From a virus, in the IMG/VR virus record IMGVR_UViG_3300020172_002489, positions 1 through 54,960 of that record: 54,960 nt of DNA; one strand, 5' to 3'. The position numbers and the translations under genes are program-made. Under the pieces are notes generated by a model, which saw only the letters and a program-made list of their open reading frames with translations, was not told where the DNA came from and searched no databases. Below, piece after piece: positions 1-54,960 of this stretch (the stretch's first letter is position 1; each line of letters opens with the position of its first letter).

Positions 1-2
1 AG

Positions 3-632
3 AATGTCCAAACTATCTACGCTAACGATGATGCATTTGAATTCTTTGGTGGGACGGTATCGGCAAGAAATCTATACGCATTCGCAACCGCAGATGATGA
101 TTTTGATTTTGATTTTGGATATACGGGAACAATCACAAATGGTGTGGCAAAGAGAGACCCACAATTCGTAGATAGTGGTGATGCTGGAAACGGTGTTGAA
201 TGTGATAACGATGGAACGGGTTCACCTGCACAACCATACACACATCCAAAACTTTACAATATGGTTTTAGTTGGTCCGAATGTATCTACTGCATTGGCAA
301 ACCATAATTTAGGTTTGAGATTTAGGAGAGCAACTCAATTCACAATGAAGAATAGTGTAATTTGGGGATGGATGAAAGGTGGATTAAGTTTGGAAAGTAA
401 TGAAACGGCACAATTCGTAAAAGATGGAGTTTCAGTATTTGAAAACAATTCAGTAGGAACATTTAATCCTACCTTAAACTTTATCAGTAAAGCAACTACA
501 ATCCTAACAAATGATCAATTGAAAACATTAGCACTTTCAAAGAGTAATAAAGAAATAACTAATGTACTCGCAGATTTGGATAAACCAATTTGGAGTAATG
601 GATGGACTAGGTTCCCATCTAAAGGTAATTAA
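3..632 (+). CDS. C-terminal part of a Bacteroidetes-type surface/secreted repeat protein (5' end outside window)
   Basis: The frame is open from the left edge, so the gene is truncated by the window; an internal ATG at 144 is not a credible start because the conserved sequence begins before it. Visible motifs are YANDDAFEFFGGTV, DDDFDFDFGYTG and GVECDNDGTG followed by a Pro-rich TRP-like segment. From memory of the family, this pattern is typical of secreted or outer-membrane hypothetical proteins of Bacteroidetes, probably beta-helical. In a phage it is most simply a tail or fibre domain that touches the host surface. A strong terminator follows directly. Function is inferred; the family resemblance is fairly secure. 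Confidence 0.7.
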   Translation, partial: NVQTIYANDDAFEFFGGTVSARNLYAFATADDDFDFDFGYTGTITNGVAKRDPQFVDSGDAGNGVECDNDGTGSPAQPYTHPKLYNMVLVGPNVSTALANHNLGLRFRRATQFTMKNSVIWGWMKGGLSLESNETAQFVKDGVSVFENNSVGTFNPTLNFISKATTILTNDQLKTLALSKSNKEITNVLADLDKPIWSNGWTRFPSKGN

Positions 633-635
633 ATT

Positions 636-662
636 AAAAGGGAGTATTTACTCCCTTTTTTT
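636..662 (+). terminator. Rho-independent terminator
   Basis: A perfect 11-bp stem, AAAAGGGAGTA (636-646) pairing with TACTCCCTTTT (649-659), has a very short loop and runs into a T tract. It starts 4 bases after the stop of the preceding gene and ends that transcript before the baseplate block. Confidence 0.85.
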
Positions 663-688
663 ATTTACAATACAAAATCCATAAAAGG

Positions 689-700
689 TATATTTATATA
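689..700 (+). promoter_or_regulatory. late-type promoter motif TATATTTATATA
   Basis: Exact copy of the motif recurring upstream of late genes in this window. It lies just after a terminator and 20 bases before the start at 721, so it probably begins the baseplate transcript. Promoter activity is inferred from position and recurrence. Confidence 0.6.
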
Positions 701-720
701 AAGAATAAAACCGAATAAAA

Positions 721-1356
721 ATGGATAGTAAAAAATTAGCAAAGTTAATTCAAATAATTGTAGAAGCGGAAGTTGCTAAAAAACAAGAACATTTTCTAAC
801 TAAAATTTTTCCAAAGATTTTAGAGGAAGAAGTTAATGCCAAAATGGTAAAACTTTTAAAAGAAACAAAAAGTAAAACTCCGATTCAAACTACAACTAAA
901 ACAAAAGAATTAGACCCTTTTGCTCTTGCAGAATCTGTCTTACAAAAAGAAAGACAACAAACTCAAAATAAACCAACAAAAGAGTTTACAAAAAATCCGG
1001 TATTGAATGAAATACTAAATCAAACACAACCATTTAGTTCTGCTCAAAGAAGTGGGCTTGGTGGTGGTACTTCAATTTTAGATACATACCAACAACCGAT
1101 TCAAGAAGCAGCATCTTATGTTCCTTCTTATATGGATGCAGAACCTGATATTGATGAAACATTTACATTTAATAATCCAGTAACTGCACAAGTAGGCTTG
1201 GGTGCTATGAGAAATCAAATGGCAGAAAAGATGGGTTATGGTGATTTCGGTGGAGGTGCTCAACGAGGTGGTTTAGGTGTTAAAACTGGAAACGAAGCAT
1301 TAGATAAAGCATTAAACCGAGATTATTCTCAATTAGTTAAGAGGTTCAATAAGTAA
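721..1356 (+). CDS. hypothetical virion-region protein upstream of gp25
   Basis: The 211-aa protein is not recognised. Residues 1-50 are charged and helical (rich in K, E, L, I). The middle, about 55-100, is rich in Lys, Thr and Gln and likely disordered. The C-terminal third is Gly-rich with segments such as QRSGLGGG and GGGAQRGGLG. It is the first gene after a terminator and late-type motif and ends 2 bases before gp25, so it is very likely co-expressed with the baseplate genes. A structural, assembly or scaffolding role is an inference from location only. Confidence 0.75.
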   Translation: MDSKKLAKLIQIIVEAEVAKKQEHFLTKIFPKILEEEVNAKMVKLLKETKSKTPIQTTTKTKELDPFALAESVLQKERQQTQNKPTKEFTKNPVLNEILNQTQPFSSAQRSGLGGGTSILDTYQQPIQEAASYVPSYMDAEPDIDETFTFNNPVTAQVGLGAMRNQMAEKMGYGDFGGGAQRGGLGVKTGNEALDKALNRDYSQLVKRFNK

Positions 1357-1358
1357 TA

Positions 1359-1793
1359 ATGGCATATGTAATTGGAAATAGAATTGTAAAAGATTCGGAT
1401 GAAGAATTTCAATCAAACGCTTATGGTATTAAATTACCAGTAAAAACTGGTATTAATGGATATTTCGAGCAGGCGTTTACATCATACGAACAAGCTAAAT
1501 CCAATTTAAGAAATCTATTGACAACCAAAAAAGGTGAACGAATAATGCAACCTGAATTTGGAAGTGGATTACACACTTTATTATTTGAACCAATGACATC
1601 TGAATTCGAACAAAGTTTACAAGATACTATAACTGATACTGTGAATTTTTGGTTACCTTATATAACAATCGAAGAAATTGATGTTGAGATGACCGATGAA
1701 ATGAAAGATAGAAATTATGCTCAAATGAGTATTACATTTTCGGTTGGTAATCAAATAGAAACCGATACGGTAACTTTTACAATACAAGGATAA
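1359..1793 (+). CDS. 25: baseplate wedge subunit gp25
   Basis: This 144-aa protein matches T4 gp25 (132 aa), a lysozyme-fold wedge component shared by contractile tails and type VI secretion. The signature lies at about residues 46-72: an NLL.TKKGER segment followed by MQPEFGSGLHTLLFEP. It is followed by gp6 after 6 bases, the expected T4-type order. It helps join the central hub to the wedge and takes part in starting sheath assembly. It has no strong Shine-Dalgarno sequence; the start is set by the TAATAATG junction with the previous gene. Confidence 0.93.
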   Translation: MAYVIGNRIVKDSDEEFQSNAYGIKLPVKTGINGYFEQAFTSYEQAKSNLRNLLTTKKGERIMQPEFGSGLHTLLFEPMTSEFEQSLQDTITDTVNFWLPYITIEEIDVEMTDEMKDRNYAQMSITFSVGNQIETDTVTFTIQG

Positions 1794-1799
1794 TTTAAA

Positions 1800-3818
1800 A
1801 TGGCACTAAATTCTATTATAAAAAAATCAAATAAGGGTAGAGATATAAAATATCTGAATAGAGATTTTACATCTTTTAGAGATAATTTAATTGAATACTC
1901 TAAAACATATTTTCCTCAAACTTATTCTGATTTTAATGAGGCTTCACCTGGTATGCTATTTATTGAAATGGCATCATACATAGGGGATGTACTATCTTAT
2001 TACACAGATGATTCTTTAAAAGAATCATTAATGTTATATGCCGAAGATAGAGAAAATGTTGTTGCCCTTGCCAATTATTTGGGATATAAACCAAAAGTTA
2101 TATCACCTGCAATTGTAAAATTATCAGTTTACCAATTAGTTCCAAGTAGAAGAAAAGTAAATTCGGGTACCGATTACGAACCTCATTCGGATTACTACCT
2201 TCGTATAAAAGAAGGTATGTTATGTGAATCAACAAATGGTATTACATTTAGAACTACCGAACTTTTAGATTTTGCATCCGATTACGAACGAGAAGTTAGT
2301 GTGTATAGTAGAGCAACCGATGGGTCTCCTGAATACTATCTTGTTAAAAAATATGTGAACGCTATTTCTGGTCGTGTTAGAAGTGTAACTGTTAATTTTG
2401 GAAACACTCCACAACAATTTTCAAAAATAAGTATTGCAGATATTGATGTAATTGATGTATACGATGTTCGTGATTCAAATGGTAATAAGTGGTACGAAGT
2501 TCCATATTTGGCTCAGGAAATGGTTTATATAGATTATCCAAACTCCGAACAAACTGATAAAGATTTAGTACAATTTAAAGATTCAGTACCAAATGTTTTA
2601 AAGTTAATAAAAACATCTCGTAGATTTGTCAAACAAGTAAATTCCGATAATACAACTACAATAGTTTTTGGTGGTGGAACTACTACGAGTGATGAAACTT
2701 TAATTCCAAATTTTAAAAATGTGGGATTAGGACTTAACTCATCAATTAATAAGTTGGGTTCATCATTTGACCCTGCAAATTTTCTTAAAACTAACACATA
2801 CGGTCAAGCACCAACTGGTCAACTTACCGTTTCATATTTAGTAGGTGGTGGTATAAATTCAAATGTTGGTGTTGGTACTATTACTAAAATAGAATCAATA
2901 TCATTTGATGATGACATAACTGCTTTTCAAAATAATACAAATATTTACAATGTAGTAAAACAATCAGTGGCAATAGATAATGAATTTACAGCAACAGGCG
3001 GTAGAGGTCCTGAAACTATTGAAGAAATCAGAGAAAATGCTTTAGCAAACTTTGGTTCACAAAACCGAGCCGTAACTCGTAAAGATTATCAAGTACGAGC
3101 ACTATCATTACCTGCAAAATATGGTGGAATCGCAAAAGCATATTGTGCACCCGATGGAGAGTTGGATAATAATTCACCATCTTCTATTCTTGCAAATCCT
3201 GATGTATTAGATGAGTTTACTGGATTAGTTACAGATTTAAAAAATAAAGATTTAACACAAGATGCGATTAAAGAAGAAGTTCAAAAATTCTTAATCGGTA
3301 AGAAAAATAATATACAAGAAAAAAATAACCCATTTGCAATTAATTTATATGTTTTAGGATACGATTCAAACAAAAATTTGGCAACACTTAATAGAGCTGT
3401 TAAAGAAAATCTAAAAACATATATGAACGAATATCGTTTATTAACTGATGGTGTAAATCTATTAGATGGATTTATTATAAACATTGGGGTGGATTTTGAA
3501 ATTAGAGTTTATGGTGGATATAATAAAAGAGAAGTTCTAACTCGTTGTATTTCCGAACTACAGCAATACTTTAATATCGATAATTGGACATTTAATATGC
3601 CAATTAATATTTCCGAAGTTGAATTATTAATTGCAGGTGTAGAAGGAGTTCAATCGGTTCCAAAATGTGAAATTGTAAATAAATGTTTAGGTAATTATTC
3701 TAAAAATTCTTACAATATTCAAGCAGCAACAAAGGGGAAAATGGTGTATCCATCATTAGACCCTTCAATATTTGAAGTTAAGTTTCCAAATCAAGATATA
3801 AAGGGGAGGGCTATTTAA
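1800..3818 (+). CDS. 6: baseplate wedge subunit gp6
   Basis: At 672 aa it is close to T4 gp6 (660 aa) and belongs to the gp6/baseplate J-like family. Visible features are an N-terminal YLNRDFTSFRDNLIEYSK segment, SPGMLFIEMASYIGDVLSYY near residue 55, and a central TGGRGPETIEEIRENA segment near residue 400 followed by AVTRKDYQ, the hallmark of the J-like core. In T4 gp6 dimers form the inner ring that links neighbouring wedges. It lies directly after gp25, and its stop codon overlaps the start of the next gene. Confidence 0.92.
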   Translation: MALNSIIKKSNKGRDIKYLNRDFTSFRDNLIEYSKTYFPQTYSDFNEASPGMLFIEMASYIGDVLSYYTDDSLKESLMLYAEDRENVVALANYLGYKPKVISPAIVKLSVYQLVPSRRKVNSGTDYEPHSDYYLRIKEGMLCESTNGITFRTTELLDFASDYEREVSVYSRATDGSPEYYLVKKYVNAISGRVRSVTVNFGNTPQQFSKISIADIDVIDVYDVRDSNGNKWYEVPYLAQEMVYIDYPNSEQTDKDLVQFKDSVPNVLKLIKTSRRFVKQVNSDNTTTIVFGGGTTTSDETLIPNFKNVGLGLNSSINKLGSSFDPANFLKTNTYGQAPTGQLTVSYLVGGGINSNVGVGTITKIESISFDDDITAFQNNTNIYNVVKQSVAIDNEFTATGGRGPETIEEIRENALANFGSQNRAVTRKDYQVRALSLPAKYGGIAKAYCAPDGELDNNSPSSILANPDVLDEFTGLVTDLKNKDLTQDAIKEEVQKFLIGKKNNIQEKNNPFAINLYVLGYDSNKNLATLNRAVKENLKTYMNEYRLLTDGVNLLDGFIINIGVDFEIRVYGGYNKREVLTRCISELQQYFNIDNWTFNMPINISEVELLIAGVEGVQSVPKCEIVNKCLGNYSKNSYNIQAATKGKMVYPSLDPSIFEVKFPNQDIKGRAI

Positions 3819-4879
3819 TGTATTATTTTTTAACTGCATCAAAAGATGCATCTATATATTTACAACAACCAACCCAGAATACTGGATTAGATGAAATATT
3901 AGAAGTTTCTAAAACTTATTATGGAACTATAAAGGATGTTGCTCGTTCATTTATTCAATTTGATTTAACTAATTTTTCGTCATCAATAGTAAGTGGTCAA
4001 ATAACGATGAGTTCTGCTGAACTTATTTTACACGAAGCGGAATCATCAGAAATTCCATTATCTTATACTATTTTTGCACATCCAGTTTCTCAATCATGGG
4101 AAATGGGTATAGGTACTCGTTTTAATGAAATTTCAGGAGATGGTATAACATGGAATCATAAATCAACTAATACTAATTGGTTATTAGCAGATTCACTTTC
4201 ATTGGATTCTACTAGTTCTTATAATGGTAGAGGTGGCACTTGGTATACTGCATCACAAACAACTCAAGCATTCGATTATGAATCATCTGATTTAGTAATG
4301 AATGTAAAAAATACAATTCAATTGTGGTTGAGTGGTTCACTGCCAAATAATGGTTTTATTATTAAATACGATTCATCGTATGAGAATGATTCAAATGATT
4401 ATGGTCAATTAAAATTCTTCTCTAAAGAAACTAATACAATATATCAACCAAAGTTAAGAATTGGATGGGATGATTCTAGTTTTACAACTGGGTCACTTAT
4501 CGAACTTACATCTGATGATATTCATGTAACATTTAAACGATTAAAGAGCAAATATAAACAAGGTAGTAAACCTGAAATTAGAGTTTTTGGCAGAGAAAAA
4601 TATCCACTAAAAACTTATACTGATTACTACACATATAATGATTTAAAATACTTACCATCAACAACATATTACCAAATCAGAGATGTTGTCACCGATGAAA
4701 TAGTAGTTCCATTTAGCGATTACTCGAAAGTTAGTTGTGATTCTAATGGTAACTTTTTTAAGTTAAATTTACAAAATTGGGAACCGAATAGAGAATATTA
4801 TATAGAAATAAAAATTGATAGAGATGGTGTAATCGAATACTTCTCTGATAAAGATTTAACATTCTTAGTAGAAAAATAA
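3818..4879 (+). CDS. virion protein with DNRLRE-like beta-sandwich domain
   Basis: A 353-aa protein that starts within the gp6 stop codon and ends within the next start, so it belongs to the baseplate operon. Residues 1-195 resemble DNRLRE/CBM96-type beta-sandwich modules: a DASIY start, an ARSFIQFDLT strand, SAELILHEAE, a central SWEMG..W segment and a closing G.FIIKYD strand. The C-terminal 120 residues (about 235-353) look like a second beta-rich domain rich in Tyr. These modules often bind carbohydrate or decorate tails. The baseplate/tail role is inferred from position; the domain call is moderate. Confidence 0.7.
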   Translation: MYYFLTASKDASIYLQQPTQNTGLDEILEVSKTYYGTIKDVARSFIQFDLTNFSSSIVSGQITMSSAELILHEAESSEIPLSYTIFAHPVSQSWEMGIGTRFNEISGDGITWNHKSTNTNWLLADSLSLDSTSSYNGRGGTWYTASQTTQAFDYESSDLVMNVKNTIQLWLSGSLPNNGFIIKYDSSYENDSNDYGQLKFFSKETNTIYQPKLRIGWDDSSFTTGSLIELTSDDIHVTFKRLKSKYKQGSKPEIRVFGREKYPLKTYTDYYTYNDLKYLPSTTYYQIRDVVTDEIVVPFSDYSKVSCDSNGNFFKLNLQNWEPNREYYIEIKIDRDGVIEYFSDKDLTFLVEK

Positions 4880-5922
4880 TGGCATTAAGTAACGAATTTA
4901 TATTATCAGAACTTATAAAAAGTGGTTCATCTGCATTAAAGCAAGAAACTACACCAGATGGAACTATCGTTGTTAATACAGCAATAGATACTGATGGTTC
5001 TACGTTCGGTTATGTTGAAAGACCAATTTATAATAACGAACAACTTGTTAAAGCTGTAGATACCGTTGTAGATGAGTTAATAGGTCCTCCTGAAAAAGAA
5101 GCACCTGCAGTAGTGTTAAAAACTATTTACGATGATTTACGAAAATTATATAATCAGGCTTTAAATGATATACAAGATTTACAAGAACAAATAGATCAAT
5201 TACTTGTAGAAAACGAAACACTTAGAACGAATATAGAACAATTACAAATTCAAATAGATTTAGAAAAATTATTAAAATCATCTGCTGAAAATGAAAGGGA
5301 TGCAACAAATCAAGTATTACAATCAGTAACATTAGATTTACAATCTGCACTTTCTAAAGGTGTTAAAGAGGCTATAGAGAGAGTTTCACGAGAAGCATCT
5401 CTACAAGGTTTACTTGCTGAAAAAGAAGCATTTATAGCTTTACAAGAAGAATCAAAAAGTACAATTGATAGAGCAAATAATACCATTGCAACAATTCAAG
5501 ATAATTTAGTTGCTGCTCAAAATAACTTTGCAGATGCTGCTAATGCACTCAATGAAAGAAATAGTGAAGGAAGGGGTACTATCATTTGTACTGAAATGTA
5601 TAATCAAGGATTCATGCCACAATTCATTTATGACATGGATTCGAAATTCGGTGATATTGTACTTCAGAAAAATCCTGAAATTATGTATGGGTATTGGATA
5701 TGGGCACAACCGATTGTTAATAAACTAAAAACATCCAAATCTTTTTCTAAATTTGTTTACAATTATTTTGTTAAAGATTGGTCAGAATACATGGCGTATG
5801 AAATGGGTGTTTTACCAAAACAAAATTACAAAGGAAAATTCTTACACAAATTCGGTGAGAAGTTTTCAATTTTAGTATATAAAGTGTTTGCAAATAAGAA
5901 CAAACAAGTATCATGGCAATAA
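4879..5922 (+). CDS. coiled-coil tail structural protein
   Basis: The 347-aa protein has a long heptad-rich helix at about residues 80-225 (Leu/Ile with Gln, Glu and Asn), a likely trimeric or dimeric coiled coil. The C-terminal domain from about residue 230 starts GRGTIICTEMYNQGF and contains GYWIWAQPIV and YMAYEMGVL, a module I recall at the ends of several phage tail-fibre and structural proteins. Its start overlaps the stop of the previous gene, and its end overlaps the next gene by 10 bases. It is probably a baseplate-attached fibre or connector; the exact role is unknown. Confidence 0.7.
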   Translation: MALSNEFILSELIKSGSSALKQETTPDGTIVVNTAIDTDGSTFGYVERPIYNNEQLVKAVDTVVDELIGPPEKEAPAVVLKTIYDDLRKLYNQALNDIQDLQEQIDQLLVENETLRTNIEQLQIQIDLEKLLKSSAENERDATNQVLQSVTLDLQSALSKGVKEAIERVSREASLQGLLAEKEAFIALQEESKSTIDRANNTIATIQDNLVAAQNNFADAANALNERNSEGRGTIICTEMYNQGFMPQFIYDMDSKFGDIVLQKNPEIMYGYWIWAQPIVNKLKTSKSFSKFVYNYFVKDWSEYMAYEMGVLPKQNYKGKFLHKFGEKFSILVYKVFANKNKQVSWQ

Positions 5923-7409
5923 AAGGATTTAAAGAGATAGTAGATAAAAAAGGGTATAAGGTAAATGCCAAAGATAGAGCCATTTTCGAAAGAGAAATTG
6001 GTAAATCATACTTTGGTCTTGGTATATCCGATACGATTGAATTTATTGTGTATGATTCTAACAATAATCAGTTACCACAAGGAGATTCAGGACAGTTAGT
6101 TAGATATATTCCGTTAGATATTGAAAACATTAGAAAATATTTTTTAATCACTCAAAACCCATCAAACATGAAAATGAATGGTGCAAGTGAGTATATTATT
6201 GATATAGAAAAACTTATTACCGAGGCAGGGTATTCTAATGGTATTTTTAAAAGTCAAGTAACTTTATTAAACAGAAGAGTTGGGTCAGAAACAATTGATA
6301 AAGATAAATTATGGATTCATGAAATATCACCATCTCGTACTGAAATTCGTGTATTACCATTAGAGGATGAAAACGAAATGGTTTATGATGATTTGCAAAA
6401 AAGATTGAATATTATGCTAAACGGTAAAGACTTTAGAGATGATACTATCTATTTTGTAAAATCTATGGTAGAATCAATTAAGGTTGAAGATGTATTAAAA
6501 ACATTTTTAACATTAAATGGAAGGGTAACCTCGGGTGAAAATTATGTAAAATTAATTCAATCAGAATTTAAAATACAAAATTGGGAATTATTTGTAAATC
6601 AAATTAAAGAAAAATTAATCGAAGGTGCTCAGTATTTTGTTGAAAACAAAGATTGGAATATCTCATCAAATAATTATGGAAAACCACTTTCTACTCCAAG
6701 GGATTTAGAACTTTCGGTAGCCAAAATAGTAGAAACCTTAAATTCAATTCTAATAAAAGTAATTGATAAATATCTACCAAAAAGAACATATCAGGAAGAA
6801 AATATCTTAACTTTAGATGAGCAAATAACATTAGATGAAGTAAAACAACTTTTAAAAACGGTTACATCAGGAACCAAATATGATACTGATGCGTTTGATA
6901 ATTCTGAATTTGTTGTAAAGGGTTGTACCAATCCTAATGCTAAAAACTACAATCCTCTTGCAAAAGAAGACGATGGTAGTTGTGTATTTGAAACCAACAC
7001 TACAATAATTGCTAACCCAACTCCTACAACCGAACTCGTAACAAAAACTTGGTATGGTTGGAAAGATGGTTCAACTGCTAAATATGTAAATGAATCAGGT
7101 GGACAAATGCAAAAATTTAATGAGTATGATAAATTTACCTTAAAATATTATGAAGGTTCTATTAAATTAACAGAAGGAAGTGATATTAGAGATACTCCAA
7201 AACCTGTGGGTAGTACATCATCATCTACTCCTATCAACGAACAAGGAGGAGATGGTAGTCAATTTGGTCCAACTACAACAACTGGAGGGGCAAGTGGTCC
7301 AACAACTACAACTGGAGATGGTGCTATCGAGATAACACCTGGTGAATTTAGAAATCAAGGAGTCGGATTAGCAAGGGGATCAAGACCTACTGGTGGAGCA
7401 AAACAATAA
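5913..7409 (+). CDS. baseplate/tail structural protein with DDGSC motif and shared C-terminal tail
   Basis: The 498-aa N-terminal region (to about residue 330) is a conserved-looking phage structural module with a SPSRTEIRVLPL segment near residue 145. Residues 337-357 carry a GCTNPNAKNYNP...DDGSC motif with paired cysteines, a pattern common in Bacteroidetes secreted proteins. The end is low complexity with two GPTTTTG repeats, then a GAIEITPGEFRNQG tail that is repeated almost exactly at the end of the next gene. It is translated from an ATG inside the previous gene. The tail role is inferred from location. Confidence 0.72.
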   Translation: MAIKGFKEIVDKKGYKVNAKDRAIFEREIGKSYFGLGISDTIEFIVYDSNNNQLPQGDSGQLVRYIPLDIENIRKYFLITQNPSNMKMNGASEYIIDIEKLITEAGYSNGIFKSQVTLLNRRVGSETIDKDKLWIHEISPSRTEIRVLPLEDENEMVYDDLQKRLNIMLNGKDFRDDTIYFVKSMVESIKVEDVLKTFLTLNGRVTSGENYVKLIQSEFKIQNWELFVNQIKEKLIEGAQYFVENKDWNISSNNYGKPLSTPRDLELSVAKIVETLNSILIKVIDKYLPKRTYQEENILTLDEQITLDEVKQLLKTVTSGTKYDTDAFDNSEFVVKGCTNPNAKNYNPLAKEDDGSCVFETNTTIIANPTPTTELVTKTWYGWKDGSTAKYVNESGGQMQKFNEYDKFTLKYYEGSIKLTEGSDIRDTPKPVGSTSSSTPINEQGGDGSQFGPTTTTGGASGPTTTTGDGAIEITPGEFRNQGVGLARGSRPTGGAKQ

Positions 7410-7420
7410 AAAAATAATAA

Positions 7421-7432
7421 AATATTTATATA
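7421..7432 (+). promoter_or_regulatory. late-type promoter motif (AATATTTATATA)
   Basis: One-base variant of the window's recurring TATATTTATATA motif, 15 bases before the start at 7448 and 11 bases after the preceding stop. Promoter function is inferred. Confidence 0.5.
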
Positions 7433-7447
7433 AAAGAAATTAATATA

Positions 7448-7972
7448 ATGACAGTAGTAGATACCTCAAGATTGAATGAAAGTTTTGAACCAAGTAATAC
7501 CGATGTAGATGGAACCAGCAATTCCGGTGAAACCACTACTACCACCGTTACTAATACGACAGGTGCAGTTACGAATGTACCTACGAGTAGAACAATTTCT
7601 TTTACAATAACATCATCACCAATTGGTGCAAGTATTTTACTTGGTGGGGTTGATACTAAATTTATTACACCTCATGTTATGAAATTCGAAGAAACTGAAT
7701 TACTAACCCCAAAAATTATTACAGTAGTTAATGGTACAAACAATTCACAAGAAACATATATTCTTTCATCTGAAGTAGTAACTAACACAATTGGAAATAA
7801 TACTAGTGTTGGTAGAGGTACTTCGGCGGGTGAAGGAACTACCGGTGGAGGTGGTGCTGGTCCAACTACCACAACAGGAGAAGGGGCAATTGAGATAACA
7901 CCTGGTCAATTTAGAGATCAAGGATTTGGATTAGCGAGAGGTGCTAGACCTACAAATAATGCACAACAATAA
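7448..7972 (+). CDS. PEGA-like domain protein with duplicated C-terminal tail
   Basis: A 174-aa protein. Residues 1-45 are Thr/Ser-rich. Residues about 55-100 resemble a PEGA domain, a small beta domain usually found on cell surfaces: SFTITSSPIGASILLGG then a TP.v.kf segment. The last 40 residues (GPTTTTGEGAIEITPG..., GLARGARPT) nearly duplicate the tail of the previous protein. It has its own late-type motif upstream. It is probably a small virion component; the common tail suggests that both proteins attach to the same partner. Function is unknown. Confidence 0.7.
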   Translation: MTVVDTSRLNESFEPSNTDVDGTSNSGETTTTTVTNTTGAVTNVPTSRTISFTITSSPIGASILLGGVDTKFITPHVMKFEETELLTPKIITVVNGTNNSQETYILSSEVVTNTIGNNTSVGRGTSAGEGTTGGGGAGPTTTTGEGAIEITPGQFRDQGFGLARGARPTNNAQQ

Positions 7973-7984
7973 ATACGATAATAA

Positions 7985-10900
7985 ATGGCTATAATTACCA
8001 CTTCATATAAAACAACTATCTTTAAAGAAAATGAGGGAGTGGTACGCGTTATTAACCCAACTGATGCTCCTGATGTAACTATCCAATTTACATTTTCATC
8101 TCAACAAGAAAACTCAACACAACCGAGTATCGGAACTGATATTCGTATTGATGCCGATGTGTTTATCGGCACTTCCATAAGATATATTACCGAATTTGAA
8201 ACTGGATTAATTGCAGAATCTATAAATTTTAGAACCGATTCTAAATGGATTAAGTTTGAAAGACAAAATATAGGTACACAATTTAGAAGTGAGATTAAAG
8301 TATTAAAAGGGTCTGCTAATTTAAATGACCCAAGATTTGCTAATCAAACACCATTTGTAGACCAAGATTTACAAATTGATTTGGGAGGTGGTAGTTTATT
8401 AATTGGGGTAACAGCAACTAAAAATAATGTTCCCAATATTAGTGCCCCTATATTAGTTGTATCTCAAAATTCTTTTCAATGGAACATAAATGATTCATCT
8501 CCATTAAGTATTCCTTATGAATTGACTTATGATAATATAGATATCATGAGGTCAACTGCACAAAGTACTGATTATGTCCAAATGTCTTTGGGTAAAATAC
8601 AAAGACAATTACCAAAATCAGGTGAATTAAAATTAACAAAGACCGAATTACAATACATAGGTCAACATACCTTATATCTTCAACCGGTTTCTATTCGAGG
8701 TGGAATTGGACCATTACAAACTGTTTCAATAAATGTAATTAGTAAATCATTCCTACCTGGTCCTGATATTACAAATATCACTTACCCTGAAATGATTAAG
8801 GGTAAAGATTTTGTAGGATTTAATGTAGATTTTGATATTACTTGGCAATCGATAAATACAAACTATGTTGACATTTATGTAAGTAAAAAAGATGCCGAAT
8901 TTGTATTAGGTAGATTTTCATCTAATGGTAAAACAACTTTTAATGTTCAAAAAGTATTACAAAAAGCCAAATCAACTTTTAACGAAGATACTGATAAAAT
9001 ACAATTTAAACTTTTATTAGTACCAACAAATATTGAAAGTGATGAAATAACCGAAGGTGTTGTTGAAGAAATAGAAATACTTTTTGATAAAAGTGATTTA
9101 AAATTACAAAGAGGAAATGTAGTTTCTGATATTAGAGAAGCTTTTAATAGAAACTTTAATACTAATATTTTTAAGGATGAAATTTCTAATTTATTAACTC
9201 ACTATTTACATTTTGGTAAAGGTGATAATAAATTAATTGCAACTTGGGGAGTTGATACTGAAACTTTTGCCGAATACGAAGAAGGATTTGATTCGGAAGG
9301 AAACGCATTTAAACGAAAATTAAACCAACCAAAATCATTAGTATTAAAATTATACGAACCTCTACCAACATCGATACAAGAAAACCAAACCGTTTGGATT
9401 TCTAAAGTTCAGTCAATACCAATGATTGAACAAATATCAATTATTGGTGATATAGCAAATAATTGCACTCCATTAACTCCAAACTTTAATGTAGATTTGG
9501 GTGATGATATTGGATATCAAATTCTCGATGAACTAATATCAAGTGGTTCTACCACATCTACTGATTTAGTAAATCAATTTATTTCATCATCTGATTTTTC
9601 ATTAGATAATTTGGATATTAAGTTTGTATCATCTTCAAAAAACATTAGTGGTTCTGAAGAAGATGGTCAGTATTACTATGATACATCAGTTGATTATTCA
9701 TGGTTAAATTTTGTAAAATACTCATCTGCTGCAGAACGAGTTGATAACTTTTTTTACAAAATCCAACTAATAGAACAATACAATACTAAAAAAGAAATAT
9801 TAGAATCAGCTCCATCATTCAATTCATTAACTGTGGTCAATGAATTAAGTAAATTACAAACTCAAATAAATAATGTTACTCGTGGATTTGATTCATTTGA
9901 AAAATGGTTATACCAATCATCATCCGCGGATGGGTTTACATACCCAAAACAAAACAATACCGGTAGTTTATATAATTCAACTGATTCTAATGTTATAGAG
10001 TGGTATGAATCTATTTATGAATCTGCAACAATTTATGATGATGATAATAAATCATCTTTTGTAAATAATTTACCACAACATATTCAAGATGATGATGAAG
10101 GACAAGATTTTATCTTATTCTTCAACATGATAGGTCAACACTTTGATGTAGTATGGTCACACATAAAAGGATTTCAGGAATCTAAAAAGCTTGAACACAA
10201 ATACGAAATAGGTATTAAAGATGAATTAATTTACCATATGCTGGAATCACTTGGTTGGGATGCAGATATGGGAGTTAAATCTCAATTCTTATGGGAATAC
10301 GCGTTTGGTAAACATTCAGATGGAACACAAGTTTCTACGATGAGTGGTAAAGATAGACAACATGAAATTTGGAGAAGATTACTAAATAACTTACCATATC
10401 TAAATAAACATAAAGGTACTAAAAGAGCATTACATGCTGCAATGGCTTGTTATGGTGTTCCTGCTTCATTATTAACTGTAATGGAATTTGGTGGACCTCA
10501 AGATCCACAATTAAATGGTACAACTAAATTTACATTTGAAGATAGAACCGCTGCATTAAATTTAAATGGTTTATCTCAAATTTCGGCAGATTGGAAAGCG
10601 TTTAATGGTGATTATCCAAATTCAGTAGAATTTAGAATTAATACAACTCAAAAACAAAATCAAGTAATTGCACAAACTGAAGGATGGAAACTTGAAATTG
10701 AAAGTGGTTCAAACTATTTGGGTAGACTTAAATTTAGTATTAGTGGAAGTGGTAATGTTACGAGTAGTTATACTGATTATGTTCCTGTATTCTATGAAGA
10801 CTATTACCATATTGCATTAAATAAAACTACAAATGCTGGTAATGAAATATTTGATGTCTATATCAAAGAAGGGTTTAATGGCAGAATTAGAAACGAAGGT

Positions 10901-12613
10901 TCATCAAGTTTATTATTATCAACTGGGTCAACATCTTGGAAGAGTGGGTCTGAATTAACAATTGGTGGTATTCAACCTTATTTCACTGGTTCGATTGATG
11001 AATTTAGATTATGGAAAACTGCCCTTTCAGAATCACGAATTGATAATCATGCTTTGATTCCTGATGGTATAGATGGAAATCATATTTCTGCATCTACTGT
11101 TGATTTGATTTTTAGAAATGATTTTGAATATCCAAAGAATCGTGGTGTTGAATTAGATATTAAAAATGTTGCTTATATCCAATCTTACCAAACGTCTTCA
11201 GTTGCAAGTGGGTTTACATCTATACCTAGTTATCCATATAATTATATTCCATACGATAGAGATGTAACCGCAACAGTTCCACAAACTGGATTTAACTTTG
11301 GTAATAAGTTTAGATTTGAAACACAATACGATTTTGATGGAACTGAAATAAATTCAGATTCATTGAATGGTGTTAATTTGGATTATAAATCTCGTGCAAC
11401 TAAAAAATCATTTGATACTGCCCCTATTGATTCCGACAGATTAGGATTATTTTTCTCTCCAATAAAAGAGATTAATATGGATATTCTAAAATCGTTGGGT
11501 AATTTTAATATTGATGATTATATTGGAAATCCAGGTGATGAATATAATGATAGATATTCCGATTTGGATAGACTTAGAAATTACTATTTCCAAAGATTTG
11601 ATTTAAACTTTAATGAATATATTCAGTTAGTTCGATATATTGATAAATCTTTATTTGATACTTTGGAATCATTGGTTCCTGCAAGAGCAAAAGTTTCTTC
11701 GGGTTTATTGATAGAACCACATATTTTAGAAAGAAGTAAAGTAAAATGGAGAAAACCAACTTCTGAAAAAGGTGATTATGAAACAACTATTGATACACAA
11801 GAAGATACAATCATAATCGGTACAAATGAAGGAAAAGAAGTTACTTTATCAGTAGTACAAGATGTTTTATTTGATGTAACAAACCCTCAATATGAAGGTA
11901 CAATTACCGATACTGATGTATCATCATTAAGTGGTGAACGAACCGATTATGAAGGTACATATAGAACTACTGATGATTCTGCACAATATGGGTTTATGAC
12001 AGTAAATTCAGGTTCCGATATGGGTGGTATATCAATAACTATTGATGCTGAATTAGGTTCTTCGTTGACGGGTGAATATGATTCAACTGCGTTTACTCAA
12101 GTTGGTATGGATAAAAATTCTATTTCAGTTGCAGGTTTTGGAGTATTTGGTAGTGGTTCACATTCTATTAGAACTTACATAGATGTTTTTGGAAATACTA
12201 TTAAAGAGAGAGTAAAAATATTCCAAATAAAAGAAAGTTACCAAGTTAGTATACCACAAAATATAAATCCAAATGATGAATCATTGGGTAGAGAATTTGT
12301 AACACAAACTCTATTTAGAAATAAAGTAACAATCTTACCATTTACTGGTTCGAATGGATTAGAAACTCCTACACCAAGCGGAGGTAATATTGTATCTGCA
12401 ACTCCATTAAATGGTTACTTCCCATCCCACTATCGAAATGTTGGTGATTTAACAACTGGACTTGAGAATAGTTATTTTAAAGGTTCTAAACAAACACAAT
12501 TGACAACACTTGATGGTGGTTCGCCTGTTGTTACATTTACAACTAACCCTAACACATTGAGAGTAAATGATACAGGTAGAGGTAGTGGAGAACCAATATT
12601 AATTGTTGAATAA
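7985..12613 (+). CDS. large baseplate/tail protein with P2 gpI-like segment and LamG (lectin-like) domain
   Basis: At 1542 aa it is the second largest protein in the window. The N-terminal 500 residues are beta-rich. Residues about 690-840 carry an alpha-rich module ending in LPYLNKHKGTKRALHAAM.CYGVP, the pattern of P2 gpI/T4 gp7-type baseplate proteins. Residues about 845-1040 form a concanavalin A-like LamG domain, with a GSIDEFRLWKTALS motif that normally ends such domains. The C-terminal part is a further structural region with beta repeats. In T4 order a gp7-like wedge protein would lie here. The LamG domain suggests glycan contact or a decoration site. Confidence 0.78.
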   Translation: MAIITTSYKTTIFKENEGVVRVINPTDAPDVTIQFTFSSQQENSTQPSIGTDIRIDADVFIGTSIRYITEFETGLIAESINFRTDSKWIKFERQNIGTQFRSEIKVLKGSANLNDPRFANQTPFVDQDLQIDLGGGSLLIGVTATKNNVPNISAPILVVSQNSFQWNINDSSPLSIPYELTYDNIDIMRSTAQSTDYVQMSLGKIQRQLPKSGELKLTKTELQYIGQHTLYLQPVSIRGGIGPLQTVSINVISKSFLPGPDITNITYPEMIKGKDFVGFNVDFDITWQSINTNYVDIYVSKKDAEFVLGRFSSNGKTTFNVQKVLQKAKSTFNEDTDKIQFKLLLVPTNIESDEITEGVVEEIEILFDKSDLKLQRGNVVSDIREAFNRNFNTNIFKDEISNLLTHYLHFGKGDNKLIATWGVDTETFAEYEEGFDSEGNAFKRKLNQPKSLVLKLYEPLPTSIQENQTVWISKVQSIPMIEQISIIGDIANNCTPLTPNFNVDLGDDIGYQILDELISSGSTTSTDLVNQFISSSDFSLDNLDIKFVSSSKNISGSEEDGQYYYDTSVDYSWLNFVKYSSAAERVDNFFYKIQLIEQYNTKKEILESAPSFNSLTVVNELSKLQTQINNVTRGFDSFEKWLYQSSSADGFTYPKQNNTGSLYNSTDSNVIEWYESIYESATIYDDDNKSSFVNNLPQHIQDDDEGQDFILFFNMIGQHFDVVWSHIKGFQESKKLEHKYEIGIKDELIYHMLESLGWDADMGVKSQFLWEYAFGKHSDGTQVSTMSGKDRQHEIWRRLLNNLPYLNKHKGTKRALHAAMACYGVPASLLTVMEFGGPQDPQLNGTTKFTFEDRTAALNLNGLSQISADWKAFNGDYPNSVEFRINTTQKQNQVIAQTEGWKLEIESGSNYLGRLKFSISGSGNVTSSYTDYVPVFYEDYYHIALNKTTNAGNEIFDVYIKEGFNGRIRNEGSSSLLLSTGSTSWKSGSELTIGGIQPYFTGSIDEFRLWKTALSESRIDNHALIPDGIDGNHISASTVDLIFRNDFEYPKNRGVELDIKNVAYIQSYQTSSVASGFTSIPSYPYNYIPYDRDVTATVPQTGFNFGNKFRFETQYDFDGTEINSDSLNGVNLDYKSRATKKSFDTAPIDSDRLGLFFSPIKEINMDILKSLGNFNIDDYIGNPGDEYNDRYSDLDRLRNYYFQRFDLNFNEYIQLVRYIDKSLFDTLESLVPARAKVSSGLLIEPHILERSKVKWRKPTSEKGDYETTIDTQEDTIIIGTNEGKEVTLSVVQDVLFDVTNPQYEGTITDTDVSSLSGERTDYEGTYRTTDDSAQYGFMTVNSGSDMGGISITIDAELGSSLTGEYDSTAFTQVGMDKNSISVAGFGVFGSGSHSIRTYIDVFGNTIKERVKIFQIKESYQVSIPQNINPNDESLGREFVTQTLFRNKVTILPFTGSNGLETPTPSGGNIVSATPLNGYFPSHYRNVGDLTTGLENSYFKGSKQTQLTTLDGGSPVVTFTTNPNTLRVNDTGRGSGEPILIVE

Positions 12614-12642
12614 GAATTATTATTACAAAATTAAAAAATACT

Positions 12643-12654
12643 TATATTTATATA
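12643..12654 (+). promoter_or_regulatory. late-type promoter motif TATATTTATATA
   Basis: Exact copy, 25 bases before the start at 12680 and inside the 66-base gap after the large tail gene. The gene it serves also has a clear AAAAAGGAAA ribosome binding site, suggesting high late expression. Confidence 0.6.
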
Positions 12655-12679
12655 TTGAAAGTAAAAAGGAAATAAAACT

Positions 12680-13309
12680 ATGGCTTATTTAGATAATACC
12701 GAAATCACCGTTGATGCTATCCTAACAAAAAAGGGTAGAGAGAAATTAGCAACCGGAGAAGGATTAAACATTACAAAATTTGCATTAGGTGACGATGAAA
12801 TCGATTACACCCTATATGCACCAGATCATCCACTTGGGTCAGCTTATTATGATTCAGCAATAAAAGCTATTCCTATTACGGAAGCTTCTCCTGATGAAAC
12901 TCAAGTGTTGAGATATAAATTAGTAACCTTACCTAAAGGTACCACTAAAATCCCTAAAGTGGAATTTGGTGTACCATCTATTTCTGTTAATCAGAACTCT
13001 GGTCAGGTTTCCCTTACACCAACTACATCTCCAAGTGGTAATACACAAGCAGGATACACTTTGGTTCTTGCTAACAAAAATGCAGGTTCAATCGTTGGTA
13101 GTGGTTTAGCAGCAGGTAGTGGAACTATTCCAGTATTCTTGGGTGATGAAATTACTACAACTGCAGCAGTAGAAAGGGGATTAGCATTTACTTTCATTCC
13201 AAATCCTAATATTACTGCAACAATTAAGACAACTTTAACCGTATATGGTAACGAAACTGGTGGTTCTCAATCAATTCCAGTAACTGTATCCTATATACAA
13301 CCAAGATAA
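12680..13309 (+). CDS. conserved phage structural protein
   Basis: The 209-aa protein opens with MAYLDNTEITVDAILTKKGR and continues with ITKFALGDDEIDYTLYAPDHP, a pattern I associate with structural proteins of marine T4-like phages. After about residue 100 it becomes a Gly/Ser/Thr-rich beta domain, probably Ig-like. It has a strong purine-rich ribosome binding site (AAAAAGGAAATAAA) and its own late-type motif. It may be a baseplate- or neck-associated fibre-like protein. The exact role is not known. Confidence 0.75.
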   Translation: MAYLDNTEITVDAILTKKGREKLATGEGLNITKFALGDDEIDYTLYAPDHPLGSAYYDSAIKAIPITEASPDETQVLRYKLVTLPKGTTKIPKVEFGVPSISVNQNSGQVSLTPTTSPSGNTQAGYTLVLANKNAGSIVGSGLAAGSGTIPVFLGDEITTTAAVERGLAFTFIPNPNITATIKTTLTVYGNETGGSQSIPVTVSYIQPR

Positions 13310-13331
13310 TAAAACGAGGAATTAAAAAAAT

Positions 13332-14561
13332 ATGGCACAAATTACAGGACAAGCCGGTGTTAACTTAACTCAAGAATTAGCTGCGTATTTAAACGCACAA
13401 CAAGGTAGTTTAACATCTGAGCAATTATCAACAATTATTAACCAATACTTAACAGGTGGTGATAAATTAGGTGCTCAGGGTGGAAACATCAACACGGGTA
13501 TCTACAAAAGATTTGGTGAATTTGACCAAGTAACTGGTAAAATTGAAATCGTCACTACTGGACTTTGGAGTGGTGATACTGGAAGTTTAAATACTTTTTA
13601 TAGTTCTTCTGCACAGATTCAAGGAGCAAGTGGTAAATACTATGTAAATGTGTATAATGCACCAATATCCTCCGATTCTTCTGCTACTCAATTTGCAGTA
13701 GCTTATGGCCATAAAAATGGTAGTGGTTCAGTTGCATTGGATATTGATAATACATCTACTTTAGCAACCAAAGCTACTTATGCTCAATATCGTTCAATCC
13801 TTTTAGACCAAGATGACCAATTCTTTACATTTGATTCTGCATCGGGTGAGGGCGTACATGATTCATCTGATATTTATGTAATCAATGTAGCAAGAGCTAG
13901 ATATAAAGAAAAAATGGATGCTGGAAACTGGGAATTAACTCTTTCAGGTTCTTCTGGAAATATGAATCTAATTGATGATTCGGGTAAGAAATTTTCTGAT
14001 ACCGTTGGTAAAGCAGGTAGAGTATTCTATGTTGTTAGTGGTTCATTAAATTTAGGACAAGACGCCGAAGCAACTATTGGTGGTAGATATGATTCAAATG
14101 GTAGAGGATTTGGTTTATTCTATCCTGATCAAGGTTTAATTGTTCTTAATCCAACTGCAATTCACAATAAACTTGGAAACTCAGTAAGTAGTTCTGAATT
14201 TGGTAATGCAGGTGCATTATATTCAGGAACCACAAGAGAAGGTAAAAATCATTTATTATTATATCATTTTATTCTAAGTGGATCTGATTTTGAAGCCCGT
14301 AGAACTGAAAATGTTTCAACCTCTCATTACTTTGTAAGAGCAACTAATAGAGAATTTAACTTCTCAAATAACCCAACATTTGCAACTGGTTCAGATGGTT
14401 CATTTACTGAATCAACTTTTGAAAGAGACCCAAAAACTTTCATCACAACTGTTGGTTTATACAATGATGCAAACGAAATGATTGCTGTAGCAAAAACATC
14501 ACAACCAATTCCAAAATCATTTGATAAAGAAGTTCTAATCAAAGTAAAACTTGATTTCTAA
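13332..14561 (+). CDS. virion structural protein, paralogue of the 14672-15760 protein
   Basis: A 409-aa protein translated from an ATG preceded by GAGGAATTAAAAAAAT. The N-terminal 60 residues are Gln/Leu-rich (TQELAAYLNAQQGSL), followed by a beta-rich body. The C-terminal segment REFNFSNNPTF ... ITTVGLYNDANEMIAVAKTSQPIPKSF is shared with the next protein, indicating a common domain. I recall this C-terminal pattern from T4-like cyanophage structural proteins. A terminator follows the gene. It is probably a tail, neck or baseplate component. Confidence 0.75.
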   Translation: MAQITGQAGVNLTQELAAYLNAQQGSLTSEQLSTIINQYLTGGDKLGAQGGNINTGIYKRFGEFDQVTGKIEIVTTGLWSGDTGSLNTFYSSSAQIQGASGKYYVNVYNAPISSDSSATQFAVAYGHKNGSGSVALDIDNTSTLATKATYAQYRSILLDQDDQFFTFDSASGEGVHDSSDIYVINVARARYKEKMDAGNWELTLSGSSGNMNLIDDSGKKFSDTVGKAGRVFYVVSGSLNLGQDAEATIGGRYDSNGRGFGLFYPDQGLIVLNPTAIHNKLGNSVSSSEFGNAGALYSGTTREGKNHLLLYHFILSGSDFEARRTENVSTSHYFVRATNREFNFSNNPTFATGSDGSFTESTFERDPKTFITTVGLYNDANEMIAVAKTSQPIPKSFDKEVLIKVKLDF

Positions 14562-14613
14562 TAACTTACCCTTCCTATGATAGTCTCGTAGGATTGACTC
14601 TAACGAGTTTCAA

Positions 14614-14637
14614 CCCCATAGTAATATGGGGTTTTTT
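14614..14637 (+). terminator. Rho-independent terminator
   Basis: CCCCATA (14614-14620) pairs with TATGGGG (14625-14631) around a GTAA loop and is followed by six Ts. It lies 52 bases after the preceding stop and directly before a new late-type motif, separating two transcripts. Confidence 0.88.
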
Positions 14638-14644
14638 CTTTTAG

Positions 14645-14656
14645 TATATTTATATA
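14645..14656 (+). promoter_or_regulatory. late-type promoter motif TATATTTATATA
   Basis: Exact copy placed 8 bases after a terminator T tract and 15 bases before the start at 14672. The terminator-motif-gene order is the best positional support in the window that the motif is a promoter. Confidence 0.65.
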
Positions 14657-14671
14657 AAGTAGGAATATATT

Positions 14672-15760
14672 ATGTTAAAATCAATACCAAAATCAAATAT
14701 TACTAAACGAAAATTCCAAGTTTACAAACTTTGGAATACTAGTCATTCGGAATACCCTGCTGAATTTGTAAGCGGGAGTGACCCTTTATATCGTTCAGTA
14801 AAATCAAAATATTATAACAATCTTGATGGTAATATTTTTAACACATTTGGTTCTTATAAAAATTTAGCGGATTTAATTAATGAACGAAGTATTTCCGATA
14901 CGATTTATTTAATTGATATTGATAGAAATAAATTTGGTGAACAAATAAAAAAGAAATCAGTTAGATTAACTACTCAAAACGGTACCGAGTTAATTGATGA
15001 TGGATTTGGAAATATAGTAGATCCGATACCAACTTATAATTTTACAGCTTTTGATGCCGAAAATGGTATCTTATCAATCGAACAAGGTGGTACCGAATAC
15101 GATATAGATGTTATTTCATTTGATTTAAACTCTGGTGCAATAGTGTTACTCGATGATGGAATTGGTGAAACTTATTATGTTATTTCAATAGATTTTGAAA
15201 CTGGTGTAATAAAATTTACATATCAACTTGATTTTGAAAGTATTGGTATAGTAACATTAGCGTATGGTAATGTATTTTATTCGGATGGTATAATTGTATT
15301 TAATTCCGGTTCAACAGAGACTTTAGATTCATATCAATTAGAATATCGTTCAACTCAAACTATATACGAAACTGAAGTTCTTGTTTCAGTAAAAGCAGGA
15401 GAATTTAATTATTCTCAAAATCCATCGGCAGTAGATGTAACTTTAAGTGGTTCTTATTATTTTGAAACAACTCCTATTACAAATATTTCTCCTGCAAAAA
15501 ATGTAAAAATAAAAGAAGTTTTGGATATAGAACAAAGAAGATTTTATTCAGGTTCAATTGATTCTACCAAATTAGGTACTTGGGATGATTATTATAATTC
15601 ATCATCAGTAGACCCAACTGGTTCTTATTTGGCACCATATATTACAACAATTGGATTATATGATGATAATGGTGATATGGTTGCAATTGCAAAATTACCA
15701 CAACCAATTAAGAATTTACCTGATTACGATTTGAACTTTTTGATTCGTTTTGACACTTGA
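14672..15760 (+). CDS. virion structural protein sharing the C-terminal domain of its neighbour
   Basis: A 362-aa protein, beta-rich with many Asp, Gly, Tyr and Ile residues. The C-terminal region carries GEFNYSQNP and ITTIGLYDDNGDMVAIAKLPQPI, matching the equivalent segment of the preceding protein, so the two are diverged paralogues or share an attachment domain. It has its own late-type motif, set off from the previous gene by a terminator, and the start has no strong Shine-Dalgarno sequence. A structural role is inferred from similarity and position. Confidence 0.75.
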   Translation: MLKSIPKSNITKRKFQVYKLWNTSHSEYPAEFVSGSDPLYRSVKSKYYNNLDGNIFNTFGSYKNLADLINERSISDTIYLIDIDRNKFGEQIKKKSVRLTTQNGTELIDDGFGNIVDPIPTYNFTAFDAENGILSIEQGGTEYDIDVISFDLNSGAIVLLDDGIGETYYVISIDFETGVIKFTYQLDFESIGIVTLAYGNVFYSDGIIVFNSGSTETLDSYQLEYRSTQTIYETEVLVSVKAGEFNYSQNPSAVDVTLSGSYYFETTPITNISPAKNVKIKEVLDIEQRRFYSGSIDSTKLGTWDDYYNSSSVDPTGSYLAPYITTIGLYDDNGDMVAIAKLPQPIKNLPDYDLNFLIRFDT

Positions 15761-15763
15761 TGA

Positions 15764-15773
15764 TATTTATATA
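15764..15773 (+). promoter_or_regulatory. late-type promoter motif (core TATTTATATA)
   Basis: The context GATATTTATATAAAAG differs from the recurring motif only at its first bases. It starts 4 bases after the stop of the structural gene and 38 bases before the start at 15812, the longest spacing of the set. Confidence 0.5.
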
Positions 15774-15811
15774 AAAGTTATAATGAATTATACTTTAAAA
15801 AAGGAAATAAA

Positions 15812-16015
15812 ATGAATTACACAATTTTTAATTATAAAGGTGATGTATTGAACGAATCAGTATCACAGGAAGAATTAGATGTACTTATTCAATCAGAAGA
15901 ATTTAATTGTTTTCAATATGGTGAAGGAGTGTATGAAGATTTCTTGAAACACGAACATGATAATGCCGAACAGGCTTTTCATAACTTTAGAGTTTATAAA
16001 CCAATCGTTGAATAA
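15812..16015 (+). CDS. small hypothetical protein
   Basis: The 67-aa acidic protein is not recognised. It is rich in Glu, Phe and Tyr and has no membrane segment. Support for a real gene is a strong AAAAAAGGAAATAAA ribosome binding site, a late-type motif upstream and a stop only 2 bases before the next start. No function can be proposed. Confidence 0.7.
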   Translation: MNYTIFNYKGDVLNESVSQEELDVLIQSEEFNCFQYGEGVYEDFLKHEHDNAEQAFHNFRVYKPIVE

Positions 16016-16017
16016 TT

Positions 16018-16230
16018 ATGGCATCAATAGAAGAATTATATAAAAAAAGTGAGTTTGCTAAACTTCCATTAAAGAAGGATAGAACTCCGATTAGTGCTGA
16101 TGATTTTGATAGTTCTAAACTTTCTATATCGGCCGAAAATTTAGAAAAAGGTAGAGGTGGTAAGTTAGGAAATCTTACTGGTGGATTTACACCTACAAAA
16201 AAATATTCAGACGTAACTGATAGAAAATAA
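16018..16230 (+). CDS. small hypothetical protein
   Basis: The 70-aa basic, hydrophilic protein is not recognised. The C-terminal half is Gly/Lys-rich (KGRGGKLGNLTGGFTPTKKY), suggesting a flexible or nucleic-acid-contacting tail. It follows the previous small gene after 2 bases (TAATTATGG) and is probably co-translated with it. No function can be proposed. Confidence 0.65.
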   Translation: MASIEELYKKSEFAKLPLKKDRTPISADDFDSSKLSISAENLEKGRGGKLGNLTGGFTPTKKYSDVTDRK

Positions 16231-16246
16231 ACTTAATTTGTTATAA

Positions 16247-16819
16247 GTGGGGTTAATTATCAACCGAACCCAAAAGTGGGCGTTTATTCACATACCCAAG
16301 ACAGGGGGGAACACCATATCAAAAATTTTATTAAGTGTACCTGAATCAGAACAAATCATGGTTCATGGTACACTTAATCAACTAATGAATGTTGAGGGTT
16401 ATTTTATTTTTTCATTTGTACGAAATCCCTTTACTCGTCTTGCATCTTGGTACGAACACAAAAAACGAGAGGGAAATATTCAACTATTTTCAAGTTTTAT
16501 AGAATCAATAGAACCATTGGATTTCTTATTTTTTTCACAAGAATACTACTTACACCACGGTCAAAGGCAAAATAAAAAAGTTTCATTTGTAGGTAGATAT
16601 GAAAATTTTAATAACGATTTAAACTACATATCAAATCAAATTGGAATACAATTAACCGAAATTCCACATTTAAATAGAAACACATATTGGGAAAAACACC
16701 CAAATCTAAACACTTATAAATTATACAAACAATACTATAACGAAGAGTGGATAAAAGATTGGGTACGAAACAAATATAAAAATGATTTTAGCATCTTTAA
16801 CTATGAGTTGGACATATAA
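16247..16819 (+). CDS. sulfotransferase family protein
   Basis: The 190-aa protein has both PAPS-binding signatures of the Sulfotransfer_2-type fold: IPKTGGNT (residues 16-23, 5'-phosphosulfate loop, preceded by FIH) and FVRNPFTRLASWY (57-69, 3'-phosphate contact). It would transfer sulfate from PAPS to a sugar or other hydroxyl. The start is a GTG 17 bases after the previous stop; there is no earlier ATG, and the conserved sequence begins within ten residues. It lies apart from the glycan island but fits chemically with it. The substrate is unknown. Confidence 0.85.
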   Translation: MGLIINRTQKWAFIHIPKTGGNTISKILLSVPESEQIMVHGTLNQLMNVEGYFIFSFVRNPFTRLASWYEHKKREGNIQLFSSFIESIEPLDFLFFSQEYYLHHGQRQNKKVSFVGRYENFNNDLNYISNQIGIQLTEIPHLNRNTYWEKHPNLNTYKLYKQYYNEEWIKDWVRNKYKNDFSIFNYELDI

Positions 16820-17240
16820 AGGGAGTTTTATAACCGAACTAAATGATATGCCAGAAGGTACTATTGGTTTTATTTATAAAATTACCAATGGAAAAACTAG
16901 TGAATATTACATTGGAAAGAAAAATGTTTTATCAACTAGAAAACGAAAATTTGGTAAAAAAGAAATTGCTCTATTAACTGATAAGAGGTTAAAGACATAC
17001 GAAATGATTACTAAAGAATCTGATTGGAAACAATATCGTTCTTCCAACAAACAAGTACAAGAATGGTTTAAAGATAAAGAAAATGACCAATTGGAATTAC
17101 GAATACTTCGTTTTTGTTCCAATACTAAATCACTTACCTATTACGAATTACAAGAACAATTTGCACACGATGTCCTTGGTGATAAACGGGCTTTAAATGA
17201 TAATCTACTTGGAAAGTTTTTTCGAAGAGATTTGGAATAG
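16803..17240 (+). CDS. GIY-YIG-like nuclease
   Basis: A 145-aa protein of the phage GIY-YIG superfamily. The GFIYKIT segment (residues 22-28) is the GIY strand and YYIGKKN (35-41) the YIG strand. It continues with a WKQYRSSNK segment and a YYELQEQFAHDVL helix that supplies the likely acidic metal ligand, and ends LLGKFFRRDLE. I chose the ATG at 16803 (MSWTYKGSF) over the in-frame ATG at 16782 because it fits the family start and shortens the overlap with the sulfotransferase gene to 17 bases. It may be a homing-type or DNA-processing nuclease. Confidence 0.8.
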   Translation: MSWTYKGSFITELNDMPEGTIGFIYKITNGKTSEYYIGKKNVLSTRKRKFGKKEIALLTDKRLKTYEMITKESDWKQYRSSNKQVQEWFKDKENDQLELRILRFCSNTKSLTYYELQEQFAHDVLGDKRALNDNLLGKFFRRDLE

Positions 17241-17262
17241 TGAAAACTTTTTCGTATATTTG
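17231..17262 (+). promoter_or_regulatory. Bacteroidetes-type housekeeping promoter (TTTG-N20-TATATTTG)
   Basis: TTTG at 17231-17234 and TATATTTG at 17255-17262 match the Bacteroidetes consensus TTTG / TAnnTTTG with a 20-base spacer, within its usual range. It overlaps the end of the nuclease gene and lies 20 bases before the primase start. It suggests early or middle transcription of the replication block by host RNA polymerase. Confidence 0.6.
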
Positions 17263-17282
17263 TGTAGACAAATTGTATAAGC

Positions 17283-18224
17283 ATGCTCTCAATAAGAGAT
17301 AAATCAATCGTAATAAACATACTTGATGAAGTATTAGGTGTTGGAACTTCCATGAAAGGAAATGAACAAGCACACTATTGTCCATTTTGTCATCACCACA
17401 AAAAGAAACTACAAATCAATTTAGAAACTCAACAATGGCATTGTTGGGTATGTGATTCTAAAGGTAAACGAATAACTTCATTACTACGAAAACTTCAAGT
17501 AGATTCTAAAAAATTACAAAAACTTTATGAAATTTATGGTGATGATTATGTAGTATATTCTAACGATTCCGAAGAAGAAAAAATAGAATTACGATTACCA
17601 AACGAATTCAAATCATTATTATACGAACCAAGGGGCATTAATCCTACTTACAAAAAAGCAAAACATTATGCAGATTCTCGTGGAATTACTACTGAAGATA
17701 TTATCAGGTATAACATTGGCTATGTTGATAGTGGTATTTATTCTGGTAGGATTATCATTCCTTCCTATGATGTTGATAATCGACTCAATTACTTTATCGC
17801 CAGGTCAGTATTCGAAGAGGAGAAGTTTAAATACAAAAATCCACCAGTATCCAAAAATGTAATAATGTTCGAAAACCAAATAAATTGGAACGAACCTATT
17901 ACTATTGTGGAAGGAGTTTTTGATGCAATTTCGGTAAAACGAAATGTGATTCCGATTCTTGGTAAATTTATTCCAAAAAAATTAATGGAAAATATATATG
18001 ATAAGGGTGTTAAAAATATTAACATTCTTCTTGATAATGATGCCCAACAACAAGCTCTACATTATGTAGTTCAATTGGGAAACCAAGGTATAAAAGTTAG
18101 AAATATAATTCCATCCGATAAAGATGCAAGTGAAATGGGATTTTCGAAAGTGAATCAAATTTTGAAAGAATCCAAAGAAACTAACTTTGATGATGTGATA
18201 AAACAAAAGTTATTCAATTTATGA
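17283..18224 (+). CDS. 61: DNA primase gp61-like
   Basis: The 313-aa protein has the layout of T4 gp61 (342 aa). The zinc-binding domain uses C33-x2-C36 and C54-x2-C57 (YCPFC ... HCWVCDSKGK). A TOPRIM core follows, with IVEGVFDAI (catalytic Glu210) and LLDNDA (Asp251 and Asp253), the metal-binding acidic residues. It makes RNA primers for lagging-strand synthesis, normally with the gp41 helicase, which is not in this window. It is preceded by a host-type promoter and overlaps the next gene by 4 bases (ATGA). Confidence 0.92.
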   Translation: MLSIRDKSIVINILDEVLGVGTSMKGNEQAHYCPFCHHHKKKLQINLETQQWHCWVCDSKGKRITSLLRKLQVDSKKLQKLYEIYGDDYVVYSNDSEEEKIELRLPNEFKSLLYEPRGINPTYKKAKHYADSRGITTEDIIRYNIGYVDSGIYSGRIIIPSYDVDNRLNYFIARSVFEEEKFKYKNPPVSKNVIMFENQINWNEPITIVEGVFDAISVKRNVIPILGKFIPKKLMENIYDKGVKNINILLDNDAQQQALHYVVQLGNQGIKVRNIIPSDKDASEMGFSKVNQILKESKETNFDDVIKQKLFNL

Positions 18225-19312
18225 TTCATATAATACCACACCATATAAATAGAGGGTCTTGGCCACCGTGGCATAAACTCATACATTTTAATGAAGATAC
18301 AAATATATTACAAGGATATGATGATCACAATATAGAATGTAATTTAAACCAAGAAAATAACACTATATTTTTAGACCAAATTTTAAATAATTTAAATGTA
18401 AATCATGGAGATTCGGTTTTTCTTGATAAGAAATATTTGGTGACAGATGGTGATTATAATGAATTTATAAATAATATTAACAAACATTGGGAAAAATATG
18501 GATGTAAATTTTTTATAGTTGATGATGATAATCAATATCACTATTCTGATACTGAAAAATTTACTTATTTTTCAAATAGATTCAATATTGAAAATTATAA
18601 TAAAAATTTTAATTATTTTAGATATAGAACACCATATCACACTTGGACAAACAATTTAAATGAGTTATTAAATCCATTTTTATTTAATTTAAGACAAAAG
18701 AAATTTAATTTTATAGTAGGTGTTGATAAAATAGAAAGATTGCTTTCACTAAAACATATCTATAATGTTAATATGAATAATGATGGATATATTGGATATA
18801 GTGGATTTAATAGGTCATATTCTGATAATGAATTATCTGATAAATTATTAGAATTTAAAAATTTGCATATTCCAATCATATTAGATGTCTCATTTGAAAG
18901 AAGTTTAGATGGTGCCGTAAATGTTGAATTCCCACCATTTCCAATTTGTTTAAATTCATATGTTAGTTGTATATGTGAAACTGCTGTAATAGATTGGGAA
19001 GAAACACATTTGAGTGAAAAAAGTTGGAATCCATTTATTTCACATAATATACCACTCATATTGGGTTCAAAATATATTAATGAATATTTAAGAAATCTTG
19101 GATTTTGGTTGGCAGATGATTTATTTGATTTGAGTTTATGTGAAACTAGAACTGATATAATAAATCAGTTCACCTCTAATTTGAATATTATAAACTCAAT
19201 GTCTTATGATGAATTATACAAATATTACACAAGTAATATTGGTGCAATAATGCGAAATTTTGAAATTTTAATGAAACAAAAATTTATATTTGATAGAAAA
19301 AAATACAAATAA
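18221..19312 (+). CDS. glycosyltransferase-like protein, diverged member of the SEK/WDESYD family
   Basis: A 363-aa protein wedged between primase (4-base overlap) and the gp47/46 fusion (1-base overlap). A C-terminal segment HLSEKSWNPFISHNIPLIL then G..YINEYLRNLGF aligns by eye with the TEK..KP...PF..LG...L...GF segment of the proteins at 36815, 40397 and 45162, but the WDESYD end is replaced by a diverged Asp/Leu-rich stretch. The pattern resembles the donor-binding half of GT-B enzymes such as GT10. The gene looks more AT-rich than its replication neighbours, consistent with later insertion. Activity is not established. Confidence 0.6.
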   Translation: MIHIIPHHINRGSWPPWHKLIHFNEDTNILQGYDDHNIECNLNQENNTIFLDQILNNLNVNHGDSVFLDKKYLVTDGDYNEFINNINKHWEKYGCKFFIVDDDNQYHYSDTEKFTYFSNRFNIENYNKNFNYFRYRTPYHTWTNNLNELLNPFLFNLRQKKFNFIVGVDKIERLLSLKHIYNVNMNNDGYIGYSGFNRSYSDNELSDKLLEFKNLHIPIILDVSFERSLDGAVNVEFPPFPICLNSYVSCICETAVIDWEETHLSEKSWNPFISHNIPLILGSKYINEYLRNLGFWLADDLFDLSLCETRTDIINQFTSNLNIINSMSYDELYKYYTSNIGAIMRNFEILMKQKFIFDRKKYK

Positions 19313-22300
19313 TGGTTATAAACAAAATTTATCACTTAGCAGATTTACACATTCGTAATTTGCAAAGACACAAAGAATATCGATTGATATTCAAACAATT
19401 CTTAGAACAAGTTGAAAAGGATAATATCCAAGATTCTGTCATTTATATTGCAGGAGATATTGCCCATGCAAAAACCGAAATGTCTCCCGAACTTATTCAA
19501 GAAATTTCTTGGTTCTTAACCGAGTGTTCTAATTTGAGAGAAACAATTCTAATCACGGGTAACCACGATTGTAACTTAAATAACTCACATAGATTGGATG
19601 TCCTTACTCCAATTGTGGAAAACCTTAATAACCCTCGCATTCATTATCTTCGTGATACTGGAGTGTATAACATCCACAATTTAACCTTTGTGGTGTATTC
19701 AATTCTTGATAATAAATCGAATTGGCCTAAGGGTGATACTATTGAAGGTGAAAACAAAATATGTTTATTTCACGGTCCAGTGAATAAAGCACAAACTGAT
19801 ATTGGTTATACCGTTTCTTCAAACTCATTCCAAGTGGATATGTTTGATGGGTTTGATATGGCCCTACTTGGAGATATTCACAAGAGACAAACTTTTGGTG
19901 AAGGGTATGAGTGGGTTGCCTATGCAGGTTCGATGGTTCAACAAAACCACGGTGAGATGTTGGAAAACCACGGTTATCTCTTATGGGATGTCCCAACTCG
20001 AACTTTTACCGAGCATCATCTCCATAACGATTATGGGTTCTTGACAGTTGATGTTGTTGATGGAAAGATTCCACAATGGGTATATGATGAACTTGATACC
20101 AAGTTACCAAAACAACCTCGTTTAAGATTACGATTTACAAATACCGAACCATCTCAAATGAAAGTTTGTATTGCCGAACTTAAAAAGATGTTTAAGGTGG
20201 ATGAAGTGACAGTAACAAGAACTGATACTATTGGACAACTAAAAACAAATACCAAACTAAATAAAAATATTGTTGGTAATGTTAAAGATGAAACTTTCCA
20301 AAACTCTCTAATCAGAGATTACTTGGAAAGACAATATCTTTTGGAAGATTCCGAGTTAGATAAGATTGCAGAAATCAACAAAGAGTTGAATACTAAAATC
20401 AATTCAGATAACCTACCTGAAAACATTTTATGGACACCTAAGAGTTTAGAGTTCTCAAATATGTTCTCATACGGTGAAGGAAACTTGGTAAGGTTTGATA
20501 GAGCACAAGGTATAATGGGTATCTTTGCACCAAACGCAAGTGGTAAATCATCTCTTTTTGATGCTCTTTCGTTTTGTATCTACGATAAAACATCACGAAC
20601 TTCTTCTGCTAAAAACATTCTAAATAATCAAAAAGATAATTTCTATTGTAAGTTTAACTTTGAAATTGATGGTGTTGATTATTTCATCGAACGAACTGCA
20701 AAGTATGTCCGAAAACAAACTGCAGTTAAAGTAGATGTGAATTTTTGGAGAGAAGATAATGGGATTGCCGAATCCTTAAATGGAGAACAACGAAGAGAAA
20801 CCAACGAAAATATTGAAAAGTATTTGGGTAAGTTTGAGGATTTTGTTCTAACTACTCTTTCTCTGCAAGGAAACAATGCTCTCTTCATTGATAAATCACA
20901 ATCAGAAAGAAAGGAGATTTTATCTCAATTTATTGGTGTGGATATATTTGATAAATTGTATAATTTGGCATCAGATGAGAATAGAGATAATGCAACACTT
21001 ATCAGAAAATTTAAATCAGATGATTTTACTACAAAATTAGCAGAGATTGATACAACTCTTAAAACTGATAAAAATGAGTTCAAATTATTGGAAATTTATC
21101 AAACTTCACTAAAAGATGAAGAAGATAATTTAAACAAACAAATTATTAAGTTAAACGAGAAAATTGTAAAATTAAATTCTGATAGTGGTGTTTCGATTGA
21201 TGAATTAGAAAGTAGATTAAAAATTCTTGAAGATAAAATAGATGAAGTAAAATCATCAAAAGGTGCAATTCAGGAAAGAATTACCCATCGTGAAGAATTA
21301 CAAGTAACTTTAGAAGAAATCATTGATGGATATGATGAGGATGACTTAAAAGATGCAATCAATAAAATTACCGAGACAAAACAAAATATTTCCAAAATTG
21401 AATCGGCAATTGAAAAAATAAACATCAAATTAGAATCATTAAATTCTCAAAAAGAACACTTGGATTCTCATAAATACAATGAAAAATGTGAGGTGTGTAT
21501 AGAAAACTCACAAACCATTTTTGAAGAAATGAAGCGAGTAAATTTTTCTATTGTGGAAGGAAAAATTCAAGTAGAAGATTTTACTACTCAATTAAATGGA
21601 TTGGTTGATATTATCAATCAAACTAAAGGATTGGTTCAAGATTGGGAAAATCTTAAAGAAGCAAAAGAAAAAGAAGATAAGATTGATAGAGAACTTTCTC
21701 AGTTACATAATCAACTTTCCACCAAGGAAACTGAAGAAGTTAAATTGGAATCTCAAATTAATCAACAACAACAACTGATTGATGAGTATTACAAGAATGA
21801 GGAACAAATCAAGAAAAATAGAGAAATTAGAGAAGAAATCACCGATGTTAGAGATAAACTCAAAATCGTTAAAGATAATTTGACTAAACTAAATTCTCAG
21901 ATTCTAAAACTAAATGGTAAGATTTCTGCTCTTCAAAATCAAAAAGAAACAATAGAGACACAAATCAAAGAGGTTAGAGAATTGGAAGACCAATCCAAGT
22001 TATTTGACTATTATTTGAATACACTTGGTAAAGATGGTGTTTCTTATGAATTGATTGAAAAGGCCCTACCAATGATTGAAGGTGAAGTAAATAACATCTT
22101 AGGTCAGATTGTAGAGTTTGGAATGCAGTTAGAGATGGATGGTAAGAATATCAATGCATATCTCGTTTATGGTGACCAAAAGTGGTCTTTGGAGATGTGT
22201 AGTGGTATGGAGAGATTTATTAGTGGACTTGCAATCCGAGTTGCCCTAATCAATGTGTGTAACCTACCTCGTCCAAATTTCTTGGTAATTGATGAAGGGT

Positions 22301-22470
22301 TCGGTACTTTGGATAGTGAGAACCTACAATCGTTATTTATGTTATTTACCTATTTAAAGACACAATTTGATTTTGTGATGATTATTTCTCACATCGATTC
22401 AATGCGAGATGTAGTAGATAATTTAGTAGAGATTAAAAAGATAAATGGATTCTCACAAGTTAAGTTCTAA
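19312..22470 (+). CDS. 46/47: fused Mre11-Rad50-type recombination nuclease/ATPase (gp47-gp46 fusion)
   Basis: One continuous 1052-aa frame holds both subunits of the phage SbcCD complex. Residues 1-340 are the Mre11/gp47 nuclease: DLH (11-13), GDIAH (48-52), GNHD (83-86), FHGP, and GDIH near 186. Residues about 370-1052 are Rad50/gp46: Walker A GIFAPNASGKS (403-413), coiled coils with a zinc-hook C726-x2-C729, a signature SGME (964-967, for the usual SGGE) and Walker B FLVIDE (990-995). It would process DNA ends for recombination-dependent replication. T4 makes gp47 (339 aa) and gp46 (560 aa) separately. The 3' end overlaps a convergent - strand gene by 11 bases. Confidence 0.95.
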   Translation: MVINKIYHLADLHIRNLQRHKEYRLIFKQFLEQVEKDNIQDSVIYIAGDIAHAKTEMSPELIQEISWFLTECSNLRETILITGNHDCNLNNSHRLDVLTPIVENLNNPRIHYLRDTGVYNIHNLTFVVYSILDNKSNWPKGDTIEGENKICLFHGPVNKAQTDIGYTVSSNSFQVDMFDGFDMALLGDIHKRQTFGEGYEWVAYAGSMVQQNHGEMLENHGYLLWDVPTRTFTEHHLHNDYGFLTVDVVDGKIPQWVYDELDTKLPKQPRLRLRFTNTEPSQMKVCIAELKKMFKVDEVTVTRTDTIGQLKTNTKLNKNIVGNVKDETFQNSLIRDYLERQYLLEDSELDKIAEINKELNTKINSDNLPENILWTPKSLEFSNMFSYGEGNLVRFDRAQGIMGIFAPNASGKSSLFDALSFCIYDKTSRTSSAKNILNNQKDNFYCKFNFEIDGVDYFIERTAKYVRKQTAVKVDVNFWREDNGIAESLNGEQRRETNENIEKYLGKFEDFVLTTLSLQGNNALFIDKSQSERKEILSQFIGVDIFDKLYNLASDENRDNATLIRKFKSDDFTTKLAEIDTTLKTDKNEFKLLEIYQTSLKDEEDNLNKQIIKLNEKIVKLNSDSGVSIDELESRLKILEDKIDEVKSSKGAIQERITHREELQVTLEEIIDGYDEDDLKDAINKITETKQNISKIESAIEKINIKLESLNSQKEHLDSHKYNEKCEVCIENSQTIFEEMKRVNFSIVEGKIQVEDFTTQLNGLVDIINQTKGLVQDWENLKEAKEKEDKIDRELSQLHNQLSTKETEEVKLESQINQQQQLIDEYYKNEEQIKKNREIREEITDVRDKLKIVKDNLTKLNSQILKLNGKISALQNQKETIETQIKEVRELEDQSKLFDYYLNTLGKDGVSYELIEKALPMIEGEVNNILGQIVEFGMQLEMDGKNINAYLVYGDQKWSLEMCSGMERFISGLAIRVALINVCNLPRPNFLVIDEGFGTLDSENLQSLFMLFTYLKTQFDFVMIISHIDSMRDVVDNLVEIKKINGFSQVKF

Positions 22471-22627
22471 CCTTTAACACATTTTGAGGTTTAGGATGTA
22501 ACACTCTTTGTTTAATAAGAGATTCAACCAATCCACTTAATTTAAACCCATGTTCCTTGCAGTATTCTTGTAAGAGTTCATGGGTTTCTTTTTTTATCTG
22601 AATTGTGGTATATTTTGTTTTTTCCAT
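22460..22627 (-). CDS. 55-aa ribbon-helix-helix DNA-binding protein
   Basis: The only convincing - strand gene. ATG at 22627 reads through 55 codons to TAA at 22462-22460. The protein begins MEKTKYTTIQIKKETHELL, then an EYCKEHGFKLSG turn and a GLVESLIKQRV helix: one beta-strand and two helices, the Arc/MetJ/CopG fold, with TTIQIK as the DNA-contacting strand. It is likely a dimeric repressor or an antitoxin-like regulator. Its upstream region (22628-22690) is AT-rich, with repeated TCTATATA that could hold a promoter or operator. It converges on the gp47/46 gene with an 11-base overlap. It is shorter than common annotation cut-offs. Confidence 0.78.
   Translation of the reverse strand: MEKTKYTTIQIKKETHELLQEYCKEHGFKLSGLVESLIKQRVLHPKPQNVLKVRT
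22544..22595 (+). terminator. Rho-independent terminator lying inside the antisense gene
   Basis: AAACCCATG (22544-22552) pairs with CATGGGTTT (22579-22587). An inner 6-bp stem (CTTGCA with TGTAAG) closes part of the loop, and a C followed by seven Ts comes next. In the + direction this would end the primase-gp47/46 transcript about 75 bases after its stop. The same DNA encodes residues about 12-28 of the - strand protein. Confidence 0.65.
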
Positions 22628-22714
22628 AGATTACTATAACTTTCTATATACTTCTATATATTTTAATAATAAGTATTAAAAAACTCCATATTTATTATGG
22701 TATCGGAGTTGTAT

Positions 22715-25700
22715 ATGGCAATAATAAAATCATTTTCACCTTTTCAAAATCTTTCTAACTTTTCAACTTTTATAGTTGATAGAAATCCCAATTCGGATTT
22801 TTTTAGAATCACAGAATTCAAAGAAACTTTTAGTGGAGGTAAGAATGGGTTCTTAATTGAGGGTTCTGAATTTTTAAAAGAGACAACCGAGGTTAAAATC
22901 GAAATCTTGGATGTTGAGGGAAATCCAGTATATTTCGAACCCGGCAAAGGTATTCCTGATTATTATGAAGGTGTATCATCTCTTGTCTCTGTCCATGTTT
23001 ATCCCGATACTCCGATAGGAATTGGAAAGATTACCGTACTTGGTGAATTAAAAGAGTATATAAACGAAAATGGAACCCTCCTACCGATTCCAAATGAATG
23101 GAAGGGTGTTTATAACGTCAAGTGGGAAAGAACCTTTAAAATCAACAGAAACATCTCTAATGAGGATACTGTTCGTTTTTATAGAAGACCATTGGTTTCT
23201 ATTTCAGAACTTGTAAAACCTATATTTTCAAAGACAATACCAAGTGTGACACAAAGTGGTTCATTGGAAGGTATTGCATTACAACCAACAGCAGGTTCAA
23301 ATCTTTCAACTTGGACGGCCGGAACTATTTACAAACTTAAAATTACCGATGGTGGTAGTTGGACAGGTTCAGTTGATGAAAATATTATAAACTTACCATC
23401 ACTTCCATATTCACCAACGGTTCGTGAAGTTTTAAATTCTAAAGAAATCTTAGTTGATGTTCCATATTCGATTGGAAATATTGTAACTAATTTTTCAGCA
23501 ACCCCATATACAACATCATTTGAATTTCTTGAAAATCAAACCATAGATAGTTCTGCATTAACTGGTTCATTTGCAAAAATAAACATATCAAATCTTAAAA
23601 CTTTTGTTGGTGATGTAGCAAGGGTAAAGGTATTTCGAAAATCAAGAAATGAGGTTACTGATTTTCAATTCGTACAAGAATCAAAATTAGAATCAACTGA
23701 ATTACTAAGAGATATAACTTTACCAAACGATACTGAAATTTCGTATGGTAACTTTACTCAAACTAATTTATCAAACTATTGGGTAACTTCATCAAACTCA
23801 CATCCTGTCAGTATAAATGTAGATGTATTGCAATCAGCAGTTAAAACCGATTACAATTTTTCTGCAGGAGGAATACAACAATTAATCACCTCTGAATCTT
23901 TTTCTATTACGAAAGATGTGGAATATACCCTAACATTCAAAACACTCATTAGCGGATCGCTAAATGGGTCAGAATACCTACGTGGATACCTCTCAGCATC
24001 AGATGGTTACCAACAAACATTTTTGAATATAAGTGGCTCTGATATTTACAAAACTCGTCAGATAGTTTCTCAAAATATTATTGCAAACCCAATCTCAGCT
24101 TCCAATGCAAAGTTGGTATTTGATATTAGTGGGTCAGACTGGTACATATCAAATATATCTTTAAAGAACGCACAAGAAACATCATTTTCACCTGATGAAT
24201 TTGTTTTAATTCAGGATATACCAAGAAAACTTGAATCCGAAACTTTTGATTTCCGATTTGAGTTTTATGATATAAATAACAACTATGTACCAGTAGATGT
24301 TGTAGCATCTGCAACTTTTGATGGTGGTAATGACTTTCCAACATCAGCAAAAATTTTAACTCTTCAATCAGATAGAAATGCATTTAGATTTTTTACTGGT
24401 TCTATAGCAAATCCACCATTTCAACAAATTGGATTTACAACTACTCGCCAAAACATTGCAGGAGATATAACATATGACCGTTCGGTGTTTGATATAACAG
24501 GAAGTTACATAAGTGAAGCTCAGTATTTATCTTTGGGTGGAACTGAATATCCTGGCCGATTACATACTTCATCATCTGCTGGATTCGTAGTTCAACTTGA
24601 TGAATTTAGTGGTTCGTTAGATACTTCAACCACAAGTTTATTTAGAGTTGGTTTCATTACCTATACTGCATCTGCAGATGGTTTAGAAGATTATGAAACC
24701 ATTTATAGATTAGAAGATGGTGATAATGCACCTGGTCTTTTTGCTTCATCAACTGCAAATCAATTCATTTACAAGGCAACTGATTTATCATTAAATCCAA
24801 CTGGCCAAGTAATTGTTTTTGATGTAAGAAGAAAAAATTTAAGTTCCGTTGGTTCGCCTATTATTATAAATTCAGGTAGTCAAGTTGGTACTGGTCCTGC
24901 ATTGAATTTGTTATTTGATGACCCAACAACTGGGGTGGCAACTTACTTCTTATCGGGGTCAACCTATAACTTTTTAAGTGGAAGTACAACTTATGTATTT
25001 ACATCATCCGATAGTTTTGGTATTGATTACCATGACCAAATAAAAATAACTCCCGTAAAAATATTAGATGGATTATCGGTAAATCTCACAAATGAAAATG
25101 CATCCTTACCAGCTCTTTCAACTGGATTTGTATCTAGTGGTTCGTTCGTGGCAACAAGTGGTTCGGTAAGTGTAAAGGTGGGTGCTGAAGATATTAGTAG
25201 GCAAGAGGGATTAACAACAAACAATAGATTTGATATAATTTCTGCATCAGGTGTAAATTGTACTCCTAATGATGATACTCCTGATGATTCTACTTATGGC
25301 ATTACTACTTTAACTGCCGATAGTGGTTCTTTAACTTTATTAGTAAGATACAAAGACGGGGCAGGTGATACAACTGATGTAACAAAGGTTGTAACCTATT
25401 CAAAAAGTAAAAGAGGAGTACCAAATGTGGAAGTTGCAGTAACTCCAACTGCTCAATCAATCCAATCAAATTCTCGTGGTAGTGGTTCTGCTACACCACA
25501 AACTTTAACCGTAACTGCATTAGAAGGTGGAATTGATAGATTTACTGGATTCGGTTCAATTACACCAACAAATGGATTGACAATAAATAGTTCTAGTCCA
25601 CCTACAATAACTTTCACAAGTAATGCTAGTTCAATGACTTCCGATAGTGGAACGGTAACAATTCCTGTCAATTTCACCGATAGTGAAAATGTATCGGGTA

Positions 25701-28435
25701 CAAAGAATGTTGTTGCCACAATATCACGAGTAAGAAGTTCCGCGCCAGTTGTAAACATTTCGGCAAACCCACAATCCCAAACTGTAACAAGTGGTTCTTT
25801 AGTTGGTATAGGAACACCGACTAATGTAACCGTTGTGGTAAATGAAGGTGGTTCAAATTATACATATAATACAAGTGGAGCAAATACTTTTAATATAACT
25901 GGTGTTACAAATGCTACAAATAATGGTAATGGTACAATCACGCCCAACACCCCAAGTAGTATTAGTGGTACGAGTGGTGTAATAACCATTTCTTACAGAA
26001 ACTCCGAAGGTACTTCGTTTACTGGTAAAACTATTGATTTTGTAGTTGGAGTAAATGGTATCGGTAGTCCAGGTGCAACTGGAGCAACTGGTGCTGCAGG
26101 AGCAAATGGTGCGAATGGTGCTGCAGGTTCAAATGGAGTTGTAATAAATGTGTCACCACCATCACAAACCATAAGTAGAAGTACAAGTGGTGTATTTGAT
26201 ACACCTGCAATTTTTACAGTAACAGTTTCTGAAAATGGAACTTTACTTACACATCAGGCCGGTACTGGTACACCATCTACTTCTTATTTTACAATTACAT
26301 CTTTAAGTAATGGTACATTAACGGCTGGAAGCGGTACTACTACTCCTGATATAACTCCATCAACACCATCATCAACGGCAGGATTAACAACTACATTCAA
26401 TGTAACTTATACCGATTCCAAAGGTACCACATCTTCTGCAATTGCTCAATCTCATGTGGTTAGTGTTGCATTAGATGGTTCAACTGGGCCAGGCGTGGTT
26501 CATACTGGAATTTGGGCATCGGGTAGGGCATATCAGTACTCGGATGGTCTGACAGATTCAACAGGTAGAAGAGATACCGTATTGTGGAGTTCGACTGGGT
26601 CTCCCCCATACGATACTTATTACGCAACAAATACTTCACATACATCAACAAATAATAGTAGTACATCAACTGGTAGACCTGATTTAGGTGGACCGTGGAC
26701 ATCTCTTGGTACTCAAGATTTCTTTGTTGCTGCAAAGATTGGTATATTTGAAGAATCGTATGTCCAAAACACATTAAACATTGGTACAAATAATAATGGT
26801 GGAGTTTCTTCTGCTAATATAACTTTGGCTGGGAGTACATCGAATCCATATATTTCAATAGGACAAAGTGGAACTGTTGGTTCACAAGGATATAATATAA
26901 CTGGTATATTCTTAGGTCAAGATAGTGGAACTTCAAAACTTTCTTTAAAATCTGCAACAAATTCTTTAACTTGGGATGGAACAAATCTAAACATAGTTGG
27001 TAATTTAAGTGTTGGTAGTACAGTTCCAAATACAGTAGTAACTGGATTGGGAGCATTGGCAACTCAAAGTAGTGTATCAACTGGCCAAGTTACTGGTCTT
27101 GGAACATTGGCAACTCAAAATACAGTATCAACGGGACAAGTTACAGGATTAGGAGCATTAGCAACTTTAAGTACCGTAACAAATACAGAATTAGCGGCCA
27201 ACGCGGTAACGGAAGGTAAAATAGCAACAGATGCAGTTACTTCTGGTAAAATATCAGCGAACGCAATAGTTGCCGATAAAATTGCTGCAAATGCAATAGT
27301 TGCCGATAAAATTGCTACAAATGCTATAACTGCAGGTAAGATTGCTGCTGGTTCAGTAACGGCTGATAAAATAACAGTAAGTGAATTATCGGCGTTAGGT
27401 GCTACAATTGGAGGTTGGTCGATATCAAATACAGCTATATCAAAAACTACTGGTGGACAAGGTACTATTACTTTAGATTCTAGTAATAACAAAATTGTAT
27501 TAAGTGATACATCGGCTACTAGGTTTGAAGTTAATACTTCTACTAGTTTAACAATCCCAACTACATCAACGGATAGAAAAACATTAATTAGTAATGCCGG
27601 ATTTTTAGTGGCAAGAGATGATGAAAGATATTTTAGACATATTACTGATGGTGCTGCACCTATAGGCGGAAAATCATTCGTTTTTAATGATACTAAAGGT
27701 GGGTTTAGAACCGATATACTCACATTTCATACTCCTGTATTATCTGAAGATTATTTAAAATTTCCAACTTCAAGTGCCAATCTTGATAATGATTCGTTAT
27801 TACCATATCAAATAGTTAGTGGAACACCTAACCTATCATTTCCAATTTGGATGCCTAGAACATCGGAAGTAATAATGTACGATAGACCAGGTGACCCAGG
27901 CGGTGGTTACCAAGCAGGAAGTCAACCGTATAATGCAGGTGGATTACAAACTGATGGTGGAACTACTATTGGTGGAACTACATTTAGAATACATACTGGA
28001 GTACCGGAAAATGATAGTACATTTGGTGGTGTTACATTACCTCTTCGTTTTAGAATAGACCGATATGGTAGTGTTCAAATTCCAATATTAGCAAATGGTA
28101 CAATTACTACAATTAATAATATTGGCCAACTATCAACCTCATCTGATAAAAATTTAAAAATAGATGCTGGATTTATTGAAAACGGGCTTGATAAAGTATT
28201 AGCACTAAAACCACGATACTTTTATTGGAAAAATGATACATCAGCACCAAAAAAACAATTAGGATTTTATGCACAAGAAGTAAATGAAGTTTCCGAAGAA
28301 ACTGCCAATACACCTGCCGAAGGAGGTGGATGGGGAATTTACGATAGAGGTTTAATTGCTATTTTAACAAAAGCTATACAAGAATTATCTGAAAAAGTAG
28401 AAAAATTAGAAGCAAAAATAAGTGGGTCTATATGA
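22715..28435 (+). CDS. long tail fibre with Ig-like repeats, collagen-like stretch and S74 self-cleaving chaperone domain
   Basis: I chose ATG 22715 (1906 aa) over the in-frame ATG at 22697 because GGAG sits 6 bases upstream and the protein then starts MAIIKSFSPFQ. Layout: beta-rich shaft (1-780), four Ig-like repeats of about 100 aa (about 785-1255), a collagen-like Gly-X-Y run between repeats 3 and 4, a variable segment with RAYQYSDGLTD, three 17-aa and six 10-aa repeats (1443-1553), a fibre tip, and a C-terminal peptidase S74 intramolecular chaperone (about 1805-1906). The chaperone has the SDKNLK motif (Ser1810, Lys1815) and ends in a coiled coil. It likely forms a trimeric receptor-binding fibre that cleaves off its own chaperone. 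Confidence 0.9.
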   Translation: MAIIKSFSPFQNLSNFSTFIVDRNPNSDFFRITEFKETFSGGKNGFLIEGSEFLKETTEVKIEILDVEGNPVYFEPGKGIPDYYEGVSSLVSVHVYPDTPIGIGKITVLGELKEYINENGTLLPIPNEWKGVYNVKWERTFKINRNISNEDTVRFYRRPLVSISELVKPIFSKTIPSVTQSGSLEGIALQPTAGSNLSTWTAGTIYKLKITDGGSWTGSVDENIINLPSLPYSPTVREVLNSKEILVDVPYSIGNIVTNFSATPYTTSFEFLENQTIDSSALTGSFAKINISNLKTFVGDVARVKVFRKSRNEVTDFQFVQESKLESTELLRDITLPNDTEISYGNFTQTNLSNYWVTSSNSHPVSINVDVLQSAVKTDYNFSAGGIQQLITSESFSITKDVEYTLTFKTLISGSLNGSEYLRGYLSASDGYQQTFLNISGSDIYKTRQIVSQNIIANPISASNAKLVFDISGSDWYISNISLKNAQETSFSPDEFVLIQDIPRKLESETFDFRFEFYDINNNYVPVDVVASATFDGGNDFPTSAKILTLQSDRNAFRFFTGSIANPPFQQIGFTTTRQNIAGDITYDRSVFDITGSYISEAQYLSLGGTEYPGRLHTSSSAGFVVQLDEFSGSLDTSTTSLFRVGFITYTASADGLEDYETIYRLEDGDNAPGLFASSTANQFIYKATDLSLNPTGQVIVFDVRRKNLSSVGSPIIINSGSQVGTGPALNLLFDDPTTGVATYFLSGSTYNFLSGSTTYVFTSSDSFGIDYHDQIKITPVKILDGLSVNLTNENASLPALSTGFVSSGSFVATSGSVSVKVGAEDISRQEGLTTNNRFDIISASGVNCTPNDDTPDDSTYGITTLTADSGSLTLLVRYKDGAGDTTDVTKVVTYSKSKRGVPNVEVAVTPTAQSIQSNSRGSGSATPQTLTVTALEGGIDRFTGFGSITPTNGLTINSSSPPTITFTSNASSMTSDSGTVTIPVNFTDSENVSGTKNVVATISRVRSSAPVVNISANPQSQTVTSGSLVGIGTPTNVTVVVNEGGSNYTYNTSGANTFNITGVTNATNNGNGTITPNTPSSISGTSGVITISYRNSEGTSFTGKTIDFVVGVNGIGSPGATGATGAAGANGANGAAGSNGVVINVSPPSQTISRSTSGVFDTPAIFTVTVSENGTLLTHQAGTGTPSTSYFTITSLSNGTLTAGSGTTTPDITPSTPSSTAGLTTTFNVTYTDSKGTTSSAIAQSHVVSVALDGSTGPGVVHTGIWASGRAYQYSDGLTDSTGRRDTVLWSSTGSPPYDTYYATNTSHTSTNNSSTSTGRPDLGGPWTSLGTQDFFVAAKIGIFEESYVQNTLNIGTNNNGGVSSANITLAGSTSNPYISIGQSGTVGSQGYNITGIFLGQDSGTSKLSLKSATNSLTWDGTNLNIVGNLSVGSTVPNTVVTGLGALATQSSVSTGQVTGLGTLATQNTVSTGQVTGLGALATLSTVTNTELAANAVTEGKIATDAVTSGKISANAIVADKIAANAIVADKIATNAITAGKIAAGSVTADKITVSELSALGATIGGWSISNTAISKTTGGQGTITLDSSNNKIVLSDTSATRFEVNTSTSLTIPTTSTDRKTLISNAGFLVARDDERYFRHITDGAAPIGGKSFVFNDTKGGFRTDILTFHTPVLSEDYLKFPTSSANLDNDSLLPYQIVSGTPNLSFPIWMPRTSEVIMYDRPGDPGGGYQAGSQPYNAGGLQTDGGTTIGGTTFRIHTGVPENDSTFGGVTLPLRFRIDRYGSVQIPILANGTITTINNIGQLSTSSDKNLKIDAGFIENGLDKVLALKPRYFYWKNDTSAPKKQLGFYAQEVNEVSEETANTPAEGGGWGIYDRGLIAILTKAIQELSEKVEKLEAKISGSI
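26063..26137 (+). repeat. collagen-like Gly-X-Y coding repeat
   Basis: Eight Gly-X-Y triplets (GSP GAT GAT GAA GAN GAN GAA GSN) lie in the tail-fibre gene between the third and fourth Ig-like repeats, from residue 1117. They probably form a short triple helix in the fibre trimer. Confidence 0.85.
27041..27193 (+). repeat. three tandem 17-residue fibre repeats
   Basis: Three 51-base units encode TGLGALATQSSVSTGQV, TGLGTLATQNTVSTGQV and a diverged TGLGALATLSTVTNTEL. This repeat type is common in fibre shafts and gives a beta-structured stalk. Confidence 0.85.
27194..27373 (+). repeat. six tandem 10-residue fibre repeats
   Basis: Six 30-base units encode variants of ANAIVADKIA. One 24-base stretch is repeated exactly at 27263-27286 and 27293-27316. 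This is a coding repeat in the fibre shaft, with Ala/Ile/Gly-Lys-Ile periodicity. Confidence 0.88.
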
Positions 28436-28541
28436 TAGTTTATATCCAGATTTGTCTAGCATAAGTGGTGAAAATTGGATTTGTATAGTTTGGGTTTGGA
28501 AAAATAAATTTTAAATACTTAGATAAAAGTTATATTAGAAT

Positions 28542-29573
28542 ATGAAGGTTTTAATTTCAACAGGTGGAGGTAATACGATAGTAGGTGGCTCTGATATGTG
28601 GGTAAACGATTTTCTTAAATACGTCTGGCCTACTCTTCCTTTGAAAAAAAGTTGGAAATTATTATTTGATTCAAAAAGACCTGCTAGTTTTAATCCAGTC
28701 TCCCTACCAAAAGGTCTTGCATATCATTTTCATGGAGATAACCCCGATGTAACGGAACAATGGTTAAAAAATTGTGAAGAAATTCATGTTTTACATCCAC
28801 ATTATCATAAGAGACCTCATATATGGCAGCATGAGGATAAATTTGAAACAATATTTGTTCATGCTTATGCTAAAGAAATTTTAAATGTTTTGGATAATAT
28901 GCCTGAATTAAATCAAATTCAAACTCAAACAAATGTTGATGTAAAATTTTATGAGGAGTATCTTTCAACATTTAGAAAACGAGTATGGATTGGTAATAAT
29001 CATTCAACATTATTAGATGATTTTCCAAATTATACATATGAAATTCCAAATTTTTATAAATTTAAACATAACTTACCACTCACTTCTCATATTGATAATG
29101 GAAAAATAGGATTTGCTTCGAGGACAGAAACTAGAAAATGTTTGCATTGGTTAAATGGTCATCAAGGATTCGCATTGACATCTCAACATGATGTAAAGAA
29201 TCTAAGAGATACTACAACTTATACATTAAAAGATATTGATATTTATCAATGGGACCCTGATATTTATCATTTTTTCATGTTAAAAAATTGGGGTATTTTT
29301 CATGGGGCATATTTTAAAGAACCATTTGGTTATTCTATTTTTCAATCGGTTGATTATGGAAAACTACCAATTTTAAATCACGATTGGGCACCCGAAGTAG
29401 AATACAAATACAGAGTTGGAAATAAGATGGAATTTGATAAAATGGTAAAAATTATTTTAAAAGATTCGTATGAAACTCGTTTAGAAAATTTTACAAATTT
29501 AAAATCTTATATGCTGAAGTTTGATAATGTGGAAAAATGGGTAGATGATGTTCGAAACGTCTTACTCAGATAA
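28542..29573 (+). CDS. GT4-like glycosyltransferase
   Basis: A 343-aa GT-B type enzyme. The N-terminus, MKVLISTGGGNTIVGGSDMW, is the Gly-rich acceptor-side loop. The C-terminal donor-side motif is EPFGYSIFQSVDYGKLPIL, starting at Glu260. In GT4 enzymes this motif is E-x7-E; here the second Glu is Gln268, so activity may be altered. A 106-base gap separates it from the tail fibre, with no late-type motif visible, and it opens the glycan island. The acceptor is unknown. The family call is moderate to good. Confidence 0.72.
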   Translation: MKVLISTGGGNTIVGGSDMWVNDFLKYVWPTLPLKKSWKLLFDSKRPASFNPVSLPKGLAYHFHGDNPDVTEQWLKNCEEIHVLHPHYHKRPHIWQHEDKFETIFVHAYAKEILNVLDNMPELNQIQTQTNVDVKFYEEYLSTFRKRVWIGNNHSTLLDDFPNYTYEIPNFYKFKHNLPLTSHIDNGKIGFASRTETRKCLHWLNGHQGFALTSQHDVKNLRDTTTYTLKDIDIYQWDPDIYHFFMLKNWGIFHGAYFKEPFGYSIFQSVDYGKLPILNHDWAPEVEYKYRVGNKMEFDKMVKIILKDSYETRLENFTNLKSYMLKFDNVEKWVDDVRNVLLR

Positions 29574-29725
29574 TTTTTTATATATTTTTATATAAATATA
29601 TATCGTTTGAGAGAATCTCTCATACTTATACTAAGAAGGGGGGTAGGGGGGTAGTTAAAATAGTTATTAAACTATTAGTTTAAATAAGTATAAAAAAATA
29701 GTATATACTATAAGTTATTAATACT
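29574..29725 (+). other. 152-base noncoding region with G-runs and nested palindromes
   Basis: No gene was found here. The region holds TATAAATA on the + strand at 29591-29598 within an AT palindrome, a GAGAGA/TCTCTC inverted repeat at about 29609-29621, two G6 runs in GGGGGGTAGGGGGG at about 29638-29651, and a TAGTATATACTA palindrome near 29700. It is the most structured gap in the window and may hold a promoter, an RNA element or a protein-binding site. Confidence 0.5.
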
Positions 29726-30508
29726 ATGGGTAGCATTATTAATCTTAATATCGTAAAAGATTTTTTCACAAACAACCAAACTCAACAAAAGGATGTCGAT
29801 GGTGAGTCTTATGTCGAATTAAATCCTATTAAGTATCGTTGGACACATGGTGCAACTGATTTACATTTAGGTGATGGGTTATTAATTTATTCTACGATTC
29901 AATACATGAGGGCAAAGACTTGTGTTTGTTTGGGAAGTGGGGGTGGTTTCATTCCAAGAGTCATGTCTCAAGCAAGAATGGAATTACACGAACAAGAAAT
30001 TTTTACTGGTGATAAATTAATGGAATGGGGTGATATTGGAACAACCATTCTTGTAGATGCATCAAATGGAGTTGGTGGTCAAACTGATTGGGTAGATGAA
30101 GAATCATTTTTTAGACAACATTTTCCTTGTAGAATTATTTTAGATACAACTGAAAATGCATTTTACAATTATTTTGTAAAAGAAGATGTTAAAATTGATT
30201 ATTTACACATAGATGCTGGACATTCCTACGAAAATGTAAAACAAGATTTTGAACTATATTCACAACTTTTAAATCCGTGGGGTATAATTTCAATTCATGA
30301 TACTGATTTATCTTACGAGAAAGAGCATATTATTACTAATGATGTAAAATCAGAAAATCATCAAGAATATGCACATGGACCATCTCGGTTTGTTAAAGAA
30401 CTAAAACAAAATTCAGAGTGGGAGGTTTTTAATTTTTTTAATAATGGTATTTTAAGAACTAAACCAGCATCAACTGGTTTAACTTTTATTCAAAGATGCA
30501 AAAACTAA
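29726..30508 (+). CDS. class I SAM-dependent methyltransferase
   Basis: The 260-aa protein shows the Rossmann-type methyltransferase pattern. Motif I is CLGSGGGF (residues 68-75), an acidic strand end follows at ILVDAS, and YLHIDAGHSYENV (159-171) is followed by WGIISIHDTDL near 190. The last motifs are typical of Methyltransf_24 and related sugar or cephalosporin-hydroxylase-like methyltransferases. It probably O-methylates a sugar or glycan in this island. The 3' end overlaps the next gene by 13 bases. The substrate is inferred from context only. Confidence 0.8.
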   Translation: MGSIINLNIVKDFFTNNQTQQKDVDGESYVELNPIKYRWTHGATDLHLGDGLLIYSTIQYMRAKTCVCLGSGGGFIPRVMSQARMELHEQEIFTGDKLMEWGDIGTTILVDASNGVGGQTDWVDEESFFRQHFPCRIILDTTENAFYNYFVKEDVKIDYLHIDAGHSYENVKQDFELYSQLLNPWGIISIHDTDLSYEKEHIITNDVKSENHQEYAHGPSRFVKELKQNSEWEVFNFFNNGILRTKPASTGLTFIQRCKN

Positions 30509-31347
30509 ATTTGGTTAATGTTGTAGGCCATAATACTACAATGTTAAAACATATGTTAAATCACTATAACGATATGGTAGATGAAATATATGTAGTAGTT
30601 TATAGACAACACGAACTTGATGGTATTTTAGAAGAAATAGTTAATCTTGGCATAAAACCATATAAAGTTGTAACCGAACCAAAATTTAATTGGGAAAGGG
30701 TAACTGAACTATATAATGAAGTAAAACAAACAAAACCTAACGAATGGTGGGTAGTTTCCGATGATGATGAATTTCATATTTACCCCAAGCCAATCAGAGA
30801 AATGATTTCTGAATGTGAAGAAAATGGATGGGATTTTATTACTGGTGGATTTCTCGATAGGATAGGAGAGAATGGTAATTTTCCATTAGTTACACAACAA
30901 ACTGATATTTGGAATGAGTTTCCACTTGCCGGATTTTTTAGATTTCCAATGAGTGGGGCTTGTCCAAATAAAGTTTGTGTGATGAAAGGTTCGGTAAATG
31001 TAACACCTGGTCAACATTATGTAGATTTTGGGAATGGTAAAAACTCTTGGGGAAAAGAAAATATCAAACACCCAAAAAGATACCCAATTGGAAGAGGAGA
31101 GGGATTGATTCAGGTCCATCACTTTAAATGGGATTCTACCGTATTGGAACGATTAAAAGAAGTTTCTGAAACAAAAAAGGATTATACTTACTGGCAAGAA
31201 TACTTAAAAATGTTTAAATCAATCGAACTATTTGATTGGAAAATTGATATAAATAATCCCGAATTTATGTTTGAACGGATGAATTCAAAAAATCATTGGG
31301 GATATTCAAGGTGGGATAAGCTCACTAAAAAAATTGTACTAATTTAA
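30496..31347 (+). CDS. glycosyltransferase (GT2/GT92-like, GT-A fold)
   Basis: A 283-aa protein with the layout of short GT-A transferases that act in glycan assembly. An N-terminal NVVGHNTTMLKHMLNHY helix-strand start is followed by WWVVSDDDEF (residues 84-93), the DxD-type metal and nucleotide-sugar motif, and a later HHFKWD segment in the C-terminal third. It overlaps the methyltransferase gene by 13 bases. Sugar donor and acceptor are not predictable from sequence. Confidence 0.78.
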   Translation: MQKLNLVNVVGHNTTMLKHMLNHYNDMVDEIYVVVYRQHELDGILEEIVNLGIKPYKVVTEPKFNWERVTELYNEVKQTKPNEWWVVSDDDEFHIYPKPIREMISECEENGWDFITGGFLDRIGENGNFPLVTQQTDIWNEFPLAGFFRFPMSGACPNKVCVMKGSVNVTPGQHYVDFGNGKNSWGKENIKHPKRYPIGRGEGLIQVHHFKWDSTVLERLKEVSETKKDYTYWQEYLKMFKSIELFDWKIDINNPEFMFERMNSKNHWGYSRWDKLTKKIVLI

Positions 31348-31354
31348 AAAATAA

Positions 31355-31366
31355 TATATTTATATA
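31355..31366 (+). promoter_or_regulatory. late-type promoter motif TATATTTATATA
   Basis: Exact copy, 22 bases before the start at 31389 and 7 bases after the preceding stop. It would drive the galactosyltransferase and radical SAM genes in the same programme as the virion genes. Confidence 0.6.
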
Positions 31367-31388
31367 TACGAATAAAAATAAAAAAGTT

Positions 31389-31592
31389 ATGGCTGTTACG
31401 AAAAAAATTGGTGATGAAAACCAACAAATTTTAGAAGAGAGAAAAGTTAAAGCATTAGAAAAAATTGCTAATTCTCTTGATGCATTAACCATTTGGTTTG
31501 AAGAAATTGATAAAGATACTTGGGGTCCAAGAATCGAATGGTATTTATCGTTGTGGAAAGATAAATATATCGATGGTGATTCTAAAAAATAA
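31389..31592 (+). CDS. small hypothetical protein
   Basis: The 67-aa protein is not recognised. It is Glu/Lys-rich, with a predicted amphipathic helix at residues 10-40, then a Trp-rich end (DTWGPRIEWYLSLWKD). It lies directly after a late-type motif and 4 bases before the first GT7-LamG gene, so it may be a small partner of that enzyme. No function can be assigned. Confidence 0.7.
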   Translation: MAVTKKIGDENQQILEERKVKALEKIANSLDALTIWFEEIDKDTWGPRIEWYLSLWKDKYIDGDSKK

Positions 31593-31596
31593 TTAA

Positions 31597-33021
31597 ATGC
31601 ATAAATTAGGAATAATAGTTCCTTACCGAAATCGATTTGGTCACCTTCAAGAATTTAAAAAATCAATAGTTGAATATCTCGATTCAAATTCATATCAAAA
31701 TTATGTAATCATTATTGTAGAACAAGATGATGCAAAATTATTCAATCGTGGAATGCTACTAAATATCGGTTTCAAAGAAGCAAAGAAACAAGATTGTGGT
31801 TATGTAGCATTCCACGATGTGGATATGATACCTAAAAATGTAGATTATTCATATTCAGATAACCCACTTCATCTTTCTACTGATTTTATTTTGGAGGATG
31901 ACGAAAAACCAAGAACTATTTTTGATGAATATTTTGGTGGAGTAACCATGTTTCCAATCGATAAATTCGAAGAAATCGATGGATATTCAAACAAGTATTG
32001 GGGGTGGGGATATGAGGATGATGATTTAAGATTAAGATGTTCGGAAAAAGGAATTCCATTACAAACACTTAAAATTAAAAACTATAAATCAAACGGAAAA
32101 TCTTTAAAATTAAATGGTGTAAATGCTTTTGTTAAAGTAAAAAACACAATTGATTTCAGACAAAGTTTTTCAATTTTTATTTCTTTTTATCCTGATAAAT
32201 TATATCTCAATCATGAGAAATCTTCAGATGAATTTACGGTATTTAGTATTCCTGGTTATGATTTTGGTATAAGTTATACATCTTTTAATCGATATAATTT
32301 TTGTTGTTTTGATTCGAAATTAACACCATTATATGTAAATTCAAATATCAAACCAAACTACAAAACCAATATGGTAGTCAGTTTTGATTCTTTATCAAAT
32401 TTGATTAAAATTTATCAAGATGGTTCAGAAATTGGTCAACTAGAAAATTTTAAAAAACTTTACAAATATAACACAAAAGAATATTATTACTTGGGTGTAG
32501 GTGACCCAAATAGAGAAATCATACCAAACTTTTTTAAAGGATATATTGATGGTTTTGCACAATGGGATAAAGTTTTAACTGATACTGAAATTTTAGATAT
32601 ATCAAAAAACGAAACTAATTTATTAAATAAAAATTTTGGTAATTATAACTCAGCAAATTCGTTAAATACTTATTATGATTCTAATCACATAAAGTATTAC
32701 AAACTAACTGATTTATCAGGAAACGAAAATGATGGTGAAATTGTAAATTGTGAAATTGTAGATTTAGATATACCGAAATATACTGAAGTAAAAATCCCAT
32801 ATAGAAGAAATGGATTATTTAAATCTTTAAAACATGATGAAAATGGATTTGACGGGCAACGATGGAAAGACAAACACACTCGTTATAATCAATTAAGATT
32901 TGTAAACGAAGTATCGAATCACATATCGTTAATTAATAGAGATGGGTTATCTACTTTAAAATATCTTCTTTACGGTAAAACGGAATCTGATAATATAATA
33001 CACTTAAATGTGGGAATATAA
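31597..33021 (+). CDS. beta-4-galactosyltransferase-like (GT7) enzyme with inserted LamG domain
   Basis: The first half of the 474-aa protein matches the GT7 family: VPYRNR (8-13), FNRG (49-52), HDVD metal motif (73-76), YFGG (112-115) and GWGYEDDD (136-143). A LamG-like domain follows at about 165-395 (KSLKLNGVNAFVKV start, GYIDGFAQWDKVLTDTEI near its end). GT7 sequence then resumes: SLKHDENG with His413 at the usual metal-ligand position, and DGLSTLKY (449-456). The lectin domain therefore sits inside the catalytic domain rather than at an end. The enzyme probably transfers Gal or GalNAc to a glycan. The gene at 33155 has the same design. Confidence 0.85.
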   Translation: MHKLGIIVPYRNRFGHLQEFKKSIVEYLDSNSYQNYVIIIVEQDDAKLFNRGMLLNIGFKEAKKQDCGYVAFHDVDMIPKNVDYSYSDNPLHLSTDFILEDDEKPRTIFDEYFGGVTMFPIDKFEEIDGYSNKYWGWGYEDDDLRLRCSEKGIPLQTLKIKNYKSNGKSLKLNGVNAFVKVKNTIDFRQSFSIFISFYPDKLYLNHEKSSDEFTVFSIPGYDFGISYTSFNRYNFCCFDSKLTPLYVNSNIKPNYKTNMVVSFDSLSNLIKIYQDGSEIGQLENFKKLYKYNTKEYYYLGVGDPNREIIPNFFKGYIDGFAQWDKVLTDTEILDISKNETNLLNKNFGNYNSANSLNTYYDSNHIKYYKLTDLSGNENDGEIVNCEIVDLDIPKYTEVKIPYRRNGLFKSLKHDENGFDGQRWKDKHTRYNQLRFVNEVSNHISLINRDGLSTLKYLLYGKTESDNIIHLNVGI

Positions 33022-33035
33022 AAACATTTTATTAT

Positions 33036-33158
33036 ATGATATCATTTACAACAGAAGAATGTAAAAAAATAATTAAATTATCCTTACCACAAAGTTTAGA
33101 ACTTACACATATATGTATTTCAAAAACTACCATATCTAACACTAAAAGTTTACTATGA
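33036..33158 (+). CDS. 40-aa ORF, possible remnant of an oxygenase-type gene
   Basis: ATG at 33036 runs for 40 codons; its TGA overlaps the ATG of the next gene in an ATGA junction, which suggests translational coupling. The N-terminus, MISFTTEECKKIIKLS, looks like the start of 2OG-Fe(II) oxygenases (S.EEC..II.L), but no His-x-Asp motif follows. It may be a degraded gene start or a leader peptide. Support is the junction and codon run only. Confidence 0.35.
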   Translation: MISFTTEECKKIIKLSLPQSLELTHICISKTTISNTKSLL

Positions 33159-34621
33159 AATTAGGAGTTTGTGTTCCGTATAGAAACCGAGAATCACACT
33201 TAAAAGAATTTATTCCACAAGTTGGTAAATATCTCGAAGAACAAGGAATTGATTATCAAATATATTTTGGTCACCAAGTTGATGACAAATTGTTTAATAG
33301 AGGTGCAATGAAAAACATTGCAGCAAAACAAGCATTCGAAGATGGATGTGATTATATAGTTTGGCATGACATTGATATGATACCCGAAGAAGGGTGTGAT
33401 TACTCGTTTCCTGATAAGAATCCAATTCATATTGCAACCAATATCTCACAAATGAATTATGAGTTAAAGTATGAAGAATACTTTGGTGGTGCAGTTATCT
33501 TTTCTAAAGAACAAGTGGAAAAAACCAATGGTTATTCAAATGATTATTGGGATTGGGGGATGGAAGATGATGACCTTTTTTGGAGATGTAATTTAGAAGG
33601 TTATGCAAATAATTCTTATATGGATTATACATCAGAACCACAATCTTTTTTACATTTTGATGGTTTTAATTCTCACATTAAAATTGATAAACATTCAACA
33701 CTTCGTAATGTAACATCTCGTTCCCATACTATTTCAGTTTTGGTTCGTGCAAATCAACAAGAAGAAAAAGTTCCTATTTGGTTAGTAGGTGATACTGAAA
33801 GGAGATTTTGTGAATATCCAATTATAAGAAGACCTGGATACGATTATGGAATCTCCTACAATAATTCTCGTGCATATACTGCACAACTTTGGGATAACGA
33901 GCAAAATCATTTATATCAATGGATGAAACGATACGAGAATCAATGGAGTTGGGTAACACTTTCAGTTGATACTTCAAATCAAAATATTCACTTTTATTTG
34001 AATGGAAAGGAATCCGATTCTCGTTGGGGAACTGGAACTCCGTCACCACTTCATTACGATAACAGATTAAAGAGTTATGGGTTAGATGATTGGTATATTG
34101 GTACAACTACTTCAGTAGGTAAGAAGGAGGTTAATAGATGGTTTAAGGGGGATATTGCAAAAGTAATGATTTGGAATAGAAACTTATCATCGGATGAAAT
34201 CCAAAATTTACATACAAATCCAACTCAAAATGGATTAGTTCTTCATTATGATTTCAATGATGAAAAACAAAAAAATTCTCCTTTTGTAGCAATTGATTTA
34301 AGTGGAAATGAAACACATGGTTCTATTAATAGATGTGAGGAAAAAAGTGAAGAAATCAAAATTCCATACACAATTATTCCACATAGAAAACCGGGTAAAT
34401 TGAGATGTTTACCACATAAAGATGAGGGGTTAATAAAAATAGATGGAGTTGATAAATGGGCAAAGGGTGAACCCACTGCAAGAAACGAAAGAAGATATGT
34501 TTTACAAATGCAACAAGGTGATTGGGATTACAAATCGGATGGGATTAATTCATTAAAATATGAACTAATTAGTATCGATGAATTGACACCTAAAGCAAAA
34601 ATGATAAATGTAAAATTGTAA
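33155..34621 (+). CDS. second GT7-type galactosyltransferase-like enzyme with inserted LamG domain
   Basis: The 488-aa protein is a diverged tandem paralogue of the protein at 31597. GT7 motifs are VPYRNR (7-12), FNRG (47-50), HDID (71-74), YFGG (109-112) and WDWGMEDDD (132-140). The inserted LamG-like domain spans about 160-395, with FLHFDGFNSHIKI at its start and a DLSGNETHG segment at its end. GT7 sequence resumes with CLPHKDEG (His421) and closes with SDGINSLKYELI (461-472), matching the end of animal beta-4-galactosyltransferases. It is coupled to the 40-aa ORF by ATGA. Donor and acceptor are unknown. Confidence 0.85.
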   Translation: MKLGVCVPYRNRESHLKEFIPQVGKYLEEQGIDYQIYFGHQVDDKLFNRGAMKNIAAKQAFEDGCDYIVWHDIDMIPEEGCDYSFPDKNPIHIATNISQMNYELKYEEYFGGAVIFSKEQVEKTNGYSNDYWDWGMEDDDLFWRCNLEGYANNSYMDYTSEPQSFLHFDGFNSHIKIDKHSTLRNVTSRSHTISVLVRANQQEEKVPIWLVGDTERRFCEYPIIRRPGYDYGISYNNSRAYTAQLWDNEQNHLYQWMKRYENQWSWVTLSVDTSNQNIHFYLNGKESDSRWGTGTPSPLHYDNRLKSYGLDDWYIGTTTSVGKKEVNRWFKGDIAKVMIWNRNLSSDEIQNLHTNPTQNGLVLHYDFNDEKQKNSPFVAIDLSGNETHGSINRCEEKSEEIKIPYTIIPHRKPGKLRCLPHKDEGLIKIDGVDKWAKGEPTARNERRYVLQMQQGDWDYKSDGINSLKYELISIDELTPKAKMINVKL

Positions 34622-34644
34622 TATATATTAATAAATAAGAAGTT

Positions 34645-36102
34645 ATGGCTGAAGAAAATATAGAATTTCAGAAAGAAGAAAATAAAAAACTTAAAAAAAC
34701 ATTTGCGGGTGATAATCCATTTTATCTCGGTGTACGAGATGATTTAAATAAAATAGGACCAGGTATGTGTCTAGCAAAATGGACACAAGTAACTATGCAC
34801 TTACAACTCGGTCATACTCACTCATGTCACCACCCAAAAACTCATCCAATTTCACCATCGGAAATTAAAAGAAACCCATCTGCATTACATAACACTGCGT
34901 ATAAAAAACGAAGAAGAAAGGAAATGTTAGAAGGTAGTAGACCTGAAGAGTGTGATTATTGCTGGAATGTAGAAGATAATTCAGACAGATTTTCAGACAG
35001 AACATTCAAATCTTCTGAATCATGGTCTTTACCACATTATAAAGAAATTACCGAATTAAATTGGAGAGCCGATTACAATCCAAAATATGTAGAGGTTGCA
35101 TTCTCAAATGCTTGTAATTTTAAATGTTCTTATTGTGGCCCTGCTTTTTCTACTAAATGGATGGAAGAGATAGAAAAACATGGTGCATATCCTACAACTG
35201 ATCGATTTAATGATACTCGATATTTAGAAGAGGAAAATAAAAAACCATTTAAACAAACTGAATATAATCCTTATGTTGAGGCCTTTTGGAAATGGTGGCC
35301 TGATTTATATAAAGATTTACACACTTTTAGAATTACTGGTGGAGAACCTCTAATGTCAAAAGATACTTGGGATGTATTGGATTATATTATTGATAATCCT
35401 AATCCTAATAGAGGATTGAATTTAGCAATTAATTCAAATCTCGGTGTTCCTGATAAACTAATTGATAAGTTTATTGAAAAGATAAAAAGAATAACTGAAG
35501 AAAATCGAGTAAATGAATTTATAGTGTTTACATCATGTGATACATGGGGAGACCAAGCAGAATACATTAGAAATGGGTTAGTGTTTAATCAATTTTGGGA
35601 CAATGTAAACAAATTAATGAGCAATTGTCCAAGAGTTAATTTAACTTTTATGTCTACATATAATGCATTGTCAGTTCCAAACTACGATAAACTTATAGAA
35701 GGAGTATATCAACTTAAAAAAGATTACGGGTCAACTGATAGATATTGGGCATCTGCTGTATTTTTAGATACATCTTATTTGAGATATCCAACCCATCAGA
35801 CGGTACAAGTATTACCACAATCTTGGACAGAAAATATATTTAAACAAGCCCAACTTGCAGATTTTCTTTCTGTGCCTCTTTTTGAAAACAAATACATTGG
35901 GTATTCTGATATAGAAATTCAAAAAATCAAAAGAACATACGATTGGATGAAATCGGTAAAACAAGATGAAGAACTACTTAGAAAACAATATAATTTTGGT
36001 AAGTATTTCCAAGCACACGATGATAGACGAGGAACTAATTTTAAAAAAGTATTTCCTGAATTAGCAGAATTTTTTGAATGGACAAAAACAATTAATATAT
36101 GA
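34645..36102 (+). CDS. radical SAM protein (twitch-type)
   Basis: The 485-aa protein has the radical SAM cluster motif C157-x3-C161-x2-C164 (ACNFKCSYCG), binding a 4Fe-4S cluster. A TGGEPLM motif near residue 233 contacts SAM. The N-terminal region has a CxxC pair (ECDYCWN) and His/Cys-rich SCHHPKTHP. From memory, twitch-domain radical SAM proteins of this length recur in phages. The product may be a modified sugar or peptide. The gene starts 23 bases after the GT7 gene and overlaps the LamG gene by 4 bases. Confidence 0.87.
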   Translation: MAEENIEFQKEENKKLKKTFAGDNPFYLGVRDDLNKIGPGMCLAKWTQVTMHLQLGHTHSCHHPKTHPISPSEIKRNPSALHNTAYKKRRRKEMLEGSRPEECDYCWNVEDNSDRFSDRTFKSSESWSLPHYKEITELNWRADYNPKYVEVAFSNACNFKCSYCGPAFSTKWMEEIEKHGAYPTTDRFNDTRYLEEENKKPFKQTEYNPYVEAFWKWWPDLYKDLHTFRITGGEPLMSKDTWDVLDYIIDNPNPNRGLNLAINSNLGVPDKLIDKFIEKIKRITEENRVNEFIVFTSCDTWGDQAEYIRNGLVFNQFWDNVNKLMSNCPRVNLTFMSTYNALSVPNYDKLIEGVYQLKKDYGSTDRYWASAVFLDTSYLRYPTHQTVQVLPQSWTENIFKQAQLADFLSVPLFENKYIGYSDIEIQKIKRTYDWMKSVKQDEELLRKQYNFGKYFQAHDDRRGTNFKKVFPELAEFFEWTKTINI

Positions 36103-36833
36103 GTAGTTTAAAATTTGAAGGTAATAATGCTTGGTTTGTAACTCCCGATAACAAATACGGATTAAGTAAATTTCCAATGAAAAACATAACCGAAAATGAT
36201 TTTTCTTTTTTAACATCTATACGAGTAAATTGGGATAAAATGAATCCAAATAATAATACACGAGAAGGTGGAGTTATTATAAAAAATGGATTACATTTAG
36301 GTTTGAGTGTAATTAAACCAGATAACGAGCATGTGTATATTAAAGGAACTATATGGACAATGGATGCGAGTTTAGGTTCAAATGCAATGAAAAATTATGA
36401 TATACTTGTAAAAGTTAATTGGGAAGATGGTGATTTGGATAAAGAATATAAAGTAGGATTTTCTTTTAAAAGAAAAGAAAAAGAATTTTCTGTATATTGT
36501 AATGGAACGTGGTTGACTGAAAAGTTTGAGGGGTCTTTAATTGATTATTCAAACGCTTGGTTATGGGTAGGAGCATCAAATCCATTAGAGAGTTGTCCAG
36601 AAGATTTTAGACAATTTTTTAATGGAGAAATGTATTATGCAGCTATTTTTTCAAAATTTTTAGATAGAAGTGAAATTGAAGAAATTTATAACGAACCCGA
36701 TGATGTATCTAAAAGATTGAAACCAACTTGTATTTTTAATTTTAAAAGACAAACTCCTTATAAAATATTAGATATATCGGAAGTAGGAAATAATTTAATT
36801 AGATTTGATAAAGAATGGATGGATTCGATTTAA
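36099..36833 (+). CDS. stand-alone LamG/concanavalin A-like protein
   Basis: The 244-aa protein is essentially one LamG-type beta-sandwich. SSLKFEGNNAWFVTP at the start matches the SLKLNGVNAF entry into the inserted domains of the GT7 enzymes, and a FNGEMYYAAIFSKFLDRSEIEEIY segment matches their closing motif. It lacks a signal peptide. It starts by a 4-base overlap with the radical SAM gene and overlaps the next gene by 19 bases. It may bind glycan or be a separated version of the inserted domain. Confidence 0.75.
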   Translation: MSSLKFEGNNAWFVTPDNKYGLSKFPMKNITENDFSFLTSIRVNWDKMNPNNNTREGGVIIKNGLHLGLSVIKPDNEHVYIKGTIWTMDASLGSNAMKNYDILVKVNWEDGDLDKEYKVGFSFKRKEKEFSVYCNGTWLTEKFEGSLIDYSNAWLWVGASNPLESCPEDFRQFFNGEMYYAAIFSKFLDRSEIEEIYNEPDDVSKRLKPTCIFNFKRQTPYKILDISEVGNNLIRFDKEWMDSI

Positions 36834-38251
36834 ATAAAATTCCAAAAACTTATTTTGTTTTAGAATTTAAAGGACCAGGTGGATATATTCCATTGGGGTA
36901 TACAAAATATACCTTACCTATTATGATGCAATATAAATTTAAAAATACAAAAGATGCAGATTTTACAGCATATCACGCATCTACATCAGAACCTGTAAAA
37001 TATTATTACAATAGGACTGCTGAATTTTCAAATCATGTGGTAAACCATACAAAAAATACTCAATTTGTGTTGACAAAGGATATTAAAAATAATATAAAAT
37101 CGCATAGTTTATATTTGGTAGTTCTTGAAAGTTTAAATGTTAATAATATGTTTGAATATTATTCATCGGATAAATTTAAAATGGAAGATTTTTTTTCGCC
37201 CGATTTATTGAATTTGATAAAAAATAATGTTAATTTTAAAATAGTTTTTATTGATGCAGGTGAAGGAGCTTACATGCATACTATGAGTTTGTTAGAAAAA
37301 ATACATTCCTTTTTAAAGAGAAATAATATAAATCATAAAAATAAAGTTTTCATATCTACCAATAATAACAATATAGTAGATTTAAAAAAAACAAATAGAT
37401 TTTTAAAATTTGAAAATCAAATTGATGTATTCCCAAATAATCATCTAATTACTGTTGCAGGAAAATTTATGAGTGATTTACGAGCAGGTATAAAAGTAGT
37501 CCAAGATGATGACGGTTATGATTATTCAATTCAAGATAAATTAAAATTTAATAAAAAAGAAAAAAAATTTTTAATGTATAATCGAAATTCCGAAAGAATA
37601 CACAGAGCATATTTTGTGAATTTGTTATACAAAAATAATTTATTAAATAAGGGATATGTATCTTTTTTAGAAAATCCAGATTTTGTAGATTTTTTATATA
37701 AAGACAAAGATTATCCCGAATTATTTTTAAGTGAATTGGATATTTTAGATATTCGTAATAACTACAAAAATTATTACCCATTAGTAATTGATGATTCTAA
37801 TGCTGATAGAGTATCTATATATCATAATTTTTTGAGTAGAAGAGACGAATATGAGAATTCATATTTTACAATAATATCAGAAACAAACGCTCAAACTTCT
37901 TATTCATTCCTAACAGAAAAAACAATAAAACCAATAATGAATCTACATCCATTTGTAGTATTAGGTAATCCAAACACATTGGATGTATTAAAATCATTTG
38001 GATTTAAAACTTTTGATAGATGGTGGGATGAATCGTATGATAGTGTTAAAAATTTTAAAGATAGAGCAAATAAATTATTAGATTTAGTAAATTTTTTATG
38101 TGAAAAAAGTGATGATGAGTGGATTTTAATGTTACAAGAAATGGAAGATATATTAATACATAATCAAAAATTACTACATAAATTATCTACTAATAAAATA
38201 GAAATTAAAAAATTTTTTAAAAAAATGTTAGAACAAACTCCATTAATATGA
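36815..38251 (+). CDS. glycosyltransferase-like protein, SEK/WDESYD family
   Basis: A 478-aa member of a four-member family in this window. The conserved blocks are KFLMYNRNSERIHR (about 251-264) and TEKTIKPIMNLHPFVVLG (367-384), then LKSFGFKTF, ending WDESYD (404-409). The second block resembles the donor-binding segment of GT10 fucosyltransferases, so a GT-B type transferase is likely; the N-terminal half is specific to this copy. It is very AT-rich, with long A/T runs, compared with the epimerase genes around it, suggesting separate acquisition. Activity is not proven. Confidence 0.65.
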   Translation: MDGFDLNKIPKTYFVLEFKGPGGYIPLGYTKYTLPIMMQYKFKNTKDADFTAYHASTSEPVKYYYNRTAEFSNHVVNHTKNTQFVLTKDIKNNIKSHSLYLVVLESLNVNNMFEYYSSDKFKMEDFFSPDLLNLIKNNVNFKIVFIDAGEGAYMHTMSLLEKIHSFLKRNNINHKNKVFISTNNNNIVDLKKTNRFLKFENQIDVFPNNHLITVAGKFMSDLRAGIKVVQDDDGYDYSIQDKLKFNKKEKKFLMYNRNSERIHRAYFVNLLYKNNLLNKGYVSFLENPDFVDFLYKDKDYPELFLSELDILDIRNNYKNYYPLVIDDSNADRVSIYHNFLSRRDEYENSYFTIISETNAQTSYSFLTEKTIKPIMNLHPFVVLGNPNTLDVLKSFGFKTFDRWWDESYDSVKNFKDRANKLLDLVNFLCEKSDDEWILMLQEMEDILIHNQKLLHKLSTNKIEIKKFFKKMLEQTPLI

Positions 38252-39216
38252 AACAAATTTTAATTACCGGAGGTGCAGGATACCTTGGTTCGGTTTTGGT
38301 AGATAGATTATTAAGTAGTGGTTATGAAGTAACTGTATTAGATAATTTGATGTATAATCAGACATCACTAATTCATTATTCTTATAATAAGAATTTCCAT
38401 TTTATTTATGGGGATGTCAGAGATACTACTTTACTAAAAAAACTTGTACCACTATTCAACATGGTTATTCCACTTGCAGCAATTGTAGGATTTCCTGCTT
38501 GTGATAGAGATAAAGTTCTTGCAACTGCAGTAAATTATCAACACGTTAAAGAAATATGTGATTTAGTTCGTGGTACAAATATAAAAGTAGTATATCCAAA
38601 CACAAATAGTGGGTACGGGATAGGAGAGAATGGTGAGTGTACTGAAGAAAGTCCACTTAACCCAATTTCCCACTATGGGGTAACCAAAGTACTTGCCGAG
38701 AGAGAGATATTGGCAGTAGGTGGCATTTCGGTAAGACTTGCCACCGTCTTTGGTTCATCTCCAAGAATGAGAATGGATTTATTAGTAAATGAATTTGTTT
38801 ACAAAGCATTAACTGATAAATACATTACTATTTTCGAGAAAAATTTTAAAAGAAATTATATTCACATTCGAGATGTTGCAAAAACTTTCCAATATATGTT
38901 GGAAAATTATCAAAAATTCTCGGGTGAAGTATTTAATGTAGGGCTAACATCTGCAAATTTAACAAAAGCTCAATTAGTAGAAAAAATCAAAGAATATGTT
39001 CCCGATTTTGCAATCACATATTCTGATTTTTATCAAGACCCCGATAAGAGAGATTACTTGGTTTCAAATGCCAAAATCGAATCTACTGGTTGGTCACCTG
39101 ATTGGAGTTTGGATGATGGTATCGAAGAACTTATCAAAACTTATACAATTTTAATACAAGATTTATCATCAAAATATAGGAATGGATTTCCTTTAGGTTA
39201 TGGGATTAGGACGTAG
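38248..39216 (+). CDS. NAD-dependent sugar epimerase/dehydratase
   Basis: A 322-aa extended SDR enzyme. The NAD-binding loop is GGAGYLG (residues 8-14). The catalytic pair is Y143-x3-K147 in HYGVTK, after the YPNTNSGYG strand that supplies the Ser/Thr. A VFGSSPRMR segment follows. It resembles UDP-glucose 4-epimerase and related enzymes that act on nucleotide sugars. It overlaps the previous gene by 4 bases and the 3,5-epimerase gene by 17 bases, so the two probably act in sequence. Confidence 0.88.
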   Translation: MKQILITGGAGYLGSVLVDRLLSSGYEVTVLDNLMYNQTSLIHYSYNKNFHFIYGDVRDTTLLKKLVPLFNMVIPLAAIVGFPACDRDKVLATAVNYQHVKEICDLVRGTNIKVVYPNTNSGYGIGENGECTEESPLNPISHYGVTKVLAEREILAVGGISVRLATVFGSSPRMRMDLLVNEFVYKALTDKYITIFEKNFKRNYIHIRDVAKTFQYMLENYQKFSGEVFNVGLTSANLTKAQLVEKIKEYVPDFAITYSDFYQDPDKRDYLVSNAKIESTGWSPDWSLDDGIEELIKTYTILIQDLSSKYRNGFPLGYGIRT

Positions 39217-39784
39217 TTTATTTTATAAAGAAAGAAGTTGGAATGATTTCCACTTTTATAATGGTTCGGTTTTACCACAAGTAAAAATCGTACAACCATC
39301 GATTTATCACGAAATTCGTGGTTCAATATCAACAACTTATCATTCAGATTATTACGATAGATTGTTGCCTGCTGCAGAAAGAAACGAAGGTCTTTCATTT
39401 AAACATGATAGATACTCCAAATCTAAAAAAGGTGTTCTTCGAGGATTACATTGGGATGAAAAAACTTGGAAAATGGTTTCGTGTCCACATGGTAGAATTT
39501 ATTTAGTAGTTTTGGATGTAAGAGAAAAAACTCCTGATTTTGGTAAATGGGAAACATTTATTCTCTCACCTGAAACTGGGACTCAAGTTTTAGTTCCACC
39601 TTATTTTGCCAATGGTCATTTTGTAATGGAAGATGATTCTATTTTTTCATATAAAATGGCGTATGAAGGTGAATATAATGATGAAAATAAACAACATACT
39701 ATTGTGTGGAACGATTCAAGATTTAATATAGATTGGCCAACTGATAATCCAATCTTATCTAAACGAGACAAATATGGAAATTAA
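39200..39784 (+). CDS. dTDP-4-dehydrorhamnose 3,5-epimerase-like protein
   Basis: The 194-aa cupin is close to RmlC/RfbC in length (about 180 aa). It has KKGVLRGLHWD with the catalytic His, GRIYLVVLDVR, a VPPYFANGHFV segment, and an SYKMAYEGEY stretch holding the likely catalytic Tyr, then a VWND end. It would epimerise a 4-keto nucleotide sugar. A nearby epimerase/reductase (38248, 42660 or 43632) could finish a deoxysugar pathway. It overlaps both neighbours. Confidence 0.86.
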   Translation: MGLGRSLFYKERSWNDFHFYNGSVLPQVKIVQPSIYHEIRGSISTTYHSDYYDRLLPAAERNEGLSFKHDRYSKSKKGVLRGLHWDEKTWKMVSCPHGRIYLVVLDVREKTPDFGKWETFILSPETGTQVLVPPYFANGHFVMEDDSIFSYKMAYEGEYNDENKQHTIVWNDSRFNIDWPTDNPILSKRDKYGN

Positions 39785-40412
39785 AAATTTAGAGTATCAC
39801 GAGACTCGTTGGTTGGGAAGTAATTGGAATAAGGAAGAACTTATTCATTTTGAAGATGATATTATTTCTCATTGGGAAAAGGGAGAAATAAAAGGACCTA
39901 TTCATTTATCAAATGGAAATGAAGAACAACTCATTGAAGTATTCAAAAAAATATCACCAACTGATTGGGTATTTTCAACTTGGAGGTCACACTATCATGC
40001 ACTTCTTCATGGAGTTAAACCACGAAAATTAAAAGAAAAAATTCTTGATGGTAAATCAATAACAATTATTGATAAAGAATCTAATTTCTATTCATCTGCT
40101 ATTGTCACTGGAACTTTACCTATTGCATTAGGAGTTGCAAAATCATTAAAAATGAAAGGAAGTGACGAGAAGGTTTGGTGTTTTATTGGTGATATGAGTT
40201 TTGAAACTGGTTTCTTTTATGAAGTACATAAATATGCCAGAAACTTTGATTTACCTTTATATTTTGTAGTTGAAGATAATGAAGTATCGACAAATACCCC
40301 AACATTGGATACATGGGGTGGTATTCAACGAGAAATACCAAATGATGTAATCTATTATAAGTATAAATCTAAATACCCACATTATGGGACAGGAAAATGG
40401 GTAGTGTTTTAA
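39774..40412 (+). CDS. thiamine-diphosphate enzyme, alpha-type (TPP-binding) subunit
   Basis: A 212-aa compact version of the E1-alpha/transketolase N-terminal domain. The TPP/Mg site is GDM (139-141) through EDNEVST (167-173), the GDG...N motif with Met for the last Gly. It is much shorter than usual E1-alpha subunits (about 320-360 aa). The partner subunit is probably the gene at 44624, four genes downstream. The pair would join or cleave a two-carbon or acyl unit, perhaps in branched or higher sugar synthesis. It overlaps the neighbours by 11 and 16 bases. Confidence 0.82.
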   Translation: MEIKNLEYHETRWLGSNWNKEELIHFEDDIISHWEKGEIKGPIHLSNGNEEQLIEVFKKISPTDWVFSTWRSHYHALLHGVKPRKLKEKILDGKSITIIDKESNFYSSAIVTGTLPIALGVAKSLKMKGSDEKVWCFIGDMSFETGFFYEVHKYARNFDLPLYFVVEDNEVSTNTPTLDTWGGIQREIPNDVIYYKYKSKYPHYGTGKWVVF

Positions 40413-41518
40413 ACTTTATAATACAAGATGAAAATAGTTATGGAAACTGGTCTTTTCAGGGTCCAATAATTCAAAAAGTTATGAATGAATATTCATACAC
40501 TATTTTTCCAGAAGTTAAAAAAGATTGTAAAAATTATTTATTAATTGAACCAACTGAATCTTATTTCGGTTTAGTAAAAAGAATTGATGCTATTTTAAGA
40601 AAAATAGATATTAAAAAATTCATAGAAAAAAATAATGTAAAAATATTATTATCTTCTATGGCTGACCCCCCAACTTTTTCGAATTATAAACAATTATCTA
40701 TAAAATTAAAAAAACATAAAATTTTAGATAGATGTTTATTTTTAACTAGTAATATTAATTTACAAGGAAATAATATTAAATCATATCATTTTTTTATTGA
40801 ACAGGCAATTAAATCCAAAGATTCATTTTTTGGAGTAGATACTTGTTTAGGATATAAAAGTGAAGAAATACAAATCAATGAATTAGATAATTTTAGAAAC
40901 AAAAAGTTTTTATCATTTAATAGAACTGTTGATAAAGAACATAGATTTTCATTATTTCATGATTATTTAACAAATAATTTTACTGATTCGTATTTTAGTT
41001 TTTTGACATTAGAAGGAATACATTGTCCACCTTTTCAAGATAATCAACTAACACTTGAACAATATTTAGAAAAAATACCTATTGAATTGGATACTAATAA
41101 AAAATTTAATTTTAGTGTAAGTAATACTATGCGAAAAGATTTATTTTTAGATTCTTGTATTAATTTAGTCACAGAAACTTCTTATAATAATAATGAATTA
41201 TTTTTATCAGAAAAAATTTTAAAGCCTATTTTAAATTATCAACCTTTTATCGTCTTAGGTCCAGTAAATTATCTAAAAGAATTAAAAAAATTAGGATTTA
41301 AAACATTTTCTGATTTTTGGGATGAATCTTATGATAATATAGAAGAAGGAAGAGATAGATATTTTAAAGTTTCTGAACTAATAATAAACTTAAATTCATT
41401 TGATATTAATAAACTAAATAATTTATACCAAGAAACAAAAAAAATTTGTATATATAATAAGAATCATTTTAATGAACTTAAAATGGATGGTATAAGTTTA
41501 TTTTTTGACAAATTATAA
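40397..41518 (+). CDS. glycosyltransferase-like protein, SEK/WDESYD family
   Basis: A 373-aa member of the four-member family. It shows KFLSFNRTVDKEHR, then LSEKILKPILNYQPFIVLG, LKKLGFKTF and WDESYDNIEEGRDR. It lacks most of the N-terminal region seen in the copies at 36815 and 45162. Its start lies inside the TPP alpha gene with AGGA 4 bases before the ATG. It is markedly AT-rich. A GT-B type transferase is inferred from the GT10-like segment. Confidence 0.65.
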   Translation: MGSVLNFIIQDENSYGNWSFQGPIIQKVMNEYSYTIFPEVKKDCKNYLLIEPTESYFGLVKRIDAILRKIDIKKFIEKNNVKILLSSMADPPTFSNYKQLSIKLKKHKILDRCLFLTSNINLQGNNIKSYHFFIEQAIKSKDSFFGVDTCLGYKSEEIQINELDNFRNKKFLSFNRTVDKEHRFSLFHDYLTNNFTDSYFSFLTLEGIHCPPFQDNQLTLEQYLEKIPIELDTNKKFNFSVSNTMRKDLFLDSCINLVTETSYNNNELFLSEKILKPILNYQPFIVLGPVNYLKELKKLGFKTFSDFWDESYDNIEEGRDRYFKVSELIINLNSFDINKLNNLYQETKKICIYNKNHFNELKMDGISLFFDKL

Positions 41519-41519
41519 T

Positions 41520-42626
41520 ATGAAACATAATGAAGATATACTTAAAAAGTATGTTTGTATTCAACCGTTTAAACACATAGAGTTTTTTGAAGACCATGCA
41601 ACCATGTGTTGTCCAACTTGGTTGGAGACAAAATTGTGGTATGGTAAAAACGAAGATGGTTCACTTAATTATGATGTTTGGAAATCTGAAACTGCAAATA
41701 AAATTAGAGAATCTATTTTAGATGGTTCATATTCACATTGTGATAAAACAGCATGTCCTCATTTAAGTACATTAATACATACTAAACAACCAAGTGGATT
41801 TTTTATAAAAAAAGAAAAATTACCATTTAAAATGTATGATGGTTTTGTTATAGATGATAAAAAAGTAAGTTCTGGTCCTGGGTCTATAAATTTTACATAT
41901 GATGATAGTTGTAATCTAAAATGCCCATCATGTAGATTACACGTTATAATGGCAAAACCTGACCAAATTATAAAAATTGATAATATCACCGATTTTATTA
42001 AAAACAATTATTCAAAAGAGGCTAGAAAACTTGCTATTACTGGCAGTGGAGACCCTTGGGCTTCAAAATCATTTAGAAAATTTTTATTTGAGTTTGACCC
42101 AAAAGTATGGCCAAACTTAGATGATATATACCTAACCACAAACGCAAATTTATTTACTGAAAAAAATTGGAAAAAAATAGAAAAGGCTCATCCGTATGTA
42201 AAATCAGTAGAAATATCAATAGATGCTGCTACAAAAAATACTTACGAAAATAAAACAAGAATAGGTGGGAACTGGGAAGTCTTAATGGAAAATTTAGATT
42301 TTATCAGTACTATACCGACCATACAAAATTTAAGATGCTCATTCGTTACTCAATTGGATAATTATACAGAAATGCGAGAGTTTGCAGAACTTATTTATAA
42401 GAAATTTGAAAAAAGAATTCAAACTCAAGGTTATTCTGAAGCAACACTTGTTTATTTTGGTAAAATTTATCAATGGACACACATGGATTATGAATCATTT
42501 AAACAAAAAGCAATTTGGACTGAAGACCACCCTGAATATAAAAAATTTGTAGATGAAGTAAATAGATTGTATGAATTCGATAAAATTTTCATCCAGTCAA
42601 ACTTTACTGATTTATTAAGAAAATAA
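41520..42626 (+). CDS. radical SAM protein (SPASM-like type)
   Basis: I chose ATG 41520 rather than the TTG at 41505 because it gives a normal start 1 base after the previous stop; the product is 368 aa. The cluster motif is C131-x3-C135-x2-C138 (SCNLKCPSCR). The N-terminus, VCIQPFKHIEFFEDH then CCPTW, and CDKTACPHL are typical of SPASM/twitch-type radical SAM proteins that modify sugars or peptides. It differs from the protein at 34645 and is probably not its recent duplicate. The substrate is unknown. Confidence 0.85.
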   Translation: MKHNEDILKKYVCIQPFKHIEFFEDHATMCCPTWLETKLWYGKNEDGSLNYDVWKSETANKIRESILDGSYSHCDKTACPHLSTLIHTKQPSGFFIKKEKLPFKMYDGFVIDDKKVSSGPGSINFTYDDSCNLKCPSCRLHVIMAKPDQIIKIDNITDFIKNNYSKEARKLAITGSGDPWASKSFRKFLFEFDPKVWPNLDDIYLTTNANLFTEKNWKKIEKAHPYVKSVEISIDAATKNTYENKTRIGGNWEVLMENLDFISTIPTIQNLRCSFVTQLDNYTEMREFAELIYKKFEKRIQTQGYSEATLVYFGKIYQWTHMDYESFKQKAIWTEDHPEYKKFVDEVNRLYEFDKIFIQSNFTDLLRK

Positions 42627-42636
42627 ACTTATTATA

Positions 42637-42648
42637 TATATTTATATA
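42637..42648 (+). promoter_or_regulatory. late-type promoter motif TATATTTATATA
   Basis: Exact copy, 11 bases before the start at 42660 and 10 bases after the preceding stop. It is the shortest spacing of the set and would drive the epimerase, TPP beta and last glycosyltransferase genes. Confidence 0.58.
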
Positions 42649-42659
42649 AAACAAACGAC

Positions 42660-43628
42660 ATGCAAAACAAAAAGGTTTTAATAACAGGTGCCAATGGATT
42701 AGTTGGCAACTACATGGTTCAAAAGTGCATTGATAGAGGTGCATTTGTAACAGCGGTTGATATTCATGAACCAAAAAATCAATTAGAAAAATACGCAACA
42801 TCCGGCCAATATCAGTTTATCAAGGCCGATTTAAGAGAATTTTTAAATTGTAAAAAAGTAGTTGAAGGACAAGATATTGTTTTTCATATTGCAGGTGTAA
42901 AGGGTTCTCCAAAAAGAGCAGCAGAACAACCTGCAGATTATTTTGTACCAATGTTACAATTTAATACCAATATGATGGAAGCTGCAAGGTTGGAAGATGT
43001 GGAGTGGTATGTTTATACATCAACGGTTGGCGTTTATCAACCAGCAGAAGTATTCTTTGAGGACGATGTATGGAAGACATTCCCATCGGAAAAAGATAAG
43101 TACGCAGGATGGGCAAAAAGATTAGGTGAACTTCAAGCAGAGGTATATTCAGTATCTTACGATTGGAATAACGCATCAATTGTAAGACCGGCAAACATTT
43201 ATGGTAGACATGACAATTTTGGTCCTGAATCGACTGTCATTGCATCCCTGATTAAAAGATTGTTTGGTGAAAAAGAACACCCACTTGTTTGTTGGGGAGA
43301 TGGTTCTCCAATTAGAGATTTTATCTACGCAGGAGATGTTGCAGATGGAATTATTAAAGCATACGAACAAAAACTAACACACCCAATTAACTTGGGTAGT
43401 GGAACTGGTGTAACTATTAAAGAACTTGCTGAAACTCTTGTAGAAATTTACGAAGAAATGTATGGAGTAAAAGTTCAAATCGAATGGGACCCGTCTAAAC
43501 CGAACGGAGATACAAAGAGATTGATGAGTACTGAAAGAGCAGAATCATTTGGTATTAAACAACAAGTATCGCTCAAAGAAGGATTAAAAGAAACAATAGA
43601 TTATTATTTAAACGAATATAACAAATAA
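42660..43628 (+). CDS. NAD-dependent epimerase/dehydratase (GDP-fucose synthase-like)
   Basis: A 322-aa extended SDR enzyme. GANGLVG (10-16) is the NAD loop. The catalytic-site segment is KYAGWAKRLGE, in which Tyr148 and Lys153 are separated by four residues rather than the classical three. WGDGSPIRDFIYAGDVADGI in the C-terminal half is typical of nucleotide-sugar epimerases. It follows a late-type motif and ends 3 bases before a second epimerase gene. It likely makes a deoxysugar precursor. The exact reaction is open. Confidence 0.85.
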   Translation: MQNKKVLITGANGLVGNYMVQKCIDRGAFVTAVDIHEPKNQLEKYATSGQYQFIKADLREFLNCKKVVEGQDIVFHIAGVKGSPKRAAEQPADYFVPMLQFNTNMMEAARLEDVEWYVYTSTVGVYQPAEVFFEDDVWKTFPSEKDKYAGWAKRLGELQAEVYSVSYDWNNASIVRPANIYGRHDNFGPESTVIASLIKRLFGEKEHPLVCWGDGSPIRDFIYAGDVADGIIKAYEQKLTHPINLGSGTGVTIKELAETLVEIYEEMYGVKVQIEWDPSKPNGDTKRLMSTERAESFGIKQQVSLKEGLKETIDYYLNEYNK

Positions 43629-43631
43629 GTT

Positions 43632-44624
43632 ATGAAAAAAACAGACAAGATTTTAGTTACGGGTGCAAGTGGATTCATTGGTTCACATTTATTGAGATTA
43701 CTTTGGGAAAAAGGTTATAAAAATCTTCGTGCAACCTCATTCAGTAGAGATTTAAGAGGTGATTTTGAAGGTTGGGAAAATGTACAACATTTCGAAGGTG
43801 ATTTACAAACAAAGTTTTTTTGTGAAAATGTAACAAAGGATGTTGATGTAGTTTTTCATTGTGCAGCGAATACTTCAAATGCATTAGATACGAAAGAAAA
43901 TCCACTTTTGCATGTTACTCCAAATGTTGAAATGAATGTAAATTTGATGGAACAATCTTGGAGAAATGGGGTTAAAAAATTCTTATTTATTTCTTCTAAT
44001 ACAGTTTATCCTGATATGAAGGATGAGTTTTGTACTGAAGATTTAAATATTCATGCAACTCCAACTTTTCCAATCTATGGTGCAGTTGGTAATATGAAAA
44101 GATATGGTGAATTGTTGTGTGATTATTTTTCACACCAAATTCACAATCCAATGCAATGTTTGATTGTTAGACCTTCAAATGCTTTCGGTCCAAACGATAA
44201 ATTTGATTTTGAAAAATGTCATGTTACTCCTGCAAACATTAGAAAAGTAGCAGATGGATTGAATCCAATTCCAGTTTGGGGTGATGGAAGTGAAGTACGA
44301 GATTTACTTTATGTTGAAGATATGGCAGATGGATTTATTTGGGTTGCTGAAAACAACGATACTTACAATATTTTTAATGTTGCTTACGGTGAAGGATTTA
44401 GTGTAAATGAAGTGTTGGGTTGGATTAAAGAAATCGAACAAAATGATAACCCAATCGAATATGTAAACAATAAGGCACCAATGATTCCCGTTCGTTTACT
44501 TTCTTCAAAGAAAATCAATGCAGCAGGTTGGAAACCAAAACGAGATTTGAAACAAGCACTCAAAGAAACTCTTGAGTGGTATAAAGCAAACAAACATCAA
44601 TATAATCCAAATTCAAGACCATAA
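43632..44624 (+). CDS. NAD-dependent epimerase/dehydratase with unusual active-site spacing
   Basis: A 330-aa SDR enzyme with GASGFIG (11-17) as the NAD loop, SSNTVYP as the Ser strand, and WGDGSEVRDLLYVEDMADGF matching the previous protein. The catalytic segment reads IYGAVGNMKRYGE: Tyr149 and Lys156 lie seven positions apart instead of four, so either a different residue serves as base or the loop has been remodelled. It probably arose by duplication with the gene at 42660. It overlaps the TPP beta gene by 1 base. Confidence 0.83.
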   Translation: MKKTDKILVTGASGFIGSHLLRLLWEKGYKNLRATSFSRDLRGDFEGWENVQHFEGDLQTKFFCENVTKDVDVVFHCAANTSNALDTKENPLLHVTPNVEMNVNLMEQSWRNGVKKFLFISSNTVYPDMKDEFCTEDLNIHATPTFPIYGAVGNMKRYGELLCDYFSHQIHNPMQCLIVRPSNAFGPNDKFDFEKCHVTPANIRKVADGLNPIPVWGDGSEVRDLLYVEDMADGFIWVAENNDTYNIFNVAYGEGFSVNEVLGWIKEIEQNDNPIEYVNNKAPMIPVRLLSSKKINAAGWKPKRDLKQALKETLEWYKANKHQYNPNSRP

Positions 44625-45172
44625 TGAGTACACCACAATTTACTCCTTATTTAGATGCATTAACCGAATCAATGAAATTGTGTATGGAAGACCCATCCAC
44701 AATTTTTATTGGCCAACAAATCGTGTATTATGGAAACCCGATGTCAAAAACAATTGAAGGTTTACCAAAAGAACGAATGATTGAAACTCCGGTCATGGAA
44801 GAAACTCAAATGGGAATGAGTATTGGATTAGCAATGACAGGACATAGAGTAGTATCATTTTATCCAAGATGGGATTTTCTTATTTGTGCATCAAATCAAT
44901 TAATAAATCACTTGGATAAACTTGAAGCAATGTCAGATGGGGAATTTATCCCAAATGTAATTATCAGAGTTGGTAAAGGTTCCGATAAACCACTTGACCC
45001 AGGTCATCAACATAAGTCAGATTATTCAGATGAGTTTTCCTCAATGTTAAAACATATACCAATTATAAAATTGGATTCTGCTGATAAAATTCTACCTGCA
45101 TATAAAAAAGCATTATCATCAAATGGACCAATTATTTTAGTGGAATATCCTGAATTGTATTATGAAAATTAA
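44624..45172 (+). CDS. thiamine-diphosphate enzyme, beta-type (pyrimidine-binding) subunit
   Basis: The 182-aa protein matches only the pyrimidine-binding domain of E1-beta/transketolase. The TPP-activating Glu lies in ETPVMEETQMGMSIGLAM (residues 54-71), with FYPRWDFLICASNQLINH and a closing IKLDSADKI. The usual C-terminal domain of about 120 aa is absent. With the alpha subunit at 39774 it makes a minimal two-subunit enzyme. A role in sugar-chain carbon transfer is inferred from the island. Confidence 0.82.
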   Translation: MSTPQFTPYLDALTESMKLCMEDPSTIFIGQQIVYYGNPMSKTIEGLPKERMIETPVMEETQMGMSIGLAMTGHRVVSFYPRWDFLICASNQLINHLDKLEAMSDGEFIPNVIIRVGKGSDKPLDPGHQHKSDYSDEFSSMLKHIPIIKLDSADKILPAYKKALSSNGPIILVEYPELYYEN

Positions 45173-46628
45173 AAGATTATTTGATGTAGTAGGGCCCTCT
45201 GGTTTTATACCCACTGGTTGGAATTGGAATTTTACTGATGATATTTGGAACAATAATTTTGTTATTGACCATAATTTTATAGAAACTTTTAATTCAAAAT
45301 ATGTTCAAGTACCTGTGTATGAGTGTAATTTAAATTTACCACTTCACTTAAATGATTTACATATTTCGGAAGTAAGATATGATGAAGATGAAAAAATTCT
45401 TGAAAATTCGTTAGAAAAATCATTATTTTTGATGACAGTACATCCTTATGGTAGTATTGATACTTGCACTGGTAAAAATACAAATTACCATGAAAATACA
45501 CATTCATTTGATTTTATATCTGAGATAGCTAAAAATTATTTAAGAAATGCTACTAATTTTTATTTAGTTATGGATTATAGTAGTGAAGGTGATATAAGGA
45601 ATTCTTTATTTGAAAATTTACATAAAAAATGTAAAGAGTTAAATATATCACCAAAGAAAGTTATAGTAATATCAGCATCGATGAATACTCGTGACATTTA
45701 TGAAGAATATTTAAAAAATAATCCAGAATCACAACAATTTTATACAGCTTATTATTGTTGGTCAGTAACTTCCAAGAAAAAAGAAACCGAACATCTTTTA
45801 AGTAGAGATTCTGTTTTTGAATTTAATGGAAATTCAAACGAATGTTCTTTAATGAATTTAGATGAATTAAAAAATTCAAAAAATAAATCAAAAAAATGTT
45901 TAATATACAATAGAAGAGTTGCACCACATAGAGTAATTATTTTAAGTTTATTACATACTGATGGATTAATCAAAAAATGTGATTATTCTATTGATTTAAA
46001 TTTATGGGATTATGGTCTTGATGATATGGGATTGGAATTAGCAAATGGAACTGATTACGATGGTGTTTCATATATTCAAGATAAACAATATAAATCTAAA
46101 ATGATTGGTGGTTATTTTAAATTAAGCAAACATCCAAAAAACACAATTGATTATGATAATATAGATAAAGTTTGGGGATTTGGATTTGAACAAAAAGAAC
46201 CATATTTAAATACATATTTTAGTTTAATAACCGAAACATTATTTTACGAACATGGTCACTATATTTCAGAAAAATCATTTAAAGGTATTGCTCATTTACA
46301 TCCATTTGTAATATTAGGTAAGCCTGGTATAATAAAACAACTACAAAAATGGGGATTTAAAACTTTTTCAGATTTTTGGGATGAATCATATGATACTATA
46401 CAAAATAATTCTGAAAGAATAATTAAAGTGTATGAGATAGTTAAATCATTGATAGAAAAAACAAATGAAGAATGGGATGAAATGTATGAAAAGTTATACC
46501 CAATATTAGAACATAACAGAAACCATTTACTTTCGATGAGTGAAGAATATATTTCAGATACTTATGTTTATAACCTTAATAAATTATTAGAAAATGAACC
46601 CAATCAAGAAAATTATAGCTTATTTTAA
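45162..46628 (+). CDS. glycosyltransferase-like protein, SEK/WDESYD family
   Basis: A 488-aa member of the family. It shows KKCLIYNRRVAPHR, SEKSFKGIAHLHPFVILG, then LQKWGFKTF and FWDESYD followed by NNSER. The order and spacing match the proteins at 36815 and 40397. It is strongly AT-rich and overlaps the TPP beta gene by 11 bases. Its 3' end overlaps the 42-aa ORF by 35 bases. A transferase role is inferred from the GT10-like segment and the context. Confidence 0.66.
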   Translation: MKIKRLFDVVGPSGFIPTGWNWNFTDDIWNNNFVIDHNFIETFNSKYVQVPVYECNLNLPLHLNDLHISEVRYDEDEKILENSLEKSLFLMTVHPYGSIDTCTGKNTNYHENTHSFDFISEIAKNYLRNATNFYLVMDYSSEGDIRNSLFENLHKKCKELNISPKKVIVISASMNTRDIYEEYLKNNPESQQFYTAYYCWSVTSKKKETEHLLSRDSVFEFNGNSNECSLMNLDELKNSKNKSKKCLIYNRRVAPHRVIILSLLHTDGLIKKCDYSIDLNLWDYGLDDMGLELANGTDYDGVSYIQDKQYKSKMIGGYFKLSKHPKNTIDYDNIDKVWGFGFEQKEPYLNTYFSLITETLFYEHGHYISEKSFKGIAHLHPFVILGKPGIIKQLQKWGFKTFSDFWDESYDTIQNNSERIIKVYEIVKSLIEKTNEEWDEMYEKLYPILEHNRNHLLSMSEEYISDTYVYNLNKLLENEPNQENYSLF

Positions 46629-46722
46629 AAATAAGAGAGAAGAAAAGAAAAGACAAGAAATCTACAAGAAAAAATTAGAAGAACTTCGTAAGAGAGACCC
46701 ATTCGTATATAAAAACCACTAA
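46594..46722 (+). CDS. 42-aa basic, helical small protein
   Basis: ATG at 46594 runs 42 codons in a different frame from the preceding gene, overlapping it by 35 bases, and fills most of an otherwise empty 127-base gap. The protein starts MNPIKKIIAYFKNKREEKK and ends LEELRKRDPFVYKNH: one long basic helix with a PFVYK end. I recall similar small proteins in marine T4-like phages. A short CACTA/TAGTG inverted repeat spans its stop codon. Confidence 0.6.
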   Translation: MNPIKKIIAYFKNKREEKKRQEIYKKKLEELRKRDPFVYKNH

Positions 46723-46735
46723 ACTTTAGTGTAGT

Positions 46736-46747
46736 TATATTTATATA
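46736..46747 (+). promoter_or_regulatory. late-type promoter motif TATATTTATATA
   Basis: Exact copy, 20 bases before the start at 46768. An AAGG ribosome site follows at 46753-46756. It marks the start of the last block of the window. Confidence 0.6.
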
Positions 46748-46767
46748 CTGATAAGGTGTATCTTTTT

Positions 46768-49700
46768 ATGAATGAACTTTCAAAATATCTAGTAGAACAA
46801 ATATTACTTGAGGAACCTACCCCCATAAAGAAAACTGTTGTAGTTTATGTGGGTAGGTTTCAACCTTTCCATAAAGGTCATTATGGAACTTACTCACACT
46901 TGGTTAAAAAGTTTGGTAAGGATAATGTCTATATTGGTACATCCAATAAAGTAGAAAGACCAAAATCCCCATTTAACTTTAAGGAAAAGAAACAAATCAT
47001 GACCACGATGTTTGATGTACCATCAAACAAAATATTCGAGGTCAAGAATCCTTATGCCCCACTAGAAATTCTAAAAAAGTTTGATGAAAAAACTACTGCC
47101 TTCATAACCGTAGTTGGTGAAAAAGATGCAAGTAGATTGGGTGGTAAATATTTCCAAAAATGGAATGGAGAAGCAACCGAAGGGTATAAAGATAGAGGAT
47201 ATGTTTATGCTTCACCAATGCAAGGTGATTCAGTTTCAGGAACCGAAGTAAGAATTGGTTTAGGTAGTGGAACCGAAGAACAAAAACGAAATTTCTTTTT
47301 AGATAGAGCATATTCAAAGTTTAACAAAACTATATTCAGTTTAATTACCAATAAATTACAAGAATCTTGTATTCGTTTGACAAAAACACAACTTGAAGAT
47401 TTACTCATAGAAGTATCATCTGGTATTGGTCAAGATATGGTTGATGATGGTCCTGTAATTTTCTTACCTGATTATAATTCTTTTAAAGTTATTAATGGTG
47501 AACGTGCTCAGCAAATTGGATGGGAAATAATCAATATGGTTATGGATGATTCAATGGATGATTACATTACATATCCAGAAGGACCTACTGGTAGAGTAAC
47601 ATTCTTTCCTCGTGGTGCAATAGGTAAAAAAGATCCAATGGGTGAATTTGATGTAATGGTAAATGGTGCGTATGATAAATGGTACAAACACGCAACTCGT
47701 ACTGCATCATTAGTTGGTTATTCGGTAGTTGATAAAGCATTGGGGGTTGATGATAAACTTTCAACCGACCTTGCAAAAGGTGCTAGACCACTTGCAAAAG
47801 AATCTGATAAAACAATTCAACGAGAATCAATTACATTACCAGTTGAAATTGGAGATACTCTTTTAATGGGTAAATTCAAAAACAAAAAAGTTGTTGTAAA
47901 AACAATTGGTAAAGATGAGCATGGAATGCCAACAATCAATGGTAAAAAGGTAGTTACTTTTAGATTGATAAAAGAAGGAAAACAAGCAATCTTTGAAGAT
48001 GAAACCGAAGATGCAAAATATACTCATATTGGGTATGGAAAATATAAACAAGTGGGTAAAGAAGAGGATGAAACTGCACCAACTTTTCAAAAAGATGAGA
48101 GTGGAAAATATGTCCAAGTTGCTGATACTACATCAGAACCTCAACAATCTACTCCTCCAAATTCATTAAATTCAAAAACTCAAGCTGGTAAATCTTATCA
48201 ACAACAATTACCAAGTGGAGACCCTGCCAAAAAAGAAAAACCAAAAACACAACCTAAACAAGAACCAAAATCAAATGTAACCACATTTGCTGGGACAAAA
48301 TCCGGTAAAGAAATTCAAACAACCAATCTTGAGGGGGGTGGTAGTGTTTTTGGAACACAACATGGTGATAATAAAATGGTTGATGATATTCTTGATACAG
48401 TAAAATCAACTATACCACAAGAAAGATGGAAAGATGTTGTATTTGTGGGTGAGGGTGGATATGGTAATGAAAATGGAGAATTTGAATTTTCAGGTGAAAT
48501 GGATTACGCCGCCAAAAAATTCCAAAAAATAGGTGCAGGTGTTGATACTTGGGATGGAGATGATACAAATGTATTTGATAATGAATCTCCACTATACAAA
48601 TACCAAGAAGAACAAACTGGATTAAGTAATGAAGAGGTCATGGCTGCAAACTGGGCAAGTATGATAGGACAAGGTGATAGTTTAGAAGATATGTCCCCTG
48701 AAGATTACTTAACCGATAGTGGAAAGGCTTTTTTACAACAATCTGCACAAGAAGCAAATTTACCTTTGTCAGAACAATGGGATTCAAACCCAACTGATGA
48801 AGATATAGATACATTATATAGATTATCATTCGCCGAAGATAATAACGATGTTAAAACCAAAGTAAATGATGCCCAAGAATCGTTTAATAAGTTTAGAGAT
48901 ATAAATTTATTAAGAAAAACACAAGAATTATCCTCTCAAGGTAAAATTCCTATTGTATTAGCCGGAGAATCTCATGTTGGCTTAGTAGATAATATGATGC
49001 AAAACGAGTGGATGGGTTCCGACCCAATTATGATGGAGGCATTGACTCAAGCTCAAAAAGCATCAAGAAGATGGGCGTTTGCAAAAAATAAAAAACTAAT
49101 TAATATCAAAAAACAACGAACACAAATTCGTAAAAAACCATATTCAGTATTATCAAAAAGAGCACATAAACTTGCATATCTTTATGTAAGAAAAGAGTGG
49201 ACTCAAAGATTATTTGGAACCACCCCATACGATGAACTTTCTTTACCACAAAAACAAAGAGTTTCTCAAATGGTCCAAAAGAAAAAAAGAAAAGTTTTGA
49301 AATTGGCTAAGTTTAGATTCTTACCTGCATTGAAACAAAAAGAGGCAGATAGGTTTAAAGGCGTTCATCAGTATCCAAGTAATTTAACTTTTGATACTTC
49401 AACACTAGATGAAGTGAATTCAGGTTTTTACGATGGGGTTAGGGGTTCAATGACTCCCAATGATGCTGCTGGTGCAACTGGATATATGTATAATCATAAT
49501 TGGGAAGAGTATGATACCCAAGAATACTACTTAGCAAACTTACCCGGATTTGAATTAGTTCACGAGATTCCATCTGAATTTGAATTGGAAAGAGCAGTAG
49601 ACCAAGGCATACCATTAATGACACATGGTGATGGAAAAACAACCAAATACAATCGTATACTAAAAGCAGATTTTACAGCACCTGAAGAATTCTCAAAATC

Positions 49701-50193
49701 TAAAAAATCAATTAAGAAAGAATCTAAAATACCTGGTGGATTATCACAAGGTATGAGTTTATCTGATATTGCCAAAAAACACAAAGTTTCTCTTGGAGAT
49801 TTAACTGATGAATTTAAAAAAGGATATAAAGTAGAAAGAGAACACACTACTGATACTGATATTGCAAAAGAAATAGCAATGGACCATCTTTTTGAAGACC
49901 CAAAGTATTATACTAAACTTAAAAAGATAGAAGAAACTATTCAAAAAGTAGATAATAAATGGGTGGTGTATCGTAAGACAGGTGGTGAGAAATTAGGTAC
50001 GCATGAAACTTATGAAGAAGCATTAAAACAACTTCGTGAAATTGAATTGGATAAATTTAAAAACATAAATTCTAAAATTGATGAACTTGCTCCTCATGGT
50101 TATCCTGACCAAGAATGGATGGATAATCACGAAAAGGAAATGAAGAAATTGAGAAAACAATTAGATAAACAACAAAAGGAAACATACAAATGA
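46768..50193 (+). CDS. large fusion protein with N-terminal NMNAT-like nucleotidyltransferase domain
   Basis: I chose ATG 46768 (1141 aa) over the in-frame GTG at 46756 because AAGG lies upstream and the later start begins MNELSKYL. Residues 25-190 are a NadM/cytidylyltransferase-like domain: GRFQPFHKGH (29-38) with the HxGH motif and SGTEVR (157-162). The rest is a mosaic: a structural-looking module (210-330), a low-complexity linker, an unassigned FVGEGG...AGESHVG module (about 500-745), a basic segment (about 765-860), a DUF5661-like segment with IAMDHLFEDPKYYTKL (990-1055), and a short closing WVVYRKTGGEKLGT domain. A virion or virion-delivered enzyme is possible. It overlaps the ligase-like gene by 4 bases. 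Confidence 0.8.
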   Translation: MNELSKYLVEQILLEEPTPIKKTVVVYVGRFQPFHKGHYGTYSHLVKKFGKDNVYIGTSNKVERPKSPFNFKEKKQIMTTMFDVPSNKIFEVKNPYAPLEILKKFDEKTTAFITVVGEKDASRLGGKYFQKWNGEATEGYKDRGYVYASPMQGDSVSGTEVRIGLGSGTEEQKRNFFLDRAYSKFNKTIFSLITNKLQESCIRLTKTQLEDLLIEVSSGIGQDMVDDGPVIFLPDYNSFKVINGERAQQIGWEIINMVMDDSMDDYITYPEGPTGRVTFFPRGAIGKKDPMGEFDVMVNGAYDKWYKHATRTASLVGYSVVDKALGVDDKLSTDLAKGARPLAKESDKTIQRESITLPVEIGDTLLMGKFKNKKVVVKTIGKDEHGMPTINGKKVVTFRLIKEGKQAIFEDETEDAKYTHIGYGKYKQVGKEEDETAPTFQKDESGKYVQVADTTSEPQQSTPPNSLNSKTQAGKSYQQQLPSGDPAKKEKPKTQPKQEPKSNVTTFAGTKSGKEIQTTNLEGGGSVFGTQHGDNKMVDDILDTVKSTIPQERWKDVVFVGEGGYGNENGEFEFSGEMDYAAKKFQKIGAGVDTWDGDDTNVFDNESPLYKYQEEQTGLSNEEVMAANWASMIGQGDSLEDMSPEDYLTDSGKAFLQQSAQEANLPLSEQWDSNPTDEDIDTLYRLSFAEDNNDVKTKVNDAQESFNKFRDINLLRKTQELSSQGKIPIVLAGESHVGLVDNMMQNEWMGSDPIMMEALTQAQKASRRWAFAKNKKLINIKKQRTQIRKKPYSVLSKRAHKLAYLYVRKEWTQRLFGTTPYDELSLPQKQRVSQMVQKKKRKVLKLAKFRFLPALKQKEADRFKGVHQYPSNLTFDTSTLDEVNSGFYDGVRGSMTPNDAAGATGYMYNHNWEEYDTQEYYLANLPGFELVHEIPSEFELERAVDQGIPLMTHGDGKTTKYNRILKADFTAPEEFSKSKKSIKKESKIPGGLSQGMSLSDIAKKHKVSLGDLTDEFKKGYKVEREHTTDTDIAKEIAMDHLFEDPKYYTKLKKIEETIQKVDNKWVVYRKTGGEKLGTHETYEEALKQLREIELDKFKNINSKIDELAPHGYPDQEWMDNHEKEMKKLRKQLDKQQKETYK

Positions 50194-51434
50194 TACGATT
50201 GGGTAAAATATTAAACGAAGTTCTTTTAAAAGAGGGTGGTGCTTATGGACACATGAATCACCCATTTGATACTGAAATCAATTTAACTTTTGGACAATTA
50301 AAAGATATTGTAAATCGTGCATTGGATGGAAATTTAGAACTTGCAAGAGAAAAAACTGATGGACAAGCACTCGCAATTTCTTGGGTAGGTGGACGATTAG
50401 TTGCAGCTCGTAATAAAGGACACTTGAAAAACAAAGGTGCTGGAGCATTAGATATAAAAGGTGTGGCAGATAAGTTTACTGGTAGAGGTGAGTTAGAAAA
50501 AGCATATAATTTTGCTATGAAAGATCTTACCGATGCAATAAAATCACTTTCCGAACCACAAAGAAATAAGATATTCAAGGACGGTGCATGTTTTATGAAC
50601 CTTGAAGTGATTTATCCTACATCAGTCAATGTAATTCCTTACGGTCAACCACTATTAGTGTTTCATGGAACAATGGAATACGATGAGGATGGAACACCAA
50701 TAGGTGAAAATCAGGGTGCAGCAAGAATTTTGGCAGGAATGATTAAACAAGTAAACAAAGATGTCCAAGATAATTATACAATTCAAGGTCCTCCTGTCCT
50801 TTCTTTGCCAAGAAATCAAGATTTATCCTCTAAAAAAGGAAAATATAATGGACAAATCTCCAAATTACAAAAAGAATTTGGTTTAAGTGATACTGATGGT
50901 GTTGCAGAATACCATCAAGCATGGTGGAGTAATTTTGTAGATAAAAAATCACCATCTATGGTAGACAATAAAACCAAAATGGGATTAGTTAAGAGATGGG
51001 CGTTTGGTGATAAAGGGTTTAAAATCGATAAAAAGAACATAACTGATGAAAAGGTGTTAGACTGGGCACTAAAAACTGATAAAGAAGACCAAGCAAAAAT
51101 CACAAAACAAAATTTGATGAGATTTGAAGATATTTTCTTGGGTGTTGGTGCAGAAGTTCTACAATTTACATCATCTGTCATAACAGTCAACCCTGATAAA
51201 GCAATTAGGGATATGAAAAAGAGGTTAGACCAAACAATTAAAGAAGTTGAAAAATCAGGAGACCCTAAAAAGATTGAAAAATTAAAATTAGAGTTAAGAA
51301 GATTAGAAGCAATTGGTGGAACTGATAAAATTGTTCCAAACGAGGGTATAGTTTTCGTATATCAAGGTAAAACATTTAAACTAACCGGAGCATTTGCTTC
51401 ATTAAATCAAATTTTAGGAATTTTTTACGCATAA
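50190..51434 (+). CDS. ligase-like covalent nucleotidyltransferase
   Basis: The 414-aa protein has the ordered motifs of the DNA/RNA ligase superfamily: motif I REKTDGQA with nucleophile Lys55 (K-T-D-G), a motif III-like FMNLEVIYP near residue 146, motif IV EGIVF (385-389) and motif V FKLTG (396-400). The spacing from motif I to IV is long, so there is a large insertion. The protein ends soon after motif V, with no OB domain visible. It probably forms a covalent Lys-AMP intermediate and seals nicks or ligates RNA. It starts 4 bases inside the NMNAT-like gene, a pairing that may be functional. Confidence 0.78.
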   Translation: MIRLGKILNEVLLKEGGAYGHMNHPFDTEINLTFGQLKDIVNRALDGNLELAREKTDGQALAISWVGGRLVAARNKGHLKNKGAGALDIKGVADKFTGRGELEKAYNFAMKDLTDAIKSLSEPQRNKIFKDGACFMNLEVIYPTSVNVIPYGQPLLVFHGTMEYDEDGTPIGENQGAARILAGMIKQVNKDVQDNYTIQGPPVLSLPRNQDLSSKKGKYNGQISKLQKEFGLSDTDGVAEYHQAWWSNFVDKKSPSMVDNKTKMGLVKRWAFGDKGFKIDKKNITDEKVLDWALKTDKEDQAKITKQNLMRFEDIFLGVGAEVLQFTSSVITVNPDKAIRDMKKRLDQTIKEVEKSGDPKKIEKLKLELRRLEAIGGTDKIVPNEGIVFVYQGKTFKLTGAFASLNQILGIFYA

Positions 51435-51445
51435 TTTATTTTATA

Positions 51446-51457
51446 TATATTTATATA
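51446..51457 (+). promoter_or_regulatory. late-type promoter motif TATATTTATATA
   Basis: Exact copy, 25 bases before the start at 51483 and 11 bases after the preceding stop. Confidence 0.58.
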
Positions 51458-51482
51458 CAATAATATAACCTAATATATAAAA

Positions 51483-52139
51483 ATGAGTAAAGAATTTCAA
51501 AGAAAATATATGCACCCAACTCGTAGAAAGTTGGTTGACATGGTTCAAACTGGTGAGTACGATAAAAATACCACTATTGGATGGACTAAATCTGAAGAAA
51601 ACCATAATGTTGGTGATATTTGGGAAGATGAGTTTTATAAATACGAAAAGAAAGATGGTTATACCATAAAAACTGGTAAAAATCATGAGGCTCTTCAAGA
51701 AATTCGTAATTATTTGAATTTAAAGAAGGAATGTAGTAATCCTAGTTGTAAAAAACACAAAAAAACTAAAAATGATGAAAAGTTGATACAAAAAACAAGT
51801 TATTGTATCAATTGTTTGGCAGAAATAGAACATAATTTCAGAGGTGCTGGAATTTGGAAAGAATATGAAGAATTTAGAATCTATACTCGTATGATTGTAG
51901 AGGGTAAAATCAAATTAGAAGAATTAAAACAATCAATTAATGAAATAAAACCTTATTACGAATTTATCAACGAGGATGGTAGTGTAGAAAAGTGGAGTTT
52001 ACCAAAACCAGTTGATGAAGTGAAGGTAGAGATTCAAGAAATGATTGATAATGGTGAAATTGAATTAAAAGAAATAGTACAAAAACGAAACGATGCTTTC
52101 GAGGTTATAAAAGAACACAAATTAGAACACTATTTATAG
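51483..52139 (+). CDS. conserved phage protein with a zinc-binding cysteine cluster
   Basis: The 218-aa protein has C84-x4-C89 and C108-x2-C111 (CSNPSC ... CINC), a likely zinc ribbon. The N-terminus, KYMHPTRRKLVDMV.TGEYDK, is followed by VGDIWEDEFYKYEKKDGY. I recall this sequence in marine T4-like phages but not a function. The C-terminal part is helical and acidic, with an INEDGSVEKWSLPK segment. It lies between the ligase-like gene and the lysis-type pair. A regulatory or nucleic-acid-binding role is possible but unsupported. Confidence 0.75.
   Translation: MSKEFQRKYMHPTRRKLVDMVQTGEYDKNTTIGWTKSEENHNVGDIWEDEFYKYEKKDGYTIKTGKNHEALQEIRNYLNLKKECSNPSCKKHKKTKNDEKLIQKTSYCINCLAEIEHNFRGAGIWKEYEEFRIYTRMIVEGKIKLEELKQSINEIKPYYEFINEDGSVEKWSLPKPVDEVKVEIQEMIDNGEIELKEIVQKRNDAFEVIKEHKLEHYL
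52131..52138 (+). promoter_or_regulatory. late-type promoter core TATTTATA overlapping a stop codon
   Basis: CTATTTATAG spans the end of the preceding gene, 16 bases before the start at 52155, with AAAGGAG between. It matches the core of the recurring motif but not its flanks. Confidence 0.4.
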
Positions 52140-52154
52140 TAAAGGAGTTTTTTT

Positions 52155-52508
52155 ATGAAAAATGGAAATGTATCGTTTCTATTATTGGTTTTAATATGTT
52201 TATTAGGATACAATATTTATTCTACCAAACAATTAAAAACTGATGTAGAAATGTATAACCAAAAAATCGATAGTATTCAACACAATATCGATTCGGTAGT
52301 ACTTGTAAATAAAAATTTGGATATAAAAATAGATAGTATATATTCAGAGATTGGGTTATTAGATACTGATATTGAATCAGTTCATACAAACATTAAAAAT
52401 ATAAAGGTAAAGACAAATGAAAAAGTTAATTCTGTTAATCAGTTTAATTTTAGTGACCTCACTAAGTTTTTCTCAGACCGTTACGAATCAGAGACCGGTT
52501 CAAACTGA
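52155..52508 (+). CDS. candidate inner-membrane spanin-like protein
   Basis: A 117-aa protein with an N-terminal membrane helix (about residues 7-24, SFLLLVLICLLGYNIYS), then a heptad-type coiled coil (about 30-95). This matches the form of an i-spanin (Rz-type) subunit. AAAGGAG lies 7 bases before the ATG, one of the best ribosome sites in the window. The 3' part overlaps the next gene by 92 bases in another frame, as in Rz/Rz1 pairs. Sequence similarity to known spanins is not visible; the call rests on topology and gene overlap. Confidence 0.55.
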   Translation: MKNGNVSFLLLVLICLLGYNIYSTKQLKTDVEMYNQKIDSIQHNIDSVVLVNKNLDIKIDSIYSEIGLLDTDIESVHTNIKNIKVKTNEKVNSVNQFNFSDLTKFFSDRYESETGSN

Positions 52509-52842
52509 TACAATTGTTCCACTTACAATTCCAACTGCTAAGTTAATCATAAAAGATTTAATCAAAGGCGATGGTGCACAAATTGAATTAGTGGAGTTAC
52601 AAAAAGTTCTACAATTAACAAATGAAAAAATGTTATTGAAGGATGAAGTTATTTTTACACTCAATTCCAAAATTTCTAACTTGGATTACATCATTCTTCA
52701 AAAAGATGAGCAATTTAAATTGGAAAGAGAGAAATCTGAATCCTTATTAAAAGAATTAAAATCAGAAAAACAAAAAACTTTTTTATATAAAGTGGGAACT
52801 GTACTTGGTGTTGTTGCAGTTGGATATTTACTTGTAAATTAA
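52417..52842 (+). CDS. candidate spanin partner: secreted protein with C-terminal membrane helix
   Basis: The 141-aa protein has a signal peptide (MKKLILLISLILVTSLSFSQ, residues 1-20). It lacks a lipobox Cys, so it is not a lipoprotein by this reading. A charged coiled coil (about 65-120) follows, then a hydrophobic C-terminal segment (GTVLGVVAVGYLLV, about 127-140). This resembles a u-spanin-like topology with a type I signal. It overlaps the upstream membrane gene by 92 bases and ends 6 bases before terminase. Both may act in lysis, or may be unrelated envelope proteins. Confidence 0.55.
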   Translation: MKKLILLISLILVTSLSFSQTVTNQRPVQTDTIVPLTIPTAKLIIKDLIKGDGAQIELVELQKVLQLTNEKMLLKDEVIFTLNSKISNLDYIILQKDEQFKLEREKSESLLKELKSEKQKTFLYKVGTVLGVVAVGYLLVN

Positions 52843-52848
52843 AAATTA

Positions 52849-54429
52849 ATGCCAAGTTTAAAAGAGATAATAAAACTCGAGTATCAGAAATGTGCTGGTG
52901 ATCCAATTTACTTCATGAAGAAGTATTGTATGATTCAACATCCGGTTCGTGGTAAAATACCTTTCCATCTATATCCATTTCAGGAAAAAACTCTTACCGA
53001 ATTTAAAGATCATCGATATAACATCGTACTAAAATCAAGACAGACGGGTATATCAACTCTTGTAGCAGGTTTTTCACTTTGGAAGATGTTATTCAACCAA
53101 GATTTTAATGTCCTCGTAATTGCAACCAAACAAGAGGTTGCTAAGAACCTCGTAACGAAGGTTCGAGTTATGAATCAATATCTACCAAGTTGGTTAAAAC
53201 AAACCACGGTAGAAGATAATAAACTATCCCTGCGATATTCTAATGGTTCACAAATCAAAGCAACTTCTGCCGCAGGAGATGCTGGTCGTTCTGAAGCGTT
53301 ATCCCTATTAGTATTTGATGAAGCAGCCTTCATTGATAAGATTGAAGAAATTTGGGTTTCTGCTCAATCAACCCTTTCAACTGGCGGTAATGCAATTATA
53401 CTTTCTACTCCAAATGGTGTGGGTAATTTTTTCCATAAAACGTGGGTAGGTGCCGAAGATGAAACAAATGGATTTAACACAATTCGTTTACACTGGTCTG
53501 TTCACCCTGAAAGAGGTCAAAGTTGGAGAGATGAGCAAGAAAGATTATTAGGACCAAAAGGTGCAGCTCAAGAATGTGATTGCGATTTCGTTTCTTCAGG
53601 TGATACAGTCATAGACCCACAACTACTTACATTCTATAAAGAATCTTTTTGTCAAGACCCAGTTGAAAAAACTTGGATAGACCATAATCTATGGAGATGG
53701 GAATATCCTGATTATAACAAAGGATATATGGTTGTTGCTGACGTTGCCCGAGGAGATGGCGGTGACTATTCTGCATGTCATGTGTTTGATGTAGAAACTG
53801 CAACACAAGTTGCTGAATACAAAGGAAAGATGGATACAAAAGATTTTGGTAATTTCTTGGTATCACTTTCTACTGAATATAATGAAGCATTATTAGTAAT
53901 TGAAAACGCAAACATTGGTTGGGCAGTAATTCAACAAGTAATCGATAGAGGTTATTCAAATCTTTTCTATATGAGTAAGGATTTAAAGTATGTAGATGTC
54001 CAACATCAGTTACATAACAAATTCAGAGCAGAAGAACGAGGTATGGTTGCTGGATTTTCTACTACGATGAAAACTCGTCCACTTATTATTTCTAAATTAG
54101 AACAATACATTAGAGAAAAAGATGTTACGATTCGTTCCACTCGTTTGATTGATGAATTGTTTACTTTTATTTGGGTAGGTAATCGAGCAGAAGCAATGAG
54201 AGGATATAATGATGACTTGGTAATGTCATTGGGTATTGCTCTTTGGGTTAGAGATACTGCACTTCGTTTGAGACAAGAGGGAGTTGATTTAACTAAACGA
54301 ACTCTTGGTGGCATACAACAACATTCATTTACTTTGGATGGGTTTGGTGGTAATTCTTCAGTAGATTCTAATCCTTGGTCTATGAAAATAGGTAACCAAG
54401 ATGAGGATTTGACTTGGTTGATAAAATAA
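52849..54429 (+). CDS. 17: large terminase subunit gp17
   Basis: A 526-aa T4-type terminase (T4 gp17 is 610 aa). The ATPase domain has a P-loop variant SRQTGIS (63-69), Walker B LLVFDEAAFI with Asp157-Glu158, and an STPNGVG coupling motif. The nuclease domain starts at about residue 285 with VVADVARGDGGDYSA; Asp298 is the first catalytic acid of the RNase H-like fold. It packages DNA into proheads through the portal. It is set 6 bases after the spanin-like pair. The small terminase is not in the window. Confidence 0.95.
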   Translation: MPSLKEIIKLEYQKCAGDPIYFMKKYCMIQHPVRGKIPFHLYPFQEKTLTEFKDHRYNIVLKSRQTGISTLVAGFSLWKMLFNQDFNVLVIATKQEVAKNLVTKVRVMNQYLPSWLKQTTVEDNKLSLRYSNGSQIKATSAAGDAGRSEALSLLVFDEAAFIDKIEEIWVSAQSTLSTGGNAIILSTPNGVGNFFHKTWVGAEDETNGFNTIRLHWSVHPERGQSWRDEQERLLGPKGAAQECDCDFVSSGDTVIDPQLLTFYKESFCQDPVEKTWIDHNLWRWEYPDYNKGYMVVADVARGDGGDYSACHVFDVETATQVAEYKGKMDTKDFGNFLVSLSTEYNEALLVIENANIGWAVIQQVIDRGYSNLFYMSKDLKYVDVQHQLHNKFRAEERGMVAGFSTTMKTRPLIISKLEQYIREKDVTIRSTRLIDELFTFIWVGNRAEAMRGYNDDLVMSLGIALWVRDTALRLRQEGVDLTKRTLGGIQQHSFTLDGFGGNSSVDSNPWSMKIGNQDEDLTWLIK

Positions 54430-54448
54430 TGGGTTATTTTTATTAGTA

Positions 54449-54458
54449 TATATTTATA
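54449..54458 (+). promoter_or_regulatory. late-type promoter motif (TATATTTATA)
   Basis: The context TATATATTTATAG departs from the full motif at its last bases. It lies 18 bases before the start at 54477, with GGAG (54465-54468) between. Confidence 0.5.
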
Positions 54459-54476
54459 GTGTAAGGAGACCTTATT

Positions 54477-54926
54477 ATGATAAAGTTAAAAAATATATTA
54501 AAAGAATCTGACCAAACACAAAAACCAAGTGGGATGGTTCAAGATTATCCATTCGATGCAGCAGAACATAATTTTTTAGATTATGATGAATTGGATGTTG
54601 AAGAAGAAGATGAAGAAGATTTTTTCAATTTCTTAAAATCATATACGGTTGAATTACAAGAAGCAAATTGTAATTGTGTGTTTGAGGCAGAATACCAAGG
54701 TAGAGAAGTAAAACTTGGTAAACCGATGCAAGGTGATGTTAAGAAATTTAAAGTATATGTAAAGAATCCTAAGACAGGTAAAGTTATTAAGGTAAACTTT
54801 GGCCAAAAGGGAATGAAAATTAGAAAATCCAATCCAGCAGCTAGAAAATCATTTAGAGCAAGAATGAATTGTGATAATCCAGGCCCAAGAACCAAAGCAA
54901 ATTACTGGTCTTGTAGAAAATGGTAA
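54477..54926 (+). CDS. conserved small phage protein with a SFRAR.NCD.PGP...YWSC motif
   Basis: The 149-aa protein has an acidic middle (DVEEEDEEDF, about 40-50) and a C-terminal motif: RKSFRARMNCDNPGPRTKA followed by NYWSCRKW. I recall this C-terminal motif, with its paired cysteines, in many T4-like phage proteins near the terminase and portal genes, where function is not established. It has GGAG upstream and a late-type motif. It is probably a virion or head-assembly protein by position. Confidence 0.78.
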   Translation: MIKLKNILKESDQTQKPSGMVQDYPFDAAEHNFLDYDELDVEEEDEEDFFNFLKSYTVELQEANCNCVFEAEYQGREVKLGKPMQGDVKKFKVYVKNPKTGKVIKVNFGQKGMKIRKSNPAARKSFRARMNCDNPGPRTKANYWSCRKW

Positions 54927-54960
54927 AACAAACAAATAAAGGTTATAATTAAAAAAATAA

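Follow-up and report, generated by a model that had tools for sequence, protein, structure and literature searches.

Among viruses, the glycosylation of a virion protein by soluble, virus-encoded enzymes is established for chloroviruses, whose glycan keeps one core and varies in its outer sugars (PMC7019647). In mycobacteriophages, capsid and tail-tube proteins are reported to bear glycans (Freeman et al. 2023, cited in PMC12619734). Moraphages share with the phages considered here a large size, an aquatic origin, predicted Bacteroidota hosts and widely shared genes, including four glycosyltransferase orthogroups (PMC12619734); these can be set beside our locus by description only, as the part of that source used here does not give families, gene order, acceptor or insertion. 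The cyanophages S-SM2 and P-TIM68, T4-like as well, carry nucleotide-sugar epimerases, transferases and a homologue of a thiamine-diphosphate (TPP) enzyme. In bacteria, the capsule pathway of Campylobacter jejuni (Cj1427, Cj1430, Cj1428) includes Cj1427, which performs an alpha-ketoglutarate-dependent oxidation of GDP-heptose (PMC10680097; PMC7949155).

The window is the whole stretch of DNA that was analysed (54,960 nucleotides), a T4-like phage fragment. It holds a run of glycan genes at 28542-46628, all on the + strand and almost without gaps, flanked by an S74 tail-fibre gene on one side and packaging genes on the other. An earlier note had described this island from the sequence; all the ORFs that it listed are present, but it carried the end to 46722, taking in part of the gap before 46756, and it overlooked a 67-aa gene. 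The fibre gene and the first part of the island are as follows.

22697..28435, + strand: tail fibre, 1912 aa, with a C-terminal S74 chaperone (PF13884, 1.2e-8)
28542..29573, + strand: GT4L, putative GT-B transferase, with a conserved EPFGY.IF...D.GK.PI motif
29726..30508, + strand: MT24, core gene 1, SAM methyltransferase (PF13578, 2.5e-10)
30496..31347, + strand: core gene 2, GT2/GT92-like glycosyltransferase with a DDDE motif (PF13704, 6.7e-5, below cut-off)
31389..31592, + strand: sm67, core gene 3, charged protein of 67 aa, recognised by its family alignment and constant GT7-LamG neighbour
31597..33021, + strand: GT7-LamG_A, core gene 4, GT7 at residues ~1-165 and ~395-474 with a LamG/pentraxin insert at ~166-394
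33155..34621, + strand: GT7-LamG_B, core gene 5, paralogue (PF13733, PF02709, PF13385)
34645..36102, + strand: rSAM1, core gene 6, twitch-type radical SAM (NF033640, 3.9e-106)
36099..36833, + strand: standalone LamG protein (LamG-insert HMM, 1.1e-7), without a Pfam match

Most family names survive scrutiny with Pfam/NCBIfam: the methyltransferase, the GT2-like protein, two proteins with GT7 and LamG, two radical SAM proteins, three extended SDRs, an RmlC-like epimerase, and E1-alpha- and E1-beta-like TPP proteins. The exception is the "GT4-like" gene at 28542, for which nothing was detectable by Pfam, NCBIfam, PHROGs or PDB profile search (chance-level matches only in the PDB); only its EPFGY.IF motif suggests a GT-B enzyme.

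Six of these genes form a core (MT24, GT2/GT92-like, the 67-aa ORF, GT7, GT7, radical SAM) that is found in identical order in more than 100 distinct viral contigs, and phages that share it have terminases only ~31% identical. Among loci retrieved by GT7-LamG_A the core is whole and in order wherever testable, and it is near-universal in those retrieved with two other core genes. MT24 and the GT2/GT92-like protein, in which D89, D91 and E92 are invariant, are each syntenic in 35 of 35 testable loci, and rSAM1, which in some relatives bears long N-terminal LamG-like extensions, in all 31. Outside these contigs the genes are scarce. Four of the six core genes (all except the GT2/GT92-like protein and GT7-LamG_B) were searched by tblastn in 50,697 GenBank phage records: GT7-LamG_A, MT24 and sm67 had no match, nor had TL_C of the downstream cassette, and rSAM1 had only three weak matches, in Vibrio phage. 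At the DNA level the island matched nothing in GenBank phages, and a literature search on jumbo phages with radical SAM and glycosyltransferase genes brought up nothing. Scanning bacterial genomes with GT7-LamG returned mostly MAG contigs, among which no donor host was identified; three (L080-L082) arrange their core genes as the phages do and are apparently of phage origin, and two (L083, L084) have a GT7-LamG gene and none of the other core genes.

The two GT7-LamG enzymes are predicted transferases of the beta-4-galactosyltransferase family (GT7). Their GT7 N and C domains (PF13733/PF02709) are matched at 1e-17 to 1e-19, together with DxD and W-G-W-G-x-E-D motifs; in GT7-LamG_A, D74, D76, W137, G138, E140, D141 and G450 are present in 197 of 197 sequences and H413 in 196. 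The AF2 model of one enzyme has a pLDDT of 91, and its GT7 part aligns to beta-4-galactosyltransferase 1 on either side of the insert (GT7-LamG_A model, residues 1..474, against 1tvy: Z 24.6, 211 residues aligned, 2.3 A), with a GT-A fold that includes the C-terminal His and DG(L) segment. The model and the structure alignment, together with uninserted GT7s of ~245 aa, show the LamG/pentraxin domain to sit within the GT7 catalytic fold; both domains had been named earlier, but LamG is inserted, not appended. In GT7-LamG_B the LamG HMM lies at 165-400, between the same GT7 motifs. A tail protein at 7985-12613 has a LamG domain too, which the GT7-insert profile does not match. The lectin domain of polypeptide GalNAc-transferases (GT27) is of the ricin type and appended C-terminally, whereas that of the phage enzymes is nested. 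Shared by the two is a catalytic and a lectin domain on a single chain, the lectin of GT27 enzymes aiding glycopeptide specificity (PMC4432651).

GT7-LamG_A is the next gene after sm67 in 202 of 204 cases, with a median overlap of 8 nt. Two loci (L106 and L114) lack both sm67 and GT7 and have rSAM1, so sm67 tracks GT7, not the radical SAM protein. As a tentative idea, with the chances rather against it, sm67 might set acceptor specificity, in the way of alpha-lactalbumin with beta-4-galactosyltransferase 1, and LamG might read the growing glycan in a dedicated, recombining fibre-glycosylation machine.

Behind the core lies a cassette for making and transferring a sugar.

36815..38251, + strand: TL_A, predicted GT-B glycosyltransferase family (TL family alignment)
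38248..39216, + strand: SDR1, GDP-heptose C4-dehydrogenase-like, Cj1427 type (PDB 6vo6, E 4e-111)
39200..39784, + strand: RmlC-like epimerase (PDB 8db5, 1.4e-46)
39774..40412, + strand: TPPa, E1-like thiamine-diphosphate enzyme in split form, PP half (PF00676, 1.3e-15)
40397..41518, + strand: TL_B, predicted GT-B glycosyltransferase (model pLDDT 90.9)
41505..42626, + strand: rSAM2, radical SAM with additional cysteines (PF04055, 4.8e-7)
42660..43628, + strand: SDR2, GDP-fucose-synthase-like, candidate C4-reductase
43632..44624, + strand: SDR3, GDP-fucose-synthase/epimerase-like
44624..45172, + strand: TPPb, PYR counterpart of TPPa (31% to the S-SM2 TPP protein over its residues 236-402)
45162..46628, + strand: TL_C, predicted GT-B glycosyltransferase family (TL family alignment)

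SDR1 is related to Cj1427 specifically, above other SDRs (6vo6 at 4e-111, next PDB match 5e-23). The RmlC-like protein is nearest to GDP-4-keto-heptose 3,5-epimerases, with 162 bits to these against 91 bits to dTDP-rhamnose RmlC (1e-24 or weaker), and its RG(L/I)H and KT(W/Y)K motifs align with the heptose epimerases. Since the nearest solved structures of both are the Campylobacter GDP-heptose enzymes, the probable product is a heptose remodelled through a 4-keto GDP-heptose pathway, as in the Campylobacter capsule. Of the deoxy- or branched sugar foreseen in the earlier note, a deoxy sugar is not indicated, because no island protein has a 4,6-dehydratase as its closest match, and a branched one is possible through the split TPP enzyme. 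Unlike the C. jejuni pathway, this one is phage-borne, has GT-B and TPP neighbours and is unsure in its reductase: SDR2 has GDP-fucose synthases as best matches and SDR3 mixed SDRs, and their reductase role is uncertain because direct reading of the sequences did not show the canonical YxxxK at the expected place. In MlghC itself, which stands with Cj1428 and DdahC among the GDP-heptose C4-reductases, Phe replaces the Tyr of the Ser/Tyr/Lys triad (PMC7949155). Genes for GDP-heptose supply are absent from the window and the GmhA-type family from 12 of 12 large relatives, so the precursor would come from the host. The S-SM2 and P-TIM68 clusters do carry phosphoheptose isomerase, kinase and nucleotidyltransferase genes, but matched no core genes in the stretches compared; their TPP homologue (45-47% to TPPa) is a single chain, 402 aa in S-SM2, where TPPa aligns to residues 3-199, and is split in the phage island. 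The three TL proteins, earlier set apart as an unassigned transferase-like family, do align as paralogues and are GT-B glycosyltransferases as far as the modelled member indicates: the structural matches of TL_B are filled by GT-B enzymes, the best being 2nzx (GT10, Z 11.2 over 270 residues), tied with EXT1 (10.7) and T4 BGT (10.6). The TL family profile had no matches among PDB sequences. rSAM2 matches NF033640 at 2.4e-13, below cut-off.

Late expression was proposed from two promoter-type motifs, which are indeed present and above chance, starting two nucleotides further on than first noted (31355 and 42637).

31357..31364, + strand: late-type promoter motif TATTTATA, 32 bp before sm67
42639..42646, + strand: late-type promoter motif TATTTATA, before SDR2

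In intergenic sequence the motif was observed 10 times against 1.06 expected from dinucleotide shuffles (maximum 6 in 500). Among close relatives it is kept before sm67 in 8 of 9, before MT24 in 6 of 9 and before each of three packaging-region genes in 7 of 7; before SDR2 it is retained in only 1 of 8. The argument is mainly good for the window's own clade, as distant relatives are enriched at some genes only (MT24 5/20, sm67 3/16, background 1.7%).

Taken together, the conserved core operon, the shared motif, the adjacency to fibre genes and the failure to find lipid-linked pathway genes support the glycan assembly and late, virion-linked expression put forward earlier. The best explanation, held with moderate confidence, is a cytosolic glycosylation of virion proteins, most likely the tail fibre, expressed late with the structural genes. 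The core would build and cap a basal glycan, to which an exchangeable downstream cassette would add outer sugars, here by GDP-heptose 4-oxidation, epimerisation and reduction with GT-B transferases, the split TPP enzyme and the second radical SAM protein. The LamG insert would most likely bind a sugar already attached and guide the catalytic part of the enzyme to acceptor sites close by, in the manner of the GT27 lectin domain, and the acceptor is most likely the Ser/Thr-rich fibre protein encoded directly upstream, giving a glycosylated tail fibre. We infer these enzymatic activities, the roles of LamG and the small protein, the acceptor and the benefit, which may be shielding or adsorption. 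The candidate acceptor has 25% S+T and a short collagen-like run at residue 1123. A large ORF (at least 700 aa) lies upstream of the locus in 25 of 27 loci; all eight that were examined have fibre-type ends, and this extends to contigs with a terminase of ~31% identity or with none detected. Fibre adjacency could instead reflect a tolerated insertion site. The arrangement resembles the PBCV-1 capsid system in its virus-encoded soluble transferases and methyltransferase and in a constant core with virus-specific outer sugars; PBCV-1, however, is an algal virus, the portion of the source consulted describes neither a GT7 with inserted LamG nor a radical SAM protein, and the acceptor is proven there and only a candidate in the phage island (PMC7019647).

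Soluble cytosolic transferases can also serve LPS or capsule together with host flippases. It is possible, though unlikely, that the island remodels host LPS or capsule during infection, blocking superinfection or the sticking of progeny to debris, with cytosolic enzymes making unusual heptose precursors that pass to host lipid-linked oligosaccharides and are exported by host flippases. Serotype conversion by prophages is well known, SDR1 and RmlC are nearest to capsule enzymes, and the related TPP and SDR genes of S-SM2 and P-TIM68 stand in LPS-like clusters. However, the flippase, polymerase/ligase and initiating transferase of a Wzx/Wzy-type surface polysaccharide locus (Wzx, PF01943; Wzy_C, PF04932; Bac_transf, PF02397) are absent from 12 of 12 large relatives, which like the window may be fragments, and no island ORF has a membrane-protein signature. 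The late-type motif and the adjacency to the fibre also speak against it, as does the core itself, which phages with distant terminases keep downstream of their fibre genes. Glycosylation of the phage's own DNA bases as a shield from restriction is quite improbable: such glycosylation is common in phages, T4 DNA glucosyltransferases are among the many GT-B enzymes matched by the TL model, and 7 of 12 large relatives encode thymidylate-synthase-family proteins (PF00303 also matches ordinary thymidylate synthases), but the island has no recognised base hydroxymethylase or other DNA-modifying gene, the motif and fibre adjacency point elsewhere, and an inserted-LamG GT7 together with LamG and radical SAM proteins is unlike known DNA-modification cassettes. 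A pathway to a small molecule or a ribosomally made peptide, with sm67 as precursor and the sugars on a secreted product, would suit the small conserved ORF of the core, the relatives in which as many as six radical SAM paralogues stand in an array and one bacterial MAG contig with GT7-LamG beside GT2, ABC-transporter and HlyD-like genes, but is highly improbable, as sm67 is conserved in its middle and not as a conserved leader with a variable core, is Cys-free in the window, follows GT7 rather than rSAM (L106, L114) and has no exporter beside it in the phage island.

Ordered sugar genes behind fibre genes thus suggest that these phages coat their own particles with variable sugars. Few cases of virus-encoded glycosylation of phage particles are known; if the fibre-glycosylation reading is true, a core so conserved among uncultivated phages would make virion glycosylation a regular feature of a large group of phages and account for some of the "auxiliary" sugar genes that aquatic viromes contain. 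The GDP-heptose cassette predicts a sugar detectable by mass spectrometry, and the LamG nested in GT7, with its small partner protein, offers new handles for glycosylation enzymology. Under the more tentative idea of a recombining machine, rapid swapping of the LamG insert and the sugar cassette would alter the coat of the fibre while the fibre itself is unchanged.

The glycan island lying + strand behind the S74 tail fibre gene contains six core genes in the order MT24 (a SAM methyltransferase), a GT2/GT92-like transferase, sm67 (67 aa), GT7-LamG_A, GT7-LamG_B and rSAM1 (a twitch radical SAM protein). Every island ORF listed in the earlier note was found on the + strand, and family searches bore out the families proposed for them, except that no family was detected for the first gene, which had been called GT4-like. 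The window itself, 54,960 bases from IMG/VR, is a fragment of a T4-like myovirus, with a gp6-like baseplate protein, a primase, a gp46/47-like protein, the S74 fibre and a large terminase that shares approximately 55% identity with its counterparts in Microcystis phage Mel-JY01 and in Flavobacterium phages. Its further features include:

7985-12613: tail-region protein of 1542 aa with a LamG domain (PF13385, 8.7e-8) that did not match the profile of the LamG inserted in GT7
16247-16819: protein of the sulfotransferase family (PF03567, 6e-14), encoded outside the island; it could place sulfate on the island's glycan
29574-29725: intergenic G runs (GGGGGGTAGGGGGG) adjoining a TATAAATA on the + strand
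31389-31592, + strand: sm67, overlooked in the earlier note
46756-50193: protein of 1145 aa, its cytidylyltransferase-like N-terminus joined to DUF5661, kept near the terminase gene in relatives

Searching with GT7-LamG_A retrieved 56 viral contigs, corresponding to 37 distinct full-length loci at 95% identity, the window not counted; 114 GT7-LamG_A clusters were obtained in total at the same identity. Where contigs were long enough, these loci carried MT24, the GT2/GT92-like gene and GT7-LamG_B (35/35 each), sm67 (36/36) and rSAM1 (31/31), and the complete set followed a single gene order in 32 loci. The same map was seen almost everywhere among the best 80 of 331 loci from a GT2/GT92-like scan and the best 80 of 214 from an sm67 scan, a few loci being rearranged or reduced (L106, L114, L169, L174, L175, L232). 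Against 50,697 GenBank phage records, tblastn of MT24, GT7-LamG_A and sm67 gave no match, and rSAM1 gave three weak ones. Behind the same core, arrays of up to six diverged rSAM1 paralogues replace the SDR/TPP cassette in L027, L033, L035 and L061, and SGNH-like proteins (GCSFT-type motif; one matching DUF6071), possible acyl-group enzymes, recur in the variable cassettes of L024, L025, L031, L066 and L069. A single ORF joining GT7-LamG_B and rSAM1 (L026:4175-6919) may represent a genuine fusion or stem from misassembly.

In the AF2 model of GT7-LamG_A (pLDDT 90.8, pTM 0.87), a lectin-type domain is nested within the GT7 transferase fold. From its first to its last residue the model aligned to bovine B4GALT1 (Z 24.6, 211 residues, 2.3 A), its central part staying unaligned, and model residues ~166-394 matched LamG/pentraxin domains (Z about 17-21). 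GT7s of 244-253 aa lacking the insert are present in other viral contigs, and across 197 sequences the GT7 residues on either side of the insert are almost always conserved. The insert is the fastest-changing part: in the near relative L096, identity is 68% in the GT-A N-part, 26% in the insert and 52% in the C-part, other island neighbours being mostly 80-96% identical (LamG and TL_A 71%, fibre 33%). Because LamG recurs as a separate island gene and, on reading, in long LamG-like N-terminal extensions of rSAM1 in relatives, a common targeting role is suggested. GT7-LamG genes also occur on bacterial MAG contigs (L084:6516-8006, adjoining GT2, ABC-transporter and HlyD-like genes, and L083:409-1884), so this architecture extends beyond phages, which suggests that bacteria use the same enzyme design.

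The small protein sm67 (alignment A3, 38 sequences) is followed directly by GT7-LamG_A in 202/204 cases, redundant contigs counted, with a median overlap of 8 nt. The sole GT7 locus without it, L014, starts inside the GT7 gene, and L106 and L114 lack both sm67 and the GT7 genes and retain MT24, the GT2-like gene and rSAM1. The simplest reading is that sm67 is a candidate partner of GT7-LamG.

Among 12 large contigs sharing the core, terminase identity to that of the window was 69-97% in nine and 30-33% in two, with none detected in one. Core proteins of these last three still shared roughly 34-62% identity, and thus the module outlasts, or moves between, distant phages. An ORF of at least 700 aa lies upstream of the core in 25/27 loci with 6 kb of upstream sequence; in the eight examined by direct reading, the ends are of S74, collagen-like or other fibre type. 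These large ORFs average 26% Ser+Thr, and 10/35 contain collagen-like Gly-x-y runs of up to 147 triplets. Concerning timing, TATTTATA has 10 copies within 1,525 intergenic bases versus 1.06 expected, a count reached in 0/500 shuffles. It precedes the packaging-region genes CTP-transferase-like, g51483 and g54477, as well as sm67 and SDR2, and is retained in close relatives before sm67 (8/9) and before each of the three packaging-region genes (7/7); enrichment in distant relatives is weak and uneven. On the opposite strand it reads as the late motif of T4, so the label 'late' is by analogy.

As for sugar chemistry, the nearest solved structure to SDR1 is 6vo6 (4e-111; next match 5e-23), presumably Cj1427. 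For the RmlC-like protein, the closest matches are GDP-4-keto-heptose epimerases (162 bits versus 91 for dTDP-rhamnose epimerases). In Campylobacter, GDP-D-glycero-manno-heptose passes from an enzyme of the C4-dehydrogenase type to one of the epimerase type and then to a C4-reductase (PMC10680097, PMC7949155). SDR2 and SDR3 resemble GDP-fucose-synthase-type enzymes, the class of these reductases, but direct reading found no canonical YxxxK at the expected place in either, making their role in this step uncertain. Of the 12 large relatives, none yielded a GmhA-type gene and just two had NTP_transferase; GDP-heptose would therefore be host-made. By sequence correspondence, TPPa and TPPb are two halves of one 402-aa cyanophage protein. 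In L034, L036, L042 and L046, TPPb lies near the core on the minus strand, and as these loci showed no TPPa, the other half may be elsewhere. The TL family adopts a GT-B fold, with GT10 heading several tied structural matches. GT10 enzymes use GDP-sugars, so a GDP-sugar donor fits this match, which is not proof.

No island ORF has a membrane signature, and 12/12 large relatives lack the flippase, polymerase/ligase and initiating transferase families; together these results argue against the phage having its own lipid-linked route. Glycosylation of the virion fibre, the putative acceptor, has about an even chance of being the island's function; remodelling of the host surface is an unlikely alternative, perhaps half as probable. 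Soluble enzymes made by chloroviruses glycosylate a virion protein with a constant core and variable outer sugars, a precedent for virus-encoded virion-protein glycosylation (PMC7019647). Phage glycan clusters and virion glycosylation are already known kinds, and passages of PMC12619734 mention, without further description, that a large aquatic lineage (moraphage) has four orthogroups of glycosyltransferases. As far as checked, the strict core, the LamG nested in GT7 in phages, the small protein tied to it and the GDP-heptose cassette are new.
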